From: Halobacteriovorax sp. HLS | Lineage (GTDB): Bacteria > Bdellovibrionota > Bacteriovoracia > Bacteriovoracales > Bacteriovoracaceae | Length of the DNA stretch: 64,000 nt | NCBI RefSeq assembly: GCF_004006665.1 | Contig: NZ_QOCL01000001.1 | Coordinates: 496,001-560,000, forward strand | Reading direction: 5' to 3' | Part shown: in pieces, positions 1 through 64,000 of the stretch | How positions within the stretch are numbered: the stretch's first letter is position 1 | Layout of the letters: each line of letters starts with the position of its first letter | Notes under the pieces: model-generated | Databases searched by the model: none | Seen by the model: only the letters and a program-made list of their open reading frames with translations | What the model was told of the DNA's origin: nothing | Position numbers and translations under genes: made by a program

Positions 1-1267
1 ATGCAATCGAGTTATTTAGAGGTCTTTTAAATGAGTCATCAACCCTGTACTCAATATGCATTTTAAGATTTGATTCAACCATCCTTGACCTTAACAGGCT
101 CAAAGACTGCTCAAGAGAGCTCTCAAGAGAATCGCACTTAGAATTCAATGGATCCAATCTTGAAAAGCCTAAAAAGACTTCGATCAACTTCTTGCAACGC
201 TTAGCTCCTAATTCCATATCTTCTAAAATAAGAAGAGAGTCATCTGCCAAATCGTCTTCTAATTTAAGCAGAGTAAGAGCAGCAAGTATCCCTGCAATAG
301 GATTATTAAGTTCATGAGCGATTGAGCCTGAAATTATTCCTAACTCTTCAGAAGAAATAGTAACATTACCTTCTCTTTTCAATTCGTTGTTAGTAATGAA
401 AACAAAAGACTCAAAGTCTTTTCCCCCTACTCTTATAGAATCTTTAAATACTTTATAAATATTATCTTGGATTTCTATAGTTACACCATTATCAAGCTTT
501 AAACAGTCATTCGCATAAAGACCAAGTGAAGAAAATGTTGAATTATGTAAGACTAACTCACCTCTTTGACTCACGAGGCAAGTCGGAAGAGATAATGAAT
601 TCAATATAATTTCCCAATCACTCTTTGAATAACTTTCAAGTTTTTCTTTTTCTAGTTTTTGATCCTGATAAATAAGTAAGAGAGTAAAAATAAGCTTAAA
701 CTCACCATCGATTTCAACATCATCTTTAAAGCAATAAAAGAGATCTAAATTATTAGAATGAGCTCTTAAAACATTCGAATACTTTACAAGGTTTTCTGAA
801 CTCGTAAAATCCTCATAAGTCTTTACCTCAACTTCAATATCTAAGGTTGATAGTAAAAAATATTTAACTTTTTCTATTTCAGAGTGTTCTGAAATTTCTT
901 TCCAATTTGAAAGGAAACTTAAAATTTCATTTAAAGGAAAGTCATCATAGGATGTTATTCTAGACTCAAAGAGAGATTCAAATAACCTTGCTTCATCTTC
1001 CATTAACTCATAGGCAACATCTTTTTCAATACCATTAGCAATAGAAGCCAAGAGTCCTGCAATAGATTCTTCAGAGAAATCGTTGACAAGAACGACATTA
1101 TCTCTTTCAAAGTCAGACTCTAAGGCAACTTGCCAACCTAAGATACCTTCACATGCAATATCGGTAAAATATACTTTTGGAGAATTACTCTTCTTCCAAT
1201 TTAAACTAGAAAGAAATTCTTCAAACTTAGGATCACATATATTTGTAGCGTATGTTTTGAGATTCAT
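1..1267 (-). CDS. sensor histidine kinase, C-terminus cut by window edge
   Basis: The frame opens with ATG at 1267, overlapping the xseA stop as ATGA, and stays open to the left edge (about 422 codons). An unrecognised N-terminal region of about 240 residues is followed by a PAS-like stretch and then a HisKA dimerisation helix pair with the H-box SIAHELNNPIAG, in which His318 is the predicted phosphorylation site. The ATPase domain lies outside the window. No membrane segment is evident, so a cytoplasmic sensor is likely. Because it is translationally coupled to xseA it is probably transcribed with it. The signal and the cognate regulator are unknown. Confidence 0.85.
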   Translation of the reverse strand, partial: MNLKTYATNICDPKFEEFLSSLNWKKSNSPKVYFTDIACEGILGWQVALESDFERDNVVLVNDFSEESIAGLLASIANGIEKDVAYELMEDEARLFESLFESRITSYDDFPLNEILSFLSNWKEISEHSEIEKVKYFLLSTLDIEVEVKTYEDFTSSENLVKYSNVLRAHSNNLDLFYCFKDDVEIDGEFKLIFTLLLIYQDQKLEKEKLESYSKSDWEIILNSLSLPTCLVSQRGELVLHNSTFSSLGLYANDCLKLDNGVTIEIQDNIYKVFKDSIRVGGKDFESFVFITNNELKREGNVTISSEELGIISGSIAHELNNPIAGILAALTLLKLEDDLADDSLLILEDMELGAKRCKKLIEVFLGFSRLDPLNSKCDSLESSLEQSLSLLRSRMVESNLKMHIEYRVDDSFKRPLNNSIA

Positions 1268-2553
1268 TCTTTAATGACCTTTCTTTTTCCGTCATGAAAA
1301 TGTATATCTACAACAGAGCGATTAGGTAAATCATCAAATTCATCAATACTACTAACAACACTTCCATCCGTTGAACTTAGGTAGCTATAACCTCTATTTA
1401 AAATATTCTTAGGATTTAGCGCTAAAAGAAGGTCATGTTTCTTTTCAACAATATTTACGAAATTTTCTTTTTTCTTCTCAATTGAAGATAAGGCCCGTTT
1501 AGACAGATCATCTAATCTAAACCAATAATCGTGAATATGTAATAATTCAACCTCTCTCTTATGGAGGGATAGTTTTTCTAAACGTCGAGCAAGTCTTGTA
1601 TGATTTCTTTGAACTGTTGATAATAGTCTATCTGGTCTGGCCAAAGAAACTGTGTCTTTACGAGAATTTATAATCTCCTTAGAACTCATGACTAAGTGTC
1701 TTCTTGAATTTTCGAGTCTAGAGATTAGCCTTGATTGTTCTTCACTGAGAATTTGAGCAGCAGCAGATGGTGTTTCGCACCTAAGGTCACTCACAAAGTC
1801 ACAAATAGAATAGTCAACTTGATGTCCTACCGCACTTATCGTAGGTATAGGGCAATTAAATATATCCCAAGCGAGGGCCTCATCATTAAAGCACCATAGA
1901 TCCTCTAAGCTTCCACCACCTCGACTTAACACAATGACGTCTAATTTCTTATCCTCTGGTGCTTGCATCGAATACTTTATAGTATTGAATAGAGACTTTC
2001 TAATTGCTTGGGCTGCAGTATCTCCTTGAACCAAAGTTGGAACAACTAGCACATCAACCCAATGACTTCTTCTTTTCATAATATTTAGAAAATCAGCAAG
2101 GGCAGCACCTCTGAGTGCTGTAATAATGGCAACTCGTTTTGGAAGCTTAGGTATTTCCTTTTTAACTTCTAAATCAAACAGACCATCCGCAGCGAGTTTT
2201 TTCTTTAACATTTCAAATTGTTCTTTTAGATCACCCTTACCTTGTTTGGTGATTCTCTTTACAATAATTTGAAATGTACCTCTTTTTGCATAGACACCAA
2301 TCCCTCCAACACATTGAACTTTATCCCCATCCTTGAGTGTTCTTATTTCGGGATTTCTCATCGCATCCATTTTAAATAAACATGCGGATAAAGAGGCATT
2401 CTTATCTGATATAGTGAAGTAGTAATGGCCAGATGAAGAAAGAGATAGATTAGTAATTTCTCCTTCAATTGAAACTGATCGAAATTGACCTTCGAGAAGA
2501 CCTTTCAACTCATTTACTAAGGAGGAAACACTGACATATCTTAAATTATTCAT
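1264..2553 (-). CDS. xseA: exodeoxyribonuclease VII large subunit
   Basis: This is the large subunit of exonuclease VII, which degrades single-stranded DNA in both directions together with XseB. About 429 residues fit the family. An N-terminal OB-fold (about residues 5-100) precedes the catalytic region, which has the family block SRGGGSLEDLWCFN near residues 210-223 and VGHQVDYSICDFVSDLR shortly after. A C-terminal coiled coil follows. ATG at 2553 is preferred; an in-frame TTG six bases upstream (2559) is possible, and neither has a clear ribosome-binding site. xseB is not adjacent. It lies downstream of the S41 protease gene but is separated from it by a hairpin. Confidence 0.95.
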   Translation of the reverse strand: MNNLRYVSVSSLVNELKGLLEGQFRSVSIEGEITNLSLSSSGHYYFTISDKNASLSACLFKMDAMRNPEIRTLKDGDKVQCVGGIGVYAKRGTFQIIVKRITKQGKGDLKEQFEMLKKKLAADGLFDLEVKKEIPKLPKRVAIITALRGAALADFLNIMKRRSHWVDVLVVPTLVQGDTAAQAIRKSLFNTIKYSMQAPEDKKLDVIVLSRGGGSLEDLWCFNDEALAWDIFNCPIPTISAVGHQVDYSICDFVSDLRCETPSAAAQILSEEQSRLISRLENSRRHLVMSSKEIINSRKDTVSLARPDRLLSTVQRNHTRLARRLEKLSLHKREVELLHIHDYWFRLDDLSKRALSSIEKKKENFVNIVEKKHDLLLALNPKNILNRGYSYLSSTDGSVVSSIDEFDDLPNRSVVDIHFHDGKRKVIKE

Positions 2554-2583
2554 GTCCAAATACTATCAATTTTTTTATAAATA

Positions 2584-2607
2584 GGCCAAGTACGAATTGA
2601 CTTGGCC
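2584..2607 (-). terminator. hairpin after the S41 protease gene
   Basis: A perfect 8-bp stem (GGCCAAGT with ACTTGGCC) and an 8-base loop, followed on the minus strand by an A/T-rich stretch. It lies just after the stop of the S41 protease gene and before xseA, so it probably ends or attenuates the ftsEX-envC-ctp transcript. The T-tract is imperfect. Confidence 0.6.
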
Positions 2608-2617
2608 CTTGAGGGAA

Positions 2618-4042
2618 TTATTTATTCATTTTCTTAAATAAATCGAAAGATCTTATATAGTTTATGGCCTGAATCACTTGATAATCTTCTTTCGCATCAT
2701 ACTTAACAAACCAGTCATACTCTGGCTTTTCAGATTTCTTCTTCTTATCTGCTTTAAGTTTTTTCAGTCTAGCTCTTCTCTTTTCTCTGTCTGCTTTTTC
2801 AAGTGCTAGCCTTTCTTTCTTTTCTTGTGAAGTCTCTATTGTTGCAGTCAAATGATTCTTTAAATCCGATTCTCTTATAAATCTCTGCTCTTTTCTGTGC
2901 GCAGCAACCCAAGAACCTTCCGCCTCATCTACTTGCACATCAGGAATGATACCAATAGCTTGAATTTTTCTACCTTTAGGTGTCATATATTGTGCAATAG
3001 TAAGTTTAACACCTTTTTCATCATCAATTTTAGCTACTGTTTGAACAGAGCCCTTTCCAAAGGATTGAGAGCCCATAATAATACCTCTATTCCAATCCTG
3101 AATCGCTCCTGCAACAATCTCACTTGCTGATGCTGAAGAAGAGTTGATTAATACGACCAATGGAACATCCACTTCTTTATATCCTGATTTTTTAACATAT
3201 CTAATTTCTTTATTCTTTGGGTCTCTTCCTTCTGTACTTACCACAACTCCATCTTTTAAGAAGATTGAAGATACATCTACAGCCTCGTCTAGAAGACCTC
3301 CAGGATTTGACCTAAGATCAAGAACAATACCTTTAAGTCCACCATTCTTTTCTGTTATCTTTCGACTTTTCTTGATTGCATTAATTATTTCTTCAGCTGA
3401 TCTTTTTTGAAATTGCTTTAGTCGTATATATGCATAGTTCTTTCTTACAACAGAATGCTTAACCGGAGTAATCTTAATAATCTGCCTTGTGAGTACAAAA
3501 GTTTTTATTCCTTCATAATTTTCTCTAACAACACCAATTGTGATTTTATCTCCATTTTTACCGCGCATTCTATTAACAGCTTCTTCAAGGGTCGATCCAA
3601 TAGTACTTTCATTATTGATCTCAACAATTCTATCTCCAGGCATCATCCCCGCTTTAAAAGCAGGAGAATCCTCAATAGGAGTGACAACAATTAAGCTTCC
3701 ATCTTGAGCTGTAACTTCAAGACCTAATCCCCCAAACTCTCCTTTTGTCTCTTCTTGCATTTTTGCAAATACATTCTTATCTAGAAAAGCTGAATGTGGA
3801 TCAAGAGTACTCATCATCCCCTTTATCGCACCTTGGATAAGCTTGTCTGTATCTACATCACGATAGTATTGCGACTCAACTAAGAATAGAACTTTGTTGA
3901 ATAGTTCTAACTTTTCGAATCGTGACTTAGTTACCGCCATAACTTTTTGAGTTGAAAAGAAGCCTAGAAATAGGCCTCCAACGGAAAGAGCGATACATAA
4001 ACTAACAGCTCTAAGGCTGCGCTTACTACTCTTCTTATTCAT
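2618..4042 (-). CDS. C-terminal processing protease, S41 family (CtpA/Prc)
   Basis: A periplasmic serine protease of the CtpA/Prc family, 474 residues. An N-terminal membrane anchor or signal (about 10-35) is followed by a PDZ domain (about 95-175) and the S41 core. The catalytic dyad is visible as Ser305 in SASASEI and Lys330 in FGKGSVQ. A lysine-rich charged segment (about 395-440) precedes the end. AAGGA lies upstream of ATG 4042. It is the fourth gene of the ftsE-ftsX-envC-like operon. S41 proteases often trim or degrade envelope hydrolases, so its position suggests control of septal murein hydrolysis; that link is inferred. Confidence 0.93.
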   Translation of the reverse strand: MNKKSSKRSLRAVSLCIALSVGGLFLGFFSTQKVMAVTKSRFEKLELFNKVLFLVESQYYRDVDTDKLIQGAIKGMMSTLDPHSAFLDKNVFAKMQEETKGEFGGLGLEVTAQDGSLIVVTPIEDSPAFKAGMMPGDRIVEINNESTIGSTLEEAVNRMRGKNGDKITIGVVRENYEGIKTFVLTRQIIKITPVKHSVVRKNYAYIRLKQFQKRSAEEIINAIKKSRKITEKNGGLKGIVLDLRSNPGGLLDEAVDVSSIFLKDGVVVSTEGRDPKNKEIRYVKKSGYKEVDVPLVVLINSSSASASEIVAGAIQDWNRGIIMGSQSFGKGSVQTVAKIDDEKGVKLTIAQYMTPKGRKIQAIGIIPDVQVDEAEGSWVAAHRKEQRFIRESDLKNHLTATIETSQEKKERLALEKADREKRRARLKKLKADKKKKSEKPEYDWFVKYDAKEDYQVIQAINYIRSFDLFKKMNK

Positions 4043-4056
4043 AATATGTCCTTATA

Positions 4057-5124
4057 TTAAATATTTACAATGTTTAAATTATTCTTCGCTAAAAACTTCT
4101 TGTCCATTAAAAGAAATGTATTTTGTGCTTTATTCTTTTTACGTACTTCAAAGTATATCTGCCCAAGACCGGTTGACCTTCTAACTCTGGTTTGTCCTAT
4201 AACTTGATCAGCTTTAATTTTTTGTCCTTGCTTAAGTTTAGAAGAAAGGTCTCCAAGATAGATGGACCTTACTCCATCTCCATGATCTACCATGACAACA
4301 TTACCATAATTAGCAAGTGTTCCTACGTGATTAACAACTCCGGCCAAAGTAGATTTTACAACTTGGCTATCTTTAAACTTAAATGTTATTCCTTTTTTCT
4401 GGTAATCAAGACCAGAGTAAGACTCAATTGGTGCTGAAAATTGTATATTTAAAGAAGGTTTTTCAGATTTAGCACTCTTGGCCATCTTTTTTTGTGAAAT
4501 TTGTGACTTTATTGAAGAAAGCTTAGTTGCTAATTCTAGTTTATTCTTTTCGATACTAACATACTGAGCAGCATATTCTTTCTTTCTCTCTTCTAACTCT
4601 GATATGAATGTTAAAATCTCTCCCTCTTTTTGTTCAAAAGCAGCAAATCTCTTTTGCATCTGAGCAAGTTTATCCTTCTTAATTTTTACAATATTTTCTA
4701 AGCTTTGAAGCTTAATCAAACGCTTTTTTAGAACATCTGTGAATATTTTCTTACTCAAGATCTCCGAGCTAGTTTCTGTATTTGACATTGAATTTGCAAC
4801 AACAGAACCTAAGACCTTCTTTGTTCTTACTTTCTCTTCATCTATTAAACTAAGGTATTTTTCAATTTTTTCAGAGCTAGTATAAATATTTGATTCAATT
4901 TTTCTTTTATTATCTAAGACTTCAATATAATTCTTATTTTTCTTACTTAATTTCTTTTCTAATAATATGATATTTGAGTTTATACGACTTAAGTTTCTCG
5001 AGCTTAATCTGATTTCATTTCTAACATCAGAGATATTAATACTTTTGGCATAAGCACCAGGCGAGAGACAAATTGTACCTAATAAAAAAACTAAAGCTAG
5101 CTTATTAGAAACTAATCCTGCCAT
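4057..5124 (-). CDS. EnvC-like murein hydrolase activator with degenerate LytM domain
   Basis: 355 residues with a signal peptide (about 1-26), a long coiled coil (about 30-220) and a C-terminal LytM/M23-like domain (about 240-345). The zinc ligands of true M23 peptidases are absent: the usual HLS-type motif reads YLGDLS and the usual HLHFE reads QIYFEVR. That matches the catalytically dead EnvC/NlpD class, which activates cell-wall amidases rather than cutting peptidoglycan. The start overlaps the end of ftsX by 13 bases, as expected for the FtsEX partner. The amidase it would activate is not in the window. Confidence 0.88.
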   Translation of the reverse strand: MAGLVSNKLALVFLLGTICLSPGAYAKSINISDVRNEIRLSSRNLSRINSNIILLEKKLSKKNKNYIEVLDNKRKIESNIYTSSEKIEKYLSLIDEEKVRTKKVLGSVVANSMSNTETSSEILSKKIFTDVLKKRLIKLQSLENIVKIKKDKLAQMQKRFAAFEQKEGEILTFISELEERKKEYAAQYVSIEKNKLELATKLSSIKSQISQKKMAKSAKSEKPSLNIQFSAPIESYSGLDYQKKGITFKFKDSQVVKSTLAGVVNHVGTLANYGNVVMVDHGDGVRSIYLGDLSSKLKQGQKIKADQVIGQTRVRRSTGLGQIYFEVRKKNKAQNTFLLMDKKFLAKNNLNIVNI

Positions 5125-5903
5125 TGAAGCGACCTCATTTGAAATGCTGTTGAAGCAAGCAATAGGACCAGCCCTAAGACCATACCTATTAAAGATAACT
5201 GACCGATACTTATAGTAAGTGCAAATGAAGTAATAAAAATTGTCATTGTAGCTAGAAGCATTACCTTTAGCCCAACCTTACTTCTTCTTTGAAACTTCTC
5301 AATTAGATATGAGCTCTTTTTAACTTGTACTGAAAAACCTACCGCGACAAGCGCCCAAATAATCACAAATGAGATGCTCACAACAAGAACACCCCACTCC
5401 CTAAATGTAGAAAATATTTGATTCTTTAATAATTGGCTTCTTGAAATACTTTTAGTCGCCCCTAAAGTAACATTAGAAGCTCCAACTAATCTTACAAGAT
5501 AGTCTCTAATTAAGTTTTGACTTCTTGGCTGCAACCCTTGTTCTAATGAGATTTTTAATCCAACATAGTTCAAATCTAAGTCATCAAACTTCATCTGCAA
5601 ATCAACTCCAGATAGAACACTCTTTACTTGAGATTGAATTTCTTCCTTACTAGAGAAACTTACTTTTTGTACCCCTGGCAACTCAAGAACTTTTCTAGAA
5701 ATCCTTTGATGATTTTGATCTCCAGAAATAAGAGCATGAAAAGATGGTCCGCTATCAAGACTCAAGCTCGATTTAAAAATATAATTCTCAATACTAGAAA
5801 AGTTCATGGCACATAGAACCATAATCGATGTAGTAATAAAGAAAGCGCTTCCCCAAAAAGGGTGTCTTCTAACGTTTTGAATAAATAGATTTAAATAAAA
5901 CAT
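5112..5903 (-). CDS. ftsX: cell division protein FtsX
   Basis: An integral membrane protein of 263 residues with the FtsX layout: one N-terminal membrane helix (about 17-37), a periplasmic domain of about 130 residues, then three C-terminal helices (about 168-193, 207-228 and 232-252). With FtsE it forms the ABC-like complex that passes an ATP-driven conformational change to EnvC-type activators. It overlaps ftsE upstream and the EnvC-like gene downstream, so translation of the three is coupled. Sequence outside the helices is divergent; the identification rests on topology plus the gene order. Confidence 0.85.
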   Translation of the reverse strand: MFYLNLFIQNVRRHPFWGSAFFITTSIMVLCAMNFSSIENYIFKSSLSLDSGPSFHALISGDQNHQRISRKVLELPGVQKVSFSSKEEIQSQVKSVLSGVDLQMKFDDLDLNYVGLKISLEQGLQPRSQNLIRDYLVRLVGASNVTLGATKSISRSQLLKNQIFSTFREWGVLVVSISFVIIWALVAVGFSVQVKKSSYLIEKFQRRSKVGLKVMLLATMTIFITSFALTISIGQLSLIGMVLGLVLLLASTAFQMRSLQWQD

Positions 5904-6595
5904 GCATGTCCTGAGTAAACTAACTTTCCTGCATCTAAGTGAACAATTCTTCCTGAGAATTGCTTCACAAGCTCTCTATTATGAGAAGCCCAAACCACAG
6001 TAAGTTTTCTTTTTACGTTATAAAGATTTAATATTTCAAATATTTTCCTAGCATTTTCAGCATCCAATGAACTTGTAGGCTCATCGCATACAATCACATC
6101 TGGTCTACTTAATAATGCTCTAACGATAGCGACCTTTTGCTTAAGTCCACCATTTGCATTTTTAATTTGAATATTTAGTCTATCAGTGATTCCGAGAATT
6201 CTAGATAGTTCATTAAGGTCTTTTTCAAAATCTTTACGTGAGCCGTAAAGTGATGGATCGTAAGAAAGCGACATATTCTCTTTACACGTCAGATTTCCCA
6301 TAAGTCTAAGGTCTTGAAAAACTTGTGAGACAAATACTTTGGAGTTTGGTCTCTTAACTCTGCCGCTGGTAGGTTCAATGTCTCCAGCAAGTATTCTTAA
6401 TAATGATGTTTTTCCTGCTCCAGAAGTTCCAGTAATGAAAACAATTTCACCTTTATCAATGCTAAGCTGAACATGACTTAAGGCCTTTATTGGACCAAAT
6501 CCTAAAGAGATATCTTCTAAAAAGAATAAGTTATTATTTGAAACATGAATTTGTTTGTGGTTACCAAACGTTTTGTTTAACGAACTATTGATCAT
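5891..6595 (-). CDS. ftsE: cell division ATP-binding protein FtsE
   Basis: An ABC ATPase of 234 residues. Walker A (GTSGAGKTS), Walker B (VIVCDEPTSSLD) and the switch His (WASHN) are intact. The signature loop is unusual: the normal LSGGQ/E region reads NGGLKQKVAIVRA. About 25 extra residues precede the ABC core. It is the first gene of the ftsE-ftsX-envC-like-ctp unit and overlaps ftsX by 13 bases. An ordinary LolD-type ATPase is the alternative, but the FtsX and EnvC-like neighbours favour FtsE. Confidence 0.87.
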   Translation of the reverse strand: MINSSLNKTFGNHKQIHVSNNNLFFLEDISLGFGPIKALSHVQLSIDKGEIVFITGTSGAGKTSLLRILAGDIEPTSGRVKRPNSKVFVSQVFQDLRLMGNLTCKENMSLSYDPSLYGSRKDFEKDLNELSRILGITDRLNIQIKNANGGLKQKVAIVRALLSRPDVIVCDEPTSSLDAENARKIFEILNLYNVKRKLTVVWASHNRELVKQFSGRIVHLDAGKLVYSGHACFI

Positions 6596-6871
6596 CCTGA
6601 CCCATCCTTAATAACTTTCCAAATCATCCTAACTTGAAAACCATAAAACTATATGGCTACTATATTGTACCTAAGAGCTGAATTTTAGTAAAGAAACTCC
6701 TTGAGAAAAGAAACATTTTGAAAGAAATACTCTGGTATCATTTTGACCTTCTAGTTACTTAGATACCCTATCATGTCACTCTGGTATTCAAATTGAGAAT
6801 ATATTGAGTTAGTTTTTTTTCATGGAGTCCGTAAAATAGGTACATACAAATATAGAATAGAGGAATTTCTT

Positions 6872-7237
6872 ATGCGAGTACTCATTGTTGATGATTCGAA
6901 GGCCATTTTTATGATGGTTTCACAGATGCTAGAAGAAAAAGGTCATGTTGGCATTTGGGCCGAGGATGGAGTTAAAGCAGTTGAGTACCTTCAGGAAAAT
7001 AGTGATGTTGACGTAATTCTTTTGGACTGGAATATGCCAAATATGAATGGTCCTGAGTTTCTTGAAAAGAACTTAACTGACAGTTTCACTAAGACTCCCA
7101 TTATTATGATGACAACAGAAAATAAGCCGGACTATATAAAGAAGGCTTTAAGTCTTGGAGCTGTTGAGTATATTATGAAGCCATTCACTAACGATATTCT
7201 ATTTAACAAGTTCGAACTTGTAGATGAGATAGCATGA
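6872..7237 (+). CDS. CheY-like single-domain response regulator
   Basis: A receiver domain only, 121 residues. The acidic pair D7-D8, the phospho-acceptor Asp in VILLDWNMP (about residue 53), the switch Thr in IIMMTTEN and the Lys in IMKPF are all present, so it should be phosphorylated. It has no output domain. AGAGGAA lies about eight bases before the ATG. The stop overlaps the start of the CheR gene as ATGA, which suggests a dedicated chemosensory or Che-like module whose kinase is elsewhere. Confidence 0.92.
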   Translation: MRVLIVDDSKAIFMMVSQMLEEKGHVGIWAEDGVKAVEYLQENSDVDVILLDWNMPNMNGPEFLEKNLTDSFTKTPIIMMTTENKPDYIKKALSLGAVEYIMKPFTNDILFNKFELVDEIA

Positions 7238-8073
7238 ATCTTGCCGTAACTAAAGATGAGATTAGCAACACAGTTTTTAAGTTCTTTGCTGACTATATCT
7301 ATAAACATTCAGGAATGGTTTACACAGATAAAGATTATTATCGACTTGAAACAAGACTAAGATCGCTAGTTAAGATCTTTGAAGTTGAAGCTGTTGATGA
7401 TCTATATAAGAAGTTTCAGGGTCCAATTAGTCCTGATATGCATACCGTACTTATTAATATATCAACTAATAATGAAACTTATTTTTTCAGAGATAAGAGA
7501 CCTTTTAGTATTCTTACCAATGAACTTCTTCCGATAATTATGGAAAATAAGAAGATGGCACCTATTTCTATTTGGAGTGCTGCCTCTTCTACTGGACAAG
7601 AGATCTATTCAATAATTATGCAAATCAAAGAAAAAATTCCTGAGCTCATCCCGAGGCTCGTCATTGATGCTTCAGATATTTCTACAGATGCCCTAGCAAA
7701 AGCAAAAAAAGGAAACTACAACGGTCTTGATGTGCAAAGAGGTTTACCAATAACAACTCTTATGAAGTACTTTGAGCAGCAAGAAGATGAAAGCTGGCAA
7801 ATTGCCCCAGAGCTTTCTAGAATACCAAATTTCTTTGAATTTAACTTACTGACTGGGAGTTTTCCTCTCATGAGGTATGATATAATCTTCTGCCGCAACG
7901 TATTAATATATCAAAATATGGAAAATAAGCAGAAAATTGTTAGTAAACTTTATGAAAGCTTACGGCCTGGAGGATTCCTCGTACTAGGAAATGGTGAGAG
8001 TTTTATAGGACTTGAGACCGATTTCCAAAGAGAAACTTACGATAATCTAACTGTTTACGCAAAGAAGGCCTAA
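7234..8073 (+). CDS. CheR-type chemoreceptor methyltransferase
   Basis: A 279-residue SAM-dependent glutamate O-methyltransferase of the CheR family. The N-terminal helical domain contains the conserved NETYFFRD motif. The catalytic domain carries the SAM-binding ASSTGQEIYSI, the IDASDIS acidic loop, and FCRNVLIYQ followed by RPGGFLVLGNGES. The length is standard. It is coupled to the upstream CheY-like regulator. The ASSTGQE segment replaces the usual CSTGEE, a mild variation. Candidate substrates are methyl-accepting chemotaxis proteins, none of which are in the window. Confidence 0.92.
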   Translation: MNLAVTKDEISNTVFKFFADYIYKHSGMVYTDKDYYRLETRLRSLVKIFEVEAVDDLYKKFQGPISPDMHTVLINISTNNETYFFRDKRPFSILTNELLPIIMENKKMAPISIWSAASSTGQEIYSIIMQIKEKIPELIPRLVIDASDISTDALAKAKKGNYNGLDVQRGLPITTLMKYFEQQEDESWQIAPELSRIPNFFEFNLLTGSFPLMRYDIIFCRNVLIYQNMENKQKIVSKLYESLRPGGFLVLGNGESFIGLETDFQRETYDNLTVYAKKA

Positions 8074-8142
8074 AACGCCTCTCCCCTTGAATTGAGCCTT
8101 CCAACTATGATAGAAATTTATAGAACAAAGTTGGGAGGTCAT

Positions 8143-9003
8143 ATGACGACATTTTGGAATATAGAGAAAAACCTTTTTATAAATACAAGGGTTAAAAACT
8201 ATCATAATAAATTTCAAAAACTTGGATACTACGACATTGTCTTTGTTGAAATTGATGAGCAAGGAAATCCAGTCTTAAATGAAGACCAAATGTCTTATAA
8301 TGCATTTACGACAAAAGAATTAGCTACTCGTGTGCAGTCTACTCATGATTTATCTCAAATCACACTAGATCAATTTTCAATTCCTAATATAATTATTAAC
8401 TTAAGACCCTACATGCTTGGAGACTTAGTTTTCAGTCTGTGTGACTCTAAAAAAATTAAGTCAATTAAAATTAACCCTGTTCTTATTCTTGAAGAGAACA
8501 AGAAACTATTACTTCATGAAGAAGTTATTATCATTCCTATTAAGGATAAATTAACAGAGAAGTTCATGTTAACTTCTCCGGAAGAGGCAATGGCACTTCT
8601 TGCTCTAAACCCTGTTGATCAAAAGAGAATGGGTATGGAGATGGTATTTTATTGTCTTACAAATAAAAACCTATCCGAAAATATTGAAGATCGTGCCGCA
8701 GTACTAGGACAGAAAATAGAAGAACTATCATTTATCTCGCCCAGAGTTCCTATCAAAAAAGGAAGTGGTTCTCTATTATGTGTAATCCTTAACCTAGAAA
8801 GTACGATGGAAGAAATAGCGTTTATCAGAAACTACAAAACTCTTGATGAACATAGCAATATTATTTTTGTAACAAGTGATTTAAAAATTAAAACGGGAGA
8901 TCTCCACCAAATCAATTATGATGGAGAATCAATCGACACTATCTTTGGACCAATAATTAATTGGCAAAGAAGCCAAGGTCTTGAGCACAGAGCTAAGCTC
9001 TAG
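8143..9003 (+). CDS. conserved hypothetical protein
   Basis: 286 residues, not recognised. ATG 8143 is chosen because GGGAGG sits four bases upstream; a longer frame from a TTG at 8092 lacks such a site. The protein appears soluble, with alternating strands and helices, no signal peptide and no membrane span. It follows the CheY-CheR pair on the same strand with a 69-base gap, so a role in the same signalling output is possible but unproven. Its end overlaps the convergent HD hydrolase gene by four bases. Confidence 0.75.
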   Translation: MTTFWNIEKNLFINTRVKNYHNKFQKLGYYDIVFVEIDEQGNPVLNEDQMSYNAFTTKELATRVQSTHDLSQITLDQFSIPNIIINLRPYMLGDLVFSLCDSKKIKSIKINPVLILEENKKLLLHEEVIIIPIKDKLTEKFMLTSPEEAMALLALNPVDQKRMGMEMVFYCLTNKNLSENIEDRAAVLGQKIEELSFISPRVPIKKGSGSLLCVILNLESTMEEIAFIRNYKTLDEHSNIIFVTSDLKIKTGDLHQINYDGESIDTIFGPIINWQRSQGLEHRAKL

Positions 9004-10427
9004 CTCTCAATTAGGCCTGCATCCACTAATATTTTGTGCGCCGACTCTGAGCAAAAGACGTTCGGCGTATAATTCATCTTCTTGTGGAGACTAGAAATAA
9101 CAGAATTCTCTACATCGGCCAATAGTTTTATATCACCATTTTCATAACTAATTTTTACCGGATCTCTCTCTAGGAGAAGATTCGCAGTTGTTCCACCTTT
9201 GGCTATAGCTTTAGGAGACTTTACATAAATTATATCTTTTTTAGGAAGGTCAGGAAGAATCCAATCTTTCGAACTTCCATTTTTAGTAAGATAATCCTGA
9301 AGCTCTTTAACTTTTTGCTGGGCCTTTTTAACAATTTTTTCGTTATCAGATACTCTATCTTGATCAAAGAGAATCTGCTTAAATTCATGACAACGGATGG
9401 TCTTTGCACCCTTCTCTAGTAAAAGTGTCATGGCCATATCTTTAATATCAGGAACACTATCTAAGTCTCCATTGGCCAGATGCTTTTGAACTAAATTTAT
9501 AAAGTAGCTATCATTGAATCCATAAAACTTCATCGGCTCATTAGAAATCATATCTAATAAGTCGCTATATCTATAGATATATCCTTTCTCTAAAAAGTGA
9601 AAAGTTAATCTCTCTGCGATAGCATCATACTTTGATCCTCTAGGAGATCTAATCACCTGAGAATACCAAGCAAATCTAGACATTAAAAAATCTTCTACAC
9701 AATGAAGAGCATTATGTCTTATGGCCAAAATATCATGCTTTTCGACCGTTCTAACTTCAAAGTGGTGAAGTAAATAATCTCTATCATATGCACCATATTT
9801 AAGACCGGTATAGTGTGCGTCTCTAAGAAGGTAGTCCATTCTATCGCAATCAATCTCAGAGTGAAGAATTTGGTTAGCTAGTATTGAAGGATCGACACCT
9901 TTCACAAGATCTGAAATAGTTTGTGGGTCTAATCCATACTTTTTTAAAATATGAGTAATACCACCTTCATAGTCTGTATTTTTGATGATAAATGAGCCAA
10001 GGTTTTCATGGTCATCCTTTAGACCTTTACCACCTTTAGTATTTGTTGTTTCTCCAAAAGTAATATATGCAGCTTCAGTAGTATGTGAGAAAACAAAAGT
10101 TCCAAGATCATGGAGCAAGGCCCCTATACGAAGAGATTTATGATATATAGCCTCTTTAGTTAAGCAGCTAGGGTCCATTAAGTCCGAATCTGATACGCCT
10201 CTTTCTATTGATTGAAGAATCTTATGTGCATTGAACATAACACCGATTGAGTGTCCAAAACGAGAGTGCTCAGCTCCAGGGAAAACGTAACAACTAAATC
10301 CAAGTTGCTTTATCCAACGTAGTCTTTGATAAAATGGTGAGTGAATTATTTCATATTCAACGGGAGTTAATTTGATGAATCCATATATAGGGTCGAAAAC
10401 GACTCTTCCCTTCATTTCTACATCCAT
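9000..10427 (-). CDS. HD-domain phosphohydrolase
   Basis: 475 residues of the COG1078-type HD superfamily, related to dGTP triphosphohydrolases and SAMHD1-like enzymes. Metal-binding residues are visible: His59 in RFGHS, His106-Asp107 in GALLHDLG, and the distal Asp in SEIDCDRMDYLLRD. The N-terminal phrase DPIYGFIKLTPVE is typical of the family. The substrate is probably a nucleotide, but the sequence does not settle which. AGGA lies upstream of the ATG. It lies behind a hairpin terminator of the small basic protein gene, so it likely has its own promoter. Confidence 0.88.
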   Translation of the reverse strand: MDVEMKGRVVFDPIYGFIKLTPVEYEIIHSPFYQRLRWIKQLGFSCYVFPGAEHSRFGHSIGVMFNAHKILQSIERGVSDSDLMDPSCLTKEAIYHKSLRIGALLHDLGTFVFSHTTEAAYITFGETTNTKGGKGLKDDHENLGSFIIKNTDYEGGITHILKKYGLDPQTISDLVKGVDPSILANQILHSEIDCDRMDYLLRDAHYTGLKYGAYDRDYLLHHFEVRTVEKHDILAIRHNALHCVEDFLMSRFAWYSQVIRSPRGSKYDAIAERLTFHFLEKGYIYRYSDLLDMISNEPMKFYGFNDSYFINLVQKHLANGDLDSVPDIKDMAMTLLLEKGAKTIRCHEFKQILFDQDRVSDNEKIVKKAQQKVKELQDYLTKNGSSKDWILPDLPKKDIIYVKSPKAIAKGGTTANLLLERDPVKISYENGDIKLLADVENSVISSLHKKMNYTPNVFCSESAHKILVDAGLIES

Positions 10428-10445
10428 GTATGTCCTAGGGAGAAA

Positions 10446-10465
10446 AGCCGACTAAGAAGTCGGCT
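10446..10465 (-). terminator. rho-independent terminator after the small basic gene
   Basis: A 7-bp stem (AGCCGAC with GTCGGCT), a 6-base loop and then TTTTCTCCC on the minus strand. It lies seven bases after the stop of the 70-residue gene. Confidence 0.75.
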
Positions 10466-10471
10466 AACTTA

Positions 10472-10684
10472 TTATTGTAATTTTTTGCTTTTTCTTTTCT
10501 TTCTAACTTTCTTCTTACTTTTGTTTAGCTGAGAAACAATAGTAGTAAAAATAAGCTTTGCTTCTCTTCTAAGGCCACTCTCATGAACAAATCTATAGAA
10601 GTTTTCTACATCAGCTGAGCTTCTAAAGTTTCTAACGCCTTTTCCTTCAGTTACTTCAGTATTAGTAATCGTTGTAGCTGTCAT
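10472..10684 (-). CDS. small basic protein, function unknown
   Basis: A 70-residue protein with a polar N-terminus, a short predicted helix (FYRFVHESGLRREAKLIF) and a strongly basic tail of KKKVRKKRKSKK type. AAGGAG lies six bases before the ATG and a hairpin terminator follows, so it looks like a real monocistronic gene. The basic tail suggests nucleic acid or ribosome association, which is only an inference. Confidence 0.72.
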   Translation of the reverse strand: MTATTITNTEVTEGKGVRNFRSSADVENFYRFVHESGLRREAKLIFTTIVSQLNKSKKKVRKKRKSKKLQ

Positions 10685-10710
10685 GTTTTCTCCTTAAATC
10701 GGAATAATTA

Positions 10711-10733
10711 GCCTCAGGCCATAAGCTTGAGGC
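10711..10733 (-). other. hairpin in the leader of the small basic gene
   Basis: A 6-bp GC-rich inverted repeat (GCCTCA and TGAGGC, 11-base loop) lies between the NtrC-like gene and the small basic gene. No T-tract follows, so it may be a weak terminator of the upstream gene or a leader structure. Confidence 0.4.
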
Positions 10734-10797
10734 GAATTAAAATGATACTTAGTATAATGTAATAATACAAATTTAATTTTTACTCACTGCGCCGGTA

Positions 10798-12342
10798 TTA
10801 AGCTTCTTTTGGTTCAATCATTCCGTATGAGTGAAGCTTATTATAAAGTGTCTTAACTGTTATCCCTAAAGTCTTGGCAGTCTTTGTTTTATTTCCACCA
10901 AGGTACTCTAGTGTGTGGCAGATATGTTTCTTTTCTAATTCATCAAGAGTCATCTCTGAGAATTCAATTACTTTATCATCTTTTACCACTTCTACCTTTT
11001 CAGCTTCAGATACTGATTCTGATAAGTGGTCTTTACCGATGATCATTCCATCAGAAAGAATGAAGGCCCTTTCCATTACAGATTGAAGCTCTCTAACATT
11101 TCCTGGCCAGTGGTAATCTTGAAGAGAACTCAAGGCACCTGGAGATAAAGATTTCTGTGCATCAGTATTTTTTCCATTATTTAAGAAGAATGAAGCTAGT
11201 AGTTCAATATCTTCTGTTCTCTCTCTTAAAGAAGGAACTCTTAATGACATTGTATTTAGAGCATAGAAGAGATCTTCTCTAAATAATCCATTTTGCACTA
11301 ACTCAGAGAAGTCTTTTGCACTAGAAGCAATTATTCTCACATCAGCTCTATAAGGAACTTGTCCTCTTACACGAAATGCCATTTTTTCACTAATAAATTT
11401 AATTAACTTTGACTGAATTACTAATGGCATTGACTCGATATTATTAATAAAGAGTGTTCCATTATTTGCTTGCTCTAAAAGACCTGGTCTTGCTATAGAC
11501 GAGAAATCTCTCGCTTCTTCACCAAACATCTCTACTTCTAACTGAACTTCATTTAAAGCTGAACAATCAATTGAAATAAAAGCACCTTCTTTACGAGGAC
11601 TTCTACAATGAACTCTTCTCGCAACCATTTCTTTTCCTGTACCCGATTCTCCGACAATTAACGTAGACACATTCGCGCACGCCACTCTATCAGTTATTGC
11701 AATAAGATCTTTCATTGATTGAGATTTACCAATAATATCTTTTTCTTGAATTTTATATGTGTCACTTACGTTAACACTTGATTTGCTCTGCTCTAGCTCT
11801 TTTTCTTTCGCTTCAATTTGTCTTGAAAGAGACTCATTTAAGAACTTTGCAGAAAGGTAAATTTTCATATTTCTAATTGGTTTTTGTATTTGCTCTAAAA
11901 TCTCTAATACACAAGTTATGTCTTCTCTAGAAAATACTCTTTCTTCAGTATTAGATTGAATATGTAGAGTTCCAATCATGAAACCATCACAACCTACTGG
12001 AACACAAAGCTCTGCTAATGCATCACCATTATCTGTTGTAGAAAAAAGTGGATCTCTAGTGATTGAGTTTGAAAAATAAGACTTCTTTGTTCTTAGAACA
12101 TGACCAGCTATTCCAGCACCTTTTTCTAAGACAACACCATTTTCAATTGATTTGTTATTTTCTGCTACAAGAACACAAGAACCGTTCTCTCTAGCTCTAA
12201 ATACTTTTACATTATCAACATTCATTACATCATTAAGACATTTTGAGATTTCAGAAAAGAACACTTGCTCATCAAGAGTTGATAGTAATATAGACGAAAG
12301 TTCTTCAATTCTTGTAGAGTTTTTAGCCAGTATCTCACCCAT
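10798..12342 (-). CDS. NtrC-family AAA+ regulator with GAF domain and altered sigma-54 motifs
   Basis: 514 residues: an N-terminal GAF sensor domain (about 15-160), a coiled linker, an NtrC-like AAA+ domain (about 203-425) and a C-terminal Fis-type helix-turn-helix (NKTKTAKTLGITVKTLYNKL). Walker A (GESGTGK, 231-237) and the FREDLFYAL arginine region are intact. Two hallmark motifs are not. The GAFTGA loop that contacts sigma-54 is replaced by EEARDFSSIARPG (about 275-287). The Walker B DE pair is NN (300-301, GTLFINNIE). It may therefore bind DNA without acting as a normal sigma-54 activator. AGGAG lies upstream of the ATG. Confidence 0.9.
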   Translation of the reverse strand: MGEILAKNSTRIEELSSILLSTLDEQVFFSEISKCLNDVMNVDNVKVFRARENGSCVLVAENNKSIENGVVLEKGAGIAGHVLRTKKSYFSNSITRDPLFSTTDNGDALAELCVPVGCDGFMIGTLHIQSNTEERVFSREDITCVLEILEQIQKPIRNMKIYLSAKFLNESLSRQIEAKEKELEQSKSSVNVSDTYKIQEKDIIGKSQSMKDLIAITDRVACANVSTLIVGESGTGKEMVARRVHCRSPRKEGAFISIDCSALNEVQLEVEMFGEEARDFSSIARPGLLEQANNGTLFINNIESMPLVIQSKLIKFISEKMAFRVRGQVPYRADVRIIASSAKDFSELVQNGLFREDLFYALNTMSLRVPSLRERTEDIELLASFFLNNGKNTDAQKSLSPGALSSLQDYHWPGNVRELQSVMERAFILSDGMIIGKDHLSESVSEAEKVEVVKDDKVIEFSEMTLDELEKKHICHTLEYLGGNKTKTAKTLGITVKTLYNKLHSYGMIEPKEA

Positions 12343-12480
12343 TGTTAATCTCCTAGTCAGTTTGATTGTAATTAAAACTTTATTACACTAAGCGTTATCT
12401 AGGAAAATAATACAATGCGTCTGAACTTTTTACAAGACTAAAATACTCGGTTGTTTAAAAAAAATACAGAAATATCGTAA

Positions 12481-13791
12481 TTATAAGGACTTAGTCCATC
12501 TAGGAGTTATACAATTTCCGAAATTTTCGGTGATCGACCCTATAATTTCTCCATCATTGTCCATAATGTATATATTTTGTACGGCCTTAGATCGTGAAAT
12601 AACCCTCTGACTAGAAAAAGCAATAAACTGTCCATCATTTGAATAGGTAGGATCCTCATTTGAGCCAAAATCTTTAGTTAACCTAGCTAAATTATTACCG
12701 TTAGCATCAAGCCTGAATATATCAAAACGAGTGTCTAACCATGAGCTGAAGGCGATCTGATCACCCTCAGGTGTAAAGCGTGGAGTTGCATTAAACTTCC
12801 CTACATAGCTTATGCGCGTAACCTTTCTAGTGGCCATATCCATTGTGTAAATCATTGGCTTCCCCCCTCTTCCTGAGAGAAATGTCATCAATGTTCCGTC
12901 TTTATTAATAGATGGGTCTACATCTGGTGAATAATGATTAGTTAGTCTTGTAAGCGCCTTAGTCTTTAAGTTCATTATATAAATTTCAGCATTTCCAGTA
13001 TGACTGAGTGTTAAAAGAATAGACTCATTATCTGGCATAAAAACTGCTCCAGAATTAATTCCTTTTCTACTTGAAATAAGGGATGTCTTATTAGTTTCTA
13101 AATCGAGAACATATAAATTGATATTCTTATTCTTATCTACGCCATCTTTTATTAAAGAATAAAGAACCTTAGATCCATCATTAGAAATGGCAGGAGAGAT
13201 AACAACGCCTTTATGAAAAGTTAGCCTCCTTTTCTGGCCTCCATCAAAATCCATTAAATATAACTCTTTAACAGGGTTCTTTTTTGATCCGTGTCTATCT
13301 GTAACAAATAATATCTTGGATTTAAAAATAGACTCTTTTCCAGTTATTTCTTTATACGTGTAATGAGAAAACTCATGACCAATATCTCTTGCACTATCTC
13401 TAATATCGTAATCTTGTTGGATTAGAATTTTTTTCTTATTAATATCGTGGGCGGTAATAGAAACTCTAAGCCCTGTAGGAAGCTCTCTAAATACTCCTGT
13501 TACAAAATAATTAACAGACTCAGAATCATAATTAATATCTGCAGAGTTAATTGAGCGTAGTTCTGTTTCAACCGAGAACACTTTTTGATAAAATGAAAAA
13601 TCATTTCTTACGGTATTCATTACCTCTTTGGCAATATCTCTATTTTTATTAGATATTGAACCTTGAGTAATTGCACTAGAAACAGCGACTTTCGATTGTT
13701 CCAGTTCTGCTTTACCAACAGCAACAATATTTAACTGAGCATTCACTCCAAATGATAAAAGTACTAATACCATTACTATAATTTTATTCAC
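12481..13791 (-). CDS. tolB: Tol-Pal system protein TolB
   Basis: A 436-residue periplasmic protein with a signal peptide (about 1-18, ending in VNAQ). An N-terminal TolB domain (to about 150) precedes a beta-propeller of repeated YSNDG/SPAISNDG-like blades. It starts at GTG 13791 behind AGGAG. It closes the tolQ-tolR-tolA-tolB order. TolB normally binds Pal and is displaced by the TolA C-terminus during outer membrane constriction. No pal gene follows; the next gene downstream is the NtrC-like regulator. Confidence 0.93.
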   Translation of the reverse strand: MNKIIVMVLVLLSFGVNAQLNIVAVGKAELEQSKVAVSSAITQGSISNKNRDIAKEVMNTVRNDFSFYQKVFSVETELRSINSADINYDSESVNYFVTGVFRELPTGLRVSITAHDINKKKILIQQDYDIRDSARDIGHEFSHYTYKEITGKESIFKSKILFVTDRHGSKKNPVKELYLMDFDGGQKRRLTFHKGVVISPAISNDGSKVLYSLIKDGVDKNKNINLYVLDLETNKTSLISSRKGINSGAVFMPDNESILLTLSHTGNAEIYIMNLKTKALTRLTNHYSPDVDPSINKDGTLMTFLSGRGGKPMIYTMDMATRKVTRISYVGKFNATPRFTPEGDQIAFSSWLDTRFDIFRLDANGNNLARLTKDFGSNEDPTYSNDGQFIAFSSQRVISRSKAVQNIYIMDNDGEIIGSITENFGNCITPRWTKSL

Positions 13792-13800
13792 AATACTCTC

Positions 13801-14604
13801 CTAAAGCGGAAAGCCTAAAACGATCTCGCCGTTAAGGGCATTCAGCTTATTTTCAGCAGGAACTGTCGGAAAAGGAGATGAAAGTTGAACAGCTTTTAGT
13901 GCCCTTTCATCAAACTCTTTCTCCCCGCTTGATTCATAGATTTCGGCCTTTAATAAAGTACCATTCTCTTTTATAAAAATTCTTATTCTACACTGTAGAT
14001 CGCGTCCAAGCAGATATCCTGGCAACTTCCAATGCACTCTTACGTGTGAAGGTAAAGAAGACATATATGCAGTAAAGCCAGTCATATCAACATTAGCTGA
14101 ACCAGTTCCAGAGATAGCAACCCCCTTGGAGACTCTATTTCCTTCTGCAACGAGGTTTTTTAGTGTATTCGAATCTATATTTAGACCATTACGACTACCT
14201 TTCTTCTCTTTTTTCTTAACTTGTTTAGTTTTCTTAACTTCTTTATTAGATAGATCTTTCATCATATCGAGAAAGCTTGCTTTTTTTACTTTCTTTTCTA
14301 ATACAACATCATCTTTTTCTATAACTTCTTTAACAACTTCTTTCTTTTCAATAACTGCTGTTTCAGATCCCTTAGAGATTTGTGGAAGTGCCTTTAATTC
14401 TTTTAAAGTCATTTTAGGCATTGCTACGACATCGACTCTAACGGAAGATTCTACTAATTTCATATTAAAATCTTTAGTTGCATTTATTTGATCATGAAAA
14501 AGTTTACCAATGAGTAAAAATAATAGAAACAGGCTTACATGAAAGAAGAAACTCCAACTAAAATAATACTTAAATGATTTATTTTCTAAAGTCTTTGTAA
14601 TCAT
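13801..14604 (-). CDS. tolA: TolA/TonB-type energy transducer
   Basis: 267 residues with a short cytoplasmic N-terminus, one membrane helix (about 14-36), a Lys/Glu-rich periplasmic stalk (about 70-150) and a C-terminal TonB/TolA domain of about 85 residues ending in GEIVLGFPL. The stalk is much shorter than in E. coli TolA. It overlaps the tolR stop as ATGA and is followed by tolB nine bases later, so the TolA assignment rests on the operon; TonB is the alternative. Confidence 0.88.
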   Translation of the reverse strand: MITKTLENKSFKYYFSWSFFFHVSLFLLFLLIGKLFHDQINATKDFNMKLVESSVRVDVVAMPKMTLKELKALPQISKGSETAVIEKKEVVKEVIEKDDVVLEKKVKKASFLDMMKDLSNKEVKKTKQVKKKEKKGSRNGLNIDSNTLKNLVAEGNRVSKGVAISGTGSANVDMTGFTAYMSSLPSHVRVHWKLPGYLLGRDLQCRIRIFIKENGTLLKAEIYESSGEKEFDERALKAVQLSSPFPTVPAENKLNALNGEIVLGFPL

Positions 14605-15017
14605 TTTTTTTCATCTATTTCTGTTACAAGTGCTACTTTAACAATCCCGGCCCTTTTTAAAAATGACATCAAAGAAGCAACTTTACCATATTGAACGGAG
14701 TAGTCGGCGCGTAGAAATAGTGTTTCAGTTTTATTTTTTTTAAATAAACTCTTAACTTCGCTAACTATTTCATCACGTAAAAATTTATCACTTCCAATAT
14801 ACATGTCCCCACTGGCCGTATAAGAAAGGATTACTTGAGATGTTGAAAGATTAATTGGGTTTACTTCTTTCGTCTTTGGTAAATCCAGCTTTATCCCATT
14901 CAGCATTAAAGGAGCTGTGATCATAAAAATAACTAGCAAAACTAGCATTACATCTACTAGAGGTGTAACATTTATTTCAGAGATCGCACCTTTTTTATTT
15001 CCTACATTGAAAGCCAT
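14601..15017 (-). CDS. tolR: TolR/ExbD family biopolymer transport protein
   Basis: 138 residues: a cytoplasmic N-terminus (EINVTPLVDVMLVLLVIFMI), a single membrane helix (about 20-40) carrying the conserved Asp of the proton path, and a periplasmic domain. It is the stator-like partner of TolQ that harvests proton motive force. It sits between tolQ (six bases upstream) and tolA (overlapping). Confidence 0.93.
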   Translation of the reverse strand: MAFNVGNKKGAISEINVTPLVDVMLVLLVIFMITAPLMLNGIKLDLPKTKEVNPINLSTSQVILSYTASGDMYIGSDKFLRDEIVSEVKSLFKKNKTETLFLRADYSVQYGKVASLMSFLKRAGIVKVALVTEIDEKK

Positions 15018-15023
15018 ACTTAC

Positions 15024-15716
15024 CTACTTAGCTAAAGTTCTTTCCACTACATTTAAAAACTCTTGTCCAAAGCTTTCCATTTCTGATTGAACAATAGCAT
15101 TCGAATTATTAAACTTATTATAGAACCATACAGCTGGAATGGCCGCAACCAGACCAATCGCAGTGGCGACAAGGGCTTCAGCAATACCTGGAGCAACAGC
15201 ATCTAAAGTTGCCCCGCCCCCAGCAAGACCTGTAAATGAACCAATGATTCCCCATACAGTACCAAAAAGGCCAATAAATGGAGACACAGAACCAATACTT
15301 GCAAGAGTAGCTAATGATCTCTCAAGCTCAACATTTACCTCATGAACACCTTTCTTTAATCCTCTTTCAAGAGAATGCAATCCATATTTAGAAAAATGAT
15401 CTTCTAATCGAGAATTATCATTACCAAGGTTTTCCTTTAGTTTCGATAATTCGGTATATCCATTGATAAATAGAGACCTATAAGGTGAAAATGGAAGTGC
15501 TTGGCAACTATGCATGACATCAGATAGACTCTTAGCGCTCTTGTAGGCATCAAGAAAGTCTCTGTTATTTTCATTAAGCTCCGCTAACAATTTCTTTTTC
15601 TTTAAAACTATTGCCCAAGAAACTATTGAAGCAAAGACTAGTGCTAAAAGTACTCCTTTAACAACTGGTCCCCCATCTAATAAAATTTGTAAAATATTTA
15701 ACTCTGTTGAACTCAA
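15024..15716 (-). CDS. tolQ: TolQ/ExbB family proton channel protein
   Basis: 230 residues with three membrane helices: about 17-37, then the conserved pair in the second half (ASIGSVSPFIGLFGTVWGII and ALVATAIGLVAAIPAVWFYN). It starts at TTG 15716, with AAGGAG six bases upstream; no nearby ATG would keep the first helix. First gene of the tolQRAB unit. Confidence 0.93.
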   Translation of the reverse strand: MSSTELNILQILLDGGPVVKGVLLALVFASIVSWAIVLKKKKLLAELNENNRDFLDAYKSAKSLSDVMHSCQALPFSPYRSLFINGYTELSKLKENLGNDNSRLEDHFSKYGLHSLERGLKKGVHEVNVELERSLATLASIGSVSPFIGLFGTVWGIIGSFTGLAGGGATLDAVAPGIAEALVATAIGLVAAIPAVWFYNKFNNSNAIVQSEMESFGQEFLNVVERTLAK

Positions 15717-15791
15717 AATTCACTCCTTAAGTTTTAACTATTCATTATTAGTATTTTATACTGTTAAAATAAAGCTGCAACCGAAAGACGA

Positions 15792-16637
15792 TTATGCCTT
15801 AGCGAACTTATCAAGAATTTTAGACTGGCAAAAATTAATATACAAAAATGAGACAAAGAATAAAGTCAGATATACAACAAAGTGAGAAACGTCGTTGGCC
15901 ACAAAGTACGAATAATCATTTCCCCAAATAAAATCAATTCCTAAAAAAGAGATCATAGGACAAACACAAAGAGTCAAATAAGTGAATGAATAACTCCAAT
16001 TTAGACGCTTCCAAAAAGTTAATCGTATTAGTATAGCGTGATAGAGAAGAAGCGAAAACTCAGCATAATCAGAATATATAAATACTTTAGAATTTAATAA
16101 GAACATTAAAGAAATAAACAGCAGACTCGCAATAATACGTTTTTTCTTACTCATTGGATAAATTCTATGGATAAATGCGAGAAGGATGATGTCGCATCCG
16201 AGATAAATAAATGAACCAATAAATGACGAAAACACCTTAGAAAACTCAAAACTAACTTTATTTGCAAAGACAGGACGAAAAGAAAGAACTACAAAAAAAA
16301 GTGTAAAAGCAATAAGAGCAAAGAGCCTCTTGTCAGGCATCACAAAGTTATTAACAAAAAAGTCTCTTAAGGGTCTTCGTGAAATTGACCTTATTGAGAC
16401 AAATTTAAATAATACAAAGAAAGAAATAATCTTAACTAAGGAAGCAATCTCCCACCCTTGGTCTTGATTCCAATTTTGGACAACAGTTAAAGTATGGTCT
16501 AGCTGCAAGTGAAAGAATGTTATAGTAGAAGAAGTTAATAAGTAAACTGCCCAACAAATTGCGAAGTACGATAGCATATAAACCACATGCATAATCAAAA
16601 CTTCTTTATTCTTCTGAGTCTCTCGTTGCTTAATCAT
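15792..16637 (-). CDS. multi-pass membrane protein, function unknown
   Basis: 281 residues with about seven or eight predicted membrane helices and short basic loops. No family motif is recognised. Its start overlaps the end of the upstream exported-protein gene by eight bases, which makes it the last member of a sppA-lapB-led envelope gene string. An intramembrane or transport role cannot be assigned from sequence. Confidence 0.7.
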   Translation of the reverse strand: MIKQRETQKNKEVLIMHVVYMLSYFAICWAVYLLTSSTITFFHLQLDHTLTVVQNWNQDQGWEIASLVKIISFFVLFKFVSIRSISRRPLRDFFVNNFVMPDKRLFALIAFTLFFVVLSFRPVFANKVSFEFSKVFSSFIGSFIYLGCDIILLAFIHRIYPMSKKKRIIASLLFISLMFLLNSKVFIYSDYAEFSLLLYHAILIRLTFWKRLNWSYSFTYLTLCVCPMISFLGIDFIWGNDYSYFVANDVSHFVVYLTLFFVSFLYINFCQSKILDKFAKA

Positions 16638-17499
16638 TATTAGGTGTTAACCAGTTAATTTGCAGCTCTGGTGAAGGGTAGATTTTGTTATACTTATCAT
16701 AGAAAACATTTTCTTTTACAAGCTTGTCGATCTTTCTAAGCAAAGAAAAATATGAATTCCAAAGTTTCATATTATTCTTTAAAACCCTTTCCATGTCTTT
16801 AGTAACAGCAAATTGTTGCTTAAAATTAAAACCTGTCGAAAAAATTACGTCATCATACTTTTTTAATATATCTTTTACTATTTGAGGATTGACTTTTTTA
16901 CCATGAAAATTAGTTCCTAACACACTAGTTAATTCCTTAGTCGTTACCATTTCATGAAAATATCTTTTTTCGATTCGTAAGTAATCTTCAAGTAGCAGTG
17001 TAGATATTTCTAGTTTCGACAAATCCATTGTTCTAATAAATGGAACTGATAGAAGAAATAGAATTTCATTCTTTCTATAAGGCAGAGAAAAGTGAGTAAT
17101 ATTTGGTGAGTCCACAAGAAGAATTTTGAATTTAACTTCATAGTATCCAAGTTCTTCTAGATAGCGTTTAAATGAATCTTCCAATCCGTAATCAGGCTTT
17201 TTCATATCCCATTTTAAAATTGGTGCATTCTTAACAATCCAATACTCACTCATGAAAGGCCAAAAATCATGCTCCGTGGGATAGTTAAACCTAGAAACAT
17301 TCTTTTCAAGTCTTTTTTTCTTCTTAGCTAATGCCTCAAGAGACTTTTTCTTAGCTTGGGCCTCAAGTCCATCACTCTTTATAACATCTTTAATTTTTGA
17401 AAAATCAACAAGCTCGCTTTCTAATTCCTCTTTAGACTTTTTAGGTTCTTGAGCAAGCGAAAGATTTAATAGCGTAAGAAATATTATTATGAGCTTCAT
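16630..17499 (-). CDS. exported protein, function unknown
   Basis: 289 residues with a clear signal peptide (about 1-16, LLNLSLAQ). A charged, lysine-rich coiled stretch (about 17-65) is followed by an alpha-rich domain with aromatic residues. No catalytic motif was recognised. It abuts the upstream SH3-like gene (sharing one base) and overlaps the membrane protein gene downstream, suggesting a periplasmic partner in the same unit. Confidence 0.7.
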   Translation of the reverse strand: MKLIIIFLTLLNLSLAQEPKKSKEELESELVDFSKIKDVIKSDGLEAQAKKKSLEALAKKKKRLEKNVSRFNYPTEHDFWPFMSEYWIVKNAPILKWDMKKPDYGLEDSFKRYLEELGYYEVKFKILLVDSPNITHFSLPYRKNEILFLLSVPFIRTMDLSKLEISTLLLEDYLRIEKRYFHEMVTTKELTSVLGTNFHGKKVNPQIVKDILKKYDDVIFSTGFNFKQQFAVTKDMERVLKNNMKLWNSYFSLLRKIDKLVKENVFYDKYNKIYPSPELQINWLTPNND

Positions 17500-17918
17500 T
17501 ATCTAACTCTCGATTTACCAGTTACATACTGATCATAAAGTTTTCCCCAGTAAAACATTTCATTTATACTGATATCGACACTATCGTAGAACTTAGGGTA
17601 ATTATCTTGAAAGCACTCGCCTTTTTTTGAACTTAATTGTATAGCGTTCATATAGCCATCATAAGCACCTACTTTAACTAAGTGCCATGTTCTATTAAAT
17701 AGTATTCTTACGGAGTCACCTTTTTTTGAGACTTTTTTATAAACTTTCACAGGGTGTCCACATTCAACAGTAGTCATATAATTTGAATACTTTGATGGAT
17801 TCTTATGAACTTGAGCAAATAAGGATTTTACATACATAACCTTATCTAAGACATCCTTGTCTTGAGCGGAGATACTGGATGAAAGAAATAATAAACTTAT
17901 AAGTATTTTAACCTTCAC
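17499..17918 (-). CDS. small exported SH3-like protein
   Basis: A 139-residue periplasmic protein if read from GTG 17918, which overlaps the lapB stop by one base, follows GGAAGG, and gives a compact signal peptide (VKILISLLFLSSSISAQ). ATG 17930 is an alternative. The body (VECGHPVKVYKKV through GYMNAIQLS) resembles bacterial SH3 domains that bind peptidoglycan or peptides. Two cysteines in the mature part could form a disulphide. It is coupled to lapB upstream. Confidence 0.72.
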   Translation of the reverse strand: MKVKILISLLFLSSSISAQDKDVLDKVMYVKSLFAQVHKNPSKYSNYMTTVECGHPVKVYKKVSKKGDSVRILFNRTWHLVKVGAYDGYMNAIQLSSKKGECFQDNYPKFYDSVDISINEMFYWGKLYDQYVTGKSRVR

Positions 17919-19147
17919 TAGACCTTCCATCGAAATTGAATTGTTTCCCATGAGTAGCATTGAGGACATCTCCAAAAAATTTCATCCGAATTATAGCCAC
18001 ATTCATTGCAATAATGCTTAGTAAGAGATTGGTGAAAAGTATTTAAGAAGTCTTTAGTAAACTTCACTACTTCCTCGCTCTTATTTAAATCAATTAATAA
18101 CTTTATATATTCACTATAAATTGCTTGTGAGGTATGTGGATGACTTGTCACCCAAGGAGTCATAATAGAGTAAGCTTTTTCAATTTCATTTTTAGATTTA
18201 AGTGCTCGTACTTTAGAAAGAATAACTGAAGGAGAACTCATCATATCAGCGTCATCGAGTTCGAGAAAGTAATCCTTTAACATTAAAAGTCTAGCCTGAT
18301 ACTCATCTTGATCTGCAATTTCACCTTTAAAACCTTCTTCTAGTGACTCAAAAATAAAAGATGCATACATTGGATGCTCTTTAAGCAGCTCTAGTAAAGA
18401 AAACTTCGACTGCTCCAGGTCTCCATCGTGTAGTTGAATTCTAAGTCTAAGAATCTTCGCGGAAACTGAAGGAGCAAAACGAAATGCATCTTCTAGATCC
18501 TCTCTACTTTTTGCAAAGTCCCCTCTTTCAAAGAATGTTTTCGCTTTTTGCACAAGTATATGTGAGATTGTCTCTGCTTGATTATTGTGGCCAACTTTAG
18601 AGAGCATTATTCTATAATGATAAGCCTGATCCCAGTCTTCTATATCTTCATAAATTCTACAAAGAGATTGAATAACTTCAAATTGGTCTCTATTTATTTT
18701 CAATACGTCTTTATAAGTTTCTACGGCCTTATCAACAAAACCACCCTTATCAAAATCTACAGCAAGCTCCTTTAGTGCTCTCAATCTATGTGATTCTGAT
18801 ATATTCTCTCTGGCTATAAGAGAGCGATGGATACTTATCGCCTTTTCAATTTCACCATTACTCCTAAATAGTCCACCTAAAGCAAAGTAAGTTTCAATAG
18901 TTTCTCTATTAATATCAACAGCATTTAAAAATTCTTTAATTGCCAGATCTTTATTACCTGAAATCAGATACTGAGTCGCATTTAGAAAGACTTTGGACTG
19001 AGCTTCATAAATTGAATTTCTATATCTTTTAGAAAGTTTTACTCCAGTATCTTTTTCCACTAGATAATGAAAGAAGAGAATAATCATTATGACGACAGCA
19101 ACTATCGCCAATAAGTATTCTTGAATCCAGTTTATATATATTTCCAA
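17918..19147 (-). CDS. lapB: LPS assembly regulator LapB (YciM)-like TPR protein
   Basis: 409 residues in the LapB layout: an N-terminal membrane helix (about 12-29), TPR repeats (about 45-370; the LGGLFRSNGEIEKAISIHRSL segment is characteristic), and a C-terminal rubredoxin-like zinc site with Cys380, Cys383, Cys394 and Cys397. In enterobacteria LapB directs LpxC turnover through FtsH and so sets LPS levels. It starts at TTG 19147 behind AGGAAA; a later ATG would lose the membrane anchor. sppA is nine bases upstream. Confidence 0.9.
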   Translation of the reverse strand: MEIYINWIQEYLLAIVAVVIMIILFFHYLVEKDTGVKLSKRYRNSIYEAQSKVFLNATQYLISGNKDLAIKEFLNAVDINRETIETYFALGGLFRSNGEIEKAISIHRSLIARENISESHRLRALKELAVDFDKGGFVDKAVETYKDVLKINRDQFEVIQSLCRIYEDIEDWDQAYHYRIMLSKVGHNNQAETISHILVQKAKTFFERGDFAKSREDLEDAFRFAPSVSAKILRLRIQLHDGDLEQSKFSLLELLKEHPMYASFIFESLEEGFKGEIADQDEYQARLLMLKDYFLELDDADMMSSPSVILSKVRALKSKNEIEKAYSIMTPWVTSHPHTSQAIYSEYIKLLIDLNKSEEVVKFTKDFLNTFHQSLTKHYCNECGYNSDEIFWRCPQCYSWETIQFRWKV

Positions 19148-19156
19148 ATTGATTTC

Positions 19157-20095
19157 CTATTGATCAAAAATTAATAGAGGCATTTTAGTGACCATTGTAT
19201 TCATTTTAATATTTGCAATGGCCTGGTCTAAATTATCCATCATATCCCAGAAGTTACTCTTCTTCTTTTTCTTTATATATTTTAGAGAGAACTCCCCTTC
19301 TAGTTTAAGCTCTTTATGAATATCACGTCCAGCCTTCCAAAGACTTCCCATCTCATCAACAAGCCCTAGCTTTAAGGCCTCTTCGCCTGAGAATATTTGT
19401 CCTTGCGCTAATTCAACAATATCTTTTTGTAACTTGTCCTTTCTTGTCAGCTCAATATCTCTCATAAACTGTTTATGTACTCCGTTAATCATTCCTTGCA
19501 TTAAAGAGCTCTCTTCAGCGGTCATATCCCTTGTAGGAGAACCAATATCTTTATATTTTCCCGCCTTCATTGGTTTTGGCTTAACTTTCGCAAATTCATA
19601 TAATTTTGAAAGATCCGTAAAGTTCATGATAACACCGATAGATCCAGTCAAAGTTCCTGCTGAAGCATAAATCCTTCTAGCACCGGCACCTAGATAATAG
19701 CCTCCACTTGCTGCAATCGCCCCAAAACTTGCGTAAACAGGCTTTCCTTTAGATTTTTCATCTTCTGGGTTCCATCCACTATCTATTCTTCTCATTTCTT
19801 CATATATTTCTTGAGTAGGACCAACTGCTCCACCTGGAGAATTAATCCTCATAATAATAGCTTTAACAGTCTTATCTTCTTCCGCCTTAAATAATAGCTC
19901 TACAGTTTTCTTGGCATCCATAATAACACCTTCAACTTCTATTACTGCAATCTGGGCCTTTTTATTCTTAATATCAAACGCCTTTGACTCATCATTAAAT
20001 GCTTTCATAGTAAAACTAGCGAAAACCATCATGATAATAAAAAAAAGAAAAACCATTAAAAGAATTCCAATTACTGCGCGATTTTTTGTCTTCAA
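19157..20095 (-). CDS. sppA: signal peptide peptidase SppA, short (S49) form
   Basis: 312 residues: an N-terminal membrane helix (about 8-28) and a single S49 domain. The nucleophile is Ser130 in AIAASGGYYL and the general base is probably Lys182 in AGKYKDIGSP. NSPGGAVGPT forms the ClpP-like oxyanion region. This half-length form works as an oligomer in other bacteria. It starts at TTG 20095 with CGGAG seven bases upstream. It leads the lapB envelope gene string. Confidence 0.92.
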   Translation of the reverse strand: MKTKNRAVIGILLMVFLFFIIMMVFASFTMKAFNDESKAFDIKNKKAQIAVIEVEGVIMDAKKTVELLFKAEEDKTVKAIIMRINSPGGAVGPTQEIYEEMRRIDSGWNPEDEKSKGKPVYASFGAIAASGGYYLGAGARRIYASAGTLTGSIGVIMNFTDLSKLYEFAKVKPKPMKAGKYKDIGSPTRDMTAEESSLMQGMINGVHKQFMRDIELTRKDKLQKDIVELAQGQIFSGEEALKLGLVDEMGSLWKAGRDIHKELKLEGEFSLKYIKKKKKSNFWDMMDNLDQAIANIKMNTMVTKMPLLIFDQ

Positions 20096-20187
20096 CTTAT
20101 TACTCCGAGATTTATTTTATTTTCTAGGTATATCTTCCCAAAAACATTAGGTTACGTAAACTTTACCTAAAAGTTTCTCTAAGGTTT

Positions 20188-20216
20188 TTTACAAAAATTG
20201 TCGATATAGCTATAGA
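20188..20216 (+). promoter_or_regulatory. sigma-70-like promoter for the small exported protein
   Basis: TTTACA (20188-20193) and TATAGA (20211-20216) are separated by exactly 17 bases and are followed by CGGAG and the ATG at 20236. The predicted transcript leader is about 12 bases. Confidence 0.55.
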
Positions 20217-20235
20217 AATATCATACGGAGTCAAT

Positions 20236-20544
20236 ATGAGATGGTCCCTAATAAGTACTTTTATTCTTTTTCTAAGCCTTAATACAATGGCCCAGCACTA
20301 TAAAGCGCCTCATTTGAAACTCTCCATGCATCCCGACAATTCTGGTCAGACAATACGAGAAGGACAATGGGAAAATGATTACAAAGTAGAGGAAAATGTT
20401 TATCCAGATAGAGATGTGGCCTCAGAAGAAGAAATAAAGAAGGATGATTCTAAAGAAAGAAGTCCTTCTTCAGAAAGAAAGCCGTCTTCAAAAGGAAAAA
20501 AGCCAGGGATTGAACCGTGGCCATTTAATCCAAATGAAGAATAA
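20236..20544 (+). CDS. small exported hydrophilic protein
   Basis: 102 residues with a signal peptide (about 1-19, ending NTMAQ) and a highly charged, probably disordered remainder rich in Glu, Lys, Ser and Pro. No domain is recognised. It has its own promoter-like elements and a good ribosome-binding site. It ends base-to-base against convergent rlmN. A secreted or periplasmic low-complexity protein is all that can be said. Confidence 0.68.
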   Translation: MRWSLISTFILFLSLNTMAQHYKAPHLKLSMHPDNSGQTIREGQWENDYKVEENVYPDRDVASEEEIKKDDSKERSPSSERKPSSKGKKPGIEPWPFNPNEE

Positions 20545-21612
20545 TTAGTCCCAAAGATTTAATTTATCGTGCTCACTTTTTAGTTGACCACAAGCTGCCA
20601 AGATATCGTTACCCTTTGTTATACGAGTAGTACAGATATAGCCTCTTCTCATTAATTCATTTTGAAACCATTCTATTTGCTTATCACTTGGTCTTTTAAA
20701 TCTAGATTCTGGATATTCATTAAAAGGTATTAGATTAACTTTTGAAACTTTCTTATCTAAAAGGTCACACAGACCCTCTATATCTTCAGGTCTATCATTC
20801 AATTCTGAGATTAGAATATATTCATAGGTGATATAACGATGGGCCTTTAATGGTATTTTCTTAATTGCACCAAAGAGTCTCTCTAAATCATATGCTTTAT
20901 TGATTGGCATTAATTCAGTACGAATATTATTGTGAGCAGCATGTAAAGAAATTGCGACATTTACAGGAGGAAAATCTTGTAACTTCTCAATCTGAGGAAC
21001 TAAGCCAGAGGTAGAGAGAGTTATTTTTCTTTGACCTAGTCCTATTCCCTGATCCTGCATGAAAACTTTAGTCGCTTGCTTAACATTTTCAAAATTATGT
21101 AGAGGCTCACCCTGTCCCATATATACTATATTGGTTAATCTAGCTTCTTCATCAACATTATCTCTAAGCCACTTAGTCACGGCCGTATACTGGCCTACAA
21201 TTTCACCAGTAGTAAGATGTCTAGTAAGGCCCATCGTTCCCGTGTGACAAAATGTACAACCAATAGCACATCCTATTTGAGATGATACACAAAGAGTAAG
21301 GCGATTATTCTTGGCAGGAATTGCCACGGCTTCCACTGTATTTGAATCACTCATGCCAACTAAGAATTTTCTAGTTCCATCCGAACTTAGGCCATTCCAA
21401 ACAATTTTTGGTAAAGAAGTATCAAAATTCTCTAAAAGATTTTCTTTAACCTTTGAAGATACATTGGTCCATTTGTCCATATCGAATTGATACTTTTTAA
21501 ATATCCAATTATAGACTTGGTCCGCAGCAAACTTGGCCAGTCCACTATCCTTTAAATATGTTCTCAGCTCATCAATAGTGAGCGAATAGAGTGATTTCTT
21601 CTGTGCATTCAA
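20545..21612 (-). CDS. rlmN: 23S rRNA (adenine2503-C2)/tRNA A37 methyltransferase RlmN
   Basis: A 355-residue radical SAM enzyme. The cluster-binding motif is Cys115-x3-Cys119-x2-Cys122 (CAIGCTFCH). The C-terminal Cys341 (ILAACGQL) is the methyl-carrying residue expected in this family. GEPLHNFENV binds SAM. The length is standard. It methylates C2 of A2503 in 23S rRNA and A37 in some tRNAs. It is apparently monocistronic. Confidence 0.96.
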   Translation of the reverse strand: MNAQKKSLYSLTIDELRTYLKDSGLAKFAADQVYNWIFKKYQFDMDKWTNVSSKVKENLLENFDTSLPKIVWNGLSSDGTRKFLVGMSDSNTVEAVAIPAKNNRLTLCVSSQIGCAIGCTFCHTGTMGLTRHLTTGEIVGQYTAVTKWLRDNVDEEARLTNIVYMGQGEPLHNFENVKQATKVFMQDQGIGLGQRKITLSTSGLVPQIEKLQDFPPVNVAISLHAAHNNIRTELMPINKAYDLERLFGAIKKIPLKAHRYITYEYILISELNDRPEDIEGLCDLLDKKVSKVNLIPFNEYPESRFKRPSDKQIEWFQNELMRRGYICTTRITKGNDILAACGQLKSEHDKLNLWD

Positions 21613-21807
21613 AATGAAGCTCCAAATATGGTTATCTTAAGAGCCAGATATATATGTTTCTAGTAACTTATACAAGTATCGAGGCAAAGTTTACAATGAT
21701 GACCCTTCTTATTTTCAGATACTTAGAAGTCTTAAAGGTTCATAAGTTTACAAAATGCAGCAAAAAAGTGAAAATGATTAAAGAGACGTTGTTGAAAGGC
21801 ACTACGA

Positions 21808-22632
21808 ATGATTAAGACTCTTATATTTTCAATTATTATCTTTGGATCGACTGCCAGTAGTTTCTCATGGCCAGGAATTTACGTACCAAAGGACAATGAA
21901 GTGCTTAGCCAATATGGTAAAAGCGAGTCAAAGTTTTTAGATAAAGATGAAATTGATGTTTTTGTTTGGAATATCTACAAGGCCGACTACTATCAATGGG
22001 AAGAGCAATATAACTCCCAACTTCCTAACTTTGATCTATTTCTAATACAAGAGGTTTTAACTAAACCTGAAGTAGTAGATATATTTGAGGGTAAGCACGG
22101 TATTCAATACACCAGTGCAACCTCTTTTAAATATAAGAAGACAGGGTTTTCAACAGGTATTGCAACAGGTTCAAGGTCACTTGCTCATTGGAAAAAATTC
22201 TTAAGAAGTTCTAAGCTTGAACCAATTATAGGCACTCCTAAACTTACACTTTTTACAAAGTATTCACTTAAAGGGAGTAATAAGGACTTATTAGTTGTTA
22301 ATATACATGCAATCAATTTTGTTACATCGTTTGCCCTACACTCACAGCTAAAAGATGCCGCAAAGATAATTAAAAAGCATGACGGTCCCGTTATTTTTGC
22401 TGGTGACTTTAATACATGGACATACGAAAAACAGAGCTTCCTACGTGAACTAACTCAAAAAATGGGCTTTAGTGAAGTAACTTTTAAAAATGATACCCGT
22501 AAAAAGATGTTTGGATGGATATTAGACTTTATTTTTGTAAAAGACCTTGAGATTCTTTCCTCAAAAGTTCACGATGAACTTGATGGCTCTGACCATAAGG
22601 CCATTAGTGCAAAACTAAAACTTAAAGATTAG
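21808..22632 (+). CDS. exported endonuclease/exonuclease/phosphatase-family hydrolase
   Basis: 274 residues: a signal peptide (about 1-19), then an EEP fold with its catalytic landmarks intact (VWNIYKA, LIQEV with the metal Glu, VNIHAINF, FAGDFNTW, and GSDHKAI with the terminal His). Members cleave DNA, sphingomyelin or phosphoinositides; export suggests an extracellular or periplasmic substrate such as prey DNA or lipid, which is inference. A weak AAAGG precedes the ATG. Its end overlaps the convergent response regulator by 11 bases. Confidence 0.87.
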   Translation: MIKTLIFSIIIFGSTASSFSWPGIYVPKDNEVLSQYGKSESKFLDKDEIDVFVWNIYKADYYQWEEQYNSQLPNFDLFLIQEVLTKPEVVDIFEGKHGIQYTSATSFKYKKTGFSTGIATGSRSLAHWKKFLRSSKLEPIIGTPKLTLFTKYSLKGSNKDLLVVNIHAINFVTSFALHSQLKDAAKIIKKHDGPVIFAGDFNTWTYEKQSFLRELTQKMGFSEVTFKNDTRKKMFGWILDFIFVKDLEILSSKVHDELDGSDHKAISAKLKLKD

Positions 22633-23320
22633 TCCTGATAACTTTTTCAATAAATGAGATGCCTCTACCCTTTGCTGCTTTTACCATATACTTAGATTTA
22701 GAAATTTTCCTTCTTAAATTATATATATGGGTATCTAAAGAGTGAACTTTAACTTGAGCTTCATCTTCCCAAAGAAAGTCTGCAATAAACTCTTTAGAGT
22801 GAAGTTTCTCTGGGTACTTCATTAAAATAGACAGTATTTTAAACTCTATCGGCGTCAATGATAGCTTATCACTATTTAAAAATACACTCTGAGACTCAAA
22901 GCTTAGAAATAAGTCTGCTAAGCGTAAATCACTCACCTTTAGAGGCTGGAATCTCTTTGTTTTATTTATTAAACGTACAGAAACTTCTTCATCACTCAAG
23001 CCCAAAGAAATATAGTCATCAATTCCATAATAGAAACTTTCAATTCTAACTTTAGAACACTCACGATTAGAGAGTGTACATAATCCAACTTGAGATCTAT
23101 TAAGCTCTATTTCTAGGTCTTTTAATAATTCAAAATACTCTTTATTAGCAAGGTTTGAGTTATCTATGATAACTAAGGCAAGCTTCTTTGTTTTTTTTAT
23201 AGATTTTAAAAGCTGAACAGTACTATCAAAAAATACTATTTGGAATTGTTCTTCAAGGGAGCTTAAAAACTTTCTTCCGCTTCCTGTATTCTGATTATAA
23301 TAAAATACTTTAGTTTTCAT
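22622..23320 (-). CDS. OmpR-type winged-helix regulator with atypical receiver
   Basis: 232 residues. The C-terminal winged helix (about 135-228) is typical of OmpR/PhoB: LTPIEFKILSIL, HIYNLRRKIS and KGRGISFIE. The N-terminal domain keeps a receiver-like length, but the acidic pair near the start is missing (it reads VFYYNQN) and the switch residues are not recognisable; one Asp in VIIDNSN could be the acceptor position. It may work without phosphorylation. It sits upstream of the modification island but on a separate transcript. Confidence 0.82.
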   Translation of the reverse strand: MKTKVFYYNQNTGSGRKFLSSLEEQFQIVFFDSTVQLLKSIKKTKKLALVIIDNSNLANKEYFELLKDLEIELNRSQVGLCTLSNRECSKVRIESFYYGIDDYISLGLSDEEVSVRLINKTKRFQPLKVSDLRLADLFLSFESQSVFLNSDKLSLTPIEFKILSILMKYPEKLHSKEFIADFLWEDEAQVKVHSLDTHIYNLRRKISKSKYMVKAAKGRGISFIEKVIRTNL

Positions 23321-23388
23321 ATTAAAAATTCTACCAAGAATCTAAAAAAACTAAAGACTAGCTTAAAGAAAATTTCTGAAAAGAATTA

Positions 23389-23790
23389 CTAAAGCTTCAA
23401 AACCCTCTCAAAGAAAGACTTTTTTTGAGTCACTGCTAAATTCTCGAGTATATTACCCCGGCAATTTAATCCCTCAAGTAATTCAGTCAAGTTTGAAGAG
23501 TCCTCAATTAATCCATTAAACTCTTCAAGTGAATGAAGTGATATATATGGAAGCTTTAACTCATCACAAATAGCAAAACCAAACTTACTCAAATCTTCTA
23601 AGCTCTCAAATGGACCAAACTCATCCTCATTCTCTCTAGTTAGAAAAAAGTCTGCGTATATTTTATCTAAGAAATCCTTTTTCAAAGGTCCAGAGGATGA
23701 AATAACATTTATCAAATAGAAGCCTGCAGCAGATCTATCTTTGCTATTAAACTCGGTTCTATGTTTATAAATGGCTATTAACTTATCCAT
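23389..23790 (-). CDS. conserved hypothetical protein
   Basis: 133 residues from ATG 23790 (AGGA upstream); a TTG six bases earlier is in frame. The protein is soluble, acidic and mostly alpha-helical, with one FFLTRENEDEFGPF segment and no recognisable domain. It follows the 585-residue glycosidase-like gene by nine bases and so is probably co-transcribed with it. Confidence 0.65.
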   Translation of the reverse strand: MDKLIAIYKHRTEFNSKDRSAAGFYLINVISSSGPLKKDFLDKIYADFFLTRENEDEFGPFESLEDLSKFGFAICDELKLPYISLHSLEEFNGLIEDSSNLTELLEGLNCRGNILENLAVTQKKSFFERVLKL

Positions 23791-23799
23791 AATCAAATC

Positions 23800-25557
23800 C
23801 TATGAGAAAACACCAAAATCAATAGAGACGGAACCATCTGGTAACAAGTCTCCATTAATTTCATGCTGAATTGTTGTAATATTTGCATTTACTTCATCTA
23901 TAATTTTTAAAAGAGCAAAGTTCTTTTCAAATTTTAGTTTAAACTTCTTTTTATAGCTTGTTGGATTATAAATACTAATTCTTCTAATCTCTTCATAGTT
24001 AAGCTCGCTGGCACCAGAAGCACGAGTTCTCCAAAAGTACTCAACAATATCATCACTTTCAACATCAATATGTTGAATTTCGAATGTGCTTACTAACTTA
24101 GACCAGAATTTAACCCTATCCTGTAAAGATCTCTTTAAGAGCTTTTCACCATTAAAGATAACGAGCTTTCCTTCGCCCAGTTGAGTATAAGTAACCTCTG
24201 TAAGAAAGTTCACTTTCTCCACTTCCAAGTTATTCTCTAACAGAAAAGACTCTAGTCTACGAGATAACGGATCACTTAGCCCCGTATTATCAAGTATGAC
24301 CTTTCCCCCATTCATAAATATTTTTAAGATGGTTCGAAAGTCACTGTCGTCTAACTCCTCTCCCCTAACAAAGTAATAATTAAGTTCACTTGATTCCAAG
24401 TAACTCCACTTAAAAGAAGTTAAGCTCTTATATGCAAAACAATTATAGTACTCTTCATCAAGCTGCTTTATTAAGCCCAAGTCATCCCAATAGTTCTTAT
24501 CATCCATAGATGAAAAAATATTAAAAATATTTAAGATTCCAAATTGAACACTACCGGATGAATAAACCTCTCCCTCATTCAACTTTTCTTGAATACAAGT
24601 TTCTCCCATCTCTTGAAGCTGTCTCCCTAAAACTCCTTTCTTTTTCCTTTGAGGAAGTAGAATTGAAGATGGAGTAAAGCCTCTTCTCATTATCTCAGAA
24701 AGATCATGAGAGTAGTCACTAGTATGATCATTTGCACTCATTCTATTTAATAAATCTCTTGAAGAGCCTCCTAGAAAAGAGAAGTCTAATACTCCTTCCC
24801 AGTTCGATGAAACTCCAGAGCTTAATGATTGCTCATATAATGAAGAAATTGTCTGCTGAAACTCTTCTTTAACCAACTTCTCTTCTTCTATTGATTCAAT
24901 TCCAGAGAATTCTTCAGTATTATTTGTAGAACGTGCTTGAAGAAATCTGCTAAAGGCCTGTTCAAATGTCTGAGAGTGATCATCAAGGTAGCTTATGAAT
25001 TCTTTCCCTTCTAATCTTCCGCATCTATAACCATAGACATCACTAGTGATTCCTTGTTCTGAAATATATCTTCCTAGTACTGTACAAAATTTAGAGTAAG
25101 CTTGGAAAACACGAGAATCATAAAAAGAAAAAAGTTTATGAATATTATCTTCACTATCGATAAGCCCATAGGCCATCCCTTCACTATTTAGGGAAATAGA
25201 TCTGGCCAATAAGTGTGGAACTCCACCATTTGCAAGAAAAGGAACAGGAGTCAAAGGAACTAAGAATATAATCTCTTTTCCAATTTCTTGAGATATTGAA
25301 AATAATTTCTTTAAGTCTGTTTCAGGTTTAGTATCGGCGAAGTCGTATGAGTCACCTGTATCAGAATGAAATGACCAGTTTATTGGAATTAAAATTTTTC
25401 CGCTTGCGCTAAATTCTTCTAATTTAGTTTTCCATAGGGAAGATGAAGTTTTCCAATATAAAAACCAATTCTCTCCTGGAAATACTGCGTCAGCATCCCT
25501 TACTACGGGCGTCGTTAGACTCACTGAATACCTCTTCTCTGATCTAAATTCTTCCAT
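23800..25557 (-). CDS. glycoside hydrolase-like (GH42/GH35-type barrel) protein
   Basis: 585 residues, not confidently recognised. The first 200 residues recall the TIM barrel of beta-galactosidase-like proteins: a tryptophan-rich start, PINWSFH, a DL..F..A..G.EIIF helix-strand step and VPFLANGGVPHLLA. A later part (about 390-470) looks like the beta-galactosidase trimerisation or glutamine-amidotransferase-like fold (FMNGGKVILDNTG). There is no signal peptide. I cannot place the catalytic Glu pair with confidence. It is probably a glycan-related or structural homologue. Confidence 0.5.
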   Translation of the reverse strand: MEEFRSEKRYSVSLTTPVVRDADAVFPGENWFLYWKTSSSLWKTKLEEFSASGKILIPINWSFHSDTGDSYDFADTKPETDLKKLFSISQEIGKEIIFLVPLTPVPFLANGGVPHLLARSISLNSEGMAYGLIDSEDNIHKLFSFYDSRVFQAYSKFCTVLGRYISEQGITSDVYGYRCGRLEGKEFISYLDDHSQTFEQAFSRFLQARSTNNTEEFSGIESIEEEKLVKEEFQQTISSLYEQSLSSGVSSNWEGVLDFSFLGGSSRDLLNRMSANDHTSDYSHDLSEIMRRGFTPSSILLPQRKKKGVLGRQLQEMGETCIQEKLNEGEVYSSGSVQFGILNIFNIFSSMDDKNYWDDLGLIKQLDEEYYNCFAYKSLTSFKWSYLESSELNYYFVRGEELDDSDFRTILKIFMNGGKVILDNTGLSDPLSRRLESFLLENNLEVEKVNFLTEVTYTQLGEGKLVIFNGEKLLKRSLQDRVKFWSKLVSTFEIQHIDVESDDIVEYFWRTRASGASELNYEEIRRISIYNPTSYKKKFKLKFEKNFALLKIIDEVNANITTIQHEINGDLLPDGSVSIDFGVFS

Positions 25558-25689
25558 GAAATTTCCTTAAGCCCTTAAAATTGTATCAATTTGTTTGAAA
25601 TGATGTAAAGCATCTTTTGAATCAAAATGCTCGAGGAATGCTAATTAAAGGCCATTGTTAGACTTTCTTAGATATCTTTAAATAAACGA

Positions 25690-26625
25690 CTACCATTTAA
25701 AGTGAAACTTCTCGGTAATTGACTTAAAACTTTTGTTAGCAGTGCAAACATATAAGCTTCCATCTGAGTTAAACTCGCTAACTTGATGAAAAAATCGAGG
25801 ATTAAATGAATTAACCAATACAAAACTCATTGTTTCAACCTCATGTTCTGCTAGAACAACATTACTTGAATCTATAGACATGAGATTTTCATAATTAGAG
25901 CTCTTAATCGCCTCTTTTGTTATTTCTTCCCATTCAAAATGCCCCATCTTGAGAGTTCTACTCTTTGAGCATTTTTCTGTATTATACGAAATCATATTTA
26001 CAAAACTCTTATAATCGACTCCATTATGTGCATCCATACTGAGTCCTCTTCTCCACTCCAAAATATTTAAATCAAAAATATCCAACGACTTTAATATATC
26101 GCTAAAAGAAATTGTTTGATTAAAAGCATCTAAGATCCCATCGTAGAATATTTTTTCAAGTATTTGAGAAGGAGTAAATATTGCTTTTTTCCATATTTCA
26201 TCATTAAACTTAATTGTACCAAATGGTTCATTAGACACGATATGTTCAGCTTCTGTGTACTTGAGAGAGCTCATCATCTTTAAACTGGCCAAGAGCGCCT
26301 CATTCTTTACAGGAACTATGGCAAACCCATTACGAGATAAATTTAGGCCAATATCACAGTTTTGAATTAATGAGGAATTAATCTGTAATCCTTCAATCGA
26401 TATAAATCTGCAATCTTCGCTTGGGTAATTATCATAGAATATATTCTCACTAAGAATATAAGAGTCCTTTGTCTCTACAACTTTTATAAATCCATTTTCA
26501 CTAAATATAGGGGCAGCACCGTAGAACTTTAATAAATAATCATAAAGGTCTGTATCTTCAAAACGAATATTTTTTGAAATCTCTACCTGTGCATTATCAA
26601 AAAAAGTTTTTAGTATTTTTTCCAT
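25690..26625 (-). CDS. predicted Fe(II)/2-oxoglutarate oxygenase, large type
   Basis: 311 residues, distantly similar in its C-terminal half to the 324-residue protein at 27155-28129. The likely metal residues are His200 and Asp204 (MDAHNGVDY, with H-x3-D rather than H-x-D spacing) and His280 (FNPRFFHQVSEF); the paralogue has FHMDY and FVHKVEK in equivalent places. The basic residue that would bind 2-oxoglutarate is not obvious. It starts divergently from the small oxygenase at 26660 with a 34-base gap, so their promoters overlap. The oxygenase assignment is moderate. Confidence 0.55.
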   Translation of the reverse strand: MEKILKTFFDNAQVEISKNIRFEDTDLYDYLLKFYGAAPIFSENGFIKVVETKDSYILSENIFYDNYPSEDCRFISIEGLQINSSLIQNCDIGLNLSRNGFAIVPVKNEALLASLKMMSSLKYTEAEHIVSNEPFGTIKFNDEIWKKAIFTPSQILEKIFYDGILDAFNQTISFSDILKSLDIFDLNILEWRRGLSMDAHNGVDYKSFVNMISYNTEKCSKSRTLKMGHFEWEEITKEAIKSSNYENLMSIDSSNVVLAEHEVETMSFVLVNSFNPRFFHQVSEFNSDGSLYVCTANKSFKSITEKFHFKW

Positions 26626-26659
26626 AGATTTTAGATTAACTCTGACCCATACTTAACAT

Positions 26660-27166
26660 ATGAATAATATTCTTGAACAATTAGATAGAGAAGGCTTCAT
26701 ATTTAAACAATATGACCCCTCTATTATCGACTTTCACGACTTAAGCTCTTCTATATCACGACTGAAGTCTTATATTGAGGAGATCATTTCCATTAGCGGT
26801 GAAAGCTTATTTTATGATATCGACACAATAGAATATAAGCAACAGATAAAACCCCATTATCATGTAATCCCAGGAACCTTTCAAGTTGTTGCTTGGATTC
26901 CAGAAGATAATTTCGAAGGTAGAAAATTTATTTTCGGGACTCAAAAGAGTTTAAATACAACAACTCCGAAACTTGGATACTTCTGTATCATGAAGCCTAA
27001 TGATCCTCACTTTATACACGGTGTAACGTCTCTTCAATCGAAGACTTCAATTAGATCTATAGGATTTTCGAGTCTCATAAAAAAGGTTGAAGGTAATCAA
27101 GATATTTTTGCTCAAAATCCCCCTACTCTCTTCAAAGATATTCCAATTGAAAGTCTAATCAATTGA
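26660..27166 (+). CDS. small Fe/2OG-oxygenase-like protein (H-x-H type)
   Basis: 168 residues, clearly related to the protein at 39266-39766 and more distantly to the one at 28122-28652. The likely metal site is His66 and His68 (KPHYHVIPGTF) and His120 (HFIHGV), with Arg132 (SIRSIGF) as the co-substrate anchor. The body, VVAWIPEDNFEGRKFIFG, is a jelly-roll phrase typical of 2OG oxygenases. H-x-H in place of H-x-D is unusual. Its end overlaps the convergent gene by 12 bases. Confidence 0.7.
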   Translation: MNNILEQLDREGFIFKQYDPSIIDFHDLSSSISRLKSYIEEIISISGESLFYDIDTIEYKQQIKPHYHVIPGTFQVVAWIPEDNFEGRKFIFGTQKSLNTTTPKLGYFCIMKPNDPHFIHGVTSLQSKTSIRSIGFSSLIKKVEGNQDIFAQNPPTLFKDIPIESLIN

Positions 27167-28129
27167 AGGCCAACTAGGACTCCAAAGATAATTTGTAAGA
27201 AGTACTATTTCATTTTTCTTACGCAATTTTTCAACTTTATGAACAAACATAGGGTTAAGAGTATTCATTAGTATTACCATTGAGTCAGCAATTTGAATCT
27301 TGTCTATACTAGAAACTCTATCATCAGAAACACTTTCAAAAGGATTTGGAATACTGGGTTGCTCAGCTGGAGACATATCCAGTGCCTCCTTACTAAAATC
27401 TAAAAAATCTTCTCGTTTACCAACAAGTAGTTCCCTCCCCTCAATAGGTTTTTCTTTAGCAAAGTAAATGAAGAACATGTAATGAAGTCTTGAAAAATAG
27501 TCCATATGAAAACTGTAGGGACCGTGTGTACTTTCTAAGTCGTCCTTATCATAAATATATTTAACAATATCTGAAGTTTGTAGTTGATGAGCATTAATAT
27601 GAAAATTCCCTTGAGGGATCTGAGAAACACATTGCCTGGTAATCTCTTTCATATAGTCAGGACCTCTATGTAACTCGGGCCTATCGTAATCAGCTAACGT
27701 TGCAAAGTAAGCATGATAAATAGATTTAGACATATTAAGTTCTTTATTAATACCATGAGGTATAAAAGCTTCATTAAGGGCTTGCAAAGAGAGAGTATCA
27801 TCGACTTGAATATTATTCAAAACACAGTAACCTTTCTCTGCAACTGACTTCCATTCAATAGAGGGCGTAACAGGCTTCAACTCCATCTCTAAGAACATTT
27901 TAGGGATAACAACTCCAACCCTATCAATTCCATCTACAGGGTAATACGTTTCATCATAAAAGTAACCATTGCTATCAACACCAATAAAGAGATGAGAGCT
28001 GTTTTCAGTATAAACTAAAGGACCAAAAATATTTCCATAGAACTCATAAAGCCCTGTTTCTTTGAAAGTATTAAAATTGTTAAACTTACCTTTTCGATAT
28101 CTAAAATAGTTATTTATTTCTTTAATCAT
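27155..28129 (-). CDS. predicted Fe(II)/2-oxoglutarate oxygenase, large type
   Basis: 324 residues from ATG 28129, which overlaps the upstream stop as ATGATTAA; a longer frame reaches 28186. The putative facial triad is His208-x-Asp210 (SFHMDYF) and His297 (NPMFVHKVEK). EGRELLVGKRED between them matches the jelly-roll strand seen in the small family. No distal Arg is visible. It is the last gene of a five-gene oxygenase operon (30407 to 27155). The N-terminal 150 residues, with many aromatics, are unassigned and may bind substrate. Confidence 0.62.
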   Translation of the reverse strand: MIKEINNYFRYRKGKFNNFNTFKETGLYEFYGNIFGPLVYTENSSHLFIGVDSNGYFYDETYYPVDGIDRVGVVIPKMFLEMELKPVTPSIEWKSVAEKGYCVLNNIQVDDTLSLQALNEAFIPHGINKELNMSKSIYHAYFATLADYDRPELHRGPDYMKEITRQCVSQIPQGNFHINAHQLQTSDIVKYIYDKDDLESTHGPYSFHMDYFSRLHYMFFIYFAKEKPIEGRELLVGKREDFLDFSKEALDMSPAEQPSIPNPFESVSDDRVSSIDKIQIADSMVILMNTLNPMFVHKVEKLRKKNEIVLLTNYLWSPSWPSID

Positions 28130-28652
28130 TTCTAAAATCTTCCTTTCTTCCAAGGCCACCTGTGATAGAAATAATTTGATGATCACTAATAAGCTTATCT
28201 ACCCCGTGAAATACATCAGGGTCCGTAGTATCAAGAAAGCAAACAAGTCCATTAGTTGGACGAACCTTCTGTCTTCCTAAGTGACGTTGGATTAAAAAGT
28301 CTCTTCCAACAAAATCCTCACTCTTGCTCAACCAAAGAATTACTTCAAATGGACAAAACTGAGAAACTTCATTATGCATCTCAATCCACTCCCCCTGAAT
28401 CATTTTATTAATATCAAAATGAAAGTCGTTTAAAGTTTGAATTAAATATTCATCCTCTGTACATGTCTTAAAAAAGTCGATCAACTCAAGTCTTAAGCTG
28501 TCTTCTACATCTCTTATCCTATAGCGTAACTCACCATCACAAACACCAAAGTCTTTAAATTCGAGAGACCAAATTTTATCTTCTAAGGCGCTAGGTAGCT
28601 TCTTTTGAACAAAGCAGAATTTATCAAGCAATATACTATTATAAGAAATCAA
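28122..28652 (-). CDS. small Fe/2OG-oxygenase-like protein (H-x-E type)
   Basis: 176 residues of the same family as 26660 and 39266. The metal motif reads His93-x-Glu95 (EMHNEVSQF) with distal His149 (DVFHGVDK). The Arg conserved in the two relatives is Gln159 here (HQIISIT). VILWLSKSEDFVGRDFLI is the shared core strand. It starts at TTG 28652, overlapping the previous TGA. Fourth gene of the oxygenase operon. It may be altered in co-substrate use or inactive. Confidence 0.65.
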   Translation of the reverse strand: MISYNSILLDKFCFVQKKLPSALEDKIWSLEFKDFGVCDGELRYRIRDVEDSLRLELIDFFKTCTEDEYLIQTLNDFHFDINKMIQGEWIEMHNEVSQFCPFEVILWLSKSEDFVGRDFLIQRHLGRQKVRPTNGLVCFLDTTDPDVFHGVDKLISDHQIISITGGLGRKEDFRND

Positions 28653-29239
28653 AATTTCATCACTCCATCTGTCTCAATATCCCACTCATCTACATCTTTA
28701 TCCAACAATGATTCTTTAAACATAAAATTCATTCTCAAAAAATATCTATCACCCCCTGAAATTCCTACGACTTGGTGTGGAAAATGATAACTGGCGGGAA
28801 AAATCACAACTTTTCCAATCTCTGGAGCAATTACTACTTTTTGAATAGGAAAACAAAGCTGTCCACCTTCGAACTCTTTATCGTTTAAATATAACAAGCA
28901 AACAAAAGGTCTTTGCTTTATCGCTTCTTCACCTACAATTACCTGTGTATCAAAGTGAAGGTCGTCATATGCTCCAGTGGGCTGCTTAATGATACCAATC
29001 CCTAAAAGAGATACATCACTTATAGTAAGCAAGCTTCCAAAGTTGTTAAAATATTCTTCAACTAGAGGCTTTAGCTTGAGCTCAAGATCAACGCAGAGTT
29101 TTTCAAGTTCGCACTGTCCTACTTTATCTCTCCAAAACACAAGATCAGAATAGTTTTCAGAATACATATTCCTAATCTTAATTATATCTAAGCATTCTGT
29201 AGCAGAGAAAATATTAGGAAATTGCATTATATAATCCAC
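28649..29239 (-). CDS. prolyl 4-hydroxylase-like 2OG-Fe(II) oxygenase
   Basis: 196 residues of the P4H-like dioxygenase type. The triad is intact: His95-x-Asp97 (DDLHFDTQV) and His155 (YHFPHQV), with Arg165 or Arg169 (DRYFLRM) for 2-oxoglutarate. FVCLLYLND and GGQLCFPIQK are family strands. It starts at GTG 29239 (GGAG five bases upstream), sharing one base with the upstream stop. Third of three tandem paralogues. Confidence 0.85.
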   Translation of the reverse strand: MDYIMQFPNIFSATECLDIIKIRNMYSENYSDLVFWRDKVGQCELEKLCVDLELKLKPLVEEYFNNFGSLLTISDVSLLGIGIIKQPTGAYDDLHFDTQVIVGEEAIKQRPFVCLLYLNDKEFEGGQLCFPIQKVVIAPEIGKVVIFPASYHFPHQVVGISGGDRYFLRMNFMFKESLLDKDVDEWDIETDGVMKF

Positions 29240-29817
29240 TATATCTCCAATTCATCTACTTGATATGCATCGAAATCAATTTTCATTGTGATACGGCAAA
29301 CATGCTTGCTACCTTTTATAACTGGCATAGAGGTATGTGGATAAGAAAAATTACAAGGAAAAATAACGGCCTTCCCAAGCTCAGGAGAAACCTTAACATT
29401 CTGCACGGGAAAAAGTAATTCTCCTCCTTCTTCTACAGCTGTTAAATAAACAAGAATAACAAAAGGCTTAATAATAATATCTCGATTCTTTACTTTTACC
29501 AGTTCCCAATCATAGTGTAGCTCTGTAAACTCTCCAAACTCATCATTCAAAAAACCAATATGAGAAATAGATATAGATTCTAAAGGTAATTGTCCCAGGA
29601 ATCTATCTGAGTATTCTTTTAATGATGGTTTAATTCTTTGTTCTAGTAATTCAAACTCTTCGGCCCAATCTAAATTGGAAGAGAGTTCGTCAGAGTAAAC
29701 TAAATAATCAGTTAATCTATTATTAACTGTTGAATATTTTCTTCTCTTGTCTAGAATTCTTTGACATTGTTCACGAGAGAGAAAATCTTTCCATTCAACG
29801 ACAGCGCTATAACTCAT
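29239..29817 (-). CDS. prolyl 4-hydroxylase-like 2OG-Fe(II) oxygenase
   Basis: 192 residues, second of the tandem trio. The triad is His101-x-Asp103 (ELHYDWEL) and His161 (FSYPHTS); Lys171 or Arg175 (SKHVCRI) is the likely 2OG anchor. GGELLFPVQN is the shared strand. The start shares one base with the upstream stop. Substitutions outside the active site differ from both neighbours, suggesting separate target residues rather than dosage. Confidence 0.85.
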   Translation of the reverse strand: MSYSAVVEWKDFLSREQCQRILDKRRKYSTVNNRLTDYLVYSDELSSNLDWAEEFELLEQRIKPSLKEYSDRFLGQLPLESISISHIGFLNDEFGEFTELHYDWELVKVKNRDIIIKPFVILVYLTAVEEGGELLFPVQNVKVSPELGKAVIFPCNFSYPHTSMPVIKGSKHVCRITMKIDFDAYQVDELEI

Positions 29818-30407
29818 TAGAAATAATCCTTAGACGTCTTAGTACTATTAATTATACTGTCCTTCTTGAAATAATAGGCCATTCTTAATACATATCTATT
29901 GGCCCCAATCGCTGGATTTGTTAAATGCGGAAACATGAACGATGTAGGAAAGATTAACCCTAACCCTACTTTTGGCTTTATAGATGTCTTCTGAATAGGA
30001 AAAATAAGTTCACCACTTTCAAAGTTATCATTAAGATAAATTAAAATAGCGAAGTTTCGAATATACTCCTTATCATTCATGTAAGAGATTTCGGCATCGT
30101 AATGATACGGAATATTAAAATTCTCTTGATGCTCCATTATGGAAATATGCTTTAAATAATAAGACTCACAGTTTAGTAATGTTGAATATGATAAATAACT
30201 CTCAACTATTGGCCTACACTTTTCGTTTAAATCTAGAAATAAGTCACTCCAATGCCTCTCCTGTGGAATACTCCATTCTTTAACTATTCCATGAAGATTT
30301 GCATCTGATCGCTTTGTATCAATATGACTTTCTTTGAGATAATTCTCTATAATAGATTCACAATTCTTTGGAGATAAAATATTTTCATATTCTTGAATAA
30401 AACTCAT
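29817..30407 (-). CDS. prolyl 4-hydroxylase-like 2OG-Fe(II) oxygenase
   Basis: 196 residues, first gene of the five-gene oxygenase operon. The triad is His102-x-Asp104 (PYHYDAE) and His161 (FMFPHLT), with Arg171 or Arg175 (NRYVLRM). The N-terminal half (about 1-90) is helical and probably contacts the substrate. Like its two tandem neighbours it has no export signal, so modification would be cytoplasmic. Confidence 0.85.
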   Translation of the reverse strand: MSFIQEYENILSPKNCESIIENYLKESHIDTKRSDANLHGIVKEWSIPQERHWSDLFLDLNEKCRPIVESYLSYSTLLNCESYYLKHISIMEHQENFNIPYHYDAEISYMNDKEYIRNFAILIYLNDNFESGELIFPIQKTSIKPKVGLGLIFPTSFMFPHLTNPAIGANRYVLRMAYYFKKDSIINSTKTSKDYF

Positions 30408-30485
30408 GCCAAAATCTTACACCTATTGGTTTACTATCGAAATTAAAAACCACTCAACACAGCGCAACATCGTTTTACAAAGGAC

Positions 30486-30515
30486 TCGCCTTATTAGTAG
30501 GATTAAGTAAGGCGA
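30486..30515 (+). promoter_or_regulatory. hairpin covering the ribosome-binding site of a radical SAM gene
   Basis: A perfect 8-bp inverted repeat (TCGCCTTA, 30486-30493, and TAAGGCGA, 30508-30515) with a 14-base loop. Its 3' arm contains the only purine-rich ribosome-binding candidate (AAGGCGA), four bases before the ATG at 30519. The fold would hide the start region. Confidence 0.5.
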
Positions 30516-30518
30516 AAA

Positions 30519-31592
30519 ATGATTACAAGAGATAATTTACAATTCTACGTACGTACAGCTGAAAACTGTAACTTGAACTGCAAACACTGCTTCACATCGG
30601 GACGCAATGGCGATCCTTCAGTATTTAATGCTGAAAATACATCTAATTATATTCAAAAAATTGTAAAAACCTTCAATGTATTGAACTTTAGAGTTGTCTT
30701 ACATGGAGGAGAACCAATGTTAGCTCCAATTAGTGAGCTAAATTGTTTTATTGACCAGCTTCAATCCATCCCACAATTAAACAGTATTGGAATCCAAACA
30801 AATCTGGCCTACGAACTAAGCGAAGAAAAACTCACTTTTTTCAATAATCATTTTAAGCAATATGGAATAGGTACCTCTTGGGATGCAGATCTGCGCTTTG
30901 GACTAGTTGACTTCAAGAGCAAGACTAAGGTTTTAAAACTTTGGGAAAATAATGTTAGAACCTTAATAGAAAATGGACATAACTTAACATTATCTATCTG
31001 CCTATCTAAATATCTAATCGATCATTTTGAGCCAAGACAACTCATTGAATACGCTATTGACCTAGGTTTTCAAAATATTTTATTTGAAAGAATTACGGAA
31101 GATGGAAGCGCTATTACAAATAATTCTATCCGACCTTTGAATCTGCATCTTGATCGATGGCTCCATAAAATGTTTATTCAGACCTTAGAGAATCAATATG
31201 AAAAAAGAATCAACAACTTATTTCTTGGAGAGCTTGCGACATCCTATATTTCTAAAACTCATACTGCTAACAGATGTCGAAACTGTGAATTAAGCCTAAT
31301 AACAATTGGTGCAGCTGGAGACTTATCCGGATGTCCAAACTCTGCAAAGGAAGTCACATGGGGATATATTAATGAACCTATTTCCACCCCCCTCTCTTCA
31401 TCAAACAGGTTAAATGCAATCTGTAAGGAAAAAATACGAAACCCAATTTGCGAACAATGTGATATTAGAGAAATTTGCAACAGTGATTGCTACAAACTTC
31501 CATGGCAAGATAAGATTTGTGCAGCTCCAAAACTTATTATGAAAGAAATGAAAAGAAATAATAACATAAACGATTACCAGAGATTGCTATGA
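30519..31592 (+). CDS. radical SAM/SPASM peptide maturase-like protein
   Basis: 357 residues. The radical SAM motif is Cys17-x3-Cys21-x2-Cys24 (NCNLNCKHCFTSG), followed by VVLHGGEP. The C-terminal SPASM-like region holds many cysteines (CRNCEL, SGCPNS, CEQCDIREICNSDCY), enough for auxiliary Fe-S clusters. This is the layout of anaerobic sulfatase maturases and RiPP maturases; no sulfatase is nearby. First gene of a three-gene operon with an unknown 151-residue protein and a JmjC-like oxygenase. Confidence 0.88.
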   Translation: MITRDNLQFYVRTAENCNLNCKHCFTSGRNGDPSVFNAENTSNYIQKIVKTFNVLNFRVVLHGGEPMLAPISELNCFIDQLQSIPQLNSIGIQTNLAYELSEEKLTFFNNHFKQYGIGTSWDADLRFGLVDFKSKTKVLKLWENNVRTLIENGHNLTLSICLSKYLIDHFEPRQLIEYAIDLGFQNILFERITEDGSAITNNSIRPLNLHLDRWLHKMFIQTLENQYEKRINNLFLGELATSYISKTHTANRCRNCELSLITIGAAGDLSGCPNSAKEVTWGYINEPISTPLSSSNRLNAICKEKIRNPICEQCDIREICNSDCYKLPWQDKICAAPKLIMKEMKRNNNINDYQRLL

Positions 31593-32044
31593 AAGAATGG
31601 CATATTAGACATAAAATATTTCATCAAATCTTTAAAGATATGGACTTAGGAGACGATCTCTCTAAAGAAATAATAATAGAAGAACATGATGAAGACAGTA
31701 TTGTAAAAAGGGCGTTACAATACCCTCAAATACAAACAAAAGAATTATACTACCCAGGGAAATCGTTCTGTGTGGCCATAATATACGCTAAACTTCTAGA
31801 AAAACACTTTAAAGAAGACTTCTATGATTCTTTAAATGATGAGCGGCTTCTATATGAAAATGACCCATATTTCATACCTTATAATAAGGCCAAATCCACC
31901 TACGATAGAATTCTTTCAGAGTTTGATTGGGATCTATTCGAGAACCTAAACAAAGCTTCCGAGAATTTCAATAAAACCTGTGAATACTTTGATAAGGAAT
32001 TTCTCTTACATGAAGACACTAGAATGTTCGCCCCTACTAAGTAG
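31589..32044 (+). CDS. small protein between radical SAM and JmjC-like genes, unknown
   Basis: 151 residues, not recognised. It is acidic and helical, with aromatic-rich phrases YPGKSFCVAIIY and NDPYFIPYNKA and no signal peptide. It starts by ATGA overlap with the radical SAM gene and overlaps the next gene by 35 bases, so it is tightly coupled. It could be a chaperone or recognition subunit for the maturase, but nothing in the sequence proves this. Confidence 0.7.
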   Translation: MKEWHIRHKIFHQIFKDMDLGDDLSKEIIIEEHDEDSIVKRALQYPQIQTKELYYPGKSFCVAIIYAKLLEKHFKEDFYDSLNDERLLYENDPYFIPYNKAKSTYDRILSEFDWDLFENLNKASENFNKTCEYFDKEFLLHEDTRMFAPTK

Positions 32045-32564
32045 TGATGATATTGAAAAAATTTTTAAAAGTAGTCATCTCTTTTCATTAAATAGCTTTT
32101 ACACTATTGACCCTACAACTAGAACCTATGATGCAAATATAAAGTTTGAATCCTATATTGAGTACTCTACCTTTATTAGAAAGTCTTTTCTTGCAGGAGA
32201 AACTATTATAGTAAAAAATCTAGAGAACTTTACACCAAAAATTAGAATGAGATGTTCTGAACTATCCTCCAATGTAGATGTTCACATGTACCTTGTGCCA
32301 CCAGAAGGAAGAAGTTCTTTCCAATACCATATCGACGATCGAGATGTAGAAATAGAAATGATCTATGGAGAAAAGGATTTTTTTATAAAAGAAAATGAAC
32401 GAGAAAAAGTGGTTACTTTAAAGAAAAGTGACAGACTTACTATTCCAAAAGGAACTTTCCATAAAGCAGTACCAAAAGGGCCTTCATGCTTACTCAGCTT
32501 TGGAATATTGGAACCAATTAACTACGACATACCAGGAGGAATCACCCAAGAGGATCTATTTTAA
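32010..32564 (+). CDS. JmjC/cupin_8-like 2OG oxygenase (ribosomal-oxygenase type)
   Basis: 184 residues from ATG 32010 (AAGGA ten bases upstream); a GTG at 31980 gives a longer frame. The metal residues are His107-x-Asp109 (QYHIDDRDV) and His151 (KGTFHKAV). The stretch around LVPPEGRSS, then HIDDRDVEIEMIYGEKDF, closely follows the JmjC fold of YcfD/NO66-type oxygenases, which hydroxylate Arg or His. It is shorter than those enzymes and lacks their dimerisation and winged-helix parts. It overlaps the convergent radical SAM gene by nine bases. Confidence 0.75.
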   Translation: MKTLECSPLLSSDDIEKIFKSSHLFSLNSFYTIDPTTRTYDANIKFESYIEYSTFIRKSFLAGETIIVKNLENFTPKIRMRCSELSSNVDVHMYLVPPEGRSSFQYHIDDRDVEIEMIYGEKDFFIKENEREKVVTLKKSDRLTIPKGTFHKAVPKGPSCLLSFGILEPINYDIPGGITQEDLF

Positions 32565-33482
32565 ATTTTTATACCAATCTAGAAGATGAAAAAAGCCATT
32601 ACATGACAGGTCTAAACTCTCAACCTTCCTATAATGCTCTGTTAAACAATTCCCCAAATATTCGCACTTAGAACAAATTTCGTTCCTCTGAACTCTAGCA
32701 TGTTCTAGTCGCTCCCATTTCTTATAATCATCTAATCTATCCAACTCTAAAAAATATTCATCTTCTTTTTCGTCAAACTCTAGAACAGCAAATTTTCCAT
32801 TTGGAGTTATATAGAGATGATCATCTGAAAAAGCATTTCTTTTCTTACTAAGTGAGTTTTCAATTTCTCTTTCATTTACAAACTCAAAATTCTTAACGAT
32901 ATCTGATTCAATCCACTTTTTCACAAACTCCTCAAAGTCTTTAAAACTAACCTCGAAAGAGTTCGCTTGATTGGTGGAATATGGCTTAATCTCGACACTT
33001 ACTACATTACCAATTGAATTAAATGTCGAAATCATTTTACTAACATCCATCTTCAACAATTTAGACGAAGCAAGCATAAGAATAGAAATTTCTTTATTAG
33101 TTGTTATTATATTTTGTAGAACTTTTTCAGAAGACTCTCTGGCTTCAAAATCAAAACTAACTGATAAAGAGACATGTTCTTTTAAAAAGAATGGATGTAC
33201 TTGATAGAGATTTGTTACTATATTTATACTGGGGTCGAAAGCTTCATACAAAATTTCATCCAACTCTTCTAAATATTCATTAGATAAAAGAGATATTTCA
33301 CCGCCATAGAGATCAACATGATCTACACTATGGTTTGAATCCTTCAGTTCCTTAATTAACTGCCGCAGCTTAGTTAAAGGAAGAGTCAATGGATCAGATA
33401 ATTGACTCTTAGTAAGATAACAAAAGTCACAACGAAAGTTACATTGATAAAGCGGATTAATGGACAGATTTAAAAAACTCAC
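32556..33482 (-). CDS. radical SAM protein with C-terminal Cys cluster
   Basis: 308 residues. Cys14-x3-Cys18-x2-Cys21 (CNFRCDFCY) opens the barrel and YGGE is the SAM-contact motif. The C-terminus holds C-SKC-EYLGNC and a later Cys, a reduced SPASM or twitch-like site. It starts at GTG 33482, overlapping the previous TGA. It is shorter than its neighbours and may act as a partner of the upstream SPASM protein. Confidence 0.84.
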   Translation of the reverse strand: MSFLNLSINPLYQCNFRCDFCYLTKSQLSDPLTLPLTKLRQLIKELKDSNHSVDHVDLYGGEISLLSNEYLEELDEILYEAFDPSINIVTNLYQVHPFFLKEHVSLSVSFDFEARESSEKVLQNIITTNKEISILMLASSKLLKMDVSKMISTFNSIGNVVSVEIKPYSTNQANSFEVSFKDFEEFVKKWIESDIVKNFEFVNEREIENSLSKKRNAFSDDHLYITPNGKFAVLEFDEKEDEYFLELDRLDDYKKWERLEHARVQRNEICSKCEYLGNCLTEHYRKVESLDLSCNGFFHLLDWYKNLK

Positions 33483-34489
33483 ATCAACCCCATTTCTATT
33501 ACTCTTTCACGAAACCTCATCATACTTTTACAACTATGATCTACTAAGTTCGCTTTTTTTGTATCTTTAACAGTCTTAAAGCATCCATTGCAAATATTAA
33601 AGTTCACGCAAGATAAGCACTCTTCTTTCATATATTGTAATTCAATATCACCTTGCAATGGTCTAAAGAACTCTCCAGCCATTTCTCTTTCAAAATCTAT
33701 CCCATATTCAAGATCATCACCAAAGGCTCCACAAGAACTATACTCATAACCATTTTTCATCGGTTGCAAATTTCGTATCCCCTCATCGCAATTTCGATTA
33801 GAAGGACAGTTTGTGTGTTCAGAAGTTTTCAGCTTCTTTAACATTTGCTTGGTATTAGATTCAAATAGATGCAAGTCTTCTGCATAAATATCGAGATAAG
33901 AGTTATACATATCGCCTATAGTAAAAATCTCTTTAGAGCGTCCCGAAGCATGAAGGTAATTCAACTTGCATTCAACACCCAAACTCTTAGCAAGTCTCAC
34001 AAGGTCAAGAACTCTCCACGAATTCTCTTTTGTAATGACCGAAACAAAAGAAGGAGTATATCCAAAGTCTTCCTTAAATGAAGTCAATATTTTTAAGAAG
34101 GTATCAACATCTAATTGTCTATCTTTTGTTATATATCTTTCGCTAAAATCAAATGATGTTCCAACCTCTACCTCTTCACAATGAAACAACTCCCTCCACT
34201 TACTTGGTCGTTGATAATAGTCCCACAAATTGGTACAAAGATGTAGAACAGTACTTAGTCCCCTTGATCTAATTTCTGCTATTATTTTAAAGTAAAAGCT
34301 GGGGTCGACAACCAATGGATCTCCACCATTAACAATTATACTATTTGTTTGGGGGAACCTATCTAAGAACTCTATAACCTTAGAAACATCCAGGTCATCA
34401 TTTACAGAGTTAGAGTTAGCAATCTCTGTCGAGGAGCAAAAGCTACACGAAAAATTACACCTTTGAGTAGGTTTAATAATGAGATCCAT
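33479..34489 (-). CDS. radical SAM/SPASM maturase, paralogue of the protein at 37041
   Basis: 336 residues from ATG 34489; a TTG three bases earlier is possible. Cys11-x3-Cys15-x2-Cys18 (CNFSCSFCSS), then VNGGDPL. The SPASM region includes CPSNRNCDEG, SSCGAFGDDLEYGIDF and ECLSCVNFNICNGC. Sequence and motif order match the plus-strand protein at 37041-38162 throughout. It is divergently transcribed from the candidate substrate gene with a 71-base gap, so the two are probably co-regulated. Confidence 0.9.
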   Translation of the reverse strand: MDLIIKPTQRCNFSCSFCSSTEIANSNSVNDDLDVSKVIEFLDRFPQTNSIIVNGGDPLVVDPSFYFKIIAEIRSRGLSTVLHLCTNLWDYYQRPSKWRELFHCEEVEVGTSFDFSERYITKDRQLDVDTFLKILTSFKEDFGYTPSFVSVITKENSWRVLDLVRLAKSLGVECKLNYLHASGRSKEIFTIGDMYNSYLDIYAEDLHLFESNTKQMLKKLKTSEHTNCPSNRNCDEGIRNLQPMKNGYEYSSCGAFGDDLEYGIDFEREMAGEFFRPLQGDIELQYMKEECLSCVNFNICNGCFKTVKDTKKANLVDHSCKSMMRFRERVIEMGLM

Positions 34490-34502
34490 CAAACGTCATC
34501 CA

Positions 34503-34531
34503 TTGACATAGGTTTAGAGTTTACATAAAAT
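34503..34531 (+). promoter_or_regulatory. sigma-70-like promoter for the candidate substrate operon
   Basis: A consensus TTGACA (34503-34508), an exact 17-base spacer and TAAAAT (34526-34531). Transcription would begin near 34538, leaving a leader of about 22 bases with AGGCGG before ATG 34561. It is the best promoter match noticed in the window. Confidence 0.7.
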
Positions 34532-34560
34532 TACATAAATACTACATCTATAGGCGGATT

Positions 34561-35169
34561 ATGACGAATTTTCTTGGCGAATTAAGAAATAAAACGATTC
34601 TATCTCAAGATATCGTTTACAAACTACAGCAACCTCTACGTAATGCAATGACCGATTCATCTGAAGTTCTTTGGACCGCGACAGACTTTGGATCATTATG
34701 TACAAACGTTCCGTCAGACTACACACTTGCTAACGCTACAGGAAATGACGTTTTTTCAAAATCATCACTGCCTGGCCCAAGTTCATCGTCACTTTCAGGA
34801 ACAACAGCTTCTGCTGTTATAAGCCTAGTTAGAACATATATGAACTATTACGCCAAAGTTCAAAAAATTAAGATTAGAAATACCGGAGTTGGAAATGCAC
34901 AATCTCCTATGACGCTGATCGCATATTTACAAACAGATAGAGGCTCAACTACATCAAATGTTCTCAACGCAGTAGATACAGCGGCCAGTGCTAATAATAT
35001 TGCAACTGGTCAAGTTATTACAGCAGAGAACCTAAACAATTTTATTAACTCTTGTTCAAATATATGGCGTGATTATTGTATTAATAATGTTAAACATACT
35101 TACTCTGTAAATTATTGTCACTCTAATCATTGTAGTCACTCGAATCATGGATCGAGAGGAAGAAGATAA
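34561..35169 (+). CDS. candidate modified precursor protein with His-triad tail
   Basis: 202 residues, unrecognised. The first 160 are Ser/Thr/Asn/Ala-rich and look like a structural or filament-type domain (ITAENLNNFINSC resembles tail-fibre phrases). The last 24 residues are different: after Cys165 and Cys173 comes Tyr185-Cys186, then His at 187, 190, 193 and 196, Cys191, several Ser and Asn, and a Gly-Arg end (GSRGRR). Two of the triads read His-x-Ser (190-192, 196-198). There is no signal peptide. It leads the operon with two unknown proteins, two radical SAM enzymes and an oxygenase, as a RiPP-like or proteusin-like substrate would. Confidence 0.75.
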   Translation: MTNFLGELRNKTILSQDIVYKLQQPLRNAMTDSSEVLWTATDFGSLCTNVPSDYTLANATGNDVFSKSSLPGPSSSSLSGTTASAVISLVRTYMNYYAKVQKIKIRNTGVGNAQSPMTLIAYLQTDRGSTTSNVLNAVDTAASANNIATGQVITAENLNNFINSCSNIWRDYCINNVKHTYSVNYCHSNHCSHSNHGSRGRR

Positions 35170-35924
35170 TGGAAAATTTAAAAACTATACCAATGTCTAC
35201 GGAAGAGATCCAAGAGATATTTCTTAATAGTGATCTTCATTATAATATCGATTTAAAGAATTCCACTTTAAAAGGTGAAGCATTTGTTACATATATTGCT
35301 AATATGCAAATCAATTGCTCACTTGCAGATATCGACCAAACACCTAAAGAAGAGAAGTTTGAAGTTTTAAAGTACTTCCTTAATTTTAGACAAACAATAA
35401 AGTGTGACACCCTTTTGCATACAACGGCCCTACTTCTATTAAAAGCACTTAGGGCCCCTGTGGATCAATCAAGATCTTGGCTATCTGAAGAAGAGTCTGA
35501 AGAGTTTTTACAAAATAACAAAGAGCTAATGCTTCAGGCTGCGTTATTTATAAATTCCGCTCCCGTTTTTGTTGCGGCCTTCAATAAAGATTTTAAAGAA
35601 GAAATCTTTACTCAAGCATGTGAAGATGGAGAAATACAAGTAATTGATGATCCTGAAATTGTAGGAATCAACCTTATCAATTTATTCAGTATTCCAGACT
35701 TTACAGAGACCTTCATAGCTCAATATGACAACGTAATGCCTCCTGAAACCAAACAACTAAGATACTATAAAGCACAGGTTGAAAGGCTACAATATGACAA
35801 GAAAACTGTCTTTGATATTTTCTTAGGTCTAAAAGAGAAATCCTTCTTAATGTCTTTTTCTCACTTACTTCTTAACAATAGTAGTGAAAAAGAGGAACTG
35901 AGCTTACTTGAAAGCTACATCTAA
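35169..35924 (+). CDS. conserved island protein, function unknown
   Basis: 251 residues, acidic and alpha-helical, with no recognisable domain. Its start shares one base with the stop of the candidate substrate gene (TAATG), so the two are translationally coupled. It has few cysteines and no metal-binding pattern, which argues for a scaffold, chaperone or substrate-recognition role rather than catalysis. No clear RRE (PqqD-like) fold could be seen by eye. Confidence 0.72.
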   Translation: MENLKTIPMSTEEIQEIFLNSDLHYNIDLKNSTLKGEAFVTYIANMQINCSLADIDQTPKEEKFEVLKYFLNFRQTIKCDTLLHTTALLLLKALRAPVDQSRSWLSEEESEEFLQNNKELMLQAALFINSAPVFVAAFNKDFKEEIFTQACEDGEIQVIDDPEIVGINLINLFSIPDFTETFIAQYDNVMPPETKQLRYYKAQVERLQYDKKTVFDIFLGLKEKSFLMSFSHLLLNNSSEKEELSLLESYI

Positions 35925-35926
35925 GA

Positions 35927-37039
35927 ATGATTTGCTTAGCTGATAAGGTTTACTTAACTTACGCAGAAAGTTCTATAGGTCCTGACAATGCAGAAAATGT
36001 AGCCGACCAATACGTTCAAATTATTGATCGTGGCCTAGTTGATATTCAGAACCACTTTTTTCAAAAAAATAGAATTCATTATTCTAAAAATATTACACAA
36101 CTCTTATCTGAACAAAGTTTTTCGGAATTCTTTGATTCACTTATATCTAAAAATGAAAAAGTGTATATTTATGCAGATGAGAAGTCCTTTTGCGAATTTT
36201 TTATAAAATGGTTTAAAGGAATATTTCCAAAAGCAAACTGTGAAACTCTTTATCATATATTTCAAAGCTATTCTGACTATCAAAGACTACTACCTAATAG
36301 ACGTAAAGTTTATCTAGATATTGATAATGATAGTAGGCATATTCCCGTTCAAGAAATTTTGCCACTATACTGGAAAAAATCACTAGAAGAATTCAGAGGA
36401 CTTTTTGAACTATACTCTTCTTTTGAAATACCTATGCCTATTAAATTAAGAGTGTCTAATGAAGTTCAACTTATACAATATATTTTAAATAAGGAATCAT
36501 ACTTAACTTCAAATATGGCACTAGCATTTGCTAGGCTTTATAAAATTGCATTTATGAAAGAGTTTCTAGGTCTTAAAAGAACCTGTATTAGAAAGCTTTA
36601 CACATTAGCTAAGACTGATCATTCTTTAAGCTTTAAATTCACAAGCAGCTCATCAATATACGAACAACTAAGTCAAAATAAGAAATTAAACTTCTTACTC
36701 GATAACTCTTTTGACCAAGAAGATGAAAAATCCTTTGATAGCTTTATGAAGCTTGAACAACATATTAATCAATTAAACACTCTAATTGAAATCGATATGT
36801 TAATTTCTGACAAGACTGACAATCCTTGTATTTCTGGATACTTAGAAAATGGCAAACACCCAAAACCACTAGAGCTTATCGCTGTCGAAATTGAACAAAT
36901 AAGCCCTTATGAAATTCTTAAAAGTTCAGTACAAGATAATGAATTAAATATTTTTCTCGTGCAATCTATTCTATCATTGAAGAATGCTGGTAATAATGAT
37001 TCTCTACTAAATCAGCTTAACATGGAATTTGAAATTTAA
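35927..37039 (+). CDS. conserved island protein, function unknown
   Basis: 370 residues, two bases after the preceding gene. The N-terminus (ICLADKVYLTYAESSIGPDNAE) is strand-rich and the remainder helical, rich in Leu, Phe, Tyr and Lys. No catalytic motif, membrane segment or signal peptide is seen. It sits directly before the SPASM maturase gene, which suggests a substrate-presenting or accessory subunit. I do not recognise the family. Confidence 0.72.
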   Translation: MICLADKVYLTYAESSIGPDNAENVADQYVQIIDRGLVDIQNHFFQKNRIHYSKNITQLLSEQSFSEFFDSLISKNEKVYIYADEKSFCEFFIKWFKGIFPKANCETLYHIFQSYSDYQRLLPNRRKVYLDIDNDSRHIPVQEILPLYWKKSLEEFRGLFELYSSFEIPMPIKLRVSNEVQLIQYILNKESYLTSNMALAFARLYKIAFMKEFLGLKRTCIRKLYTLAKTDHSLSFKFTSSSSIYEQLSQNKKLNFLLDNSFDQEDEKSFDSFMKLEQHINQLNTLIEIDMLISDKTDNPCISGYLENGKHPKPLELIAVEIEQISPYEILKSSVQDNELNIFLVQSILSLKNAGNNDSLLNQLNMEFEI

Positions 37040-37040
37040 T

Positions 37041-38162
37041 ATGTATCATAGAGACTTTGAACAAACTGATTCTCAAAAGAAAATGTCTTTAATTGTTAAG
37101 CCTACAGAGGCCTGTAACTTTTCTTGTGACTTTTGCAGCTCAACCGAATTGGTTGAAGACAAAAAAGAACGACTAGAGTTAAAAAGAATTTATGAGTTCT
37201 TAGAGAGATTTCCTGAAACAGATAGAATTTTTGTTGTTGGAGGAGATCCTTTAATGATGTCTCCTAAATATTATTTAGAACTCATTAATCATCTCGAAGA
37301 ACATAACTATCCTGCTCTCATTTCTATGACGACAAACTTGTGGGATTTCTATAAAAAGCCTGAAAAATGGACCGCGATTTTGGCCCATCCAAGAGTTGAA
37401 GTAGGAACCTCTTTTCAATATGGAGAAGGTAGAAAGATAACAAAAGATCTAGTTTTTACAGAGTATATGTTTCGTCTAGTCGTTAAGAAATTTAAAAAGT
37501 ATATTCCACATAAAGAACTATGCTTTCTAGCCGTTGTGAACAAAGAAAATGAACACCTCGCTATCGACCATGTATACTTGGCCAAAGATATGGGTATGCA
37601 ATGTAGACTAGTCTATGCAAATAAATCGGGTCTTTCTGGTGAACCATATCCTCTTTCTAAGCTATATAAAATTTTTATTAAGATTTGGAAGCTAGGTCTT
37701 GTAGAATATGAGCAAACAACCTTATCTATAATTGATAAGCTCGTAGGAGTTGAAGTCGCTTGCCCACTTTCTAGAAATTGTGACCACTGGATGAGATCTC
37801 TAAATCCAGATGGGAGATACTTCACTTGTGGTCCACTTAATGATGACCTTGATCCAGAAAATGAAATTGATTTTGATAAAGAGGTTATAAAGGGCGAGAA
37901 GTTTCACCTTCCAATGCAGATGAATCCAAAAAACCAATACCTTAAACAAGAGTGTTTTGGATGCGAAATGTTCCAAGTTTGCAACGGTTGTCGTAAGCAT
38001 ATCAAAGATTTAAAAGATTCTAATATGGTCGAAGAACACTGTACCAATATGAAGTCCATTATTGGAGAACTTAAAGAGATGTCTAATGATGAAGACTTAC
38101 TAATTATGCAAAAGGAAATAGATCACTTAAGTAGAGAAAATGAAAAAGTTACTTATCAATAA
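37041..38162 (+). CDS. radical SAM/SPASM maturase, paralogue of the protein at 33479
   Basis: 373 residues from ATG 37041; TTG 37029 is an alternative start. Cys25-x3-Cys29-x2-Cys32 (CNFSCDFCSS), VVGGDPL, and a full SPASM set: CPLSRNCDHW, FTCGPLNDDL, ECFGCEMFQVCNGCRKH and a final EEHC. About 30 helical residues trail the SPASM region. Shared phrases with the minus-strand copy include TNLWD, VEVGTSF and KPT..CNFSC. It probably carries out the main radical modification on the substrate encoded at 34561. Confidence 0.9.
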   Translation: MYHRDFEQTDSQKKMSLIVKPTEACNFSCDFCSSTELVEDKKERLELKRIYEFLERFPETDRIFVVGGDPLMMSPKYYLELINHLEEHNYPALISMTTNLWDFYKKPEKWTAILAHPRVEVGTSFQYGEGRKITKDLVFTEYMFRLVVKKFKKYIPHKELCFLAVVNKENEHLAIDHVYLAKDMGMQCRLVYANKSGLSGEPYPLSKLYKIFIKIWKLGLVEYEQTTLSIIDKLVGVEVACPLSRNCDHWMRSLNPDGRYFTCGPLNDDLDPENEIDFDKEVIKGEKFHLPMQMNPKNQYLKQECFGCEMFQVCNGCRKHIKDLKDSNMVEEHCTNMKSIIGELKEMSNDEDLLIMQKEIDHLSRENEKVTYQ

Positions 38163-39285
38163 AAATGGCCCTAAGACGATAGAATCTTTTCTCCATGCTA
38201 AAAAAGACTTTTTACAACAAGAAGAAGTTTTGAATAGCATCTTAAAAGAAAAGGCACCTCAGTATACAGAAATTGAAGTTTCATTCTTTCAGCTTTGTGA
38301 ACTTCACTGTAGGTTCTGTTGGCAGGATAGTTATGACCCTACTGGTATTACAACAATTGTCAGTAAGGCCCAGACAGTACTAAACTACCTTAAGGATCAA
38401 AAAGACTCACTTCGAGATACGATTCAAGTTCATCTTCTTGGTGGAGAACTCTTTGAAGATAGTAATGATTACTACTCTCAATATTTTGATTTTATAACTA
38501 TCATTAAAGATTATTGTGATACGAACCTACCAGAGAAAAAACTTCTATTTGTTTTCTTAACAAATATGAATTTTCAACTTGAAACAACAAAATCAAAACT
38601 CGAAGTTTTCTTAAATTCACTAGCTGAAAATGGTACTAATTTTATACTTACTACCTCCTGGGACCCAAGCGGTCGTCCCTTAAAAGGAGAGATAAATACA
38701 AAATTTCATTCAAATATTACCTATTTTAAAAATTATCTATCCGAAATAACCTTCGTACTGACAAAGCCCACTATCAACAAACTACTTAATAATCAGTATG
38801 AATATCTACAGCTACTCGTTGATGAAGGGTTCACAATTGACTTTGACTACTATATGCCCACAACTAATGCCGAATCACTTATGCCAAGTGATTGGGATCT
38901 ATTGAATGCATTTCGAATGCTCATTAAGACATTTCCAAATATTAGAAAGCTAAAGGCCTGGACACAAAATATTAATGCTCCTACAAAGTTAACATGTGCA
39001 AGCTTAAGTAAAATCACAATATTACCTGATGGTACAATTACTAATTGTAGACATCTCGATTACAGTGATGAAAACTTCTCGACTAAAATAATTAATGAGT
39101 CTAACAGCTCGATGATATTTAATTTTATTTCAAAAAAAGAATGTCTCTCCTGCTCTTACTTTGAACAGTGTCCGTTAAGCTGTTTTCTTATGTCAGACAG
39201 TAAACACTTCAGCTCTAAAAAAGAGTTAGATGAGTGCTTTTACAAAACTCTCTTTAAAGAAAAGAATGAACAGAGACCTGTATAA
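38140..39285 (+). CDS. radical SAM protein, second type in the operon
   Basis: 381 residues. Cys53-x3-Cys57-x2-Cys60 (CELHCRFCW) after a 50-residue N-terminal extension; LLGGE is the SAM-contact motif. The SPASM-like end includes KLTCASLSK, TNCRHLDY, ECLSCSYFEQCPLSC and a last DECFY. Trp in place of Tyr/Phe after the third Cys is less common. It overlaps the upstream maturase by 23 bases and the small oxygenase downstream by 20. It is not closely similar to the 33479/37041 pair, so it probably does a different reaction. Confidence 0.87.
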   Translation: MKKLLINKNGPKTIESFLHAKKDFLQQEEVLNSILKEKAPQYTEIEVSFFQLCELHCRFCWQDSYDPTGITTIVSKAQTVLNYLKDQKDSLRDTIQVHLLGGELFEDSNDYYSQYFDFITIIKDYCDTNLPEKKLLFVFLTNMNFQLETTKSKLEVFLNSLAENGTNFILTTSWDPSGRPLKGEINTKFHSNITYFKNYLSEITFVLTKPTINKLLNNQYEYLQLLVDEGFTIDFDYYMPTTNAESLMPSDWDLLNAFRMLIKTFPNIRKLKAWTQNINAPTKLTCASLSKITILPDGTITNCRHLDYSDENFSTKIINESNSSMIFNFISKKECLSCSYFEQCPLSCFLMSDSKHFSSKKELDECFYKTLFKEKNEQRPV

Positions 39286-39766
39286 ACAAATTCAAGAAGA
39301 AGGCTTCGTGTTTAAAACCTTTGAGTCGACTACGGAGTTTAAAAAACTTGCCCTACATTCATCTCCAGATGATGAAGTACTCTTAGGCCATATTCATAGA
39401 ATACTAGAATCTTTCTTTGTTCCTATAAATAATTTACAAATAGTCTTTGAAGATTTTAAACAAAATGACTCAAATGATCTACACACCCATTTGATTGCAG
39501 CAGATTATCAGGTACTCATCTGGGTAACAGAAGACTCTGATTTTTCAGGAAGAGACTTCCTTTACGAGAAAGTACCATCACAGACAAAACGCTTTCGGCC
39601 TAGTAATGGTGATATTTGTTTTATGAAGACAAATGATTTACGGTTTCGCCACGGAGTATCTACATTAAAATCAGATTCACATATTCGTACAATAATTATA
39701 AGTGTGAATTGTAACGCCAAAAATGGAGAACATTTAACTGTCTCTCAAAGTCTTGATTCAATTTAA
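39266..39766 (+). CDS. small Fe/2OG-oxygenase-like protein (H-x-H type)
   Basis: 166 residues from ATG 39266, chosen because the paralogue at 26660 aligns from this Met (EEGFVFKTFES against REGFIFKQYDP); ATG 39230 is also in frame. The predicted metal site is His73 and His75 (DLHTHLIAAD) and His129 (RFRHGVS), with Arg141 (HIRTIII). VLIWVTEDSDFSGRDFLY is the shared core. Last gene of the substrate operon, so it probably acts on the same product. Confidence 0.72.
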   Translation: MNRDLYKQIQEEGFVFKTFESTTEFKKLALHSSPDDEVLLGHIHRILESFFVPINNLQIVFEDFKQNDSNDLHTHLIAADYQVLIWVTEDSDFSGRDFLYEKVPSQTKRFRPSNGDICFMKTNDLRFRHGVSTLKSDSHIRTIIISVNCNAKNGEHLTVSQSLDSI

Positions 39767-40125
39767 CTAAGAGAAATCCATCCCATATCTGGACCGGTGT
39801 ATTGAAGATAAATTTTTTCACCAGTTAAGTGAGAAAATAATTCCTTCATTTTGATCTGCCCCTGCTTGGAGTTGATCCTCTCATTTCCAGGATCAATAAT
39901 ACGATTACTAAAAAGCCTTGATAATCTTCCTGCTTCTATTTCAACTATAGATACAAACGGCACAGGCTCTACGGGAAGAACAATTGCCCCTTTTTTCTTT
40001 ATATCTTTTGCCGCAACAACCTCTGTCCCTTTCCCATACGAAGACTTTGGAACAAATGTTGTAACGAACATAGCTGAAATAATCGATAAGAACCCACGTC
40101 TTTCTAGCTTTTCTTCTTCTTTCAT
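39763..40125 (-). CDS. small exported protein with Tat-type signal
   Basis: 120 residues from ATG 40125 (AGAG upstream; TTG 40143 possible). The N-terminus carries twin arginines and a hydrophobic stretch (ERRGFLSIISAMFVTTF), matching a Tat signal and suggesting export of a folded or cofactor-bearing protein. The mature part of about 90 residues is basic, without recognised motifs or cysteines. It follows the pilin-S74 gene by five bases and would be co-expressed with it. Confidence 0.65.
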   Translation of the reverse strand: MKEEEKLERRGFLSIISAMFVTTFVPKSSYGKGTEVVAAKDIKKKGAIVLPVEPVPFVSIVEIEAGRLSRLFSNRIIDPGNERINSKQGQIKMKELFSHLTGEKIYLQYTGPDMGWISLS

Positions 40126-40130
40126 AATCT

Positions 40131-41324
40131 CTACTTTATGCAAATTTTAGAGTTTGGTGAAATCTCACATATAGCCTGCTGCATCTCATCCACCCTCTTA
40201 CGTAAAATTTTATTCTCTTCATGAAGCTCTTTAACAGCTTGGATAGCAACTGCCGTTAATTGAGGATATTTTACAAGAAGAACGCCACTCGTTCTATTTT
40301 TAACAACAAGACTAGGATATACCTTCTCTAAATCCTGGGCCAATACGCCAATATCTCTTCTATCATCTGCCTTCCATTTAAAACGTACTCCGCTCAACTT
40401 CTCTAAATCTTTAAGTACATTTTCTAATGGATGAATATTTCTCTTTAGTCTCTTATCAGACTGCATTGCAATGTACTTTCCATTAGCAACTGTAATATGC
40501 TCATTAAAAAGTGCTGTTCCTGTAAATGTTGAATTACCCGATACTGTCATTCGAGCATTCAATGTAATATTATCTGTCGTAGCACTATCACCTATAACCG
40601 TTGTATTAACTGTAGGAGATGCGGCTAGACTCTCCGTTCCTTTAAATAAATAACGAGCATCTAAATCAGTGATCAGGCCATCAATATATCTTTGCGATAC
40701 TGCTTGTTGCTGAGCAGCTGCATCATTAGGAATTGCGGCAATGCCAGGGTATGGAACAAGGTCGCAACTCTGAGAGGCAGAATTGAATGTCCCTCCAATA
40801 TTTTCACAAGAGTTCTTTGTAGCGCCCGCTGCACTATTAAAACAACCAACAAAGTTATCGGCCAAATCTGTAACGACAGAAAGAGTTACTACTTTTCTAA
40901 GGTTTTGCGCTCCCTGTGCAACATTGCTTGTTTTCTGGATACCTATAACTAAATCAAAAGTACCCACCTTCGAAGTTCCATCACTGGCCAAAGATATATT
41001 TTCAACATCTAAACCTGTAAGAATAACTTTTCTATTACCATACTGAGATCCCACAACAAAGACATCAGCTGCATTTGAATTTTGAATACTACCTACACTA
41101 GTATTTGCAGCAAGATTAATTCCTGTAAATGTATTCTCACAAGCCTTTTCATTTGTTAACGTTTGAGCTATTCCATTGGTGACCAAGGTAACTTCAGATT
41201 GAGTTTCAAATGTTTTTTGAGACTTCATCATATTATCTACAAGCCTCATTACGCCAAGAGAAACGACTCCTAGCAAGCCTGCGGCAACAACAACTTCTGC
41301 AAGAGAAAAACCTTTATTATTCAT
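40131..41324 (-). CDS. type IV prepilin-like protein fused to a peptidase S74 chaperone domain
   Basis: 397 residues. The N-terminus is a class III prepilin signal: short leader MNNKG, then FSLAEVVVAAGLLGVVSLG with Glu at position +5, to be cut after Gly5. The middle (about 60-280) is Ala/Ser/Thr-rich with six or so Cys. The last 109 residues are a peptidase S74 intramolecular chaperone, as in phage tail spikes: Ser289 in SDKRLKRNI, the GVLAQDLEKVYP strand, and a C-terminal coiled coil. Self-cleavage before Ser289 would release the coiled-coil part. This is an unusual join of pilin anchoring and spike trimerisation. Confidence 0.85.
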   Translation of the reverse strand: MNNKGFSLAEVVVAAGLLGVVSLGVMRLVDNMMKSQKTFETQSEVTLVTNGIAQTLTNEKACENTFTGINLAANTSVGSIQNSNAADVFVVGSQYGNRKVILTGLDVENISLASDGTSKVGTFDLVIGIQKTSNVAQGAQNLRKVVTLSVVTDLADNFVGCFNSAAGATKNSCENIGGTFNSASQSCDLVPYPGIAAIPNDAAAQQQAVSQRYIDGLITDLDARYLFKGTESLAASPTVNTTVIGDSATTDNITLNARMTVSGNSTFTGTALFNEHITVANGKYIAMQSDKRLKRNIHPLENVLKDLEKLSGVRFKWKADDRRDIGVLAQDLEKVYPSLVVKNRTSGVLLVKYPQLTAVAIQAVKELHEENKILRKRVDEMQQAICEISPNSKICIK

Positions 41325-41328
41325 AAGC

Positions 41329-41883
41329 CTATTTTACCTTTACCCAATGTCTATTATTCACTTCAATTCTAACCGTTTCCGAACTAATACTTTCAGCGAT
41401 TTCTTTTTTCTTATAAATGCCAACAATGCGTTCTGGGTAATCTCTCTTTTCCTCAAGAGTCATTTCTGTCAAGAATCCATTCTCATCATTTGTTAAAGGA
41501 GTTCCACACTCATATTCTTTATCTACATAAGCAAGAACCCAACCGGCAACGGCTATTGGAACCTCTTTAGGATAGCGCCCTTGACCCACTCCAAAACCAA
41601 AAGTATCTGAAGCAATTCCAATTACTGACTTTTGGCATCTCTTATCCGCGATCATTGCCCCTTCTATTGTATCGACGTAACACTTTCCGTACTCAAGATC
41701 CCCCATGAGTAATTGAAAGTCAGCAACATCATTCCAAACAGAATTCCATACTTTCTCTGCAATAAAACTTCCTGTCACGGAGTTAGAGCTAGTCGAAGAT
41801 AATGCGAGATCATTACCAGTTGTCCAATTTGTGACAGATCCATTTGTAGAGTTTATAGATATACTTTTTAAAACAGTAGGCAT
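41329..41883 (-). CDS. phage tail-fibre-like protein
   Basis: 184 residues. A Ser/Thr/Asn-rich start is followed by WNSVWNDVADFQLLMGDLEYGKCYV and SVIGIASDTFGFGVG, then PIAVAGWVLAYVD and YPERIVGIYKK. This order resembles the C-terminal autoproteolytic or shaft domains of phage tail proteins (peptidase G2-like), an identification by eye only. There is no signal peptide or pilin leader. It sits five bases upstream of the pilin-S74 gene, so it may be a partner subunit of a displayed filament or a target of the hydroxylases. Confidence 0.6.
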   Translation of the reverse strand: MPTVLKSISINSTNGSVTNWTTGNDLALSSTSSNSVTGSFIAEKVWNSVWNDVADFQLLMGDLEYGKCYVDTIEGAMIADKRCQKSVIGIASDTFGFGVGQGRYPKEVPIAVAGWVLAYVDKEYECGTPLTNDENGFLTEMTLEEKRDYPERIVGIYKKKEIAESISSETVRIEVNNRHWVKVK

Positions 41884-41937
41884 TATTATTTCTCCAATAT
41901 TACGTATAGCTTAAATTTTTATTCTCTCAACCTACTT

Positions 41938-42558
41938 CTATGATAGTTGAGAAGATTTTGTTTTCGATGTCACATAGCCTTGTGCTGAAGCAATTTTTTC
42001 AACATTTAGAAAATATGAGAACCTCATTAAATATCTCGTCTGATCTAATGGCGGCGTAGTTTTATGTGGAAATAATTGATTCGTAGGAAAAATTATTAGT
42101 GAACCTGTAGTAGGTTTAAAAACTTGTTTTTGAAGTGGAAAGATTATTTCACCTCCACTTTCATTTTCATTCAAATAAAGTAAAACAAGAAAATCTCTTT
42201 GATGGATATCATTTGCCCCATCATAAACAAAAGGAGCGTCAAAGTGCTCAGGAGAAAACTCACCAACCCTTTGCTCCCAAAAGACGCCATGACTAAAATT
42301 ATAGTCCTCTCGATAATTAAATAATGGTTCCAAATAATTTTCTATTTCAGTTGAGATTTTTAAATCTAGCGACTCTAAATCATTTGACCAATCTTGAGAA
42401 AGATCATCTCTTTTTAAGTACAATTCTCTGATTGTCTTATCTCTATCTTGAACTTTGCGAGTATCAATATCAGATAAATGCTTATCTAAGTTATATTTTG
42501 ATATCAATTGATTACATTGATCTTTAGTTAAAAAATCTTCAACAAAACGAATATACAT
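41938..42558 (-). CDS. prolyl 4-hydroxylase-like 2OG-Fe(II) oxygenase
   Basis: 206 residues, the fourth P4H-like paralogue of the island. The triad is His105-x-Asp107 (SPEHFDAPF) and His165 (QLFPHKT), with Arg175 or Arg179 (TRYLMRF). GGEIIFPLQKQ matches the tandem trio at 28649-30407. It is the first gene of the unit with the tail-fibre-like, pilin-S74 and Tat-signal genes, which ties a hydroxylase to the surface components. Confidence 0.86.
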   Translation of the reverse strand: MYIRFVEDFLTKDQCNQLISKYNLDKHLSDIDTRKVQDRDKTIRELYLKRDDLSQDWSNDLESLDLKISTEIENYLEPLFNYREDYNFSHGVFWEQRVGEFSPEHFDAPFVYDGANDIHQRDFLVLLYLNENESGGEIIFPLQKQVFKPTTGSLIIFPTNQLFPHKTTPPLDQTRYLMRFSYFLNVEKIASAQGYVTSKTKSSQLS

Positions 42559-42723
42559 AATAAATCCTTTTACTTAGTATAAAATGATCTAGAAATAAAA
42601 CAAGCCCTGTTTTCATTCAAAAAAACGCGCCACATCAAACGTGCCAATTGTTCAGTTGTCAGACATTCTTAGAATTTGATATAAATTACGCCTCAATTCA
42701 CAATCCAAACAAAAGGACCCACT

Positions 42724-43863
42724 ATGTGGTTTTTTACTGAAGAAGAAAAACAAATTAAAGAACTGTGCGCTGACTTTGCTAAAAATGAGCTCGCGCCCGT
42801 TGCAGAAATGCATGATACGAATGAAAGTTTTAATATTGATGCCTTTAAAAAAATGGGACAGCTCGGTGTTCTAGGTATAACTGCCGATCCTAAATATGGT
42901 GGCGCAGGAATGGGTGCCGTGGCGGCGACTATAGTTATGGAAGAGTTTGGAAAGGCCTGTGCTTCATCCACTCTAAGCTACCTTGCTCATTCAATTCTTT
43001 GTGTAAATAATATTCAAAATAATGCAAGTGAAGCTCAAAAAGAAAAGTATCTACCAAAACTCATCTCAGGTGAACATATTGGATGTATGGGAATGAGTGA
43101 GCCAGAATACGGATCGGATGCAGTGGGAATTCAAACGAAAGCTGAGAAAAAAGAAGACCACTATCTAATCAACGGTACAAAGATGTGGATCACAAATGCA
43201 CAGTACTCAGACATTGCTTACGTCTATACAAGAACAGGTAAAGATAGAAAGAACCTTTCCACTTTTATCATTGAAAAAGGAACAGAAGGTTTTTCAGTTG
43301 GTAAGCCAATCCATAAAATGGGTATGCGTGCCTCTCCAACAGGAGAGCTAGTATTTGAAAACTGTAAAGCTCCACTTTCTTCGATTGTTGGAAATGAAGG
43401 TGATTCTATTTATCATATGATGAAAAATCTTGAGCTAGAGAGAATTACTATTGCAGGAATCTCACTAGGGATCGCACAGGCATGTGTAGATCAATGTATT
43501 AAATATGCTGGTGAAAGAGAGCAATTCGGAAAAAGTCTTGGTAACTACCAGATGATCCAAAAGATGATTGCCGAAATGGCAACAGAGACAGAAATGATGA
43601 GAAGGTTTCTCTACACTGTTGCAAAAGAATATGACGATGGAAAGAAAGGCCCAGTGGTTGCAGCTCAAGTCAAACTTCAAATACCAAAAATGGCCACAAA
43701 AATTGCTTTAGACGCTATCCAACTACACGGTGGATATGGCTACTCTAGAGAATTCCCAGTAGAAAGAATGATGAGAGATAATAAGCTAAACGAAATTGGC
43801 GCCGGAACAAATGAAGTTATGATTATGATCATCGCTAAGAAGCTTCTAGAGCTAAATAAGTAA
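42724..43863 (+). CDS. acyl-CoA dehydrogenase, isovaleryl-CoA dehydrogenase-like
   Basis: 379 residues in the standard acyl-CoA dehydrogenase order: helical N-domain, beta-domain (CMGMSEPEYGSDAVGIQTKA), C-terminal helical domain. The usual EGT catalytic Glu near the end is Ala here (EIGAGTNEV). That is the pattern of isovaleryl-CoA dehydrogenases, whose base is an earlier Glu, here in NLELERITIAG. It is therefore likely active on branched acyl-CoA from leucine. AAAGGA lies before the ATG. Confidence 0.9.
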   Translation: MWFFTEEEKQIKELCADFAKNELAPVAEMHDTNESFNIDAFKKMGQLGVLGITADPKYGGAGMGAVAATIVMEEFGKACASSTLSYLAHSILCVNNIQNNASEAQKEKYLPKLISGEHIGCMGMSEPEYGSDAVGIQTKAEKKEDHYLINGTKMWITNAQYSDIAYVYTRTGKDRKNLSTFIIEKGTEGFSVGKPIHKMGMRASPTGELVFENCKAPLSSIVGNEGDSIYHMMKNLELERITIAGISLGIAQACVDQCIKYAGEREQFGKSLGNYQMIQKMIAEMATETEMMRRFLYTVAKEYDDGKKGPVVAAQVKLQIPKMATKIALDAIQLHGGYGYSREFPVERMMRDNKLNEIGAGTNEVMIMIIAKKLLELNK

Positions 43864-43872
43864 ATACCTTAT

Positions 43873-43896
43873 CCGAGTTCATGAAAATGGACTCGG
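43873..43896. terminator. hairpin between convergent genes
   Basis: A 6-bp stem (CCGAGT with ACTCGG), extended by CAT/ATG around a GAAA loop, lies between the convergent acyl-CoA dehydrogenase and solute-binding protein genes. No long T-tract, so the strength is uncertain; it would serve both directions. Confidence 0.5.
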
Positions 43897-43905
43897 TACA
43901 TCTAA

Positions 43906-44640
43906 CTACTGATGCTTCCATTTCTTAGGAAGATATTTAGAAAATGCCTTTCCAAACTTTCCATTATTAATATTCTTTTCAACAGACTTTTTTAATTTTT
44001 CCATCAAAGCTTTATTTTTTGAAGCCTTAGAAAAATGTAACCAATCTTCTTTAACACCAATAAAGTAAGGTGTTCCAAATTGCTCAACACTTAGTCCTTG
44101 AGCTTCAATTTCATAATATAATGTGGCCGCAGTTCCAATTACTGCATCAATTCTTCCGTTTTTCAAACGCTCAATACATTTAGAATAATTGATACAACTT
44201 CTTTTTGTAATTTTGGAGTCTGCATCAAATCTATCATTAAATTTCCCACCAAGCCTGACTCCAACCTGAAGACCTGAAAGGGACTTATAGTCAGTTATCT
44301 TAACGCTTTTTACTGGCAAAACAATAATATCCAACTCTCCCCACCGCACTAGTGGAACTAGCTTCTCATCTCGCTCTTCATTTCTATAGAAAACACCAAA
44401 GTCACTCTCTCCTACAAGTAGCGAATTCATCATTCTCTTATAAGGGAGTAGTTTCACATCTATTGGCAGATTAAGATCACTAGAGATGATCTTAATAATC
44501 TCTTGCTGAATTCCCACTATTTTCCCAGTTTTTTTATCGACGCTTCCCCAAGGAGGTATATCAAAAATAGCAGCTGTTAAATGTTCCGCAGATGCGCTGA
44601 TTTGAAAGACAATTAGCGCAAAATAAATAATGTATTTCAT
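43906..44640 (-). CDS. periplasmic solute-binding protein, family 3-like
   Basis: 244 residues with a signal peptide (about 1-18, ISASAEH). The family 3 (amino-acid-type) binding fold is suggested by FDIPPWGSVDKKTGKIVGIQ, LLPYKRMMNSLLVGESDFGV, LSGLQVGVRLGG and GRIDAVIGTAATL. No permease or ATPase gene is adjacent, so it may act as an orphan receptor or feed a remote transporter. Ligand unknown. Confidence 0.82.
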   Translation of the reverse strand: MKYIIYFALIVFQISASAEHLTAAIFDIPPWGSVDKKTGKIVGIQQEIIKIISSDLNLPIDVKLLPYKRMMNSLLVGESDFGVFYRNEERDEKLVPLVRWGELDIIVLPVKSVKITDYKSLSGLQVGVRLGGKFNDRFDADSKITKRSCINYSKCIERLKNGRIDAVIGTAATLYYEIEAQGLSVEQFGTPYFIGVKEDWLHFSKASKNKALMEKLKKSVEKNINNGKFGKAFSKYLPKKWKHQ

Positions 44641-44856
44641 TCAGCAATAGTAATACAAATAAAGTCGAAACAAAATCAATTTAACATTAAATTTCAAACA
44701 AATATTCTAATTATAATATAAACTTACATCCCTCCAGAATGGAACGCCATGCAACACCTCATATCGATCAGCATTTAAAGGCCCAATATTGCTAATTCCT
44801 ACCTATATTTGATAGTATCGCTCAACTTATTCATTTTATTTATTTAGGAGAAGCTA

Positions 44857-45993
44857 GTGTTAAGTGAGCTACAACTTGAACTAAAAAACCAACTCGTCCG
44901 ATTTTGTTCAGATGTTATTGAACCTCATATGGAAGAGGATGATAAAAGTGAAAACTTTAGAATGGATATCTATAATAAAATTGGAGAATTAGGTCTTGCA
45001 GGGGTTACGCTACCTGAAGAATATGGCGGGGCTGGCCTTAGTTACGAAGACTTATGTGTTGTGCTTAGTGAAATAGCTAAATCATCAGTTTCTTATGCAG
45101 TAACTCTTTCCGTTTCAACTATGTCTCAATCAATATTAAACGATTTTGGGACAGAAGAACAAAAAAAGAAGTATTTACCAAGCTTAACTAGCGGTGAAGA
45201 AATTGGAGCATTTGCATTATCAGAATCTCACTCAGGTTCGGATGCAGCGGCACTCAAAACTACTGCTAAAAAAGTTGAAGGTGGTTATATACTAAATGGT
45301 ACCAAAATGTGGATCTCTTCCGGAGGAATTGCAAAGACCTATATTGTTATGGCCAGAACTGGTGAAGAAGGACATCGAGGAATTTCAGCATTCATAGTCA
45401 GAGATGGAGCACAAGGATTTTCATACGGAAAAAAAGAACAGAAAATGGGATGGAAAGTCTCACCAACAAGAGAACTCATTTTTGAGAACTGCTTTGTTTC
45501 AGACTCAGATTTATTAAAAGAAGAAGGCTTCGGTTTTAAAATTGCTCTTGCCGCTCTTGATAAAGGAAGAATAACGATTGGCTCAATTGCCGTTGGTCTA
45601 GCTCAAAGAGCACTGGATGAAGCAGTAAAGTACTCCCTCGAAAGAAAACAATTCAATCAACCTATTTTTGAATTCCAAGGCCTACAATTTATGATGGCAG
45701 AAATGGCAACTGAAATTGAGTGCTCAAGACTCTTAGTAGAAGAAGCTGCCAAAAATTATGACCGTGGACATAAGAATCAAAAAGTAGCATGCATGGCAAA
45801 ACTTAAGGCCACCGATACAGCGATGAAAGTGACTACTGATGCAGTACAAATTCTTGGTGGAGTTGGCTACACTAGCGAATACCCTGTTGAGAGATTTATG
45901 AGAGACGCTAAGGTTCTACAAATTGTCGAAGGTACTAATCAAATTCAAAAAGTGGTCATTGGAAGAAGTCTTAAAAAAGAGTATACGAAATGA
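44857..45993 (+). CDS. acyl-CoA dehydrogenase
   Basis: 378 residues, FAD-dependent. The beta-domain reads FALSESHSGSDAAALKTTA and the catalytic Glu is present in QIVEGTNQIQ, as in short/medium-chain acyl-CoA dehydrogenases. It starts at GTG 44857, with AGGAG six bases before. It overlaps pgi by ATGA. The pairing with pgi has no obvious metabolic logic. Confidence 0.92.
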   Translation: MLSELQLELKNQLVRFCSDVIEPHMEEDDKSENFRMDIYNKIGELGLAGVTLPEEYGGAGLSYEDLCVVLSEIAKSSVSYAVTLSVSTMSQSILNDFGTEEQKKKYLPSLTSGEEIGAFALSESHSGSDAAALKTTAKKVEGGYILNGTKMWISSGGIAKTYIVMARTGEEGHRGISAFIVRDGAQGFSYGKKEQKMGWKVSPTRELIFENCFVSDSDLLKEEGFGFKIALAALDKGRITIGSIAVGLAQRALDEAVKYSLERKQFNQPIFEFQGLQFMMAEMATEIECSRLLVEEAAKNYDRGHKNQKVACMAKLKATDTAMKVTTDAVQILGGVGYTSEYPVERFMRDAKVLQIVEGTNQIQKVVIGRSLKKEYTK

Positions 45994-47252
45994 AAATAGA
46001 AAGAGTTAGTCCATTTGAAAAAGAAGAAAACCTTTTTGCTACAGACTTTTTAAAAAGCAAACTTGTAGCATTTAAAGAAATTATTAATGATCCAAGTTCA
46101 GGCTTCTTTCACCTACCAAAGAATGAAGAACTTCTTCAAAGTTCAATAGAGCTTCATAAAAAATTCGCACATATTACAGAGTTTGTTCATGTTGGAATTG
46201 GAGGGAGTTCTCTTGGACCAGAAATGCTTATCTCAGCATTATCTAAAAATAAGACGAACTTTACTTTTATTAATAATATTGATCCAGAAAGAATCAGTGA
46301 TCAACTTGAAAAAGTTAATATTGAAAATGCTTTATTCTACTTCGTCTCCAAGTCAGGAGGTACGGCTGAGTTAACTGCAGGCATGAGTATCATTATCAAC
46401 TGGTTAGAGGAAAAAGGGCTTTCCCAAGATCAATGGAGTAAGAAATTTGTTTTCTGTACTGACCCAGAAAAGAGTATTCTATTGGATCTAGGTAAACAAC
46501 TTGATATCCCAACTCTTTCTATTCCTTCAAATATTGGAGGAAGATTCAGCGTTTTAACACCAGTTGGTATGTTTCCAGCTCTCTTTGCGGGCATTGATAT
46601 TAAACAATTAATGCAAGGGGCATCTAAAGCATGTCAATACTGCTTAGATGAAAATGTAGAGAATAACCCTCTACTAAACACAGCTTCCTACCTCTATGAC
46701 TTAAAGAATTTTGAAATTAATCAAACTGTCTTTATGCCATACTCATCTAAGCTAAGAGACTTTTGTTTTTGGTTTGTTCAATTATGGGCAGAGAGCTTAG
46801 GAAAGAAAAATGACCTTCAAGGCGAAGAGATTTTTACAGGCCTAACTCCTATTCCAGGATACGGTGCTACTGACCAACATTCTCAAATGCAATTATTTAT
46901 GGAAGGACCTCTAGATAAGTGCCTTCTTTTGTTGGAAGTCGAAAATTTTAATACTGATTATAAACTAAATTCATCTATAGACTTTCCATCATTCAAGAAG
47001 TTGAACAACCACAGTTTAGTAGAACTTATGAAGGCCGAGTTATATGGTACAATAATGGCCTTGAAAGAAATGGGAAGACCTTTTATACACTTTAAGATTG
47101 ATCAAAACGATGCAGCTTCTATGGGCGAGCTCATTATTTTCTTTGAGTCATTGACTGCACTAATGGGGAATTATTTAAATATCAACCCATTTGATCAACC
47201 TGGAGTTGAGCTTGGTAAGGTTTACGCTTATCAAAAACTAGAGAAAAATTGA
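45990..47252 (+). CDS. pgi: glucose-6-phosphate isomerase
   Basis: 420 residues, in the shorter bacterial class. Sugar-phosphate loops are visible: HVGIGGSSLGPEM, VSKSGGTAEL and GRFSVLTPVG, plus the later GYGATDQHSQMQL. It interconverts glucose 6-phosphate and fructose 6-phosphate in the cytoplasm. It is translationally coupled to the upstream acyl-CoA dehydrogenase gene. Confidence 0.94.
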   Translation: MKIERVSPFEKEENLFATDFLKSKLVAFKEIINDPSSGFFHLPKNEELLQSSIELHKKFAHITEFVHVGIGGSSLGPEMLISALSKNKTNFTFINNIDPERISDQLEKVNIENALFYFVSKSGGTAELTAGMSIIINWLEEKGLSQDQWSKKFVFCTDPEKSILLDLGKQLDIPTLSIPSNIGGRFSVLTPVGMFPALFAGIDIKQLMQGASKACQYCLDENVENNPLLNTASYLYDLKNFEINQTVFMPYSSKLRDFCFWFVQLWAESLGKKNDLQGEEIFTGLTPIPGYGATDQHSQMQLFMEGPLDKCLLLLEVENFNTDYKLNSSIDFPSFKKLNNHSLVELMKAELYGTIMALKEMGRPFIHFKIDQNDAASMGELIIFFESLTALMGNYLNINPFDQPGVELGKVYAYQKLEKN

Positions 47253-47287
47253 GTATTATTATCAGGAAAGGTAATTAGTGTAACCTA

Positions 47288-47316
47288 TTGTATTAAATAA
47301 CCGATAGGGATAAAAT
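47288..47316 (+). promoter_or_regulatory. sigma-70-like promoter for the FHA-GGDEF gene
   Basis: TTGTAT (47288-47293), a 17-base spacer and TAAAAT (47311-47316), about 50 bases before ATG 47370. It would drive the diguanylate cyclase-mutL-miaA string. Confidence 0.5.
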
Positions 47317-47369
47317 TATAGAGTTTTTAGCACTAATCCCAAAATTTTAATGATAAGAAAGGTATTTGT

Positions 47370-48281
47370 ATGAGTGATGATTCAACAGTTGTTTTAACAG
47401 ACATTAAGGCCGCACTTGCTTCAGCAGAAACTGAAGCTGCTCAAAAACCAGCAGCTTTACTTGTTGTAGGTGGAGATTTAAATGGAACACTTTTCGATTT
47501 AAACTTGCCTGAAATATCTTGCGGTAGAAATGCCGACAACACTATTCCTCTAGAGTTTAACGGAATCTCCCGCTACCATTTTAAACTAGTTGATGCAGGC
47601 TCTGACCAATGGACAGTACAAGACACCGGATCAAAAAATGGAACATTCTTAAATAATAAGAAAATAGAGGGAGAAGTTACTTTAAATAAAGGCGATATGA
47701 TCAAGCTTGGTAGTATGGCCCTTAAGTTTCTACCTAAAGGTGATCCTGAAAGATTAACATACGATAAGTTAAGTCTCGAAGCTAATACTGACGGACACAC
47801 TGGTTGTTTTAATAAAACATACTTCAACAATAAGTGTGAACTAGAAGTTAAAAAGTCTAAAGTAACTGGAGACCCACTATCTCTTATTGTTTTTGATCTA
47901 GATCATTTTAAATCATTGAATGATAACTACGGTCACGACGCAGGAGACTTTGTGTTAAAGGAACTGGCAGGACTCATTCGAAATAATGGTGTTAGAGATT
48001 TAGATACCTTTGCAAGGTATGGTGGAGAAGAATTTGTAATTCTTCTACCAAAGACAAATTTAAAACAATCCTTTGAAATTGCAGAGAGACTTAGAAAACT
48101 AGTAGAAGTACATGACTTTAACTATGAAGGAAAAATACTTCCTGTAACAGCTTCCATTGGAGTTTCAGATTACAGACAAGGCGTAACAACTGGAACAGAC
48201 CTCTTTAAAAGAGCAGATGAAGCCGTTTACAAATCTAAACAAGGTGGAAGAAACCAGGTTAACTTTTATCGAGCGCAATGA
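47370..48281 (+). CDS. FHA domain-diguanylate cyclase
   Basis: 303 residues: an acidic N-terminus with Thr residues (about 1-30), an FHA phosphothreonine-binding domain (about 30-125; GRNADN, SRYHF and GSKNGTFLN) and a GGDEF domain (about 135-300). The active site is GGEEF at 218-222 and the inhibitory I-site RxxD (209-212) is five residues upstream, so c-di-GMP feedback is expected. The FHA domain suggests control by a Ser/Thr kinase; one lies at 51898-53961. Its stop overlaps mutL. Confidence 0.94.
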   Translation: MSDDSTVVLTDIKAALASAETEAAQKPAALLVVGGDLNGTLFDLNLPEISCGRNADNTIPLEFNGISRYHFKLVDAGSDQWTVQDTGSKNGTFLNNKKIEGEVTLNKGDMIKLGSMALKFLPKGDPERLTYDKLSLEANTDGHTGCFNKTYFNNKCELEVKKSKVTGDPLSLIVFDLDHFKSLNDNYGHDAGDFVLKELAGLIRNNGVRDLDTFARYGGEEFVILLPKTNLKQSFEIAERLRKLVEVHDFNYEGKILPVTASIGVSDYRQGVTTGTDLFKRADEAVYKSKQGGRNQVNFYRAQ

Positions 48282-50023
48282 TTCAAAGTGAAAGAATTGA
48301 TAAAATAAACCTTTTGCCCGAACATTTAATTGATCAAATCAAGGCCGGAGAAGTAATAGAAAGACCGGCCTCTTTAGTTAAAGAACTGCTCGAAAACTCT
48401 CTTGATGCCGGTTCAACTCAAATAAAAATTACTCTACTTGAAAATGGTCTAGACCTCATAGCAATTGAGGACAATGGGAAAGGAATGTACTTTGAAGACC
48501 TACCCTACGCGTTTTGTAGACATGCAACATCAAAGATTTCTCGTTTTGAAGATATTTATAATCTTGGTAGCTATGGTTTTAGAGGTGAAGCTTTAGCTTC
48601 AATGGCAGCAATTTCCAGAATAACATGTGTCTCGTATCCTAGTGATGATCTTTCAAATGGAGGAAAGATCGTAATTCACGGAGCTCAAGAAAAATCACAT
48701 ACCCAGGCAACTGGAAAGAAGTCAGGTACTTCAATCTTCATTAAAGATCTCTTTTACAATACTCCTGCTAGACTAAAGTTTATAAAGTCTAAGACGAGTG
48801 AGAAAAACGCTCTTAAGAGAATTGTAAATGCATTCATCTTAACAAATCCCAGTGTACACTTTTCAGTAAAATGGGATGATAAAGAAAGAGAAATCTATCG
48901 CCCCGTAAGCGAGTCAAAGTCTGCTGAGCGCATTTCACAAATACTTTTTCCTAAAAATGCTTCAAACAAAGACCTTCATTTCTTTAGTGGTGAGTACGAA
49001 GATCACAAAGTTAAGGGATATACGGCCAAGGCAACGAGTAAAGGAAATGCAGGAAAGCAGCAGTACCTATTTATTAATGGGAGACTCTTTACTGATAGAC
49101 AGATTCACCAGACTATCATGAGAAATATGGAGAAAGCATGGCCATTTGGTGAAAGTGGCCATTACTGTGTCATGCTTGAAGTTCCTCCTTCCCAGGTTGA
49201 TGTTAATGTTCATCCCAATAAGACCCAAGTAAAGTTCTTTAAATCAAATATTGTCCTCTCTGTCGTTTCGGCAAGTATTAAAAAGTTTATTTCTGAAAAC
49301 GCTGCGCAAATGCCTACTCAAGAGAGTTTAATCTCACAGGAAGATCAAAGAGATCAGAGCTTGCAGATGTTTTCAAATAGTCCATTCCAAACGTATTCAG
49401 CTCACTCAGATTCTTATTTTAAACCGAATCGATCAACAGTATTTAACGTTAATGATCTAGGAGATAGGCACAATCAAAAATCAACACAAAGTACTCAATC
49501 TTTAACACGTCTTGATTCACGCTATTTAATCTTACAAAATAATCAAGCTCACCAAACATACCTTATCGACTCATATAAGATTTTCATTCAAAAATGGATA
49601 TCAGACTGGAAGAGAAATTATCCTTATGAGGAGAGCTTGACCACTCCCTTACTAATAAGTGAGCCATTCGAGTTAAATTTATCTATAAAGAAGAATCTCT
49701 CTTTTCTAAAAGACTGTGGCTTGGAAATTGATCAGCTGGATGAGTCGACTTTTGCTTTAAGAACAATTCCAACAAGTTTTGACTCATATAATGTAAGAGA
49801 AGTTCTCAGTGATTTACTCGTACTATGTGAGAAGGTTAAATTAAATGAAGATAACTTTGAGAGTTTCTTACTTGATACCACTAAACTTGTAATTTTCGAT
49901 AACTTCTTCCTATCTGAAAATACGATATTCTCCATAATCGAAAATATTTCAATAATCGATATGTTAGAGCAAAAGGCAGCAGTTTCTTTAGACTCCAGTA
50001 ACCTTGCGAAGTTATTTAAATGA
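48278..50023 (+). CDS. mutL: DNA mismatch repair protein MutL
   Basis: 581 residues. The GHKL ATPase N-domain is clear (IERPASLVKELLENSLDAG, DNGKGM, GFRGEALASM, TSIFIKDLFYNTPAR, and VDVNVHPNKTQV). The C-terminal dimerisation region (about 410-581) is divergent: where endonuclease-type MutL has DQHAxxE it reads LIDSYKIF, so no nuclease function is expected. The start overlaps the FHA-GGDEF stop as ATGA, and its own stop overlaps miaA. mutS is not in the window. Confidence 0.94.
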   Translation: MIQSERIDKINLLPEHLIDQIKAGEVIERPASLVKELLENSLDAGSTQIKITLLENGLDLIAIEDNGKGMYFEDLPYAFCRHATSKISRFEDIYNLGSYGFRGEALASMAAISRITCVSYPSDDLSNGGKIVIHGAQEKSHTQATGKKSGTSIFIKDLFYNTPARLKFIKSKTSEKNALKRIVNAFILTNPSVHFSVKWDDKEREIYRPVSESKSAERISQILFPKNASNKDLHFFSGEYEDHKVKGYTAKATSKGNAGKQQYLFINGRLFTDRQIHQTIMRNMEKAWPFGESGHYCVMLEVPPSQVDVNVHPNKTQVKFFKSNIVLSVVSASIKKFISENAAQMPTQESLISQEDQRDQSLQMFSNSPFQTYSAHSDSYFKPNRSTVFNVNDLGDRHNQKSTQSTQSLTRLDSRYLILQNNQAHQTYLIDSYKIFIQKWISDWKRNYPYEESLTTPLLISEPFELNLSIKKNLSFLKDCGLEIDQLDESTFALRTIPTSFDSYNVREVLSDLLVLCEKVKLNEDNFESFLLDTTKLVIFDNFFLSENTIFSIIENISIIDMLEQKAAVSLDSSNLAKLFK

Positions 50024-50988
50024 AACAGAATAAAATATTTTTTATTTCAGGACCTACAGCAACAGGAAAAACTTCAACCAGTATAAACCTTTGCCGTCAC
50101 TTAAATGAAAACAATTGCCTTAGTGAAATTGTTAATTTTGATTCCCTCGTTTTTTATAAAGAATTAAGTATTGGAACAGCAAAGCCAACTCAAGAAGAAA
50201 TGGGTAATTGCAAGCATCACTTCGTTGGCATGAATTCAGCAAAAGAGCCTATAAATGCTTCTGACTTTATTAATATGGCCGATAAACTTTTAGAGAATTT
50301 AACGAATCAGGGTATTTGCCCTATTTTTGTAGGTGGATCGGCTTTCTACTTAAGGGCATTTATTAAGGGTATGTATGAAAGTCAACCTATCTCGGATAAA
50401 GTTAGGAATGATTCTCAAAAAATATTTGAACAAGAAGGTATTCAATTTTTTAGAGATTTTTTAAAAAAGAACGATATTAGCTCTTATAATAATCTTCACG
50501 AAAATGACCATTATAGAAATATTAGAGCTTACGAATTTTTCATTCAAAATAATTGTCCTATAAGTGATGAAAAGAAAAAGCACGATGAGAACTCTCCTTA
50601 TGACTTTTCAATAAATAGGCTTAAGAATTATTCTTTGCACCATATATACCTTGACTTAGATAAACAGGAGCATTGGAATATTATCTTGAATCGATGCCAT
50701 CAAATGGTTAAAGATGGACTTATAAATGAGGTTAGAGATTTATTAACAAATGGATTTACAGGAAATGAAAAGCCTCTACAATCAATCGGGTATAAAGAAA
50801 CAATTCAATTTTTAAACAATGAGTTTAAAGATCAGAATGAATATATTGAAAGAATGGCAATTTCAACTAGGCAGCTTGCAAAGTCTCAAAGAACATTTTT
50901 TAAGAAAGTGGTTCCAAAAAAATCTTACCACCCTATCTTAGATCGTTCTAAAATAATTGAAGATGCCCAGATTTTTATTCAAAGCTAA
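50020..50988 (+). CDS. miaA: tRNA dimethylallyltransferase
   Basis: 322 residues. P-loop GPTATGKT (11-18), then NFDSLVFYKELSIGTAKPT in the DSxQxY-type substrate region, GGSAFYLRAF, and RQLAKSQRTFFKK near the end. It adds an isopentenyl group to A37 of tRNAs reading codons that start with U. It overlaps mutL by ATGA, a common mutL-miaA linkage. Confidence 0.95.
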   Translation: MKQNKIFFISGPTATGKTSTSINLCRHLNENNCLSEIVNFDSLVFYKELSIGTAKPTQEEMGNCKHHFVGMNSAKEPINASDFINMADKLLENLTNQGICPIFVGGSAFYLRAFIKGMYESQPISDKVRNDSQKIFEQEGIQFFRDFLKKNDISSYNNLHENDHYRNIRAYEFFIQNNCPISDEKKKHDENSPYDFSINRLKNYSLHHIYLDLDKQEHWNIILNRCHQMVKDGLINEVRDLLTNGFTGNEKPLQSIGYKETIQFLNNEFKDQNEYIERMAISTRQLAKSQRTFFKKVVPKKSYHPILDRSKIIEDAQIFIQS

Positions 50989-51005
50989 ATACTTAAAGGG
51001 AATAT

Positions 51006-51872
51006 ATGAGTAGCTTACCAAGAAAACTAAAGATCATTATCATATCAGATGGAACGGGAGAGACTGCGACAGCAATTTCTAGAGCAATTATGACTCAGTT
51101 TCCAAATAGAGAAGTATTCTTTACTCGATTTAAAAACGTTAGAACTCATGATCAAGTCGATGCGATTTTTACAGAAGCTGCAATTCATCACGATCTTATC
51201 ATATATACAATCGTGACAAGTGAGTTGAGAGATTACATAGGTGTTGTCGCACGAAATAGACATGTAAGAGCACTAGATCTTATAGGACCTGCCCTAACCG
51301 CATTTTCGAATTACTTTGAACAAGAGCCGAAGTCAGAGCCAGGTCTTCTTCATGCCGTAAATGATGAATACTTTAGCAGAGTCGCAGCGATGGAGTTTAC
51401 TCTAAATCACGATGATGGAAGAAATCTTGAAACCTTAAGTCTAGCAGATGTCGTTTTAGTTGGAATATCGAGAACTGGAAAAACACCTCTTTCAGTTTAT
51501 CTGAGTCAGCACGGAGTGAAGGTTGTAAATGTTCCTCTAGTTAAAGGAACTGTCATTCCTGAAAATCTCTTTAGTATTGATCAAAGAAAGATATTTGCTT
51601 TAACAATTGATCCCGACGCATTACTCGAGATTAGAAAGAAAAGACTCGACACTCTTGGAGCAGGTACGCATACAGGAGACTATGCCGATCAGAGTAAAGT
51701 TATAGAAGAGTTAGAATGGGCAAATGAGGTTTTTAAAGAAAATAAACGTTGGCCAATATTTAATGTAACAGGAAAGGCAATTGAAGAAACAGCTTCTGAA
51801 ATCCTTAGACTTCTTAGTATGAGAAAGAATAATATTTTTAAGCAAAACAAGAGAAATGAAGATAATGAGTAA
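51006..51872 (+). CDS. PPDK/PEP synthase regulatory kinase-phosphorylase (DUF299)
   Basis: 288 residues of the bifunctional regulatory protein family. The N-terminal SDGTGETATAISRAI and the P-loop GISRTGKT (153-160) are diagnostic. It uses ADP to phosphorylate a Thr on PEP synthase or pyruvate phosphate dikinase and reverses this with phosphate. The target enzyme is not in the window, so ppsR versus PDRP cannot be decided. An AAGGGAAT site precedes the ATG. Confidence 0.93.
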   Translation: MSSLPRKLKIIIISDGTGETATAISRAIMTQFPNREVFFTRFKNVRTHDQVDAIFTEAAIHHDLIIYTIVTSELRDYIGVVARNRHVRALDLIGPALTAFSNYFEQEPKSEPGLLHAVNDEYFSRVAAMEFTLNHDDGRNLETLSLADVVLVGISRTGKTPLSVYLSQHGVKVVNVPLVKGTVIPENLFSIDQRKIFALTIDPDALLEIRKKRLDTLGAGTHTGDYADQSKVIEELEWANEVFKENKRWPIFNVTGKAIEETASEILRLLSMRKNNIFKQNKRNEDNE

Positions 51873-51897
51873 TTTTACAATTACTCATTTATTTTTT
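51864..51897 (+). terminator. rho-independent terminator overlapping the regulatory kinase stop
   Basis: A 9-bp perfect stem (AATGAGTAA and TTACTCATT), 8-base loop and TATTTTTT tail. The 5' arm contains the TAA stop codon of the upstream gene. Confidence 0.82.
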
Positions 51898-53961
51898 CTA
51901 AAGAATCATCTCACAGAAATCAATTACTGAATCTTCACCAAGATCAAAACTTAGTTTTCGCTCAATATTCTGACCTTCCATTTTATAGTAGATATTATGA
52001 GTAGTAGGTCTTCCACTTCCATCTGCTACTGCTTCTACAGGGAAAGGGATTCCTCTACGTCCTCTAAATGGTAGCTTCTCAACTCTTGGTTCGCCAAACA
52101 AATTAAAGCTAATTGACCCTCTTGCACAATTTCTCGACATCTTCAGGTATCCATAGGCTTGATAATTCGTATCTTCAACTTCGATATCCTCAGTTGAGCC
52201 TCCTTCAAAATTTACCTTTTTTATAAAATGCTTTTTACCACTAGTCTCGACCCGAATCCAATGAGTTTCACCTTCAGTAACTTTAATAGCATTTAAAAAA
52301 TCGACCTTAACCATTTTCCCATCAACAAAAACCTTTTGCTTATGCTTATCAAAACCTTTTAATACTAAAGAGACTTCTCCCTTCTTAGTTCCTATAACTT
52401 GAGCCATCTTATTTTCACGTGAACTTGTCTCATTGGAGGATGGAACTCTATTTACTATTTCTTTTGGCTTTTCTAGCTCAATTCCAGCGATCCCCATAAC
52501 TAAATCTAGGTTTTGATAACCAAGACCAATAGTAAAAGTTAATATAAGAAGAGCAGCAACTTTGCCAAACGGATTTCTCTTAGTCTTCTTTATCTTTACC
52601 TGTCTTGTTCCTGTCTTAGTACCACTTGACTTCCGTCTTACTGTTTTTGTTGCATCAACTCTTCTAGATTGAGTACTTCTACTTTCATCTGATTCTGTAT
52701 TTTTGGCCCTAGCAGGATTAACTTTTAACTCTCTTGTTCCTTCCTTTAAATGAGCAAACTTTTCATCTATATTAACACCAGCTGAAGTACCTCCAGCCTT
52801 AACTTTTGTTCCTCTAACTCTACTTCTTGTTCTTGTTGCTGGAACTTCTTCTTCGAATCCAAAATCAAGAACTTGCTCTTCTTTTCTATCTTTGTCAGAT
52901 TGAGACGAACTACTAGAAACTTCGCTAGAGTCGGCAGATGATTGATTTCCTCCACCATTTTGCTCATTCTTCAAGTCATCCAAATATGGTTTTAAATCAA
53001 TTTTACCAAATTCAAATAGTTTTTCTCTATCCTTCTTTATCTCTTCTTTAAATAACTCTTTTGCAAAAAAGCCTAAGTCTGAAGAGTTAAAATCAGGATA
53101 GCTTGAATAGAGAAACTTAATAAGTGCTCTATTTAATTGATCAAGGTTTTCAAATCTTTTATTTCTATCTTTACTAAGCGCCCTAAGAACAATCTCATCT
53201 AACTCTTTTGGTACATTAGGATTGATACTCGATGGTGCTGGTACTTTACATTCTTGAATTTTCTTTAAAACTGCTAAGTCATTAGACGCCTTAAATAGCT
53301 TTCTAGAACATAACATTTCCCACAATGTAATCCCTACAGCGAACTCGTCATAACGAGGATCTAATTCGTGCCCCTCTAAATACTCAGGTGCAAGATAAGA
53401 AAGTTTTCCTTTAATTGTTCCGGCCTGTGTTGCTTCAGAATTTGTCTCTGTCTTAGCAATACCAAAGTCTATAACTTTAATAGCACCGTCGAATGTGAGC
53501 ATAATATTGTGAGGAGAAATATCTCTGTGAATAATTTGTAGATCTTTTCCCGTTAGCTTGTCTGTCAAAGTATGTGAATAGTGAAGACCTTGGCAAACTT
53601 GAGTTATAATATAAACAGAGATTTCAACAGGAAATACAAATTTTCTCTCTTTAAGTTTATCAAGATACTCTTTTAAATTTCTTCCATCACAATATTCCAT
53701 TGCAACAAACAATTGGTCTTTATGCATACCATAGTCATATGTTTGAACAATATTTGGATGAAGGAGTCCAAAAGTCGTCTTAATTTCATCCATAAACATG
53801 ATTCTAAAGTTCTCATCCTTAGAAAATTGTGGCTGAACCATTTTTATTGCAACGACCTTATCAGCTTGCTCACCTAAAAACCTTGCACGACAAATCTTTG
53901 CCATACCACCATCTATTAGGTGATCTAAAATTAAATATCGTCCAAAACGTTCTCTTTCCAC
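51898..53961 (-). CDS. membrane Ser/Thr protein kinase
   Basis: 687 residues from GTG 53961. Kinase domain about 7-290: Lys40, HRDISPHN (145-152) and DFG (165-167). A basic, Ser/Thr-rich linker (about 325-460) leads to one membrane helix (about 468-486) and a periplasmic C-terminal part whose first section (about 525-600) looks like a PEGA-type beta-domain. A Hanks-type sensor kinase with cytoplasmic catalysis and extracytoplasmic sensing is likely. The FHA-GGDEF protein nearby is a possible partner. Confidence 0.92.
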   Translation of the reverse strand: MERERFGRYLILDHLIDGGMAKICRARFLGEQADKVVAIKMVQPQFSKDENFRIMFMDEIKTTFGLLHPNIVQTYDYGMHKDQLFVAMEYCDGRNLKEYLDKLKERKFVFPVEISVYIITQVCQGLHYSHTLTDKLTGKDLQIIHRDISPHNIMLTFDGAIKVIDFGIAKTETNSEATQAGTIKGKLSYLAPEYLEGHELDPRYDEFAVGITLWEMLCSRKLFKASNDLAVLKKIQECKVPAPSSINPNVPKELDEIVLRALSKDRNKRFENLDQLNRALIKFLYSSYPDFNSSDLGFFAKELFKEEIKKDREKLFEFGKIDLKPYLDDLKNEQNGGGNQSSADSSEVSSSSSQSDKDRKEEQVLDFGFEEEVPATRTRSRVRGTKVKAGGTSAGVNIDEKFAHLKEGTRELKVNPARAKNTESDESRSTQSRRVDATKTVRRKSSGTKTGTRQVKIKKTKRNPFGKVAALLILTFTIGLGYQNLDLVMGIAGIELEKPKEIVNRVPSSNETSSRENKMAQVIGTKKGEVSLVLKGFDKHKQKVFVDGKMVKVDFLNAIKVTEGETHWIRVETSGKKHFIKKVNFEGGSTEDIEVEDTNYQAYGYLKMSRNCARGSISFNLFGEPRVEKLPFRGRRGIPFPVEAVADGSGRPTTHNIYYKMEGQNIERKLSFDLGEDSVIDFCEMIL

Positions 53962-54114
53962 AACTTATTCCATGCTTGTTTAGAAATTAAGTATTCTTCT
54001 AGTTAATAGTATCGGATAATTTGAATGAATCTTGAGTGTTTTCTTTTTAAATAAAAATAGACTACCCCCATAGGCGGTAATCAATAATTACAGACATTTA
54101 AACCATCTAGTTAT

Positions 54115-54633
54115 TTATAAGAACACTGGATCAAAGTTAGGAAACTCAATCTTAAGTGGTTTTGTAGCATTATCTCTTCTGCAAAAAACAGATACATCAT
54201 ATAACTGAAAAGAATTTGCTATATATTGAGGGTGCAGCTTTAGTGCCTTCTTAAAGTCATTAACAATGATTTGATCTAAACCAGTACTCTTGGCCTGGGC
54301 AATGAAATCATTTTTTGAAACTCTATCAGAGTTCTTAGAGTAGAATAAAGTTAAGAAGCTTTTCTCACACTTCTTAAGACTAACCTTTTCTGCCGTAGAA
54401 AACCAACTATAGAATTTAGATTCGGGTGTGATCTCAGCATAGAGAGCATCAAAAATGAGAGTAACCTCTAAATACCACGAAGCTCTTTTAAAAACTAAGG
54501 CCTCATCCCATCTATCTCCGCTTGTTGCGCCACCATATAGCTTAAAATCATCAGTCTGGATGAAGTTCTTTCCTGTTAAAGAACAAGAAGATAAGAACAA
54601 AAGAGATAAAAATATAGTAGCTAAATTCTTCAT
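54115..54633 (-). CDS. lipoprotein, function unknown
   Basis: 172 residues from ATG 54633 (AGGAA upstream; a GTG at 54654 is in frame). The signal and lipobox LLFLSSC give a lipidated Cys. The mature part has a FYSWFSTAEKVSLKKCEKSF helix and four or more Cys and no known domain. It follows the hydrolase-like gene by seven bases, so the two are probably co-transcribed. Confidence 0.78.
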   Translation of the reverse strand: MKNLATIFLSLLFLSSCSLTGKNFIQTDDFKLYGGATSGDRWDEALVFKRASWYLEVTLIFDALYAEITPESKFYSWFSTAEKVSLKKCEKSFLTLFYSKNSDRVSKNDFIAQAKSTGLDQIIVNDFKKALKLHPQYIANSFQLYDVSVFCRRDNATKPLKIEFPNFDPVFL

Positions 54634-54640
54634 AAAATTC

Positions 54641-55531
54641 CTAAAAAGTTTCACATACCCAATTATATATATCTAAGTATACCTTGTCCCTAACTTTCTC
54701 ATTAAAGAGGTCATGCCTGGAATGAGAATAGTTCTTTTCACAAGCTAGCTCCTTAGGCATTCCCTTGAGAAATAATGAGCTTTTCTCACAGTTCACAAGG
54801 AAATCATTCTTGCTTAATAACATTAAAACAGGAAAATCTAAATAGTATGAGTAATCTATTAAACTTCTACTTTTACGAATAACTTCTTCGACAAGAGAAA
54901 TCGACATATAGTGATTAACAAGTGGGTCAGAGTTATAGTTCTCGTACCTTTGTTGATCCTTTGTCATTTCTTTTCCATCAATATGGTAGGGGAATCTCAT
55001 TTTTCCAGCATACTTATTAATAGATTTTAAAGCACGATCTTTTAGCTGATGGAGTTCAAGATTTAGAAAAAGCAGTGGATTACTTAAAATAACACCTTTT
55101 ATACGATCCTTAATCCTATCTTCATGAGCTTCAATATATGAAAGAGCAACAAGACCTCCTAGCCCTTGCCCAATGATGGTTTTCTTTAAATGGTAATTAT
55201 CATCATTTTCAATTAAATTATTTAGATCTTCTACGTACTCATCTATATTTTTGATATATGAGCGACTACCTGAACTTAATCCATGTCCTTTAAAGTCCAT
55301 AAAAGTAATATGAATTTTTCCTGAGAATAATTCCCAAAGTCCACTCGCAAGGGGTTCATATCGGCCATGGTGATCACAGATATCATGTAGTATAATAAAG
55401 TGTTGTTCCACTTTTGTCTGAAGCTTAGACTTCCATTCTTTTATATAAATACTCTCGTTACCAGTTGAGGATTCAACAGTATAAGAGTTTATATCTAAAT
55501 GAGCTAGATTCTTACTAGCTTCGGGTAACAT
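54641..55531 (-). CDS. alpha/beta-hydrolase-like protein lacking the nucleophile Ser
   Basis: 296 residues from ATG 55531, overlapping the upstream gene by 17 bases; a TTG at 55570 gives a longer frame. The fold matches monoacylglycerol lipase/lysophospholipase types (HHGRYEPLASGLWE, DFKGHGLSSG). The nucleophile elbow reads G-Q-G-L-G-G (121-126), so the expected Ser123 is Gly. The acid (LLSKNDFLVN) and His (YSHSRHDLF) positions remain. It is probably a pseudo-enzyme or uses another mechanism. Confidence 0.82.
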   Translation of the reverse strand: MLPEASKNLAHLDINSYTVESSTGNESIYIKEWKSKLQTKVEQHFIILHDICDHHGRYEPLASGLWELFSGKIHITFMDFKGHGLSSGSRSYIKNIDEYVEDLNNLIENDDNYHLKKTIIGQGLGGLVALSYIEAHEDRIKDRIKGVILSNPLLFLNLELHQLKDRALKSINKYAGKMRFPYHIDGKEMTKDQQRYENYNSDPLVNHYMSISLVEEVIRKSRSLIDYSYYLDFPVLMLLSKNDFLVNCEKSSLFLKGMPKELACEKNYSHSRHDLFNEKVRDKVYLDIYNWVCETF

Positions 55532-56279
55532 AGCTTTCGATGGACTTCTTTGCTTCACTGCTAAGATCAAGAAAACGTAATGAGAAGCCTTGCCCGCCTT
55601 CGAGGAGTCTTACAATTTCCCCTTTGGCAGTAAATGAATAATCAGAATTGTCAGGGTGAACATTCATAGAAACCTCATCTCCAACCTTTCCAGGAAACTG
55701 AGGAACCAAAATCTGCAACCCACCAATGGAAATATCACGACATACACCTTCAAACAGAAATTGTTCGTCATGAAAGAACATTCTAGCAACGAAAGGTTTT
55801 CTATTATTCTTTCTTCTATTTATTTCATCAATAACTGGAGGAAGAGTATTGAATACGCTTTCATAAATTGGCATATCAGCTAAGAAAATCCACTCATCCA
55901 TTCTTCCTGGAACGAAGAGAAGAGTTTTCTCATTTATTCTCTTTTCATTAAATGCTTGTGATAATTCACTTAGAGAATACGGACCATATTCAACCTCTTC
56001 TGATCCTCTATCAATTCCTACCTTGATTAAGAATATCTTCTCATTCTTTGAAATTGATTCCCAATTCATTTGCGTAGGAGGAAGTTCCTCTTCATCACTT
56101 TCAGAACTTAATAAGTGAGATAATTCTTCAACCTCAAAAAATTTCTTCCAATTATCAAAACCTTTTGTCCATATGTAACTTTCGGAGTCAAGTGTCCCAC
56201 TTTCAAGTAGGTTCGAGAGCTCCTGCTCATCAACTGGACCCACTCTATCCTTGCCTTCTACATAATACCAACTGGTCAT
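55515..56279 (-). CDS. tandem GYF_2 and PilZ domain protein
   Basis: 254 residues with two GYF_2-like repeats (about 1-55 and 75-135; WYYVEGKDRVGPVDEQELS and EYGPYSLSELSQAF), then a PilZ domain (about 150-250). c-di-GMP contacts are intact: R-x3-R in NRRKNNRKPF and D-x-S-x2-G in RDISIGG. It probably responds to c-di-GMP and docks onto proline-rich partners. First gene of the unit with the hydrolase-like and lipoprotein genes. Confidence 0.88.
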   Translation of the reverse strand: MTSWYYVEGKDRVGPVDEQELSNLLESGTLDSESYIWTKGFDNWKKFFEVEELSHLLSSESDEEELPPTQMNWESISKNEKIFLIKVGIDRGSEEVEYGPYSLSELSQAFNEKRINEKTLLFVPGRMDEWIFLADMPIYESVFNTLPPVIDEINRRKNNRKPFVARMFFHDEQFLFEGVCRDISIGGLQILVPQFPGKVGDEVSMNVHPDNSDYSFTAKGEIVRLLEGGQGFSLRFLDLSSEAKKSIESYVTRS

Positions 56280-56443
56280 TTACATCTCCATATCTATTCT
56301 TTTTCTTTCTATTTTAACCTGTTGAAATGTGGACATATACGCTAAAAATTTTCCCTAGTTACCACTAAGCTGTATGTAATCACTCAAGTTTTCCCCCTTA
56401 CTCACCGATTAACTTAAAGTAAAATATTAGTTTTGAGGTTTAT

Positions 56444-57895
56444 ATGCTAAGAAAAATGAATAAGTGGACTTTGTTTCTCGTATCACTACTACTCGTTTCA
56501 TGTGGTGCAGAGCAATTTGGTGTAGGAAAACAAAACTCTCAAATTTCCACAAATCCTATTCAAACTGGCAACACTTCAATTTGCTCTGACTATACTTTGA
56601 TTAGACCACCAGTAGATTTACTTTTTATTTGGGACAATTCAACCTCGACGCGTTTCATCTCAAATAGCACAAAGAATGCACTAAGTAATACCATTAACTA
56701 TATTTCAGATCGATTTGATTATCAGGTTCTCATGGCCCCTTTAATTGGAAGTGGTAACTCAAATACCTATTTCTTTTCAAGATCAGGATTAATGCCAAGT
56801 GGAACAACTGTCGTATCTAAAGATAATGCATCATCAGTAATATCATCATTCCCTTCTGTTTCAGGAAATTCAGAATCAGGGGCAAAGAGAGCAAGAGACC
56901 TACTAAGAACGAATATCTCAAATGGAGTCTTCAGACAGAACGCTTATACTGTCATCATCCTAATGTCTAATGAAGATGATAACTCCTTTGTTAGCGGAAA
57001 TTATGGAGCGACAAACTCTCAAAAAATTTCATATGCAAACGCTATTTCTCACGATCTACTTTGTATAAAAGGAAATTACTCGGGAAGTTCCCTTAGAAAC
57101 TCTCAGTCAATGTATAGCTCTAATTGCTCAGGTGCACCTACTCTAAATTCATCAATGATGAGATTTTTATCTATTGCTCCTTCATATGGTTGCCAATCAT
57201 ATTTTGAGGCCAACAAAGTCTATAGAACAATGTCTCAAAACATAGCTTCCAATCAAGGTTATGTACAAACAGACTATACTGACATTTGTAATGGAAACTA
57301 TGCCAACATCTTTGACCAAGTTAATAGTGTGATAGCTGATCAAGTTGTTAAGCACAAATATAACTATTGGCCTGTTGCAGGGAACGAGGTTGAGCTAGAT
57401 TCAAGTACTATTGTCGTTACCAGAGATAATGGTACGCAAATACCAGAAGGCGGAACTAATGGGTTCAGCTATATTGGAAAAAGAACCAATCAAAATACAA
57501 GATACTATCCATCTGCTGGTGAACCTTATACAGGGCATATGATACAGCTTAGTGGAGATGCAGAAGTAACTTTTCCAAGTTGTTTAAGTGTGACATATCA
57601 AGCCCCTAAAGATTACTATGGCTACTGCCATCTTCCTAGTAAGCCTCTAGAGAGTTCTATAGAAGTTTATATAGATGGAAACCTTTTATCTAATAGTAAA
57701 TGGACTCTTGAGAAAGACGGTGGAGGAAATCCTAAGTATTCTTCTAATAAGAATATTAAAATAAACTCGCCTAGTGATTTCTCTGCAAAGACACCTGGAA
57801 ATTATCAAAGTGGCTACTTTGTTAGGCTAGACTCTGACTCTGTATATAGTAATAGTCAGAGCTGTAATGTTCGATTTAACACCTCAGGAAATTAA
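56444..57895 (+). CDS. lipoprotein with von Willebrand A-like domain
   Basis: 483 residues; lipobox LLLVSC gives Cys at about 20. A VWA-like domain begins at PPVDLLFIWDNSTSTRF, in which D-x-S-x-S forms a MIDAS metal site; NEDDNSFVSG follows later. The C-terminal half (about 300-483) is strand-rich with paired cysteines. Surface adhesin or matrix binding is plausible. GAGG lies six bases before the ATG. It ends two bases from the convergent cNMP gene. Confidence 0.8.
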   Translation: MLRKMNKWTLFLVSLLLVSCGAEQFGVGKQNSQISTNPIQTGNTSICSDYTLIRPPVDLLFIWDNSTSTRFISNSTKNALSNTINYISDRFDYQVLMAPLIGSGNSNTYFFSRSGLMPSGTTVVSKDNASSVISSFPSVSGNSESGAKRARDLLRTNISNGVFRQNAYTVIILMSNEDDNSFVSGNYGATNSQKISYANAISHDLLCIKGNYSGSSLRNSQSMYSSNCSGAPTLNSSMMRFLSIAPSYGCQSYFEANKVYRTMSQNIASNQGYVQTDYTDICNGNYANIFDQVNSVIADQVVKHKYNYWPVAGNEVELDSSTIVVTRDNGTQIPEGGTNGFSYIGKRTNQNTRYYPSAGEPYTGHMIQLSGDAEVTFPSCLSVTYQAPKDYYGYCHLPSKPLESSIEVYIDGNLLSNSKWTLEKDGGGNPKYSSNKNIKINSPSDFSAKTPGNYQSGYFVRLDSDSVYSNSQSCNVRFNTSGN

Positions 57896-57896
57896 A

Positions 57897-58952
57897 TTAA
57901 TGAGATGACTTTGTTTCGTTTACTCTTTTAACAGCATTCATCATGCGAATAGAAGGGTAAACTTTTTTAAGCTTAGAGTAATGAATAACTGAAGTCAGCT
58001 TACCATTATCAACTAAAATATCTTCACAGAATCCACAATTAACAGCGTCCCTAATATCTTCATCAGATACTCTAATATTCTTAGAGGCGAAGTCTTCTAA
58101 AATCGCAGAGATATCCGCTTGCCACTTTTCTTTATCTACTCCCGCCAATGCAAATTGATTAAGGATTGCACCTAGAAGCTTTTCGCATCTAGATGAAATG
58201 ATGATCTTCTTCGAATCTTCAGTAATTCTCTGAGTATTAAAGAAGACAACCATTTGTCTAAACTGATCAATATTTGCAACTCTAATTAGCTTTGGAAAGC
58301 CATCAGGATCATTTGCAAGTTCTACAAAACTATTCTCAACACACATTCTTAAAAATTCTTCAAATTTTACTTCTGCTAAATTGAAAATATCAAACATATA
58401 AAACTTGAGCTTACTTAGATGAATCTCCATTTTAGATTCTTTTAGCTCCGCATGTGTTTTCATAACAAGATAGAACATTGAAAGAAACCTTGTTACATCT
58501 GGAGTATGAAAGAAAACATACTCTCCGACTTTACCATCTGTTCCTCTACCTACAGAGTTAGACTCAAGTTCTTTAACTTTAGCATTTGTCTTTCTTAATC
58601 TATCTGCAAGAGTGTTAATGATTGTTTTAAACCATGGGTTTAATCCCTCCATAGTTTTTCCAAAAGCATTATAAGAAATTTCGATAACCTCTGTCGTTAC
58701 AAGTGCAGCAGCAGAGCAACTTCTTCTTTGGGCCTTCTCATCAAAGTAGCCCATTTCACCAATAACCTCTCCGGCCCTTAGAATTGCGAGATCGACAAAT
58801 CCTCGCCCCTTAGGAATGTAGAGACGAATTTGTCCTTTTTGAATTATAAAGAGAGAGTCAGCATGATCGTTCTGATTAAACAGTTGTTCACCTGGTTTAA
58901 AAACTCTCATTCCTGATTTCTTAGCGACCTGCTTCCCTGCTGTCGTACTCAT
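57897..58952 (-). CDS. cyclic nucleotide-binding-domain protein
   Basis: 351 residues. The N-terminal cNMP-binding beta-roll (about 14-130; GEQLFNQNDHADSLFIIQKG and GEVIGEMGYFDE) has the family order, but the phosphate-binding Arg-Ala pair reads RRSCSAAALV, a weak match. The C-terminal 220 residues are helical, without a recognisable helix-turn-helix, so DNA binding like Crp is not supported. It lies downstream of the thiolase gene by 20 bases. Confidence 0.84.
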   Translation of the reverse strand: MSTTAGKQVAKKSGMRVFKPGEQLFNQNDHADSLFIIQKGQIRLYIPKGRGFVDLAILRAGEVIGEMGYFDEKAQRRSCSAAALVTTEVIEISYNAFGKTMEGLNPWFKTIINTLADRLRKTNAKVKELESNSVGRGTDGKVGEYVFFHTPDVTRFLSMFYLVMKTHAELKESKMEIHLSKLKFYMFDIFNLAEVKFEEFLRMCVENSFVELANDPDGFPKLIRVANIDQFRQMVVFFNTQRITEDSKKIIISSRCEKLLGAILNQFALAGVDKEKWQADISAILEDFASKNIRVSDEDIRDAVNCGFCEDILVDNGKLTSVIHYSKLKKVYPSIRMMNAVKRVNETKSSH

Positions 58953-58972
58953 AAAACTCTCTCTTATAAACT

Positions 58973-60136
58973 TTATATTCTTTCAATAATTAAGCTAAGT
59001 GCTTCTCCACCACCAATACAAATAGCGGCCATTCCATACTTAGATTTTTTTCTTTCCATTGCATTCATTAATGTTACTACAATTCTTGTTCCAGAGCATC
59101 CTATTGGATGACCTAAACTTACACCACCACCAAAGATATTCACTTTAGAATGGTCAAGATTAAACTCTTTAATTGCTGCCATCGTAACTACAGCAAAGGC
59201 TTCATTAATTTCAAAAAGATCGATATCAGTAATATTTAGATTAGCTTTAGCTAGTGATTTTTTCATCGCTTCCGCAGGGGCCGTAGTAAACCAAGTTGGA
59301 TCTTGAGCATGTGACCCCCAAGATACAATTTTAAACTTTGCTTGATCTTTGTACTCTTCTCCGGCCAGTACAACTGCAGCAGCTCCGTCATTAATAGTCG
59401 ATGCATTTGCTGCTGTAATAGTTCCATTCTTATCAAAGGCAGGTCTGAGTGTAGGAATTTTATCGAAGTTTGCCTTCATTGGTCCTTCATCTTCAGAAAC
59501 GGTAGTATCTCCCTTTCTTCCCTTAATTGTGACAGGTACTATTTCTTCTTTAAAAATTCCTTCCTTGATAGAGTTCTGTGCTCTTTTAAAAGATTCAATT
59601 GAAAATGCATCTTGCTCTTCTCTAGTAAAACCAAACTTTGTCACGCATTCTTCTGCACAGTTCCCCATTGGTCTATCAGAATAAACATCCCAAAGACCAT
59701 CCCATTGCATAGAGTCTTTCATTTCAGCTGCACCAAATTTTGACACTCCAGTTCTAGAGTTCATGATTAAGTGCGGAGCTTGTGACATATTTTCCATTCC
59801 ACCCGCAACAACAACTGAATTATCTTCACTCATAATAGACTGAGCGCCCATAATAATCGTCTTAAGTCCTGAGCCGCAAACCTTATTTACTGTTGTGGCC
59901 TGTGCACTTTGAGGAAGTTCTGCAAAAAGAGCGGCCTGCCTTGCTGGCGCCTGTCCAACACCTGCCTGAACAACATTTCCCATGAATACTTCTTCAACTT
60001 TAGAAGCATCAATATTTGCTTTCTGTAAGGCCCCTGAAATTGCAGCGGCTCCAAGTCTTGGTGCCGAAACGCTTGATAATGAACCTAGAAAACTTCCGCT
60101 TGGAGTTCTCGCTCCCGATAGAATATAAACTGACAT
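58973..60136 (-). CDS. acetyl-CoA acetyltransferase (thiolase)
   Basis: 387 residues. The catalytic Cys87 (NKVCGSGLKT), the His in LGHPIGCSGTR and the second Cys in AAICIGGGEAL are present. It condenses or cleaves acetyl-CoA units; direction is not determined by sequence. AAAGGAG precedes the ATG. It fits with three acyl-CoA dehydrogenases and a crotonase in this window. Confidence 0.93.
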   Translation of the reverse strand: MSVYILSGARTPSGSFLGSLSSVSAPRLGAAAISGALQKANIDASKVEEVFMGNVVQAGVGQAPARQAALFAELPQSAQATTVNKVCGSGLKTIIMGAQSIMSEDNSVVVAGGMENMSQAPHLIMNSRTGVSKFGAAEMKDSMQWDGLWDVYSDRPMGNCAEECVTKFGFTREEQDAFSIESFKRAQNSIKEGIFKEEIVPVTIKGRKGDTTVSEDEGPMKANFDKIPTLRPAFDKNGTITAANASTINDGAAAVVLAGEEYKDQAKFKIVSWGSHAQDPTWFTTAPAEAMKKSLAKANLNITDIDLFEINEAFAVVTMAAIKEFNLDHSKVNIFGGGVSLGHPIGCSGTRIVVTLMNAMERKKSKYGMAAICIGGGEALSLIIERI

Positions 60137-60211
60137 ATAGTCTCCTTTAAAATGATAAATTTTAAAGATATTAAAGCATATTGGGCAGAATTAGTAAGGA
60201 CTTACAGCGTC

Positions 60212-60550
60212 TTAACAACATCTCGCAATGCGAAAATTGGTTTCAAAATTAGATTCTTTATCTGCAGGAATTACGAAGGACATTTTTCTTATAAAGTCTT
60301 GCCCATTTATCTCATAGATTGGCTCAAAATCATCAATTCTAAATTGTTTCCATTTACCTGCAATGTAAAAATAGATATCTATATAACCTAGTTTATCAAA
60401 GACCTTCGAGTCTATAGGCCTAGATAGAGAAAGTTCACCTTTGGATAATTCTTTGAATTCAAAACAACACTCATCCCAAGAATCTTCAGGTTCTAATTTC
60501 TGATGAATAATTACTTTTATTCTCTTATTTCCTATTAGTAAGCTTCGCAT
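60212..60550 (-). CDS. conserved hypothetical protein
   Basis: 112 residues, beta-rich, not recognised. The ATG at 60550 lies divergent from the 60617 gene. Phrases such as LGYIDIYFYIAGKWKQFRI and a C-terminal ARCC are visible; a PilZ-like barrel is conceivable but no consensus residues support it. Confidence 0.62.
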   Translation of the reverse strand: MRSLLIGNKRIKVIIHQKLEPEDSWDECCFEFKELSKGELSLSRPIDSKVFDKLGYIDIYFYIAGKWKQFRIDDFEPIYEINGQDFIRKMSFVIPADKESNFETNFRIARCC

Positions 60551-60616
60551 AGATAACTTGCTCCTTTCCTCTATATAGTGTAAATCTCCATTACTAAAGG
60601 TTCAAAGAGGTAATAA

Positions 60617-61057
60617 ATGCTATCGAGAAAAGAACATGATTGTGAAGCAATCGCCCTGCCAGAAGAATGGACAAAGAAAGTTGAAACTCTTCTTAATGAA
60701 GTCTACCAAAGTAACTGTAAAGAGGTTGGAAAAGTCTTTGAAGTTTACGGATCAACATACCCGAGTGAATTTGTTTTCATCACTAGTCTAATAAACCCAG
60801 AAAATGATCGCATTACTCCAGTAACTTATTTTATTTCAAAAGATCTAGATCCATCGACAAAACCAGAAAAAATGCTCGACGATTTAGTTGACTCAATTGG
60901 TGCGTTTTACGATATTTATTTCTCAACCCCTGATTGGAGTGACTTTCAAGCAGAGTGGCTAGAAACTGAGTTTAAAGGACATAAGTTCTTTTACAAAATC
61001 TCTAGAGAGAATGTGGCCCTCCACCTAGCGGCCGACAAACTTTTAAAGCTTCAATAG
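60617..61057 (+). CDS. conserved hypothetical protein
   Basis: 146 residues, soluble, not recognised. A good AGAGGT precedes the ATG, and a bidirectional terminator follows. Aromatic residues cluster at IGAFYDIYFSTPDWSDFQ. No catalytic pattern is seen. Confidence 0.7.
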   Translation: MLSRKEHDCEAIALPEEWTKKVETLLNEVYQSNCKEVGKVFEVYGSTYPSEFVFITSLINPENDRITPVTYFISKDLDPSTKPEKMLDDLVDSIGAFYDIYFSTPDWSDFQAEWLETEFKGHKFFYKISRENVALHLAADKLLKLQ

Positions 61058-61067
61058 TATCAAAAAA

Positions 61068-61093
61068 AAAGGCCTCACATAAGTAAGGCCTTT
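61068..61093. terminator. bidirectional terminator
   Basis: An 8-bp stem (AAAGGCCT and AGGCCTTT), 10-base loop, with an A-tract before and a T-rich stretch after. It lies between the convergent 60617 gene and the histone-like gene and would work in both directions. Confidence 0.82.
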
Positions 61094-61105
61094 ATTATCT
61101 TTTAA

Positions 61106-62098
61106 TTAATCGTCATTGAGATAGCTTTTTCCGCCACCACCTTTTGTAGTTTGGAAAACAACATCTTGATCATCACCCTCTTCGTCATCATTCCCATCAA
61201 AATCAGACTCTTCAGCGTCAATTCCAAGGTCCTTAAGAACACTAAAAAATGTTTTCTCATCTACTAGATCTTCTAAGATTGATTCCAAGTATTTGGCTGG
61301 ATATTTCTCTACAAGTTCCTCAATGAATAACTGAAGCTTTCCTTCTTCAAGGATTGACTCTCTTCTCTTAATATCTTTCCAATTTTTAATATAATGGAAA
61401 CGACAGTAACCTGAAGTAGAAGATGGGTTATCACAATTTCTCTCTAAACATTCATCTGAACCATCTGTGAAGAATTCAATAGATTGAATTGCAGCAAAGA
61501 TATCATTTAAAGAGTGTTCAGAGCTTAGAGCAACGATCTCTTCTGTAAGAGAGTCCTTAGCATCATCTAACTCATCTTGAGAAGGCTTTTTAGACTTCTT
61601 AGTTTTTTCAACTTTCTTTACTTCTTCGATAAGATCTAGTTGTCCATCATTTTCAACAACTGGACTAGCTTCTTTCTTAGAAGCCTTCTTCTTAGAAACT
61701 TTCTTCTCTTCTACTTTCTTAGCAGGAGCTTTTTTTGCAACTTTCTTGGCCGGAGCTTTCTTTGCTACTTTTTTAGCAGGAGCTTTCTTCGCCACTTTTT
61801 TAGCAGGTGCCTTCTTTGCAACTTTCTTAGCAACTTTCTTTGCTGTTTTCTTTGCTGTTTTCTTTGCAACCTTTTTCGCAACCTTTTTCGCAACTTTCTT
61901 AGCGACTTTCTTTGCCGCCTTCTTAGCTACTTTCTTTGCTGCTTTTTTTGCTGGAGCTTTCTTCGCCACTTTTTTAGTAACTTTCTTCGCTGCCTTCTTG
62001 GCCGTCTTCTTAGCAACTTTTTTCTTAGCGGCTTTCTTCGCAGGTGCTTTCTTTGTTACTTTTTTTGCAACTTTCTTTGCCGTCTTTTTCTTGGCCAT
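61106..62098 (-). CDS. histone H1-like Lys/Ala-rich protein with Cys/His zinc-like motif
   Basis: 330 residues from ATG 62098 (GGAGAA upstream); a longer frame to 62167 adds unsupported residues. The first 145 residues are AKK/VAKK/APAKK repeats like eukaryotic H1 tails and bacterial HctB-type proteins, so DNA binding is likely. The C-terminal part is acidic and has a Cys-x4-Cys-x8-Cys-x2-His segment (CLERNC, then GYCRFHY) that could hold zinc. It is probably a nucleoid protein. Repeated lysine codons make the DNA internally repetitive. Confidence 0.87.
   Translation of the reverse strand: MAKKKTAKKVAKKVTKKAPAKKAAKKKVAKKTAKKAAKKVTKKVAKKAPAKKAAKKVAKKAAKKVAKKVAKKVAKKVAKKTAKKTAKKVAKKVAKKAPAKKVAKKAPAKKVAKKAPAKKVAKKAPAKKVEEKKVSKKKASKKEASPVVENDGQLDLIEEVKKVEKTKKSKKPSQDELDDAKDSLTEEIVALSSEHSLNDIFAAIQSIEFFTDGSDECLERNCDNPSSTSGYCRFHYIKNWKDIKRRESILEEGKLQLFIEELVEKYPAKYLESILEDLVDEKTFFSVLKDLGIDAEESDFDGNDDEEGDDQDVVFQTTKGGGGKSYLNDD
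61700..62092 (-). repeat. Lys-Ala codon repeat tract
   Basis: Imperfect tandem units of 12-24 bases coding VAKK, APAKK and AAKK. Both forward frames stay open here only because the repeat lacks stops in antisense. The tract is prone to slippage in length. Confidence 0.75.
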
Positions 62099-62154
62099 AC
62101 CAATGTTCTCCAATATCTTTTTAAACAAATTACTGTCCCAATTTATACAATAGA

Positions 62155-62175
62155 AGCCCTGCAACAAACAGGGCT
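62155..62175 (-). terminator. hairpin after the acyl-CoA dehydrogenase gene
   Basis: A perfect 7-bp stem (AGCCCTG and CAGGGCT) with a 7-base loop, then TTCTATTGT on the minus strand. It separates the acyl-CoA dehydrogenase transcript from the histone-like gene. Confidence 0.65.
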
Positions 62176-62235
62176 AGATTTGAACGAGCTTAAACTATCT
62201 TAATTCGTATCATTATTGCCAATATTCAGCAAGCT

Positions 62236-63375
62236 TTACTGAATTTCTTTGAGCTCATTCGCCGCAATAACAACTCTTTGAATCTCACTAGTCCCTTCAT
62301 AGATTTCTGTAATCTTAGCGTCTCTAAAAAACCTCTCAACTGGATATTCCTTAGTATATCCATTACCTCCACATACTTGGATTGCTTTAGTTGTTATCCA
62401 CATTGCCGATTCTGCTGCAAATAGCTTTGCGTGTGCAGATTGAAGTGAGTATGACTCATTATTGTCTTTACGTCTTGAGGCTTCCCATATGAGAAGTCGC
62501 GAAGCAGCAATTTTAGTACTCATATCAGCCAACATAAATTGAATCGCCTGAAGAGCATGTAGAGGTTTTCCAAACTGAACTCTTTCATTAGAATATTTTA
62601 ACGCGTAATTAAACGCTGCTTGAGATATCCCTAAGGCCTGAGAAGCAATCCCAATACGACCACCATCTAGAGTGTTCATGGCAATTTTAAATCCTTTCTC
62701 ATATTCACCAAGTAGATTTTCCTTAGGCACTCTTACTTTATCTAGAGCAATTTGAGCTGTAGAAGACCCTTTAATACCTAGCTTATCTTCACACTTCATA
62801 ACTTCAAAACCTTTCGAATCAGTTTCAACGATAAAAGCAGATATTCCCTTATAGTTATCAGTCTTAGAAGTTTTAGCAAAAACTACTGCGATATTCGCTT
62901 CTTTACCATTGGTAATAAAGTTCTTAGTTCCAGAGATCTCATAATAGTCTCCTTTATCTTCTGCATATGTTGTTAGAGATCCCGCATCTGTACCTGCATT
63001 GGGCTCAGACAAACAGAAACAACCTATATGTTCTCCACTCGCTAGCTTTGGAAGATATTTCATTTTTTGATCTTCATTTCCAAAATTTAAAATTGGATAG
63101 ACACATAAAGAAGTATGCGCAGAGATTAGAACCCCAGTTGAAGCACATGCTCTAGAAATTTCTTCAACAATAATTGAGTAAGCAGTATAGTCCATACCTG
63201 CTCCACCATATTGCTCAGGAACATAAGAACCTAATAATCCATTTTCTCCAAGTTGCTTAACAATGGACTCCGGAATTTTTTCATTCTTATCAATATCAGC
63301 AGCAAGCGGAGCTACTTCTGAATCAGCAAATTTAGAAACCATATCTCTAATTTCTTGATAATCGCTTAGTAACAT
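62236..63375 (-). CDS. acyl-CoA dehydrogenase, short-chain type
   Basis: 379 residues. [19 protein letters not shown] binds FAD and substrate, and the catalytic Glu is present in [11 protein letters not shown], the pattern of butyryl/short-chain acyl-CoA dehydrogenases. AAGGAG precedes the ATG. It follows the crotonase by 13 bases in one operon, forming consecutive beta-oxidation steps. Confidence 0.94.
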
Positions 63376-63388
63376 ATAATCTCCTTAA

Positions 63389-64000
63389 TTATTTACCTGT
63401 AAAAACTGGTTTTCTTTTTTCAACAAATGCAGTGGTTCCCTCTTTCATATCTTCAGAACCAAATATTTCACCAAATTGACGGGCCTCTATTTCAAGACCT
63501 TCAACATTGGTTAAATCATTTCCAGCATTCATTACATGTTTAGCGAGTCCAACTGCAAGTGGAGAATTAAAAGAAATCTTTTTTAAAGTCTCCATAGCAC
63601 CAGAAATCATTTCTTCTTTAGTTTTAAAAACCTTAACAACAAGACCAACTTCTTTAGCTTCATCTATTAAAATATTTCGTCCTGTGTACATAACTTCTTT
63701 GGCACGTGCTCTGCCGATAAGTTTGGATAATCGTTGAGTCCCACCAAAGCCAGGAATAAGCCCTAGTTTAACTTCTGGCTGACCAAAGACCGCGCTTTCA
63801 GTCGCATAAATAAAATCACAACTCATGGCCATTTCACAACCACCACCTAGAGCAAAACCGTTAACACATGCAATTATTGGAAAAGGTAGCTCTTCCATTA
63901 AAAGGGTATTTTCTTGACCTAAAGTTGCAAAGTCATAGGCCTCATCTGAAGTCATCTCACTCATTTCAACAATATCTGCTCCAGCGATAAAAGCCTTCTC
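63389..64000 (-). CDS. enoyl-CoA hydratase/crotonase, N-terminus beyond window
   Basis: At least 203 residues; the frame is open to the right edge, and the codons beyond the first in-window Met read AFIAGADI, the usual crotonase phrase, so the true start lies outside. Catalytic Glu residues sit in ALGGGCEMA and FGQPEVKLG, and GFGGTQRL follows. It hydrates enoyl-CoA and pairs with the acyl-CoA dehydrogenase downstream. Confidence 0.93.
   Translation of the reverse strand, partial: EKAFIAGADIVEMSEMTSDEAYDFATLGQENTLLMEELPFPIIACVNGFALGGGCEMAMSCDFIYATESAVFGQPEVKLGLIPGFGGTQRLSKLIGRARAKEVMYTGRNILIDEAKEVGLVVKVFKTKEEMISGAMETLKKISFNSPLAVGLAKHVMNAGNDLTNVEGLEIEARQFGEIFGSEDMKEGTTAFVEKRKPVFTGK

Follow-up and report, generated by a model that had tools for sequence, protein, structure and literature searches.

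A radical SAM and iron-oxygenase island of Halobacteriovorax sp. HLS, shared with jumbo phages, that putatively modifies the C-terminal tail of a virion or fibre protein

Several described systems resemble parts of the locus reported here. In the His-Xaa-Ser system (HxsA, HxsB, HxsC and HxsD; models TIGR03979, TIGR03978, TIGR03977 and TIGR03976) a larger protein with C-terminal His-x-Ser units is encoded beside two paired radical SAM (rSAM) maturases. The rSAM/SPASM maturases of RiPPs (darobactin DarE, dynobactin DynA, PapB, YhhB, FxsB) share the radical SAM core and SPASM-type cysteines with the enzymes below, and their clusters usually hold one or two rSAM genes. Bdellovibrio makes phage-tail-fibre-like surface fibres, the mosaic adhesive trimers (MATs), with an S74 chaperone, and MATs that lack S74 also exist (PMC10769870). 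We analysed a 64,000-nucleotide stretch of DNA (the window) from Halobacteriovorax sp. HLS, a relative of predatory bacteria, that contains a 17 kb multi-rSAM/oxygenase island (Table 1; genes are named by their start coordinates). The rSAM proteins and iron oxygenases encoded there appear to remodel the C-terminal ~20 residues of a single partner protein. Giant phages carry the same cassette beside particle genes, which points to an undescribed chemical process that finishes the tip of a surface structure on a phage or bacterium.

Table 1. Features of the island and its junctions, in window coordinates
Feature	Coordinates	Strand	Evidence or remark
Left 18-bp direct repeat TTGTTAGACTTTCTTAGA	25655..25672	+	At island junction
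Putative non-haem iron enzyme, weakest case	25690..26625	-	42% homologue in relative G077
28122-family 2OG-oxygenase-like protein, HxH..H	26660..27166	+	Homologous to 28122; 49% homologue in G077
Putative 2OG-type oxygenase, HMD227..H316	27155..28186	-	Motif; 58% homologue in G077
2OG-Fe(II) oxygenase, HNE93..H149	28122..28652	-	AlphaFold model against PDB
2OG-Fe(II) oxygenase, HFD95..H155	28649..29239	-	PF13640 above cut-off
2OG-Fe(II) oxygenase	29239..29817	-	PF13640 above cut-off, HxD..H
2OG-Fe(II) oxygenase	29817..30407	-	PF13640 above cut-off, HxD..H
rSAM/SPASM-type protein rSA	30519..31592	+	Core family; adjoins tail-protein gene in phages
151-aa core partner p151	31589..32044	+	Matches phage family phrog_20737
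JmjC_2/cupin-type Fe oxygenase, HID..H (32010 in the first-pass annotation)	31980..32564	+	PF08007 E 3e-7, above cut-off
rSAM protein rSB	32556..33482	-	Core family; PF04055 above cut-off
rSAM/SPASM protein rSC, second copy	33479..34492	-	PF04055 above cut-off; 39% identity to 37029
Tail protein/precursor	34561..35169	+	Conserved C-terminal segment NYCHSNHCSHSNHGSRGRR, putatively modified
251-aa core partner p251	35169..35924	+	Usually adjoins tail protein; phage family phrog_20767
370-aa protein	35927..37039	+	Weak homologue in G107; weak phrog_36207 match
rSAM/SPASM protein rSC	37029..38162	+	Core family; PF04055 above cut-off
rSAM/SPASM-type protein rSD	38140..39285	+	Core family
28122-family 2OG-oxygenase-like protein, HxH..H	39230..39766	+	Homology to 28122; 38% homologue in G077
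126-aa protein, RRxF-type N-terminal signal	39763..40143	-	44% homologue beside cassette in G050
Fibre protein: type IV prepilin N-terminus and C-terminal Peptidase_S74 chaperone (SDKRLK)	40131..41324	-	PF07963 and PF13884 above cut-off
184-aa protein	41329..41883	-	Strong association with this and another multi-rSAM cluster
2OG-Fe(II) oxygenase	41938..42558	-	PF13640 above cut-off, HxD..H
Right 18-bp direct repeat TTGTCAGACATTCTTAGA	42656..42673	+	At island junction; single copy in congeners

The island is a chromosomal insertion with sharp ends: genome comparison found it missing from four congeners, in which the flanking genes are adjacent, ~190 bp apart. Homology to their empty site stops on the left side at 25618–25626, and the direct repeats at the two junctions are imperfect copies. 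Base composition did not support recent foreign DNA (GC 0.336 in the island versus 0.337 and 0.352 in the flanks, with GC3 alike), and no capsid, terminase, portal or integrase gene of a prophage was found among the scanned island ORFs. IMG/VR lists 13.8 kb of the island as viral. The tight, overlapping gene packing reported in the first-pass annotation was seen again, with seven same-strand blocks in place of its six transcription units. The genome's other rSAM pairs and triplets (C4 at ~85–88 kb and C14 at ~44–47 kb) were considered as paralogues of the cassette and rejected, as they belong to different families without CHxS tails.

All five predicted rSAM proteins are real: each has CxxxCxxC (at residues 17, 14, 12, 29 and 53) and matches Radical_SAM. 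The scores of 32556, 33479 and 37029 exceed the cut-off; those of 30519 (E 7e-4) and 38140 (E 1.4e-3) fall short of it, but these two proteins also match NCBIfam models of the rSAM/SPASM type and carry Cys clusters at their C-termini, giving the pairing of CxxxCxxC with auxiliary cysteines seen in rSAM-type RiPP systems. Ten iron oxygenases had also been predicted, and eight are supported by profile, fold or homology, 26660 and 39230 as candidates through homology to 28122, while 27155 and 25690 show weak motifs only. Fold or Pfam matches together with HxD/E..H identify 28649, 29239, 29817, 41938 and 28122 as 2OG-Fe(II) oxygenases; the AlphaFold model of 28122 (pLDDT 80) matches such enzymes in the PDB (6n1f, E 2e-7; P4H 4j25), and prolyl 4-hydroxylases are the closest solved structures to 29239. 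In 26660 and 39230 HxH stands where HxD/E is expected, 27155 has weak, sub-threshold profile similarity to the 28122 family, and 25690 has no clean HxD..H triad and no Pfam or NCBIfam match, its weak profile match being to 27155 only. The ten do not recur as a conserved set: most are found again in one relative, G077, and loci elsewhere have one JmjC/cupin enzyme (31980 has equivalents in the phages Atu_ph07 and Phosso) plus variable 2OG enzymes. Since oxygenase content differs between loci, some of these enzymes may act on something other than the tail.

Co-occurrence in relatives, the check proposed with the original annotation, was found: rSC and the 34561 family occur together in 12 of the 13 rSC-bearing genomes of the order (in the thirteenth the contig is cut at the locus), and the pair is absent from the other 116 genomes. 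The set that travels together comprises rSA, rSB, rSC, rSD, the tail protein, p151, p251 and cupin/JmjC or 2OG oxygenases, with 4–10 rSAMs per locus. The earlier idea of a multi-step modification system around 34561 that matches no named system fits these comparative data, as a prediction from sequence. Plasmids carried no rSC among 72,556 records.

The cassette is also abundant in viral contigs, as is rSC in IMG/VR, and rSC is present in six cultured jumbo phages, the cassette being found in Agrobacterium Atu_ph07, Sinorhizobium Phosso, Pseudomonas pPa_SNUABM_DT01 and Burkholderia FLC6, FLC8 and SURPRISE13; rSA and rSC each match the identical 7 of 50,697 phage records. The GTDB "genomes" Rhodobacteraceae Water_Bin34, Euryarchaeota SP339 and Bacteroidetes UBA4009 share their layout with IMG/VR contigs, so we counted their cassettes as viral and drew no conclusion from them on spread among those taxa. 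All four cultured jumbo phages examined at the locus level have tail proteins, the gene order JmjC/cupin-rSA-tail-p251-rSD..rSC-rSB, and baseplate, sheath, spike or other structural genes near the cassette. ESI-MS/MS identified 131 proteins in Atu_ph07 virions, and the published account places most of them in CDS 31–76, 170–215 and 284–329 (PMC6102473). The tail protein is gp170 (gp140, gp198 and gp204 confirm the numbering), exactly the first gene of one of these clusters as there delimited, and from this boundary gp170 is probably a virion component. A single transfer from phage to bacteria was not supported by the rSC tree, which takes five label changes for the bacterial rows, with one origin still possible.

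On balance, the island is probably a phage-type maturation cassette in chromosomal form, with a putative role in chemically altering the CHxS tail of a virion or fibre protein. Its candidate substrate is 34561, whose homologues share the C-terminal tail and are encoded beside the same rSAM genes. The tail (consensus CHx[SN]CHx[SN]CHx[SA]R[GS]RR, ~20 C-terminal residues with CHxS repeats; the island protein ends in SRGRR) has a median pairwise identity of 75% among 54 non-redundant homologues versus 17% for the body, and its first Cys-His is kept in 54/54. Among 4,828 ORFs, every one of the 79 with a tail lies within 6 kb of p251 or rSA; of the 59 distinct p251 loci, 48 have a tail ORF within 4.5 kb on the same strand, and contig edges or tail variants account for every remaining case except one. 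These proteins are not covered by any NCBIfam or Pfam family.

A candidate ribosomal precursor co-conserved with its maturases is a property that the cassette shares with rSAM-type RiPPs. A conventional RiPP, in which the long body serves only as leader and the modified tail is cleaved off to give a free small bioactive peptide or metallophore, would account for a short Cys/His-rich C-terminus, several rSAM/SPASM enzymes, a precursor adjoining its maturases and the two ABC transporter genes that adjoin one locus (G050). RiPP leaders are usually conserved and their cores vary, however, and here the pattern is reversed. No conserved protease or exporter occurs in the island or across the examined loci (genes elsewhere could serve), and the cassette stands among virion genes of lytic phages, one published virion cluster beginning at the tail-protein gene; we therefore regard this explanation as unlikely.

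The nearly invariant Cys/His-rich tail might instead serve an intracellular enzyme or regulator of the phage or bacterium as its redox or metal cofactor site, rather than belong to a surface structure, and rSAM and cupin proteins elsewhere do mature protein-derived cofactors. We think this slightly less probable still, because profile searches found no enzyme-family match for the tail-protein body and the neighbours are fibre or structural genes, not metabolic ones. One of them is 40131, which matches phage tail-fibre PHROGs (E 2e-27) and has an S74 chaperone domain (60 bits, cut-off 22) with an SDxxxK motif; S74 families adjoin the cassette in other bacteria too, and in 14 viral loci. Homologues of p251 are phage proteins only, and its model (pLDDT 88) gave no convincing PDB match for its fold (best VIA, Z 3.9). 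The 41329 family occurs in 15 of 129 genomes, 11 with this cassette and 3 more with another multi-rSAM cluster; its homology to the C-terminal domain of phage gp176 was rejected (E 0.14). In G107 a gene neighbouring the cassette is a homologue of the Phosso equivalent of gp176. A third alternative is that auxiliary metabolic genes with no relation to each other, for example for nucleotide or DNA hypermodification, came to lie side by side here. Phage copies of the rSAM and oxygenase genes are annotated as accessory and without assigned function (PMC8066314, PMC11898562), and a marine T4-like genome carrying 12 rSAM genes is discussed only as an Fe-S cluster user (PMC5332604). We consider this alternative very improbable, given that in bacteria and phages four rSAM families are linked to the tail protein almost obligatorily and in a conserved order.

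Under the maturation-cassette reading, p251 and/or p151 would present the tail-protein C-terminus to the rSAM enzymes, which would cross-link the Cys-His-x-Ser units or introduce other C-H modifications there; hydroxylation of tail residues (His, Asn, Ser, Arg or Pro) might fall to the JmjC/2OG oxygenases. Once completed, the tail would stay on the protein and tip an extracellular fibre or a virion component. In jumbo phages the tail protein may be a tail-associated virion protein, and in these bacteria it may belong to a fibre akin to the neighbouring prepilin-S74 protein. The bacterial tail protein lacks an obvious signal peptide, and gene proximity is its only direct tie to that fibre. Conservation of the tail on a freely diverging body would be explained if the tip were rigid, cross-linked or metal-holding and made contact with target cells. 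More tentatively, at somewhat below an even chance, we propose a radical-SAM maturation system, common to jumbo phages and Bdellovibrionota and the first known to act on a virion or surface-fibre protein, in which 4–10 rSAMs and Fe oxygenases make the C-terminal (CHxS)3-RxRR tail a cross-linked, possibly metal-holding tip used on the target, and whose enzymatic load may explain Fe-S assembly genes in some marine T4-like phages. If this is true, lytic phages build RiPP-like chemistry into their particle (we know of no other case of rSAM enzymes used for phage-particle chemistry), the same machinery is chromosomal in bacterial relatives of predatory genera, 4–10 uncharacterised rSAM enzymes gain a defined substrate sequence at once, and phage genes now labelled auxiliary or hypothetical gain a function. 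Direct testing is feasible on cultured phages, the virions of one having already been analysed by mass spectrometry.

Compared with known systems, 30519, 33479 and 37029 have DarE, DynA, PapB, YhhB and FxsB among their closest NCBIfam relatives, but no equivalog cut-off is reached (best about 48–51 bits versus 340–650). In MAT proteins a conserved beta-rich domain of ~130 aa comes after a signal peptide, whereas the N-terminus of 40131 is a prepilin methylation motif, and rSAM or oxygenase genes do not figure with MATs in the relevant sections of the MAT report (PMC10769870). The rSAM/2OG-oxygenase accessory genes of FLC6 and SURPRISE13 are the same genes as the cassette, and the marine T4-like TARA genome with 12 rSAMs is probably a relative; publications on these three describe accessory or Fe-S genes, the tail protein and unified cassette being unrecognised. 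The Hxs system is similar in that the G107 tail CHSSHSSHSSHSSRGRR resembles HxS repeats and HxsC weakly matches 33479 and 37029. Island rSAMs do not reach the HxsC (38.1 versus 267.9 bits) or HxsB (24.4 versus 370) cut-offs, the best E-value for HxsA models (TIGR03979, NF038309, NF038296) is 0.0078, in 1 of 20 tail proteins, and HxsD matches 0 of 20 scanned proteins, 31589 sharing by eye just an L-ND-like motif. What distinguishes the present cassette from Hxs is a Cys in most units, the R-x-RR end, at least four different rSAMs, the oxygenases, p151/p251 and its phage hosts.

The first-pass annotation had set five radical SAM (rSAM) proteins and ten predicted non-haem iron oxygenases around one candidate substrate, 34561 (here the tail protein), and its expectation of co-occurrence in relatives was borne out for the rSAM genes and the candidate substrate. 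A check of 129 genomes of the order found the 37029 rSAM family in 13 and a 34561 homologue in 12 of these, the thirteenth locus being interrupted by a contig end; elsewhere among the 129 the sole match to the 34561 profile is partial (E 0.04). Locus comparison gives a conserved core of rSA, rSB, rSC, rSD, p151, p251 and the tail protein, and the window lacks an additional rSAM family that has 30 copies in 13 loci. The ten oxygenases do not form a conserved set: most of them recur in one relative, G077, and in others the oxygenases are the JmjC protein plus a small number of 2OG enzymes. A prepilin-S74 gene adjoins the cassette in nine loci and the 41329 gene in 11, and other bacterial loci have ordinary chromosomal neighbours (e.g., cytochrome genes in G104).

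Features of the island and of related loci (window positions unless a locus is named; single numbers are gene starts)
Feature	Position	Remark
Left-border gene	23800-25557	585 aa
Island	25690-42558
rSA	30519
rSB	32556
rSC	37029	copy at 33479
rSD	38140
p151	31589
p251	35169
Tail protein	34561	C-terminal Cys-His-x-Ser repeats, then R-x-R-R
PF13640 enzymes	28649, 29239, 29817, 41938
JmjC_2 protein	31980-32564
Prepilin-S74 fibre protein	40131
Tandem tail-protein genes	L087 3483-4243; L095 3411-4228; L192 20711-21312; L204 10822-11516	two per locus, ~70-137 aa each as retrieved
rSAM triplet and rSAM pair, source genome	C4:85000-89000 and C14:44000-47000	L047, L048

All five rSAM assignments were upheld by Pfam and NCBIfam scans and motif positions, and all five proteins have extra SPASM/twitch-type C-terminal cysteines. 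The oxygenase claim held for the four PF13640 proteins (prolyl 4-hydroxylases are the nearest solved structures to the one searched), the JmjC_2 protein and, by a predicted 2OG-oxygenase fold (AlphaFold model, Foldseek), 28122; 26660 and 39230 are homologous to 28122, yet have HxH, 27155 has an HxD..H motif as its sole oxygenase mark, and 25690 is doubtful. Strand blocks number seven, not the six transcription units first counted.

Homologues of 34561 end in a tail of the same kind. Among 54 non-redundant sequences median pairwise identity is 17% in the body and 75% in the tail; Cys-His opens the tail in all 54, the last-unit His is kept in 53 and the R-x-R-R end in 48, with variants that include CHGNFPPPCHGSRGRR and CHSNCHGSCHGSI. 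Tail-bearing ORFs make up 79 of 4,828 in the loci compared, every one ≤6 kb from p251 or rSA. Some viral loci, with up to nine rSAMs, have two tail-protein genes in tandem (see table), which suggests a heteromeric tip.

PHROG matches of p151 and p251 led to phages. The rSC family has 315 confirmed relatives in IMG/VR, and rSA and rSC match the identical seven of 50,697 phage records: Agrobacterium phage Atu_ph07 (two), Sinorhizobium phage Phosso, Pseudomonas phage pPa_SNUABM_DT01 and Burkholderia phages FLC6, FLC8 and SURPRISE13. The tail protein was found in all four phages inspected directly (YP_009611835.1, XYS97446.1, QTH80265.1, XBS47665.1). The usual viral order (84 loci) is [cupin or JmjC]-rSA-tail-p251-oxygenases-rSD-(B12-type rSAM)-rSC-rSB-p151-2OG oxygenase, with 4-10 rSAM genes per full-core locus and oxygenases of Cupin_2/JmjC_2, 2OG-FeII_Oxy_5 and Asp_Arg_Hydrox types. 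An IMG/VR sub-type within L142-L158 (e.g., L144, L145, L149, L151, L153, L158) has the tail CHSNCHGSCHGS(I/L) and no RxRR; its loci encode a single B12-type rSAM together with S74 and Asp/Arg-hydroxylase-like proteins, and rSB, rSD and p151 were not found in them. Contigs in GTDB species genomes labelled Euryarchaeota, Rhodobacteraceae and Bacteroidetes share their layout with IMG/VR phage contigs (L086/L166, L087/L172, L089/L196), and therefore appear to be phage contigs mis-binned there.

The Atu_ph07 cassette lies by gp180 (a 4,449-aa structural protein) and a baseplate wedge gene, with the tail sheath on the opposite side; its tail-protein gene is CDS 170, in a numbering consistent with sheath (140), portal (198) and prohead core (204). 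For Atu_ph07 virions, 131 proteins have been reported from ESI-MS/MS (PMC6102473), mostly products of CDS 31-76, 170-215 and 284-329, and the cluster boundary at 170 suggests that gp170 was among them.

The window spans 64 kb (C1:496001-560000) of a 3.84 Mb Bacteriovoracaceae-type genome, in which the island is flanked by genes 23800 and 42724, which are adjacent (~190 bp apart) in four congeners. DNA homology to this empty site ends at 25618-25626 and starts again near 42653-42724, and both junctions carry an imperfect 18-bp direct repeat; the island is therefore a single ~17 kb block, acquired or lost, with 39763, 40131 and 41329 inside it. Its base composition is that of its flanks, so acquisition was not recent or the donor had similar composition. 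No capsid, portal, terminase or integrase genes were found in the island. IMG/VR entry IMGVR_UViG_2883826669_000001 (L141), filed as a viral genome, is 13.8 kb of this chromosomal island, and structural or packaging genes were not found in it. The left-border gene is kept in all four congeners and matches GH35 weakly (E 0.006).

Gene linkage, the conserved tail, the enzyme families and the phage context are observed. In the proposed mechanism the rSAMs would target the Cys-His-x-Ser units, the oxygenases would hydroxylate tail residues, and p151 and p251 would be substrate-handling partners; p251 has a confidently predicted fold with no match among solved structures. The mature protein may be the tip of a fibre or tail. 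Among members of the JmjC_2 (PF08007) family are enzymes that hydroxylate His and Arg in ribosomal proteins, in keeping with the His and Arg of the tail.

Other multi-rSAM clusters were seen. G047, G128 and G003 (L138, L139, L140) have the 41329 gene without the cassette, but adjoining a different cluster with up to seven CxxxCxxC ORFs in 20 kb, whose Cys-rich candidate precursor is of another kind (MACSG.HC at the N-terminus, a CICNSDCNCNAVCNCHNNCGCHY-type C-terminus); G003 also has a 39763 homologue there. The source genome has its own rSAM triplet, in which one protein carries its SPASM domain N-terminally, and an rSAM pair next to glycosyltransferase/ABC genes; the gene for a prepilin-like relative of 40131 is ~2 kb from the triplet.

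Phage copies have been filed under accessory functions (PMC8066314, PMC11898562), and the 12 rSAM genes of one 183-kb T4-like genome were treated as Fe-S users (PMC5332604). Searches of an open-access library yielded no paper tying the phage rSAM/oxygenase genes to a substrate. The nearest described idea is the Hxs system, but the cassette fails every Hxs model scored, and the usual RiPP leader/core pattern is reversed in the 34561 family, where a conserved tail sits on a free body. We class the cassette as a variant of rSAM-type RiPP-like maturation, the novel case being its virion-tip reading.

Follow-up and report, generated by a model that had tools for sequence, protein, structure and literature searches.

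A histidine-rich tail encoded among radical SAM genes

In the chromosome of Halobacteriovorax sp. HLS, a 202-residue protein with a histidine at every third position near its C-terminus is encoded among genes for radical SAM enzymes. Is this C-terminus the substrate of the enzymes, and does the arrangement belong to a known system? The locus was analyzed within a stretch of 64,000 nts (the window; contig NZ_QOCL01000001.1, positions 496,001 to 560,000). The protein (SUB, here the tail protein), its tail and the gene that follows are:

34561-35169 (+): tail protein, 202 aa, with a variable body (residues 1-185) and a conserved tail; modelled with AlphaFold
35116-35166 (+): C-terminal tail, residues 186-202, CHSNHCSHSNHGSRGRR, with a leading Cys, four H-x-[S/N] units and an RGRR end
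35169-35924 (+): ORF35169, a phrog_20767 member that immediately follows the tail protein and is the best marker gene for the module described below

The C-terminal letters of the ORF are KHTYSVNYCHSNHCSHSNHGSRGRR, positions 35107-35166 corresponding to residues 183-202. The original prediction had placed histidines at 187, 190, 193 and 196 in exact period three within residues 186-202, with two His-x-Ser and Cys191, and the sequence agrees in each respect. Following Cys186, the units are in order H-S-N, H-C-S, H-S-N and H-G-S, then RGRR; two are His-x-Ser (190-192 and 196-198) and two His-x-Asn (187-189 and 193-195), and the tail cysteines are Cys186 and Cys191. Shuffling the protein 200,000 times produced the pattern HxxHxxHxxH in 4 cases, and the tail protein is the only one of the 109 ORFs of at least 60 aa in the window to carry it. 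The gene is single-copy in the genome and its stop codon overlaps the start codon of ORF35169. Stronger evidence for the tail than this rarity came from its conservation.

The tail is conserved in phages and in Bdellovibrionota

The nearest relative of the tail protein, found in a genome of the same bacterial family (G009), is ~30% identical overall and ends in CHSSHSSHSSHSSRGRR; the cluster around its gene is also conserved. More distant relatives in two genomes of another genus (G113 and G119) end in YCHGNFPPPCHGSRGRR. When phage and plasmid collections were searched with the tail protein of the window or with one marine sequence, no match was obtained; named phages were reached by radical SAM queries and by the tail protein of another phage. 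A DNA pattern search of IMG/VR for CHGSRGRR followed by a TAA stop, which is biased toward the tail, returned 78 stretches, most of them encoding proteins of ~120-320 aa that end in CHxSCHxSCHGSRGRR, together with chance matches such as L050, L083 and Streptococcus mitis loci. As the tail is part of this pattern, we searched again with probes independent of it, and our conclusions rest on these unbiased probes, which were derived from ORF35169.

Two such probes were used. Firstly, an HMM of phrog_20767, the family of ORF35169, detected 17 of 368 genomes of Bdellovibrionota, and the tail protein was present at the locus in 16 of them, the exception (L141) having its locus near a contig edge. 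Secondly, an alignment of ORF35169 proteins (24 from phages and the one from the window) detected 80 viral loci, and a C-terminus of the form (CHx[SNA])3-R[GS]RR was found in 79, the 80th being cut by its own contig edge. The tail would have been discredited as a feature had relatives lacked it; it is kept in nearly all of them. Altogether the same tail and enzyme set were found in well over a hundred phage sequences, a phage connection absent from the original prediction. At L088 2242-2556 (-) the tail is aberrant (CNSNFICHSNCYTPPPKSRSRR), ORF35169 and the radical SAM genes being kept despite the drift of the tag.

The consensus of the family C-terminus is (C-H-x-[S/N/A])3-R-[G/S]-R-R. Among 51 representatives below 60% identity, the His and the Ser, Asn or Ala two positions further on are kept even where Cys is lost. 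The Cys is nearly invariant in phage tails but mostly lost in the window tail; the Cys spacers drop out in the window species and in G009, leaving a period of three. On these alignments, the spacing of the wider family is four (CHxS), and period three is a local variant of this species and one relative. The body deprived of the tail is still related between bacteria and phages (2e-11 to G009 and 3e-5 to phage L023, in a small database). Combined, these comparisons support the view that the C-terminal tail is a conserved module and that the rest of the protein evolves fast.

The tail protein belongs to a module of enzymes shared by phages and bacteria

The genes surrounding the tail protein in the window are:

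28649-29239 (-): 2OG-Fe(II) oxygenase (PF13640)
29239-29817 (-): probable 2OG-Fe(II) oxygenase, HYD motif in the sequence
29817-30407 (-): 2OG-Fe(II) oxygenase (PF13640)
30519-31592 (+): radical SAM 1, CNLNCKHC and SPASM-type cysteines; adjoins the tail protein upstream in most phage loci
31589-32044 (+): ORF31589, phrog_20737 family, a conserved part of the module
31980-32564 (+): JmjC_2/cupin oxygenase, PF08007 above the gathering score, H117-x-D119 ... H161; phage counterparts exist
32556-33482 (-): radical SAM 4, CNFRCDFC, up to 54% identity to phage versions
33479-34492 (-): radical SAM 3 paralogue, CNFSCSFC
35927-37039 (+): ORF35927, a weakly conserved module protein
37029-38162 (+): radical SAM 3, CNFSCDFC
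38140-39285 (+): radical SAM 2, CELHCRFC, in a 100/100 clade with that of G009
41938-42558 (-): 2OG-Fe(II) oxygenase (PF13640) of uncertain module membership

From radical SAM 1 onwards, the order is radical SAM 1, ORF31589, JmjC_2, radical SAM 4, the radical SAM 3 paralogue, tail protein, ORF35169, ORF35927, radical SAM 3 and radical SAM 2. In phage L047 a tail-fibre protein is followed by cupin/JmjC, radical SAM 1, tail protein, ORF35169, ORF35927, radical SAM 2, radical SAM 3, two 2OG-oxygenase-like ORFs, radical SAM 4 and ORF31589. The set common to phages and bacteria thus comprises the JmjC/cupin protein, radical SAMs 1-4, the tail protein, ORF35169, ORF35927 and ORF31589, and it adjoins tail-fibre genes. 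By BLAST against the 78 viral loci, many of which are short, radical SAM 1 and ORF35169 were each found in 57, radical SAM 2 in 48, radical SAM 3 in up to 37, JmjC in 30, radical SAM 4 in 29 and ORF31589 in 15. Among 73 phage loci, the tail protein is immediately preceded by radical SAM 1 in 48 and by a tail-fibre gene in 10, and it is immediately followed by ORF35169 in 52. The window carries H-x-[S/N/A] units ending in R-[G/S]-R-R with ORF35169 adjacent, as in the CHxS-tail module elsewhere; its radical SAM 1 is present but non-adjacent, 3 kb upstream of the tail protein. The cassette occurs in the isolated phages Agrobacterium Atu_ph07, Sinorhizobium Phosso, Burkholderia FLC6, FLC8 and SURPRISE13, and Pseudomonas pPa_SNUABM_DT01. 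Some phage loci (L024, L025 and L032) encode two tail proteins in tandem, together with six to eight radical SAM-like genes, within ~14 kb.

The bacterial copies lie in chromosomes of Bdellovibrionota, mostly near two genes which in the window are:

40131-41324 (-): fusion of a pilin-type N-terminus and a C-terminus of the phage tail-fibre type that includes a Peptidase_S74 chaperone (PF13884, PF07963; phage tail-fibre PHROGs at 2e-27)
41329-41883 (-): ORF41329, 184 aa, which co-occurs with the module among the 368 genomes of the phylum

ORF41329 was found in 20 of the 368 genomes, namely 15 of the 17 with the module versus 5 of the 351 others (Fisher 1e-20, uncorrected for kinship). The link of ORF41329 and of the pilin-S74 gene to the tail protein is one of co-occurrence only. 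A 13.8-kb IMG/VR 'virus' contig (L003, IMGVR_UViG_2883826669_000001) encodes a tail protein 100% identical to that of the window; it is probably a bacterial chromosome classed as viral.

Properties of the enzymes

The five radical SAM proteins that surround the tail protein in the window all keep CxxxCxxC and extra C-terminal cysteines, and the JmjC protein keeps its HxD...H triad. The match to the SPASM domain model is weak (24.1 bits vs 27), and none of the characterised equivalog models reaches its cut-off with the radical SAMs of the window, including those for cyclophane enzymes (YhhB 44.5 bits vs 445, FxsB 41.4 vs 370 and AmcB 32.6 vs 425). Five consecutive ORFs with HxD motifs occupy 27155-30407 (-); Pfam confirms a 2OG-Fe(II) oxygenase for 28649-29239 and 29817-30407, and ORFs 27155 and 28122 (-) had no match in the Pfam scan.

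Radical SAM 2 of the window (38140-39285) and of G009 (L004 8261-9337) form a clade of their own (100/100, branch 1.31), unlike the radical SAM 1 proteins of the same two genomes, which do not group. This possible co-variation between enzyme and repeat spacing is suggestive and amounts to one evolutionary event. When phage relatives of radical SAM 2 were sought for co-variation of tail and enzyme, only the window's own DNA matched. If tag spacing and radical SAM 2 subtype do change together, radical SAM 2 would be the reader of the repeat.

The tail lies outside a folded body and the protein is probably carried by virions

The AlphaFold model of a phage tail protein (mean pLDDT 84.9) has three long helices and long strands, and its last ten residues are below 50. 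The model of the window protein is weaker (mean pLDDT 65.4) and has a similar layout. In both, the tail is predicted with low confidence and outside the fold, as expected of an appendage available for modification. No relative of the tail protein was found in the PDB by fold or by sequence; in a viral model library, the best matches are phage proteins, including a 296-residue protein of Atu_ph07, which is the length of gp170.

In the jumbo phage Atu_ph07, the tail protein is FDI40_gp170, with the C-terminus FCHSSCHASCHNSRSRR, and gp164-169 and gp171 include enzymes of the cassette. In the description of this phage, ESI-MS/MS of particles assigned most virion proteins to CDS 31-76, 170-215 and 284-329 (PMC6102473). 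As gp215 is the major head protein both in the paper (PMC6102473) and in the record, the two numberings agree, and the virion cluster CDS 170-215 therefore begins exactly at the tail protein. From this cluster boundary as stated in the paper, we infer that gp170 is present in virions.

These data bear on the possibility that the protein is a long RiPP precursor, with the body as leader and the modified tail cut off as a free antibacterial, signal or metallophore. Radical-SAM RiPP clusters do have a similar look, the tail is short and rich in Cys and His, and the body diverges as a leader would. However, the body is confidently folded in the phage model (mean pLDDT 85) and, at ~120-320 aa, exceeds most leaders in length, the phage locus lies among tail-fibre genes, gp170 heads a cluster of virion proteins, and no transporter was found among the subset of window genes scanned with Pfam. 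A free peptide is thus unlikely.

A dedicated cassette may modify the tag

The tag, its conservation, its linkage to the cassette and the synteny of the module can be read directly from the sequences. As a conserved tail tightly linked to several radical-SAM genes is best read as their target, the label of putative substrate given to the protein in the original prediction holds; that the tag is the substrate of the cassette enzymes is well supported by this linkage and, in our judgement, likely. Our preferred reading of the whole, which we hold to be reasonably probable, is that ORF 34561 is a chromosomal member of a phage-type fibre- or tail-associated protein family whose tag is modified by a dedicated cassette and whose tip is displayed. 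The tag would consist of H-x-[S/N/A] units, Cys-separated in phages and Cys-poor in the window, ending in R-[G/S]-R-R. The cassette (radical SAMs 1-4, the JmjC/cupin oxygenase and often 2OG oxygenases) would modify it post-translationally, with ORF35169, ORF35927 and ORF31589 as likely substrate-handling partners. The SPASM radical SAMs would most likely join the His imidazole to the beta-carbon at i+2 (His-x-Ser/Asn/Ala), and the oxygenases would add hydroxyls. The product may be a rigid, cationic, exposed tip on a fibre, contacting the host in the case of phages or an encountered cell in the case of predatory bacteria; display on a fibre or virion seems somewhat favoured.

The cross-link chemistry is proposed by analogy. 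SPASM enzymes of known function link an aromatic residue to the beta-carbon of the second residue after it, and the cyclophane cross-links include Phe-Ser (MscB), C2(His)-Cbeta(Ala) (HaaB) and C2(His)-Cbeta(Arg) (YhhB) (PMC11002830). As in these triceptides, a SPASM-type radical SAM gene (here with a weak model match) adjoins a substrate with aromatic-x-residue units, and His-x-Ala and His-x-Arg are known targets (PMC11002830). The invariant H-x-[S/N/A], which is the part of the tag that survives loss of the Cys spacers in the window and G009, matches the i/i+2 motif of cyclophane radical SAMs, so that the geometry fits. In contrast to triceptides, whose precursors are peptides of bacterial RiPP clusters, a folded phage-type protein with three or four units and four or more radical SAMs is found here, and radical SAM scores fall far below the equivalog cut-offs. 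Cross-links within the H-x-[S/N/A] units of the tag are a tentative proposal. Points against the preferred reading include the equivalog scores below the cut-offs, the use of four enzymes for one tag, and the loss in the window of most of the Cys that is near-invariant in phages.

Alternatively, the tail may bind metal or act through its charge without covalent modification, RGRR binding phosphate-rich surfaces and the radical SAMs acting on, say, a glycan or fibre. The spacing of His and Cys suits metal, and phage fibre tips with an axial metal are known. Nevertheless, the linkage of tail and cassette is nearly one-to-one, H-x-[S/N/A] resembles known cross-linking motifs, and two genomes do without the Cys spacers but not without the H-x-[S/N] unit; this alternative is as improbable as the free peptide.

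It is less probable still that the genes are a prophage fragment devoid of bacterial function, left in the window by a phage host-recognition cassette in decay. The IMG/VR listing as viral of the 13.8-kb contig with the identical tail protein would fit, as would radical SAM 4, whose window version is closest to phage versions in a tree that does not resolve the direction of phage-bacterium transfer. On the other hand, the genes are intact, the flanks are ordinary chromosomal genes (acyl-CoA dehydrogenases, phosphoglucose isomerase, mutL, miaA), and the module occurs in several families of the phylum, mostly with the same pilin-S74 and ORF41329 partners.

The module differs from the His-Xaa-Ser system

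The periodic histidines had also suggested kinship with HxsA of the HxsA/HxsB/HxsC/HxsD system described by Haft and Basu (as cited in PMC9062424), and this part of the original prediction was not supported. The HxsA model TIGR03979 matched neither the window protein nor 28 phage members; its best hit in the genome (14.9 bits, cut-off 121.65) lies elsewhere. HxsD (TIGR03976) was not found in the genome, and the radical SAMs of the window reached 32-38 bits with HxsC (cut-off 267.9) and 24.4 bits with HxsB (cut-off 370). The window tail resembles the C-terminal His-x-Ser repeats of that system in part, two of its units being HxS and two HxN, and in both systems the protein is encoded beside radical SAM genes. 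They differ in that most members here have a C-H-x-[S/N/A] unit of period four and an R-[G/S]-R-R end, are phage-borne, and have JmjC, ORF35169 and ORF31589 as partner genes. Membership in the Hxs system, which the three-residue periodicity of His, the Ser residues and the nearby radical SAM genes had brought to mind, is rejected at the level of the curated models, all four of which fail, and is extremely improbable given the CHxS unit and the different gene set.

Relation to phage cassettes described previously

In descriptions of marine and jumbo phages, radical SAM genes usually appear under auxiliary metabolic or accessory genes. The radical SAM, cupin and 2OG genes reported for jumbo phages FLC6 and SURPRISE13 (PMC8066314, PMC11898562) are, in FLC6, the very same cassette, and the radical SAM cassettes of the pelagimyophage host-recognition cluster (PMC7029224) are likely the same. 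These papers list accessory genes and recognise no substrate, tail or system. In the searched literature, which omits most subscription journals so that an earlier description is possible, no published description of the system and no match to the string CHGSRGRR were found. The chances are about even that tailed phages and predatory bacteria share a previously undescribed modification system, with cross-linked histidine tips, virion maturation by at least four radical SAMs, and tag spacing changing together with the radical SAM 2 subtype. Many phage radical SAMs gain a specific, testable candidate substrate, a 16-17-residue tag at the C-terminus of a single protein. Should this tag be modified, phages would possess their own radical-SAM pathway for maturing an exposed virion protein, which would add a new layer to host recognition, and the same pathway would serve predatory bacteria next to pilus and fibre genes. 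The C-terminal signature helps to find such proteins, and the module offers a compact enzyme set for peptide cross-linking chemistry.

Fibre genes next to the module

Both S74 and G2-type fibre genes neighbour the module. The mosaic adhesive trimer (MAT) fibres of Bdellovibrio (PMC10769870) are likewise phage-like S74 fibre proteins in predatory bacteria, and the module adjoins a pilin-S74 fibre protein. The tail protein itself is not a MAT protein (S74 or trimeric beta-helix), as it had no S74 match and its alpha/beta model had no PDB match; radical SAM modification is not mentioned in PMC10769870. ORF41329 was considered as a Peptidase_G2-type fibre domain, which was rejected as Pfam, PHROGs and BLAST gave no support.

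Between ORF39230 and the pilin-S74 gene, 39763-40143 (-) encodes a 126-aa protein with a twin-arginine-like start (ERRGFL), and ORFs resembling it adjoin ORF41329 in L146, L147 and L148. These three loci have a sibling design, in which an ORF41329 homologue and many radical SAMs accompany a protein of 150-187 aa with a different C-terminal tail, for example CICNTDCACNAVCTCHNDCGCHY (L146 6806-7315 (-), L147 12365-12928 (+) and L148 9386-9838 (-)). To these loci is added phage contig L223, on which the protein encoded at 888-1676 (+) ends in CRSNCICDSDCACNAVCNCNNNCDCNYTQ.
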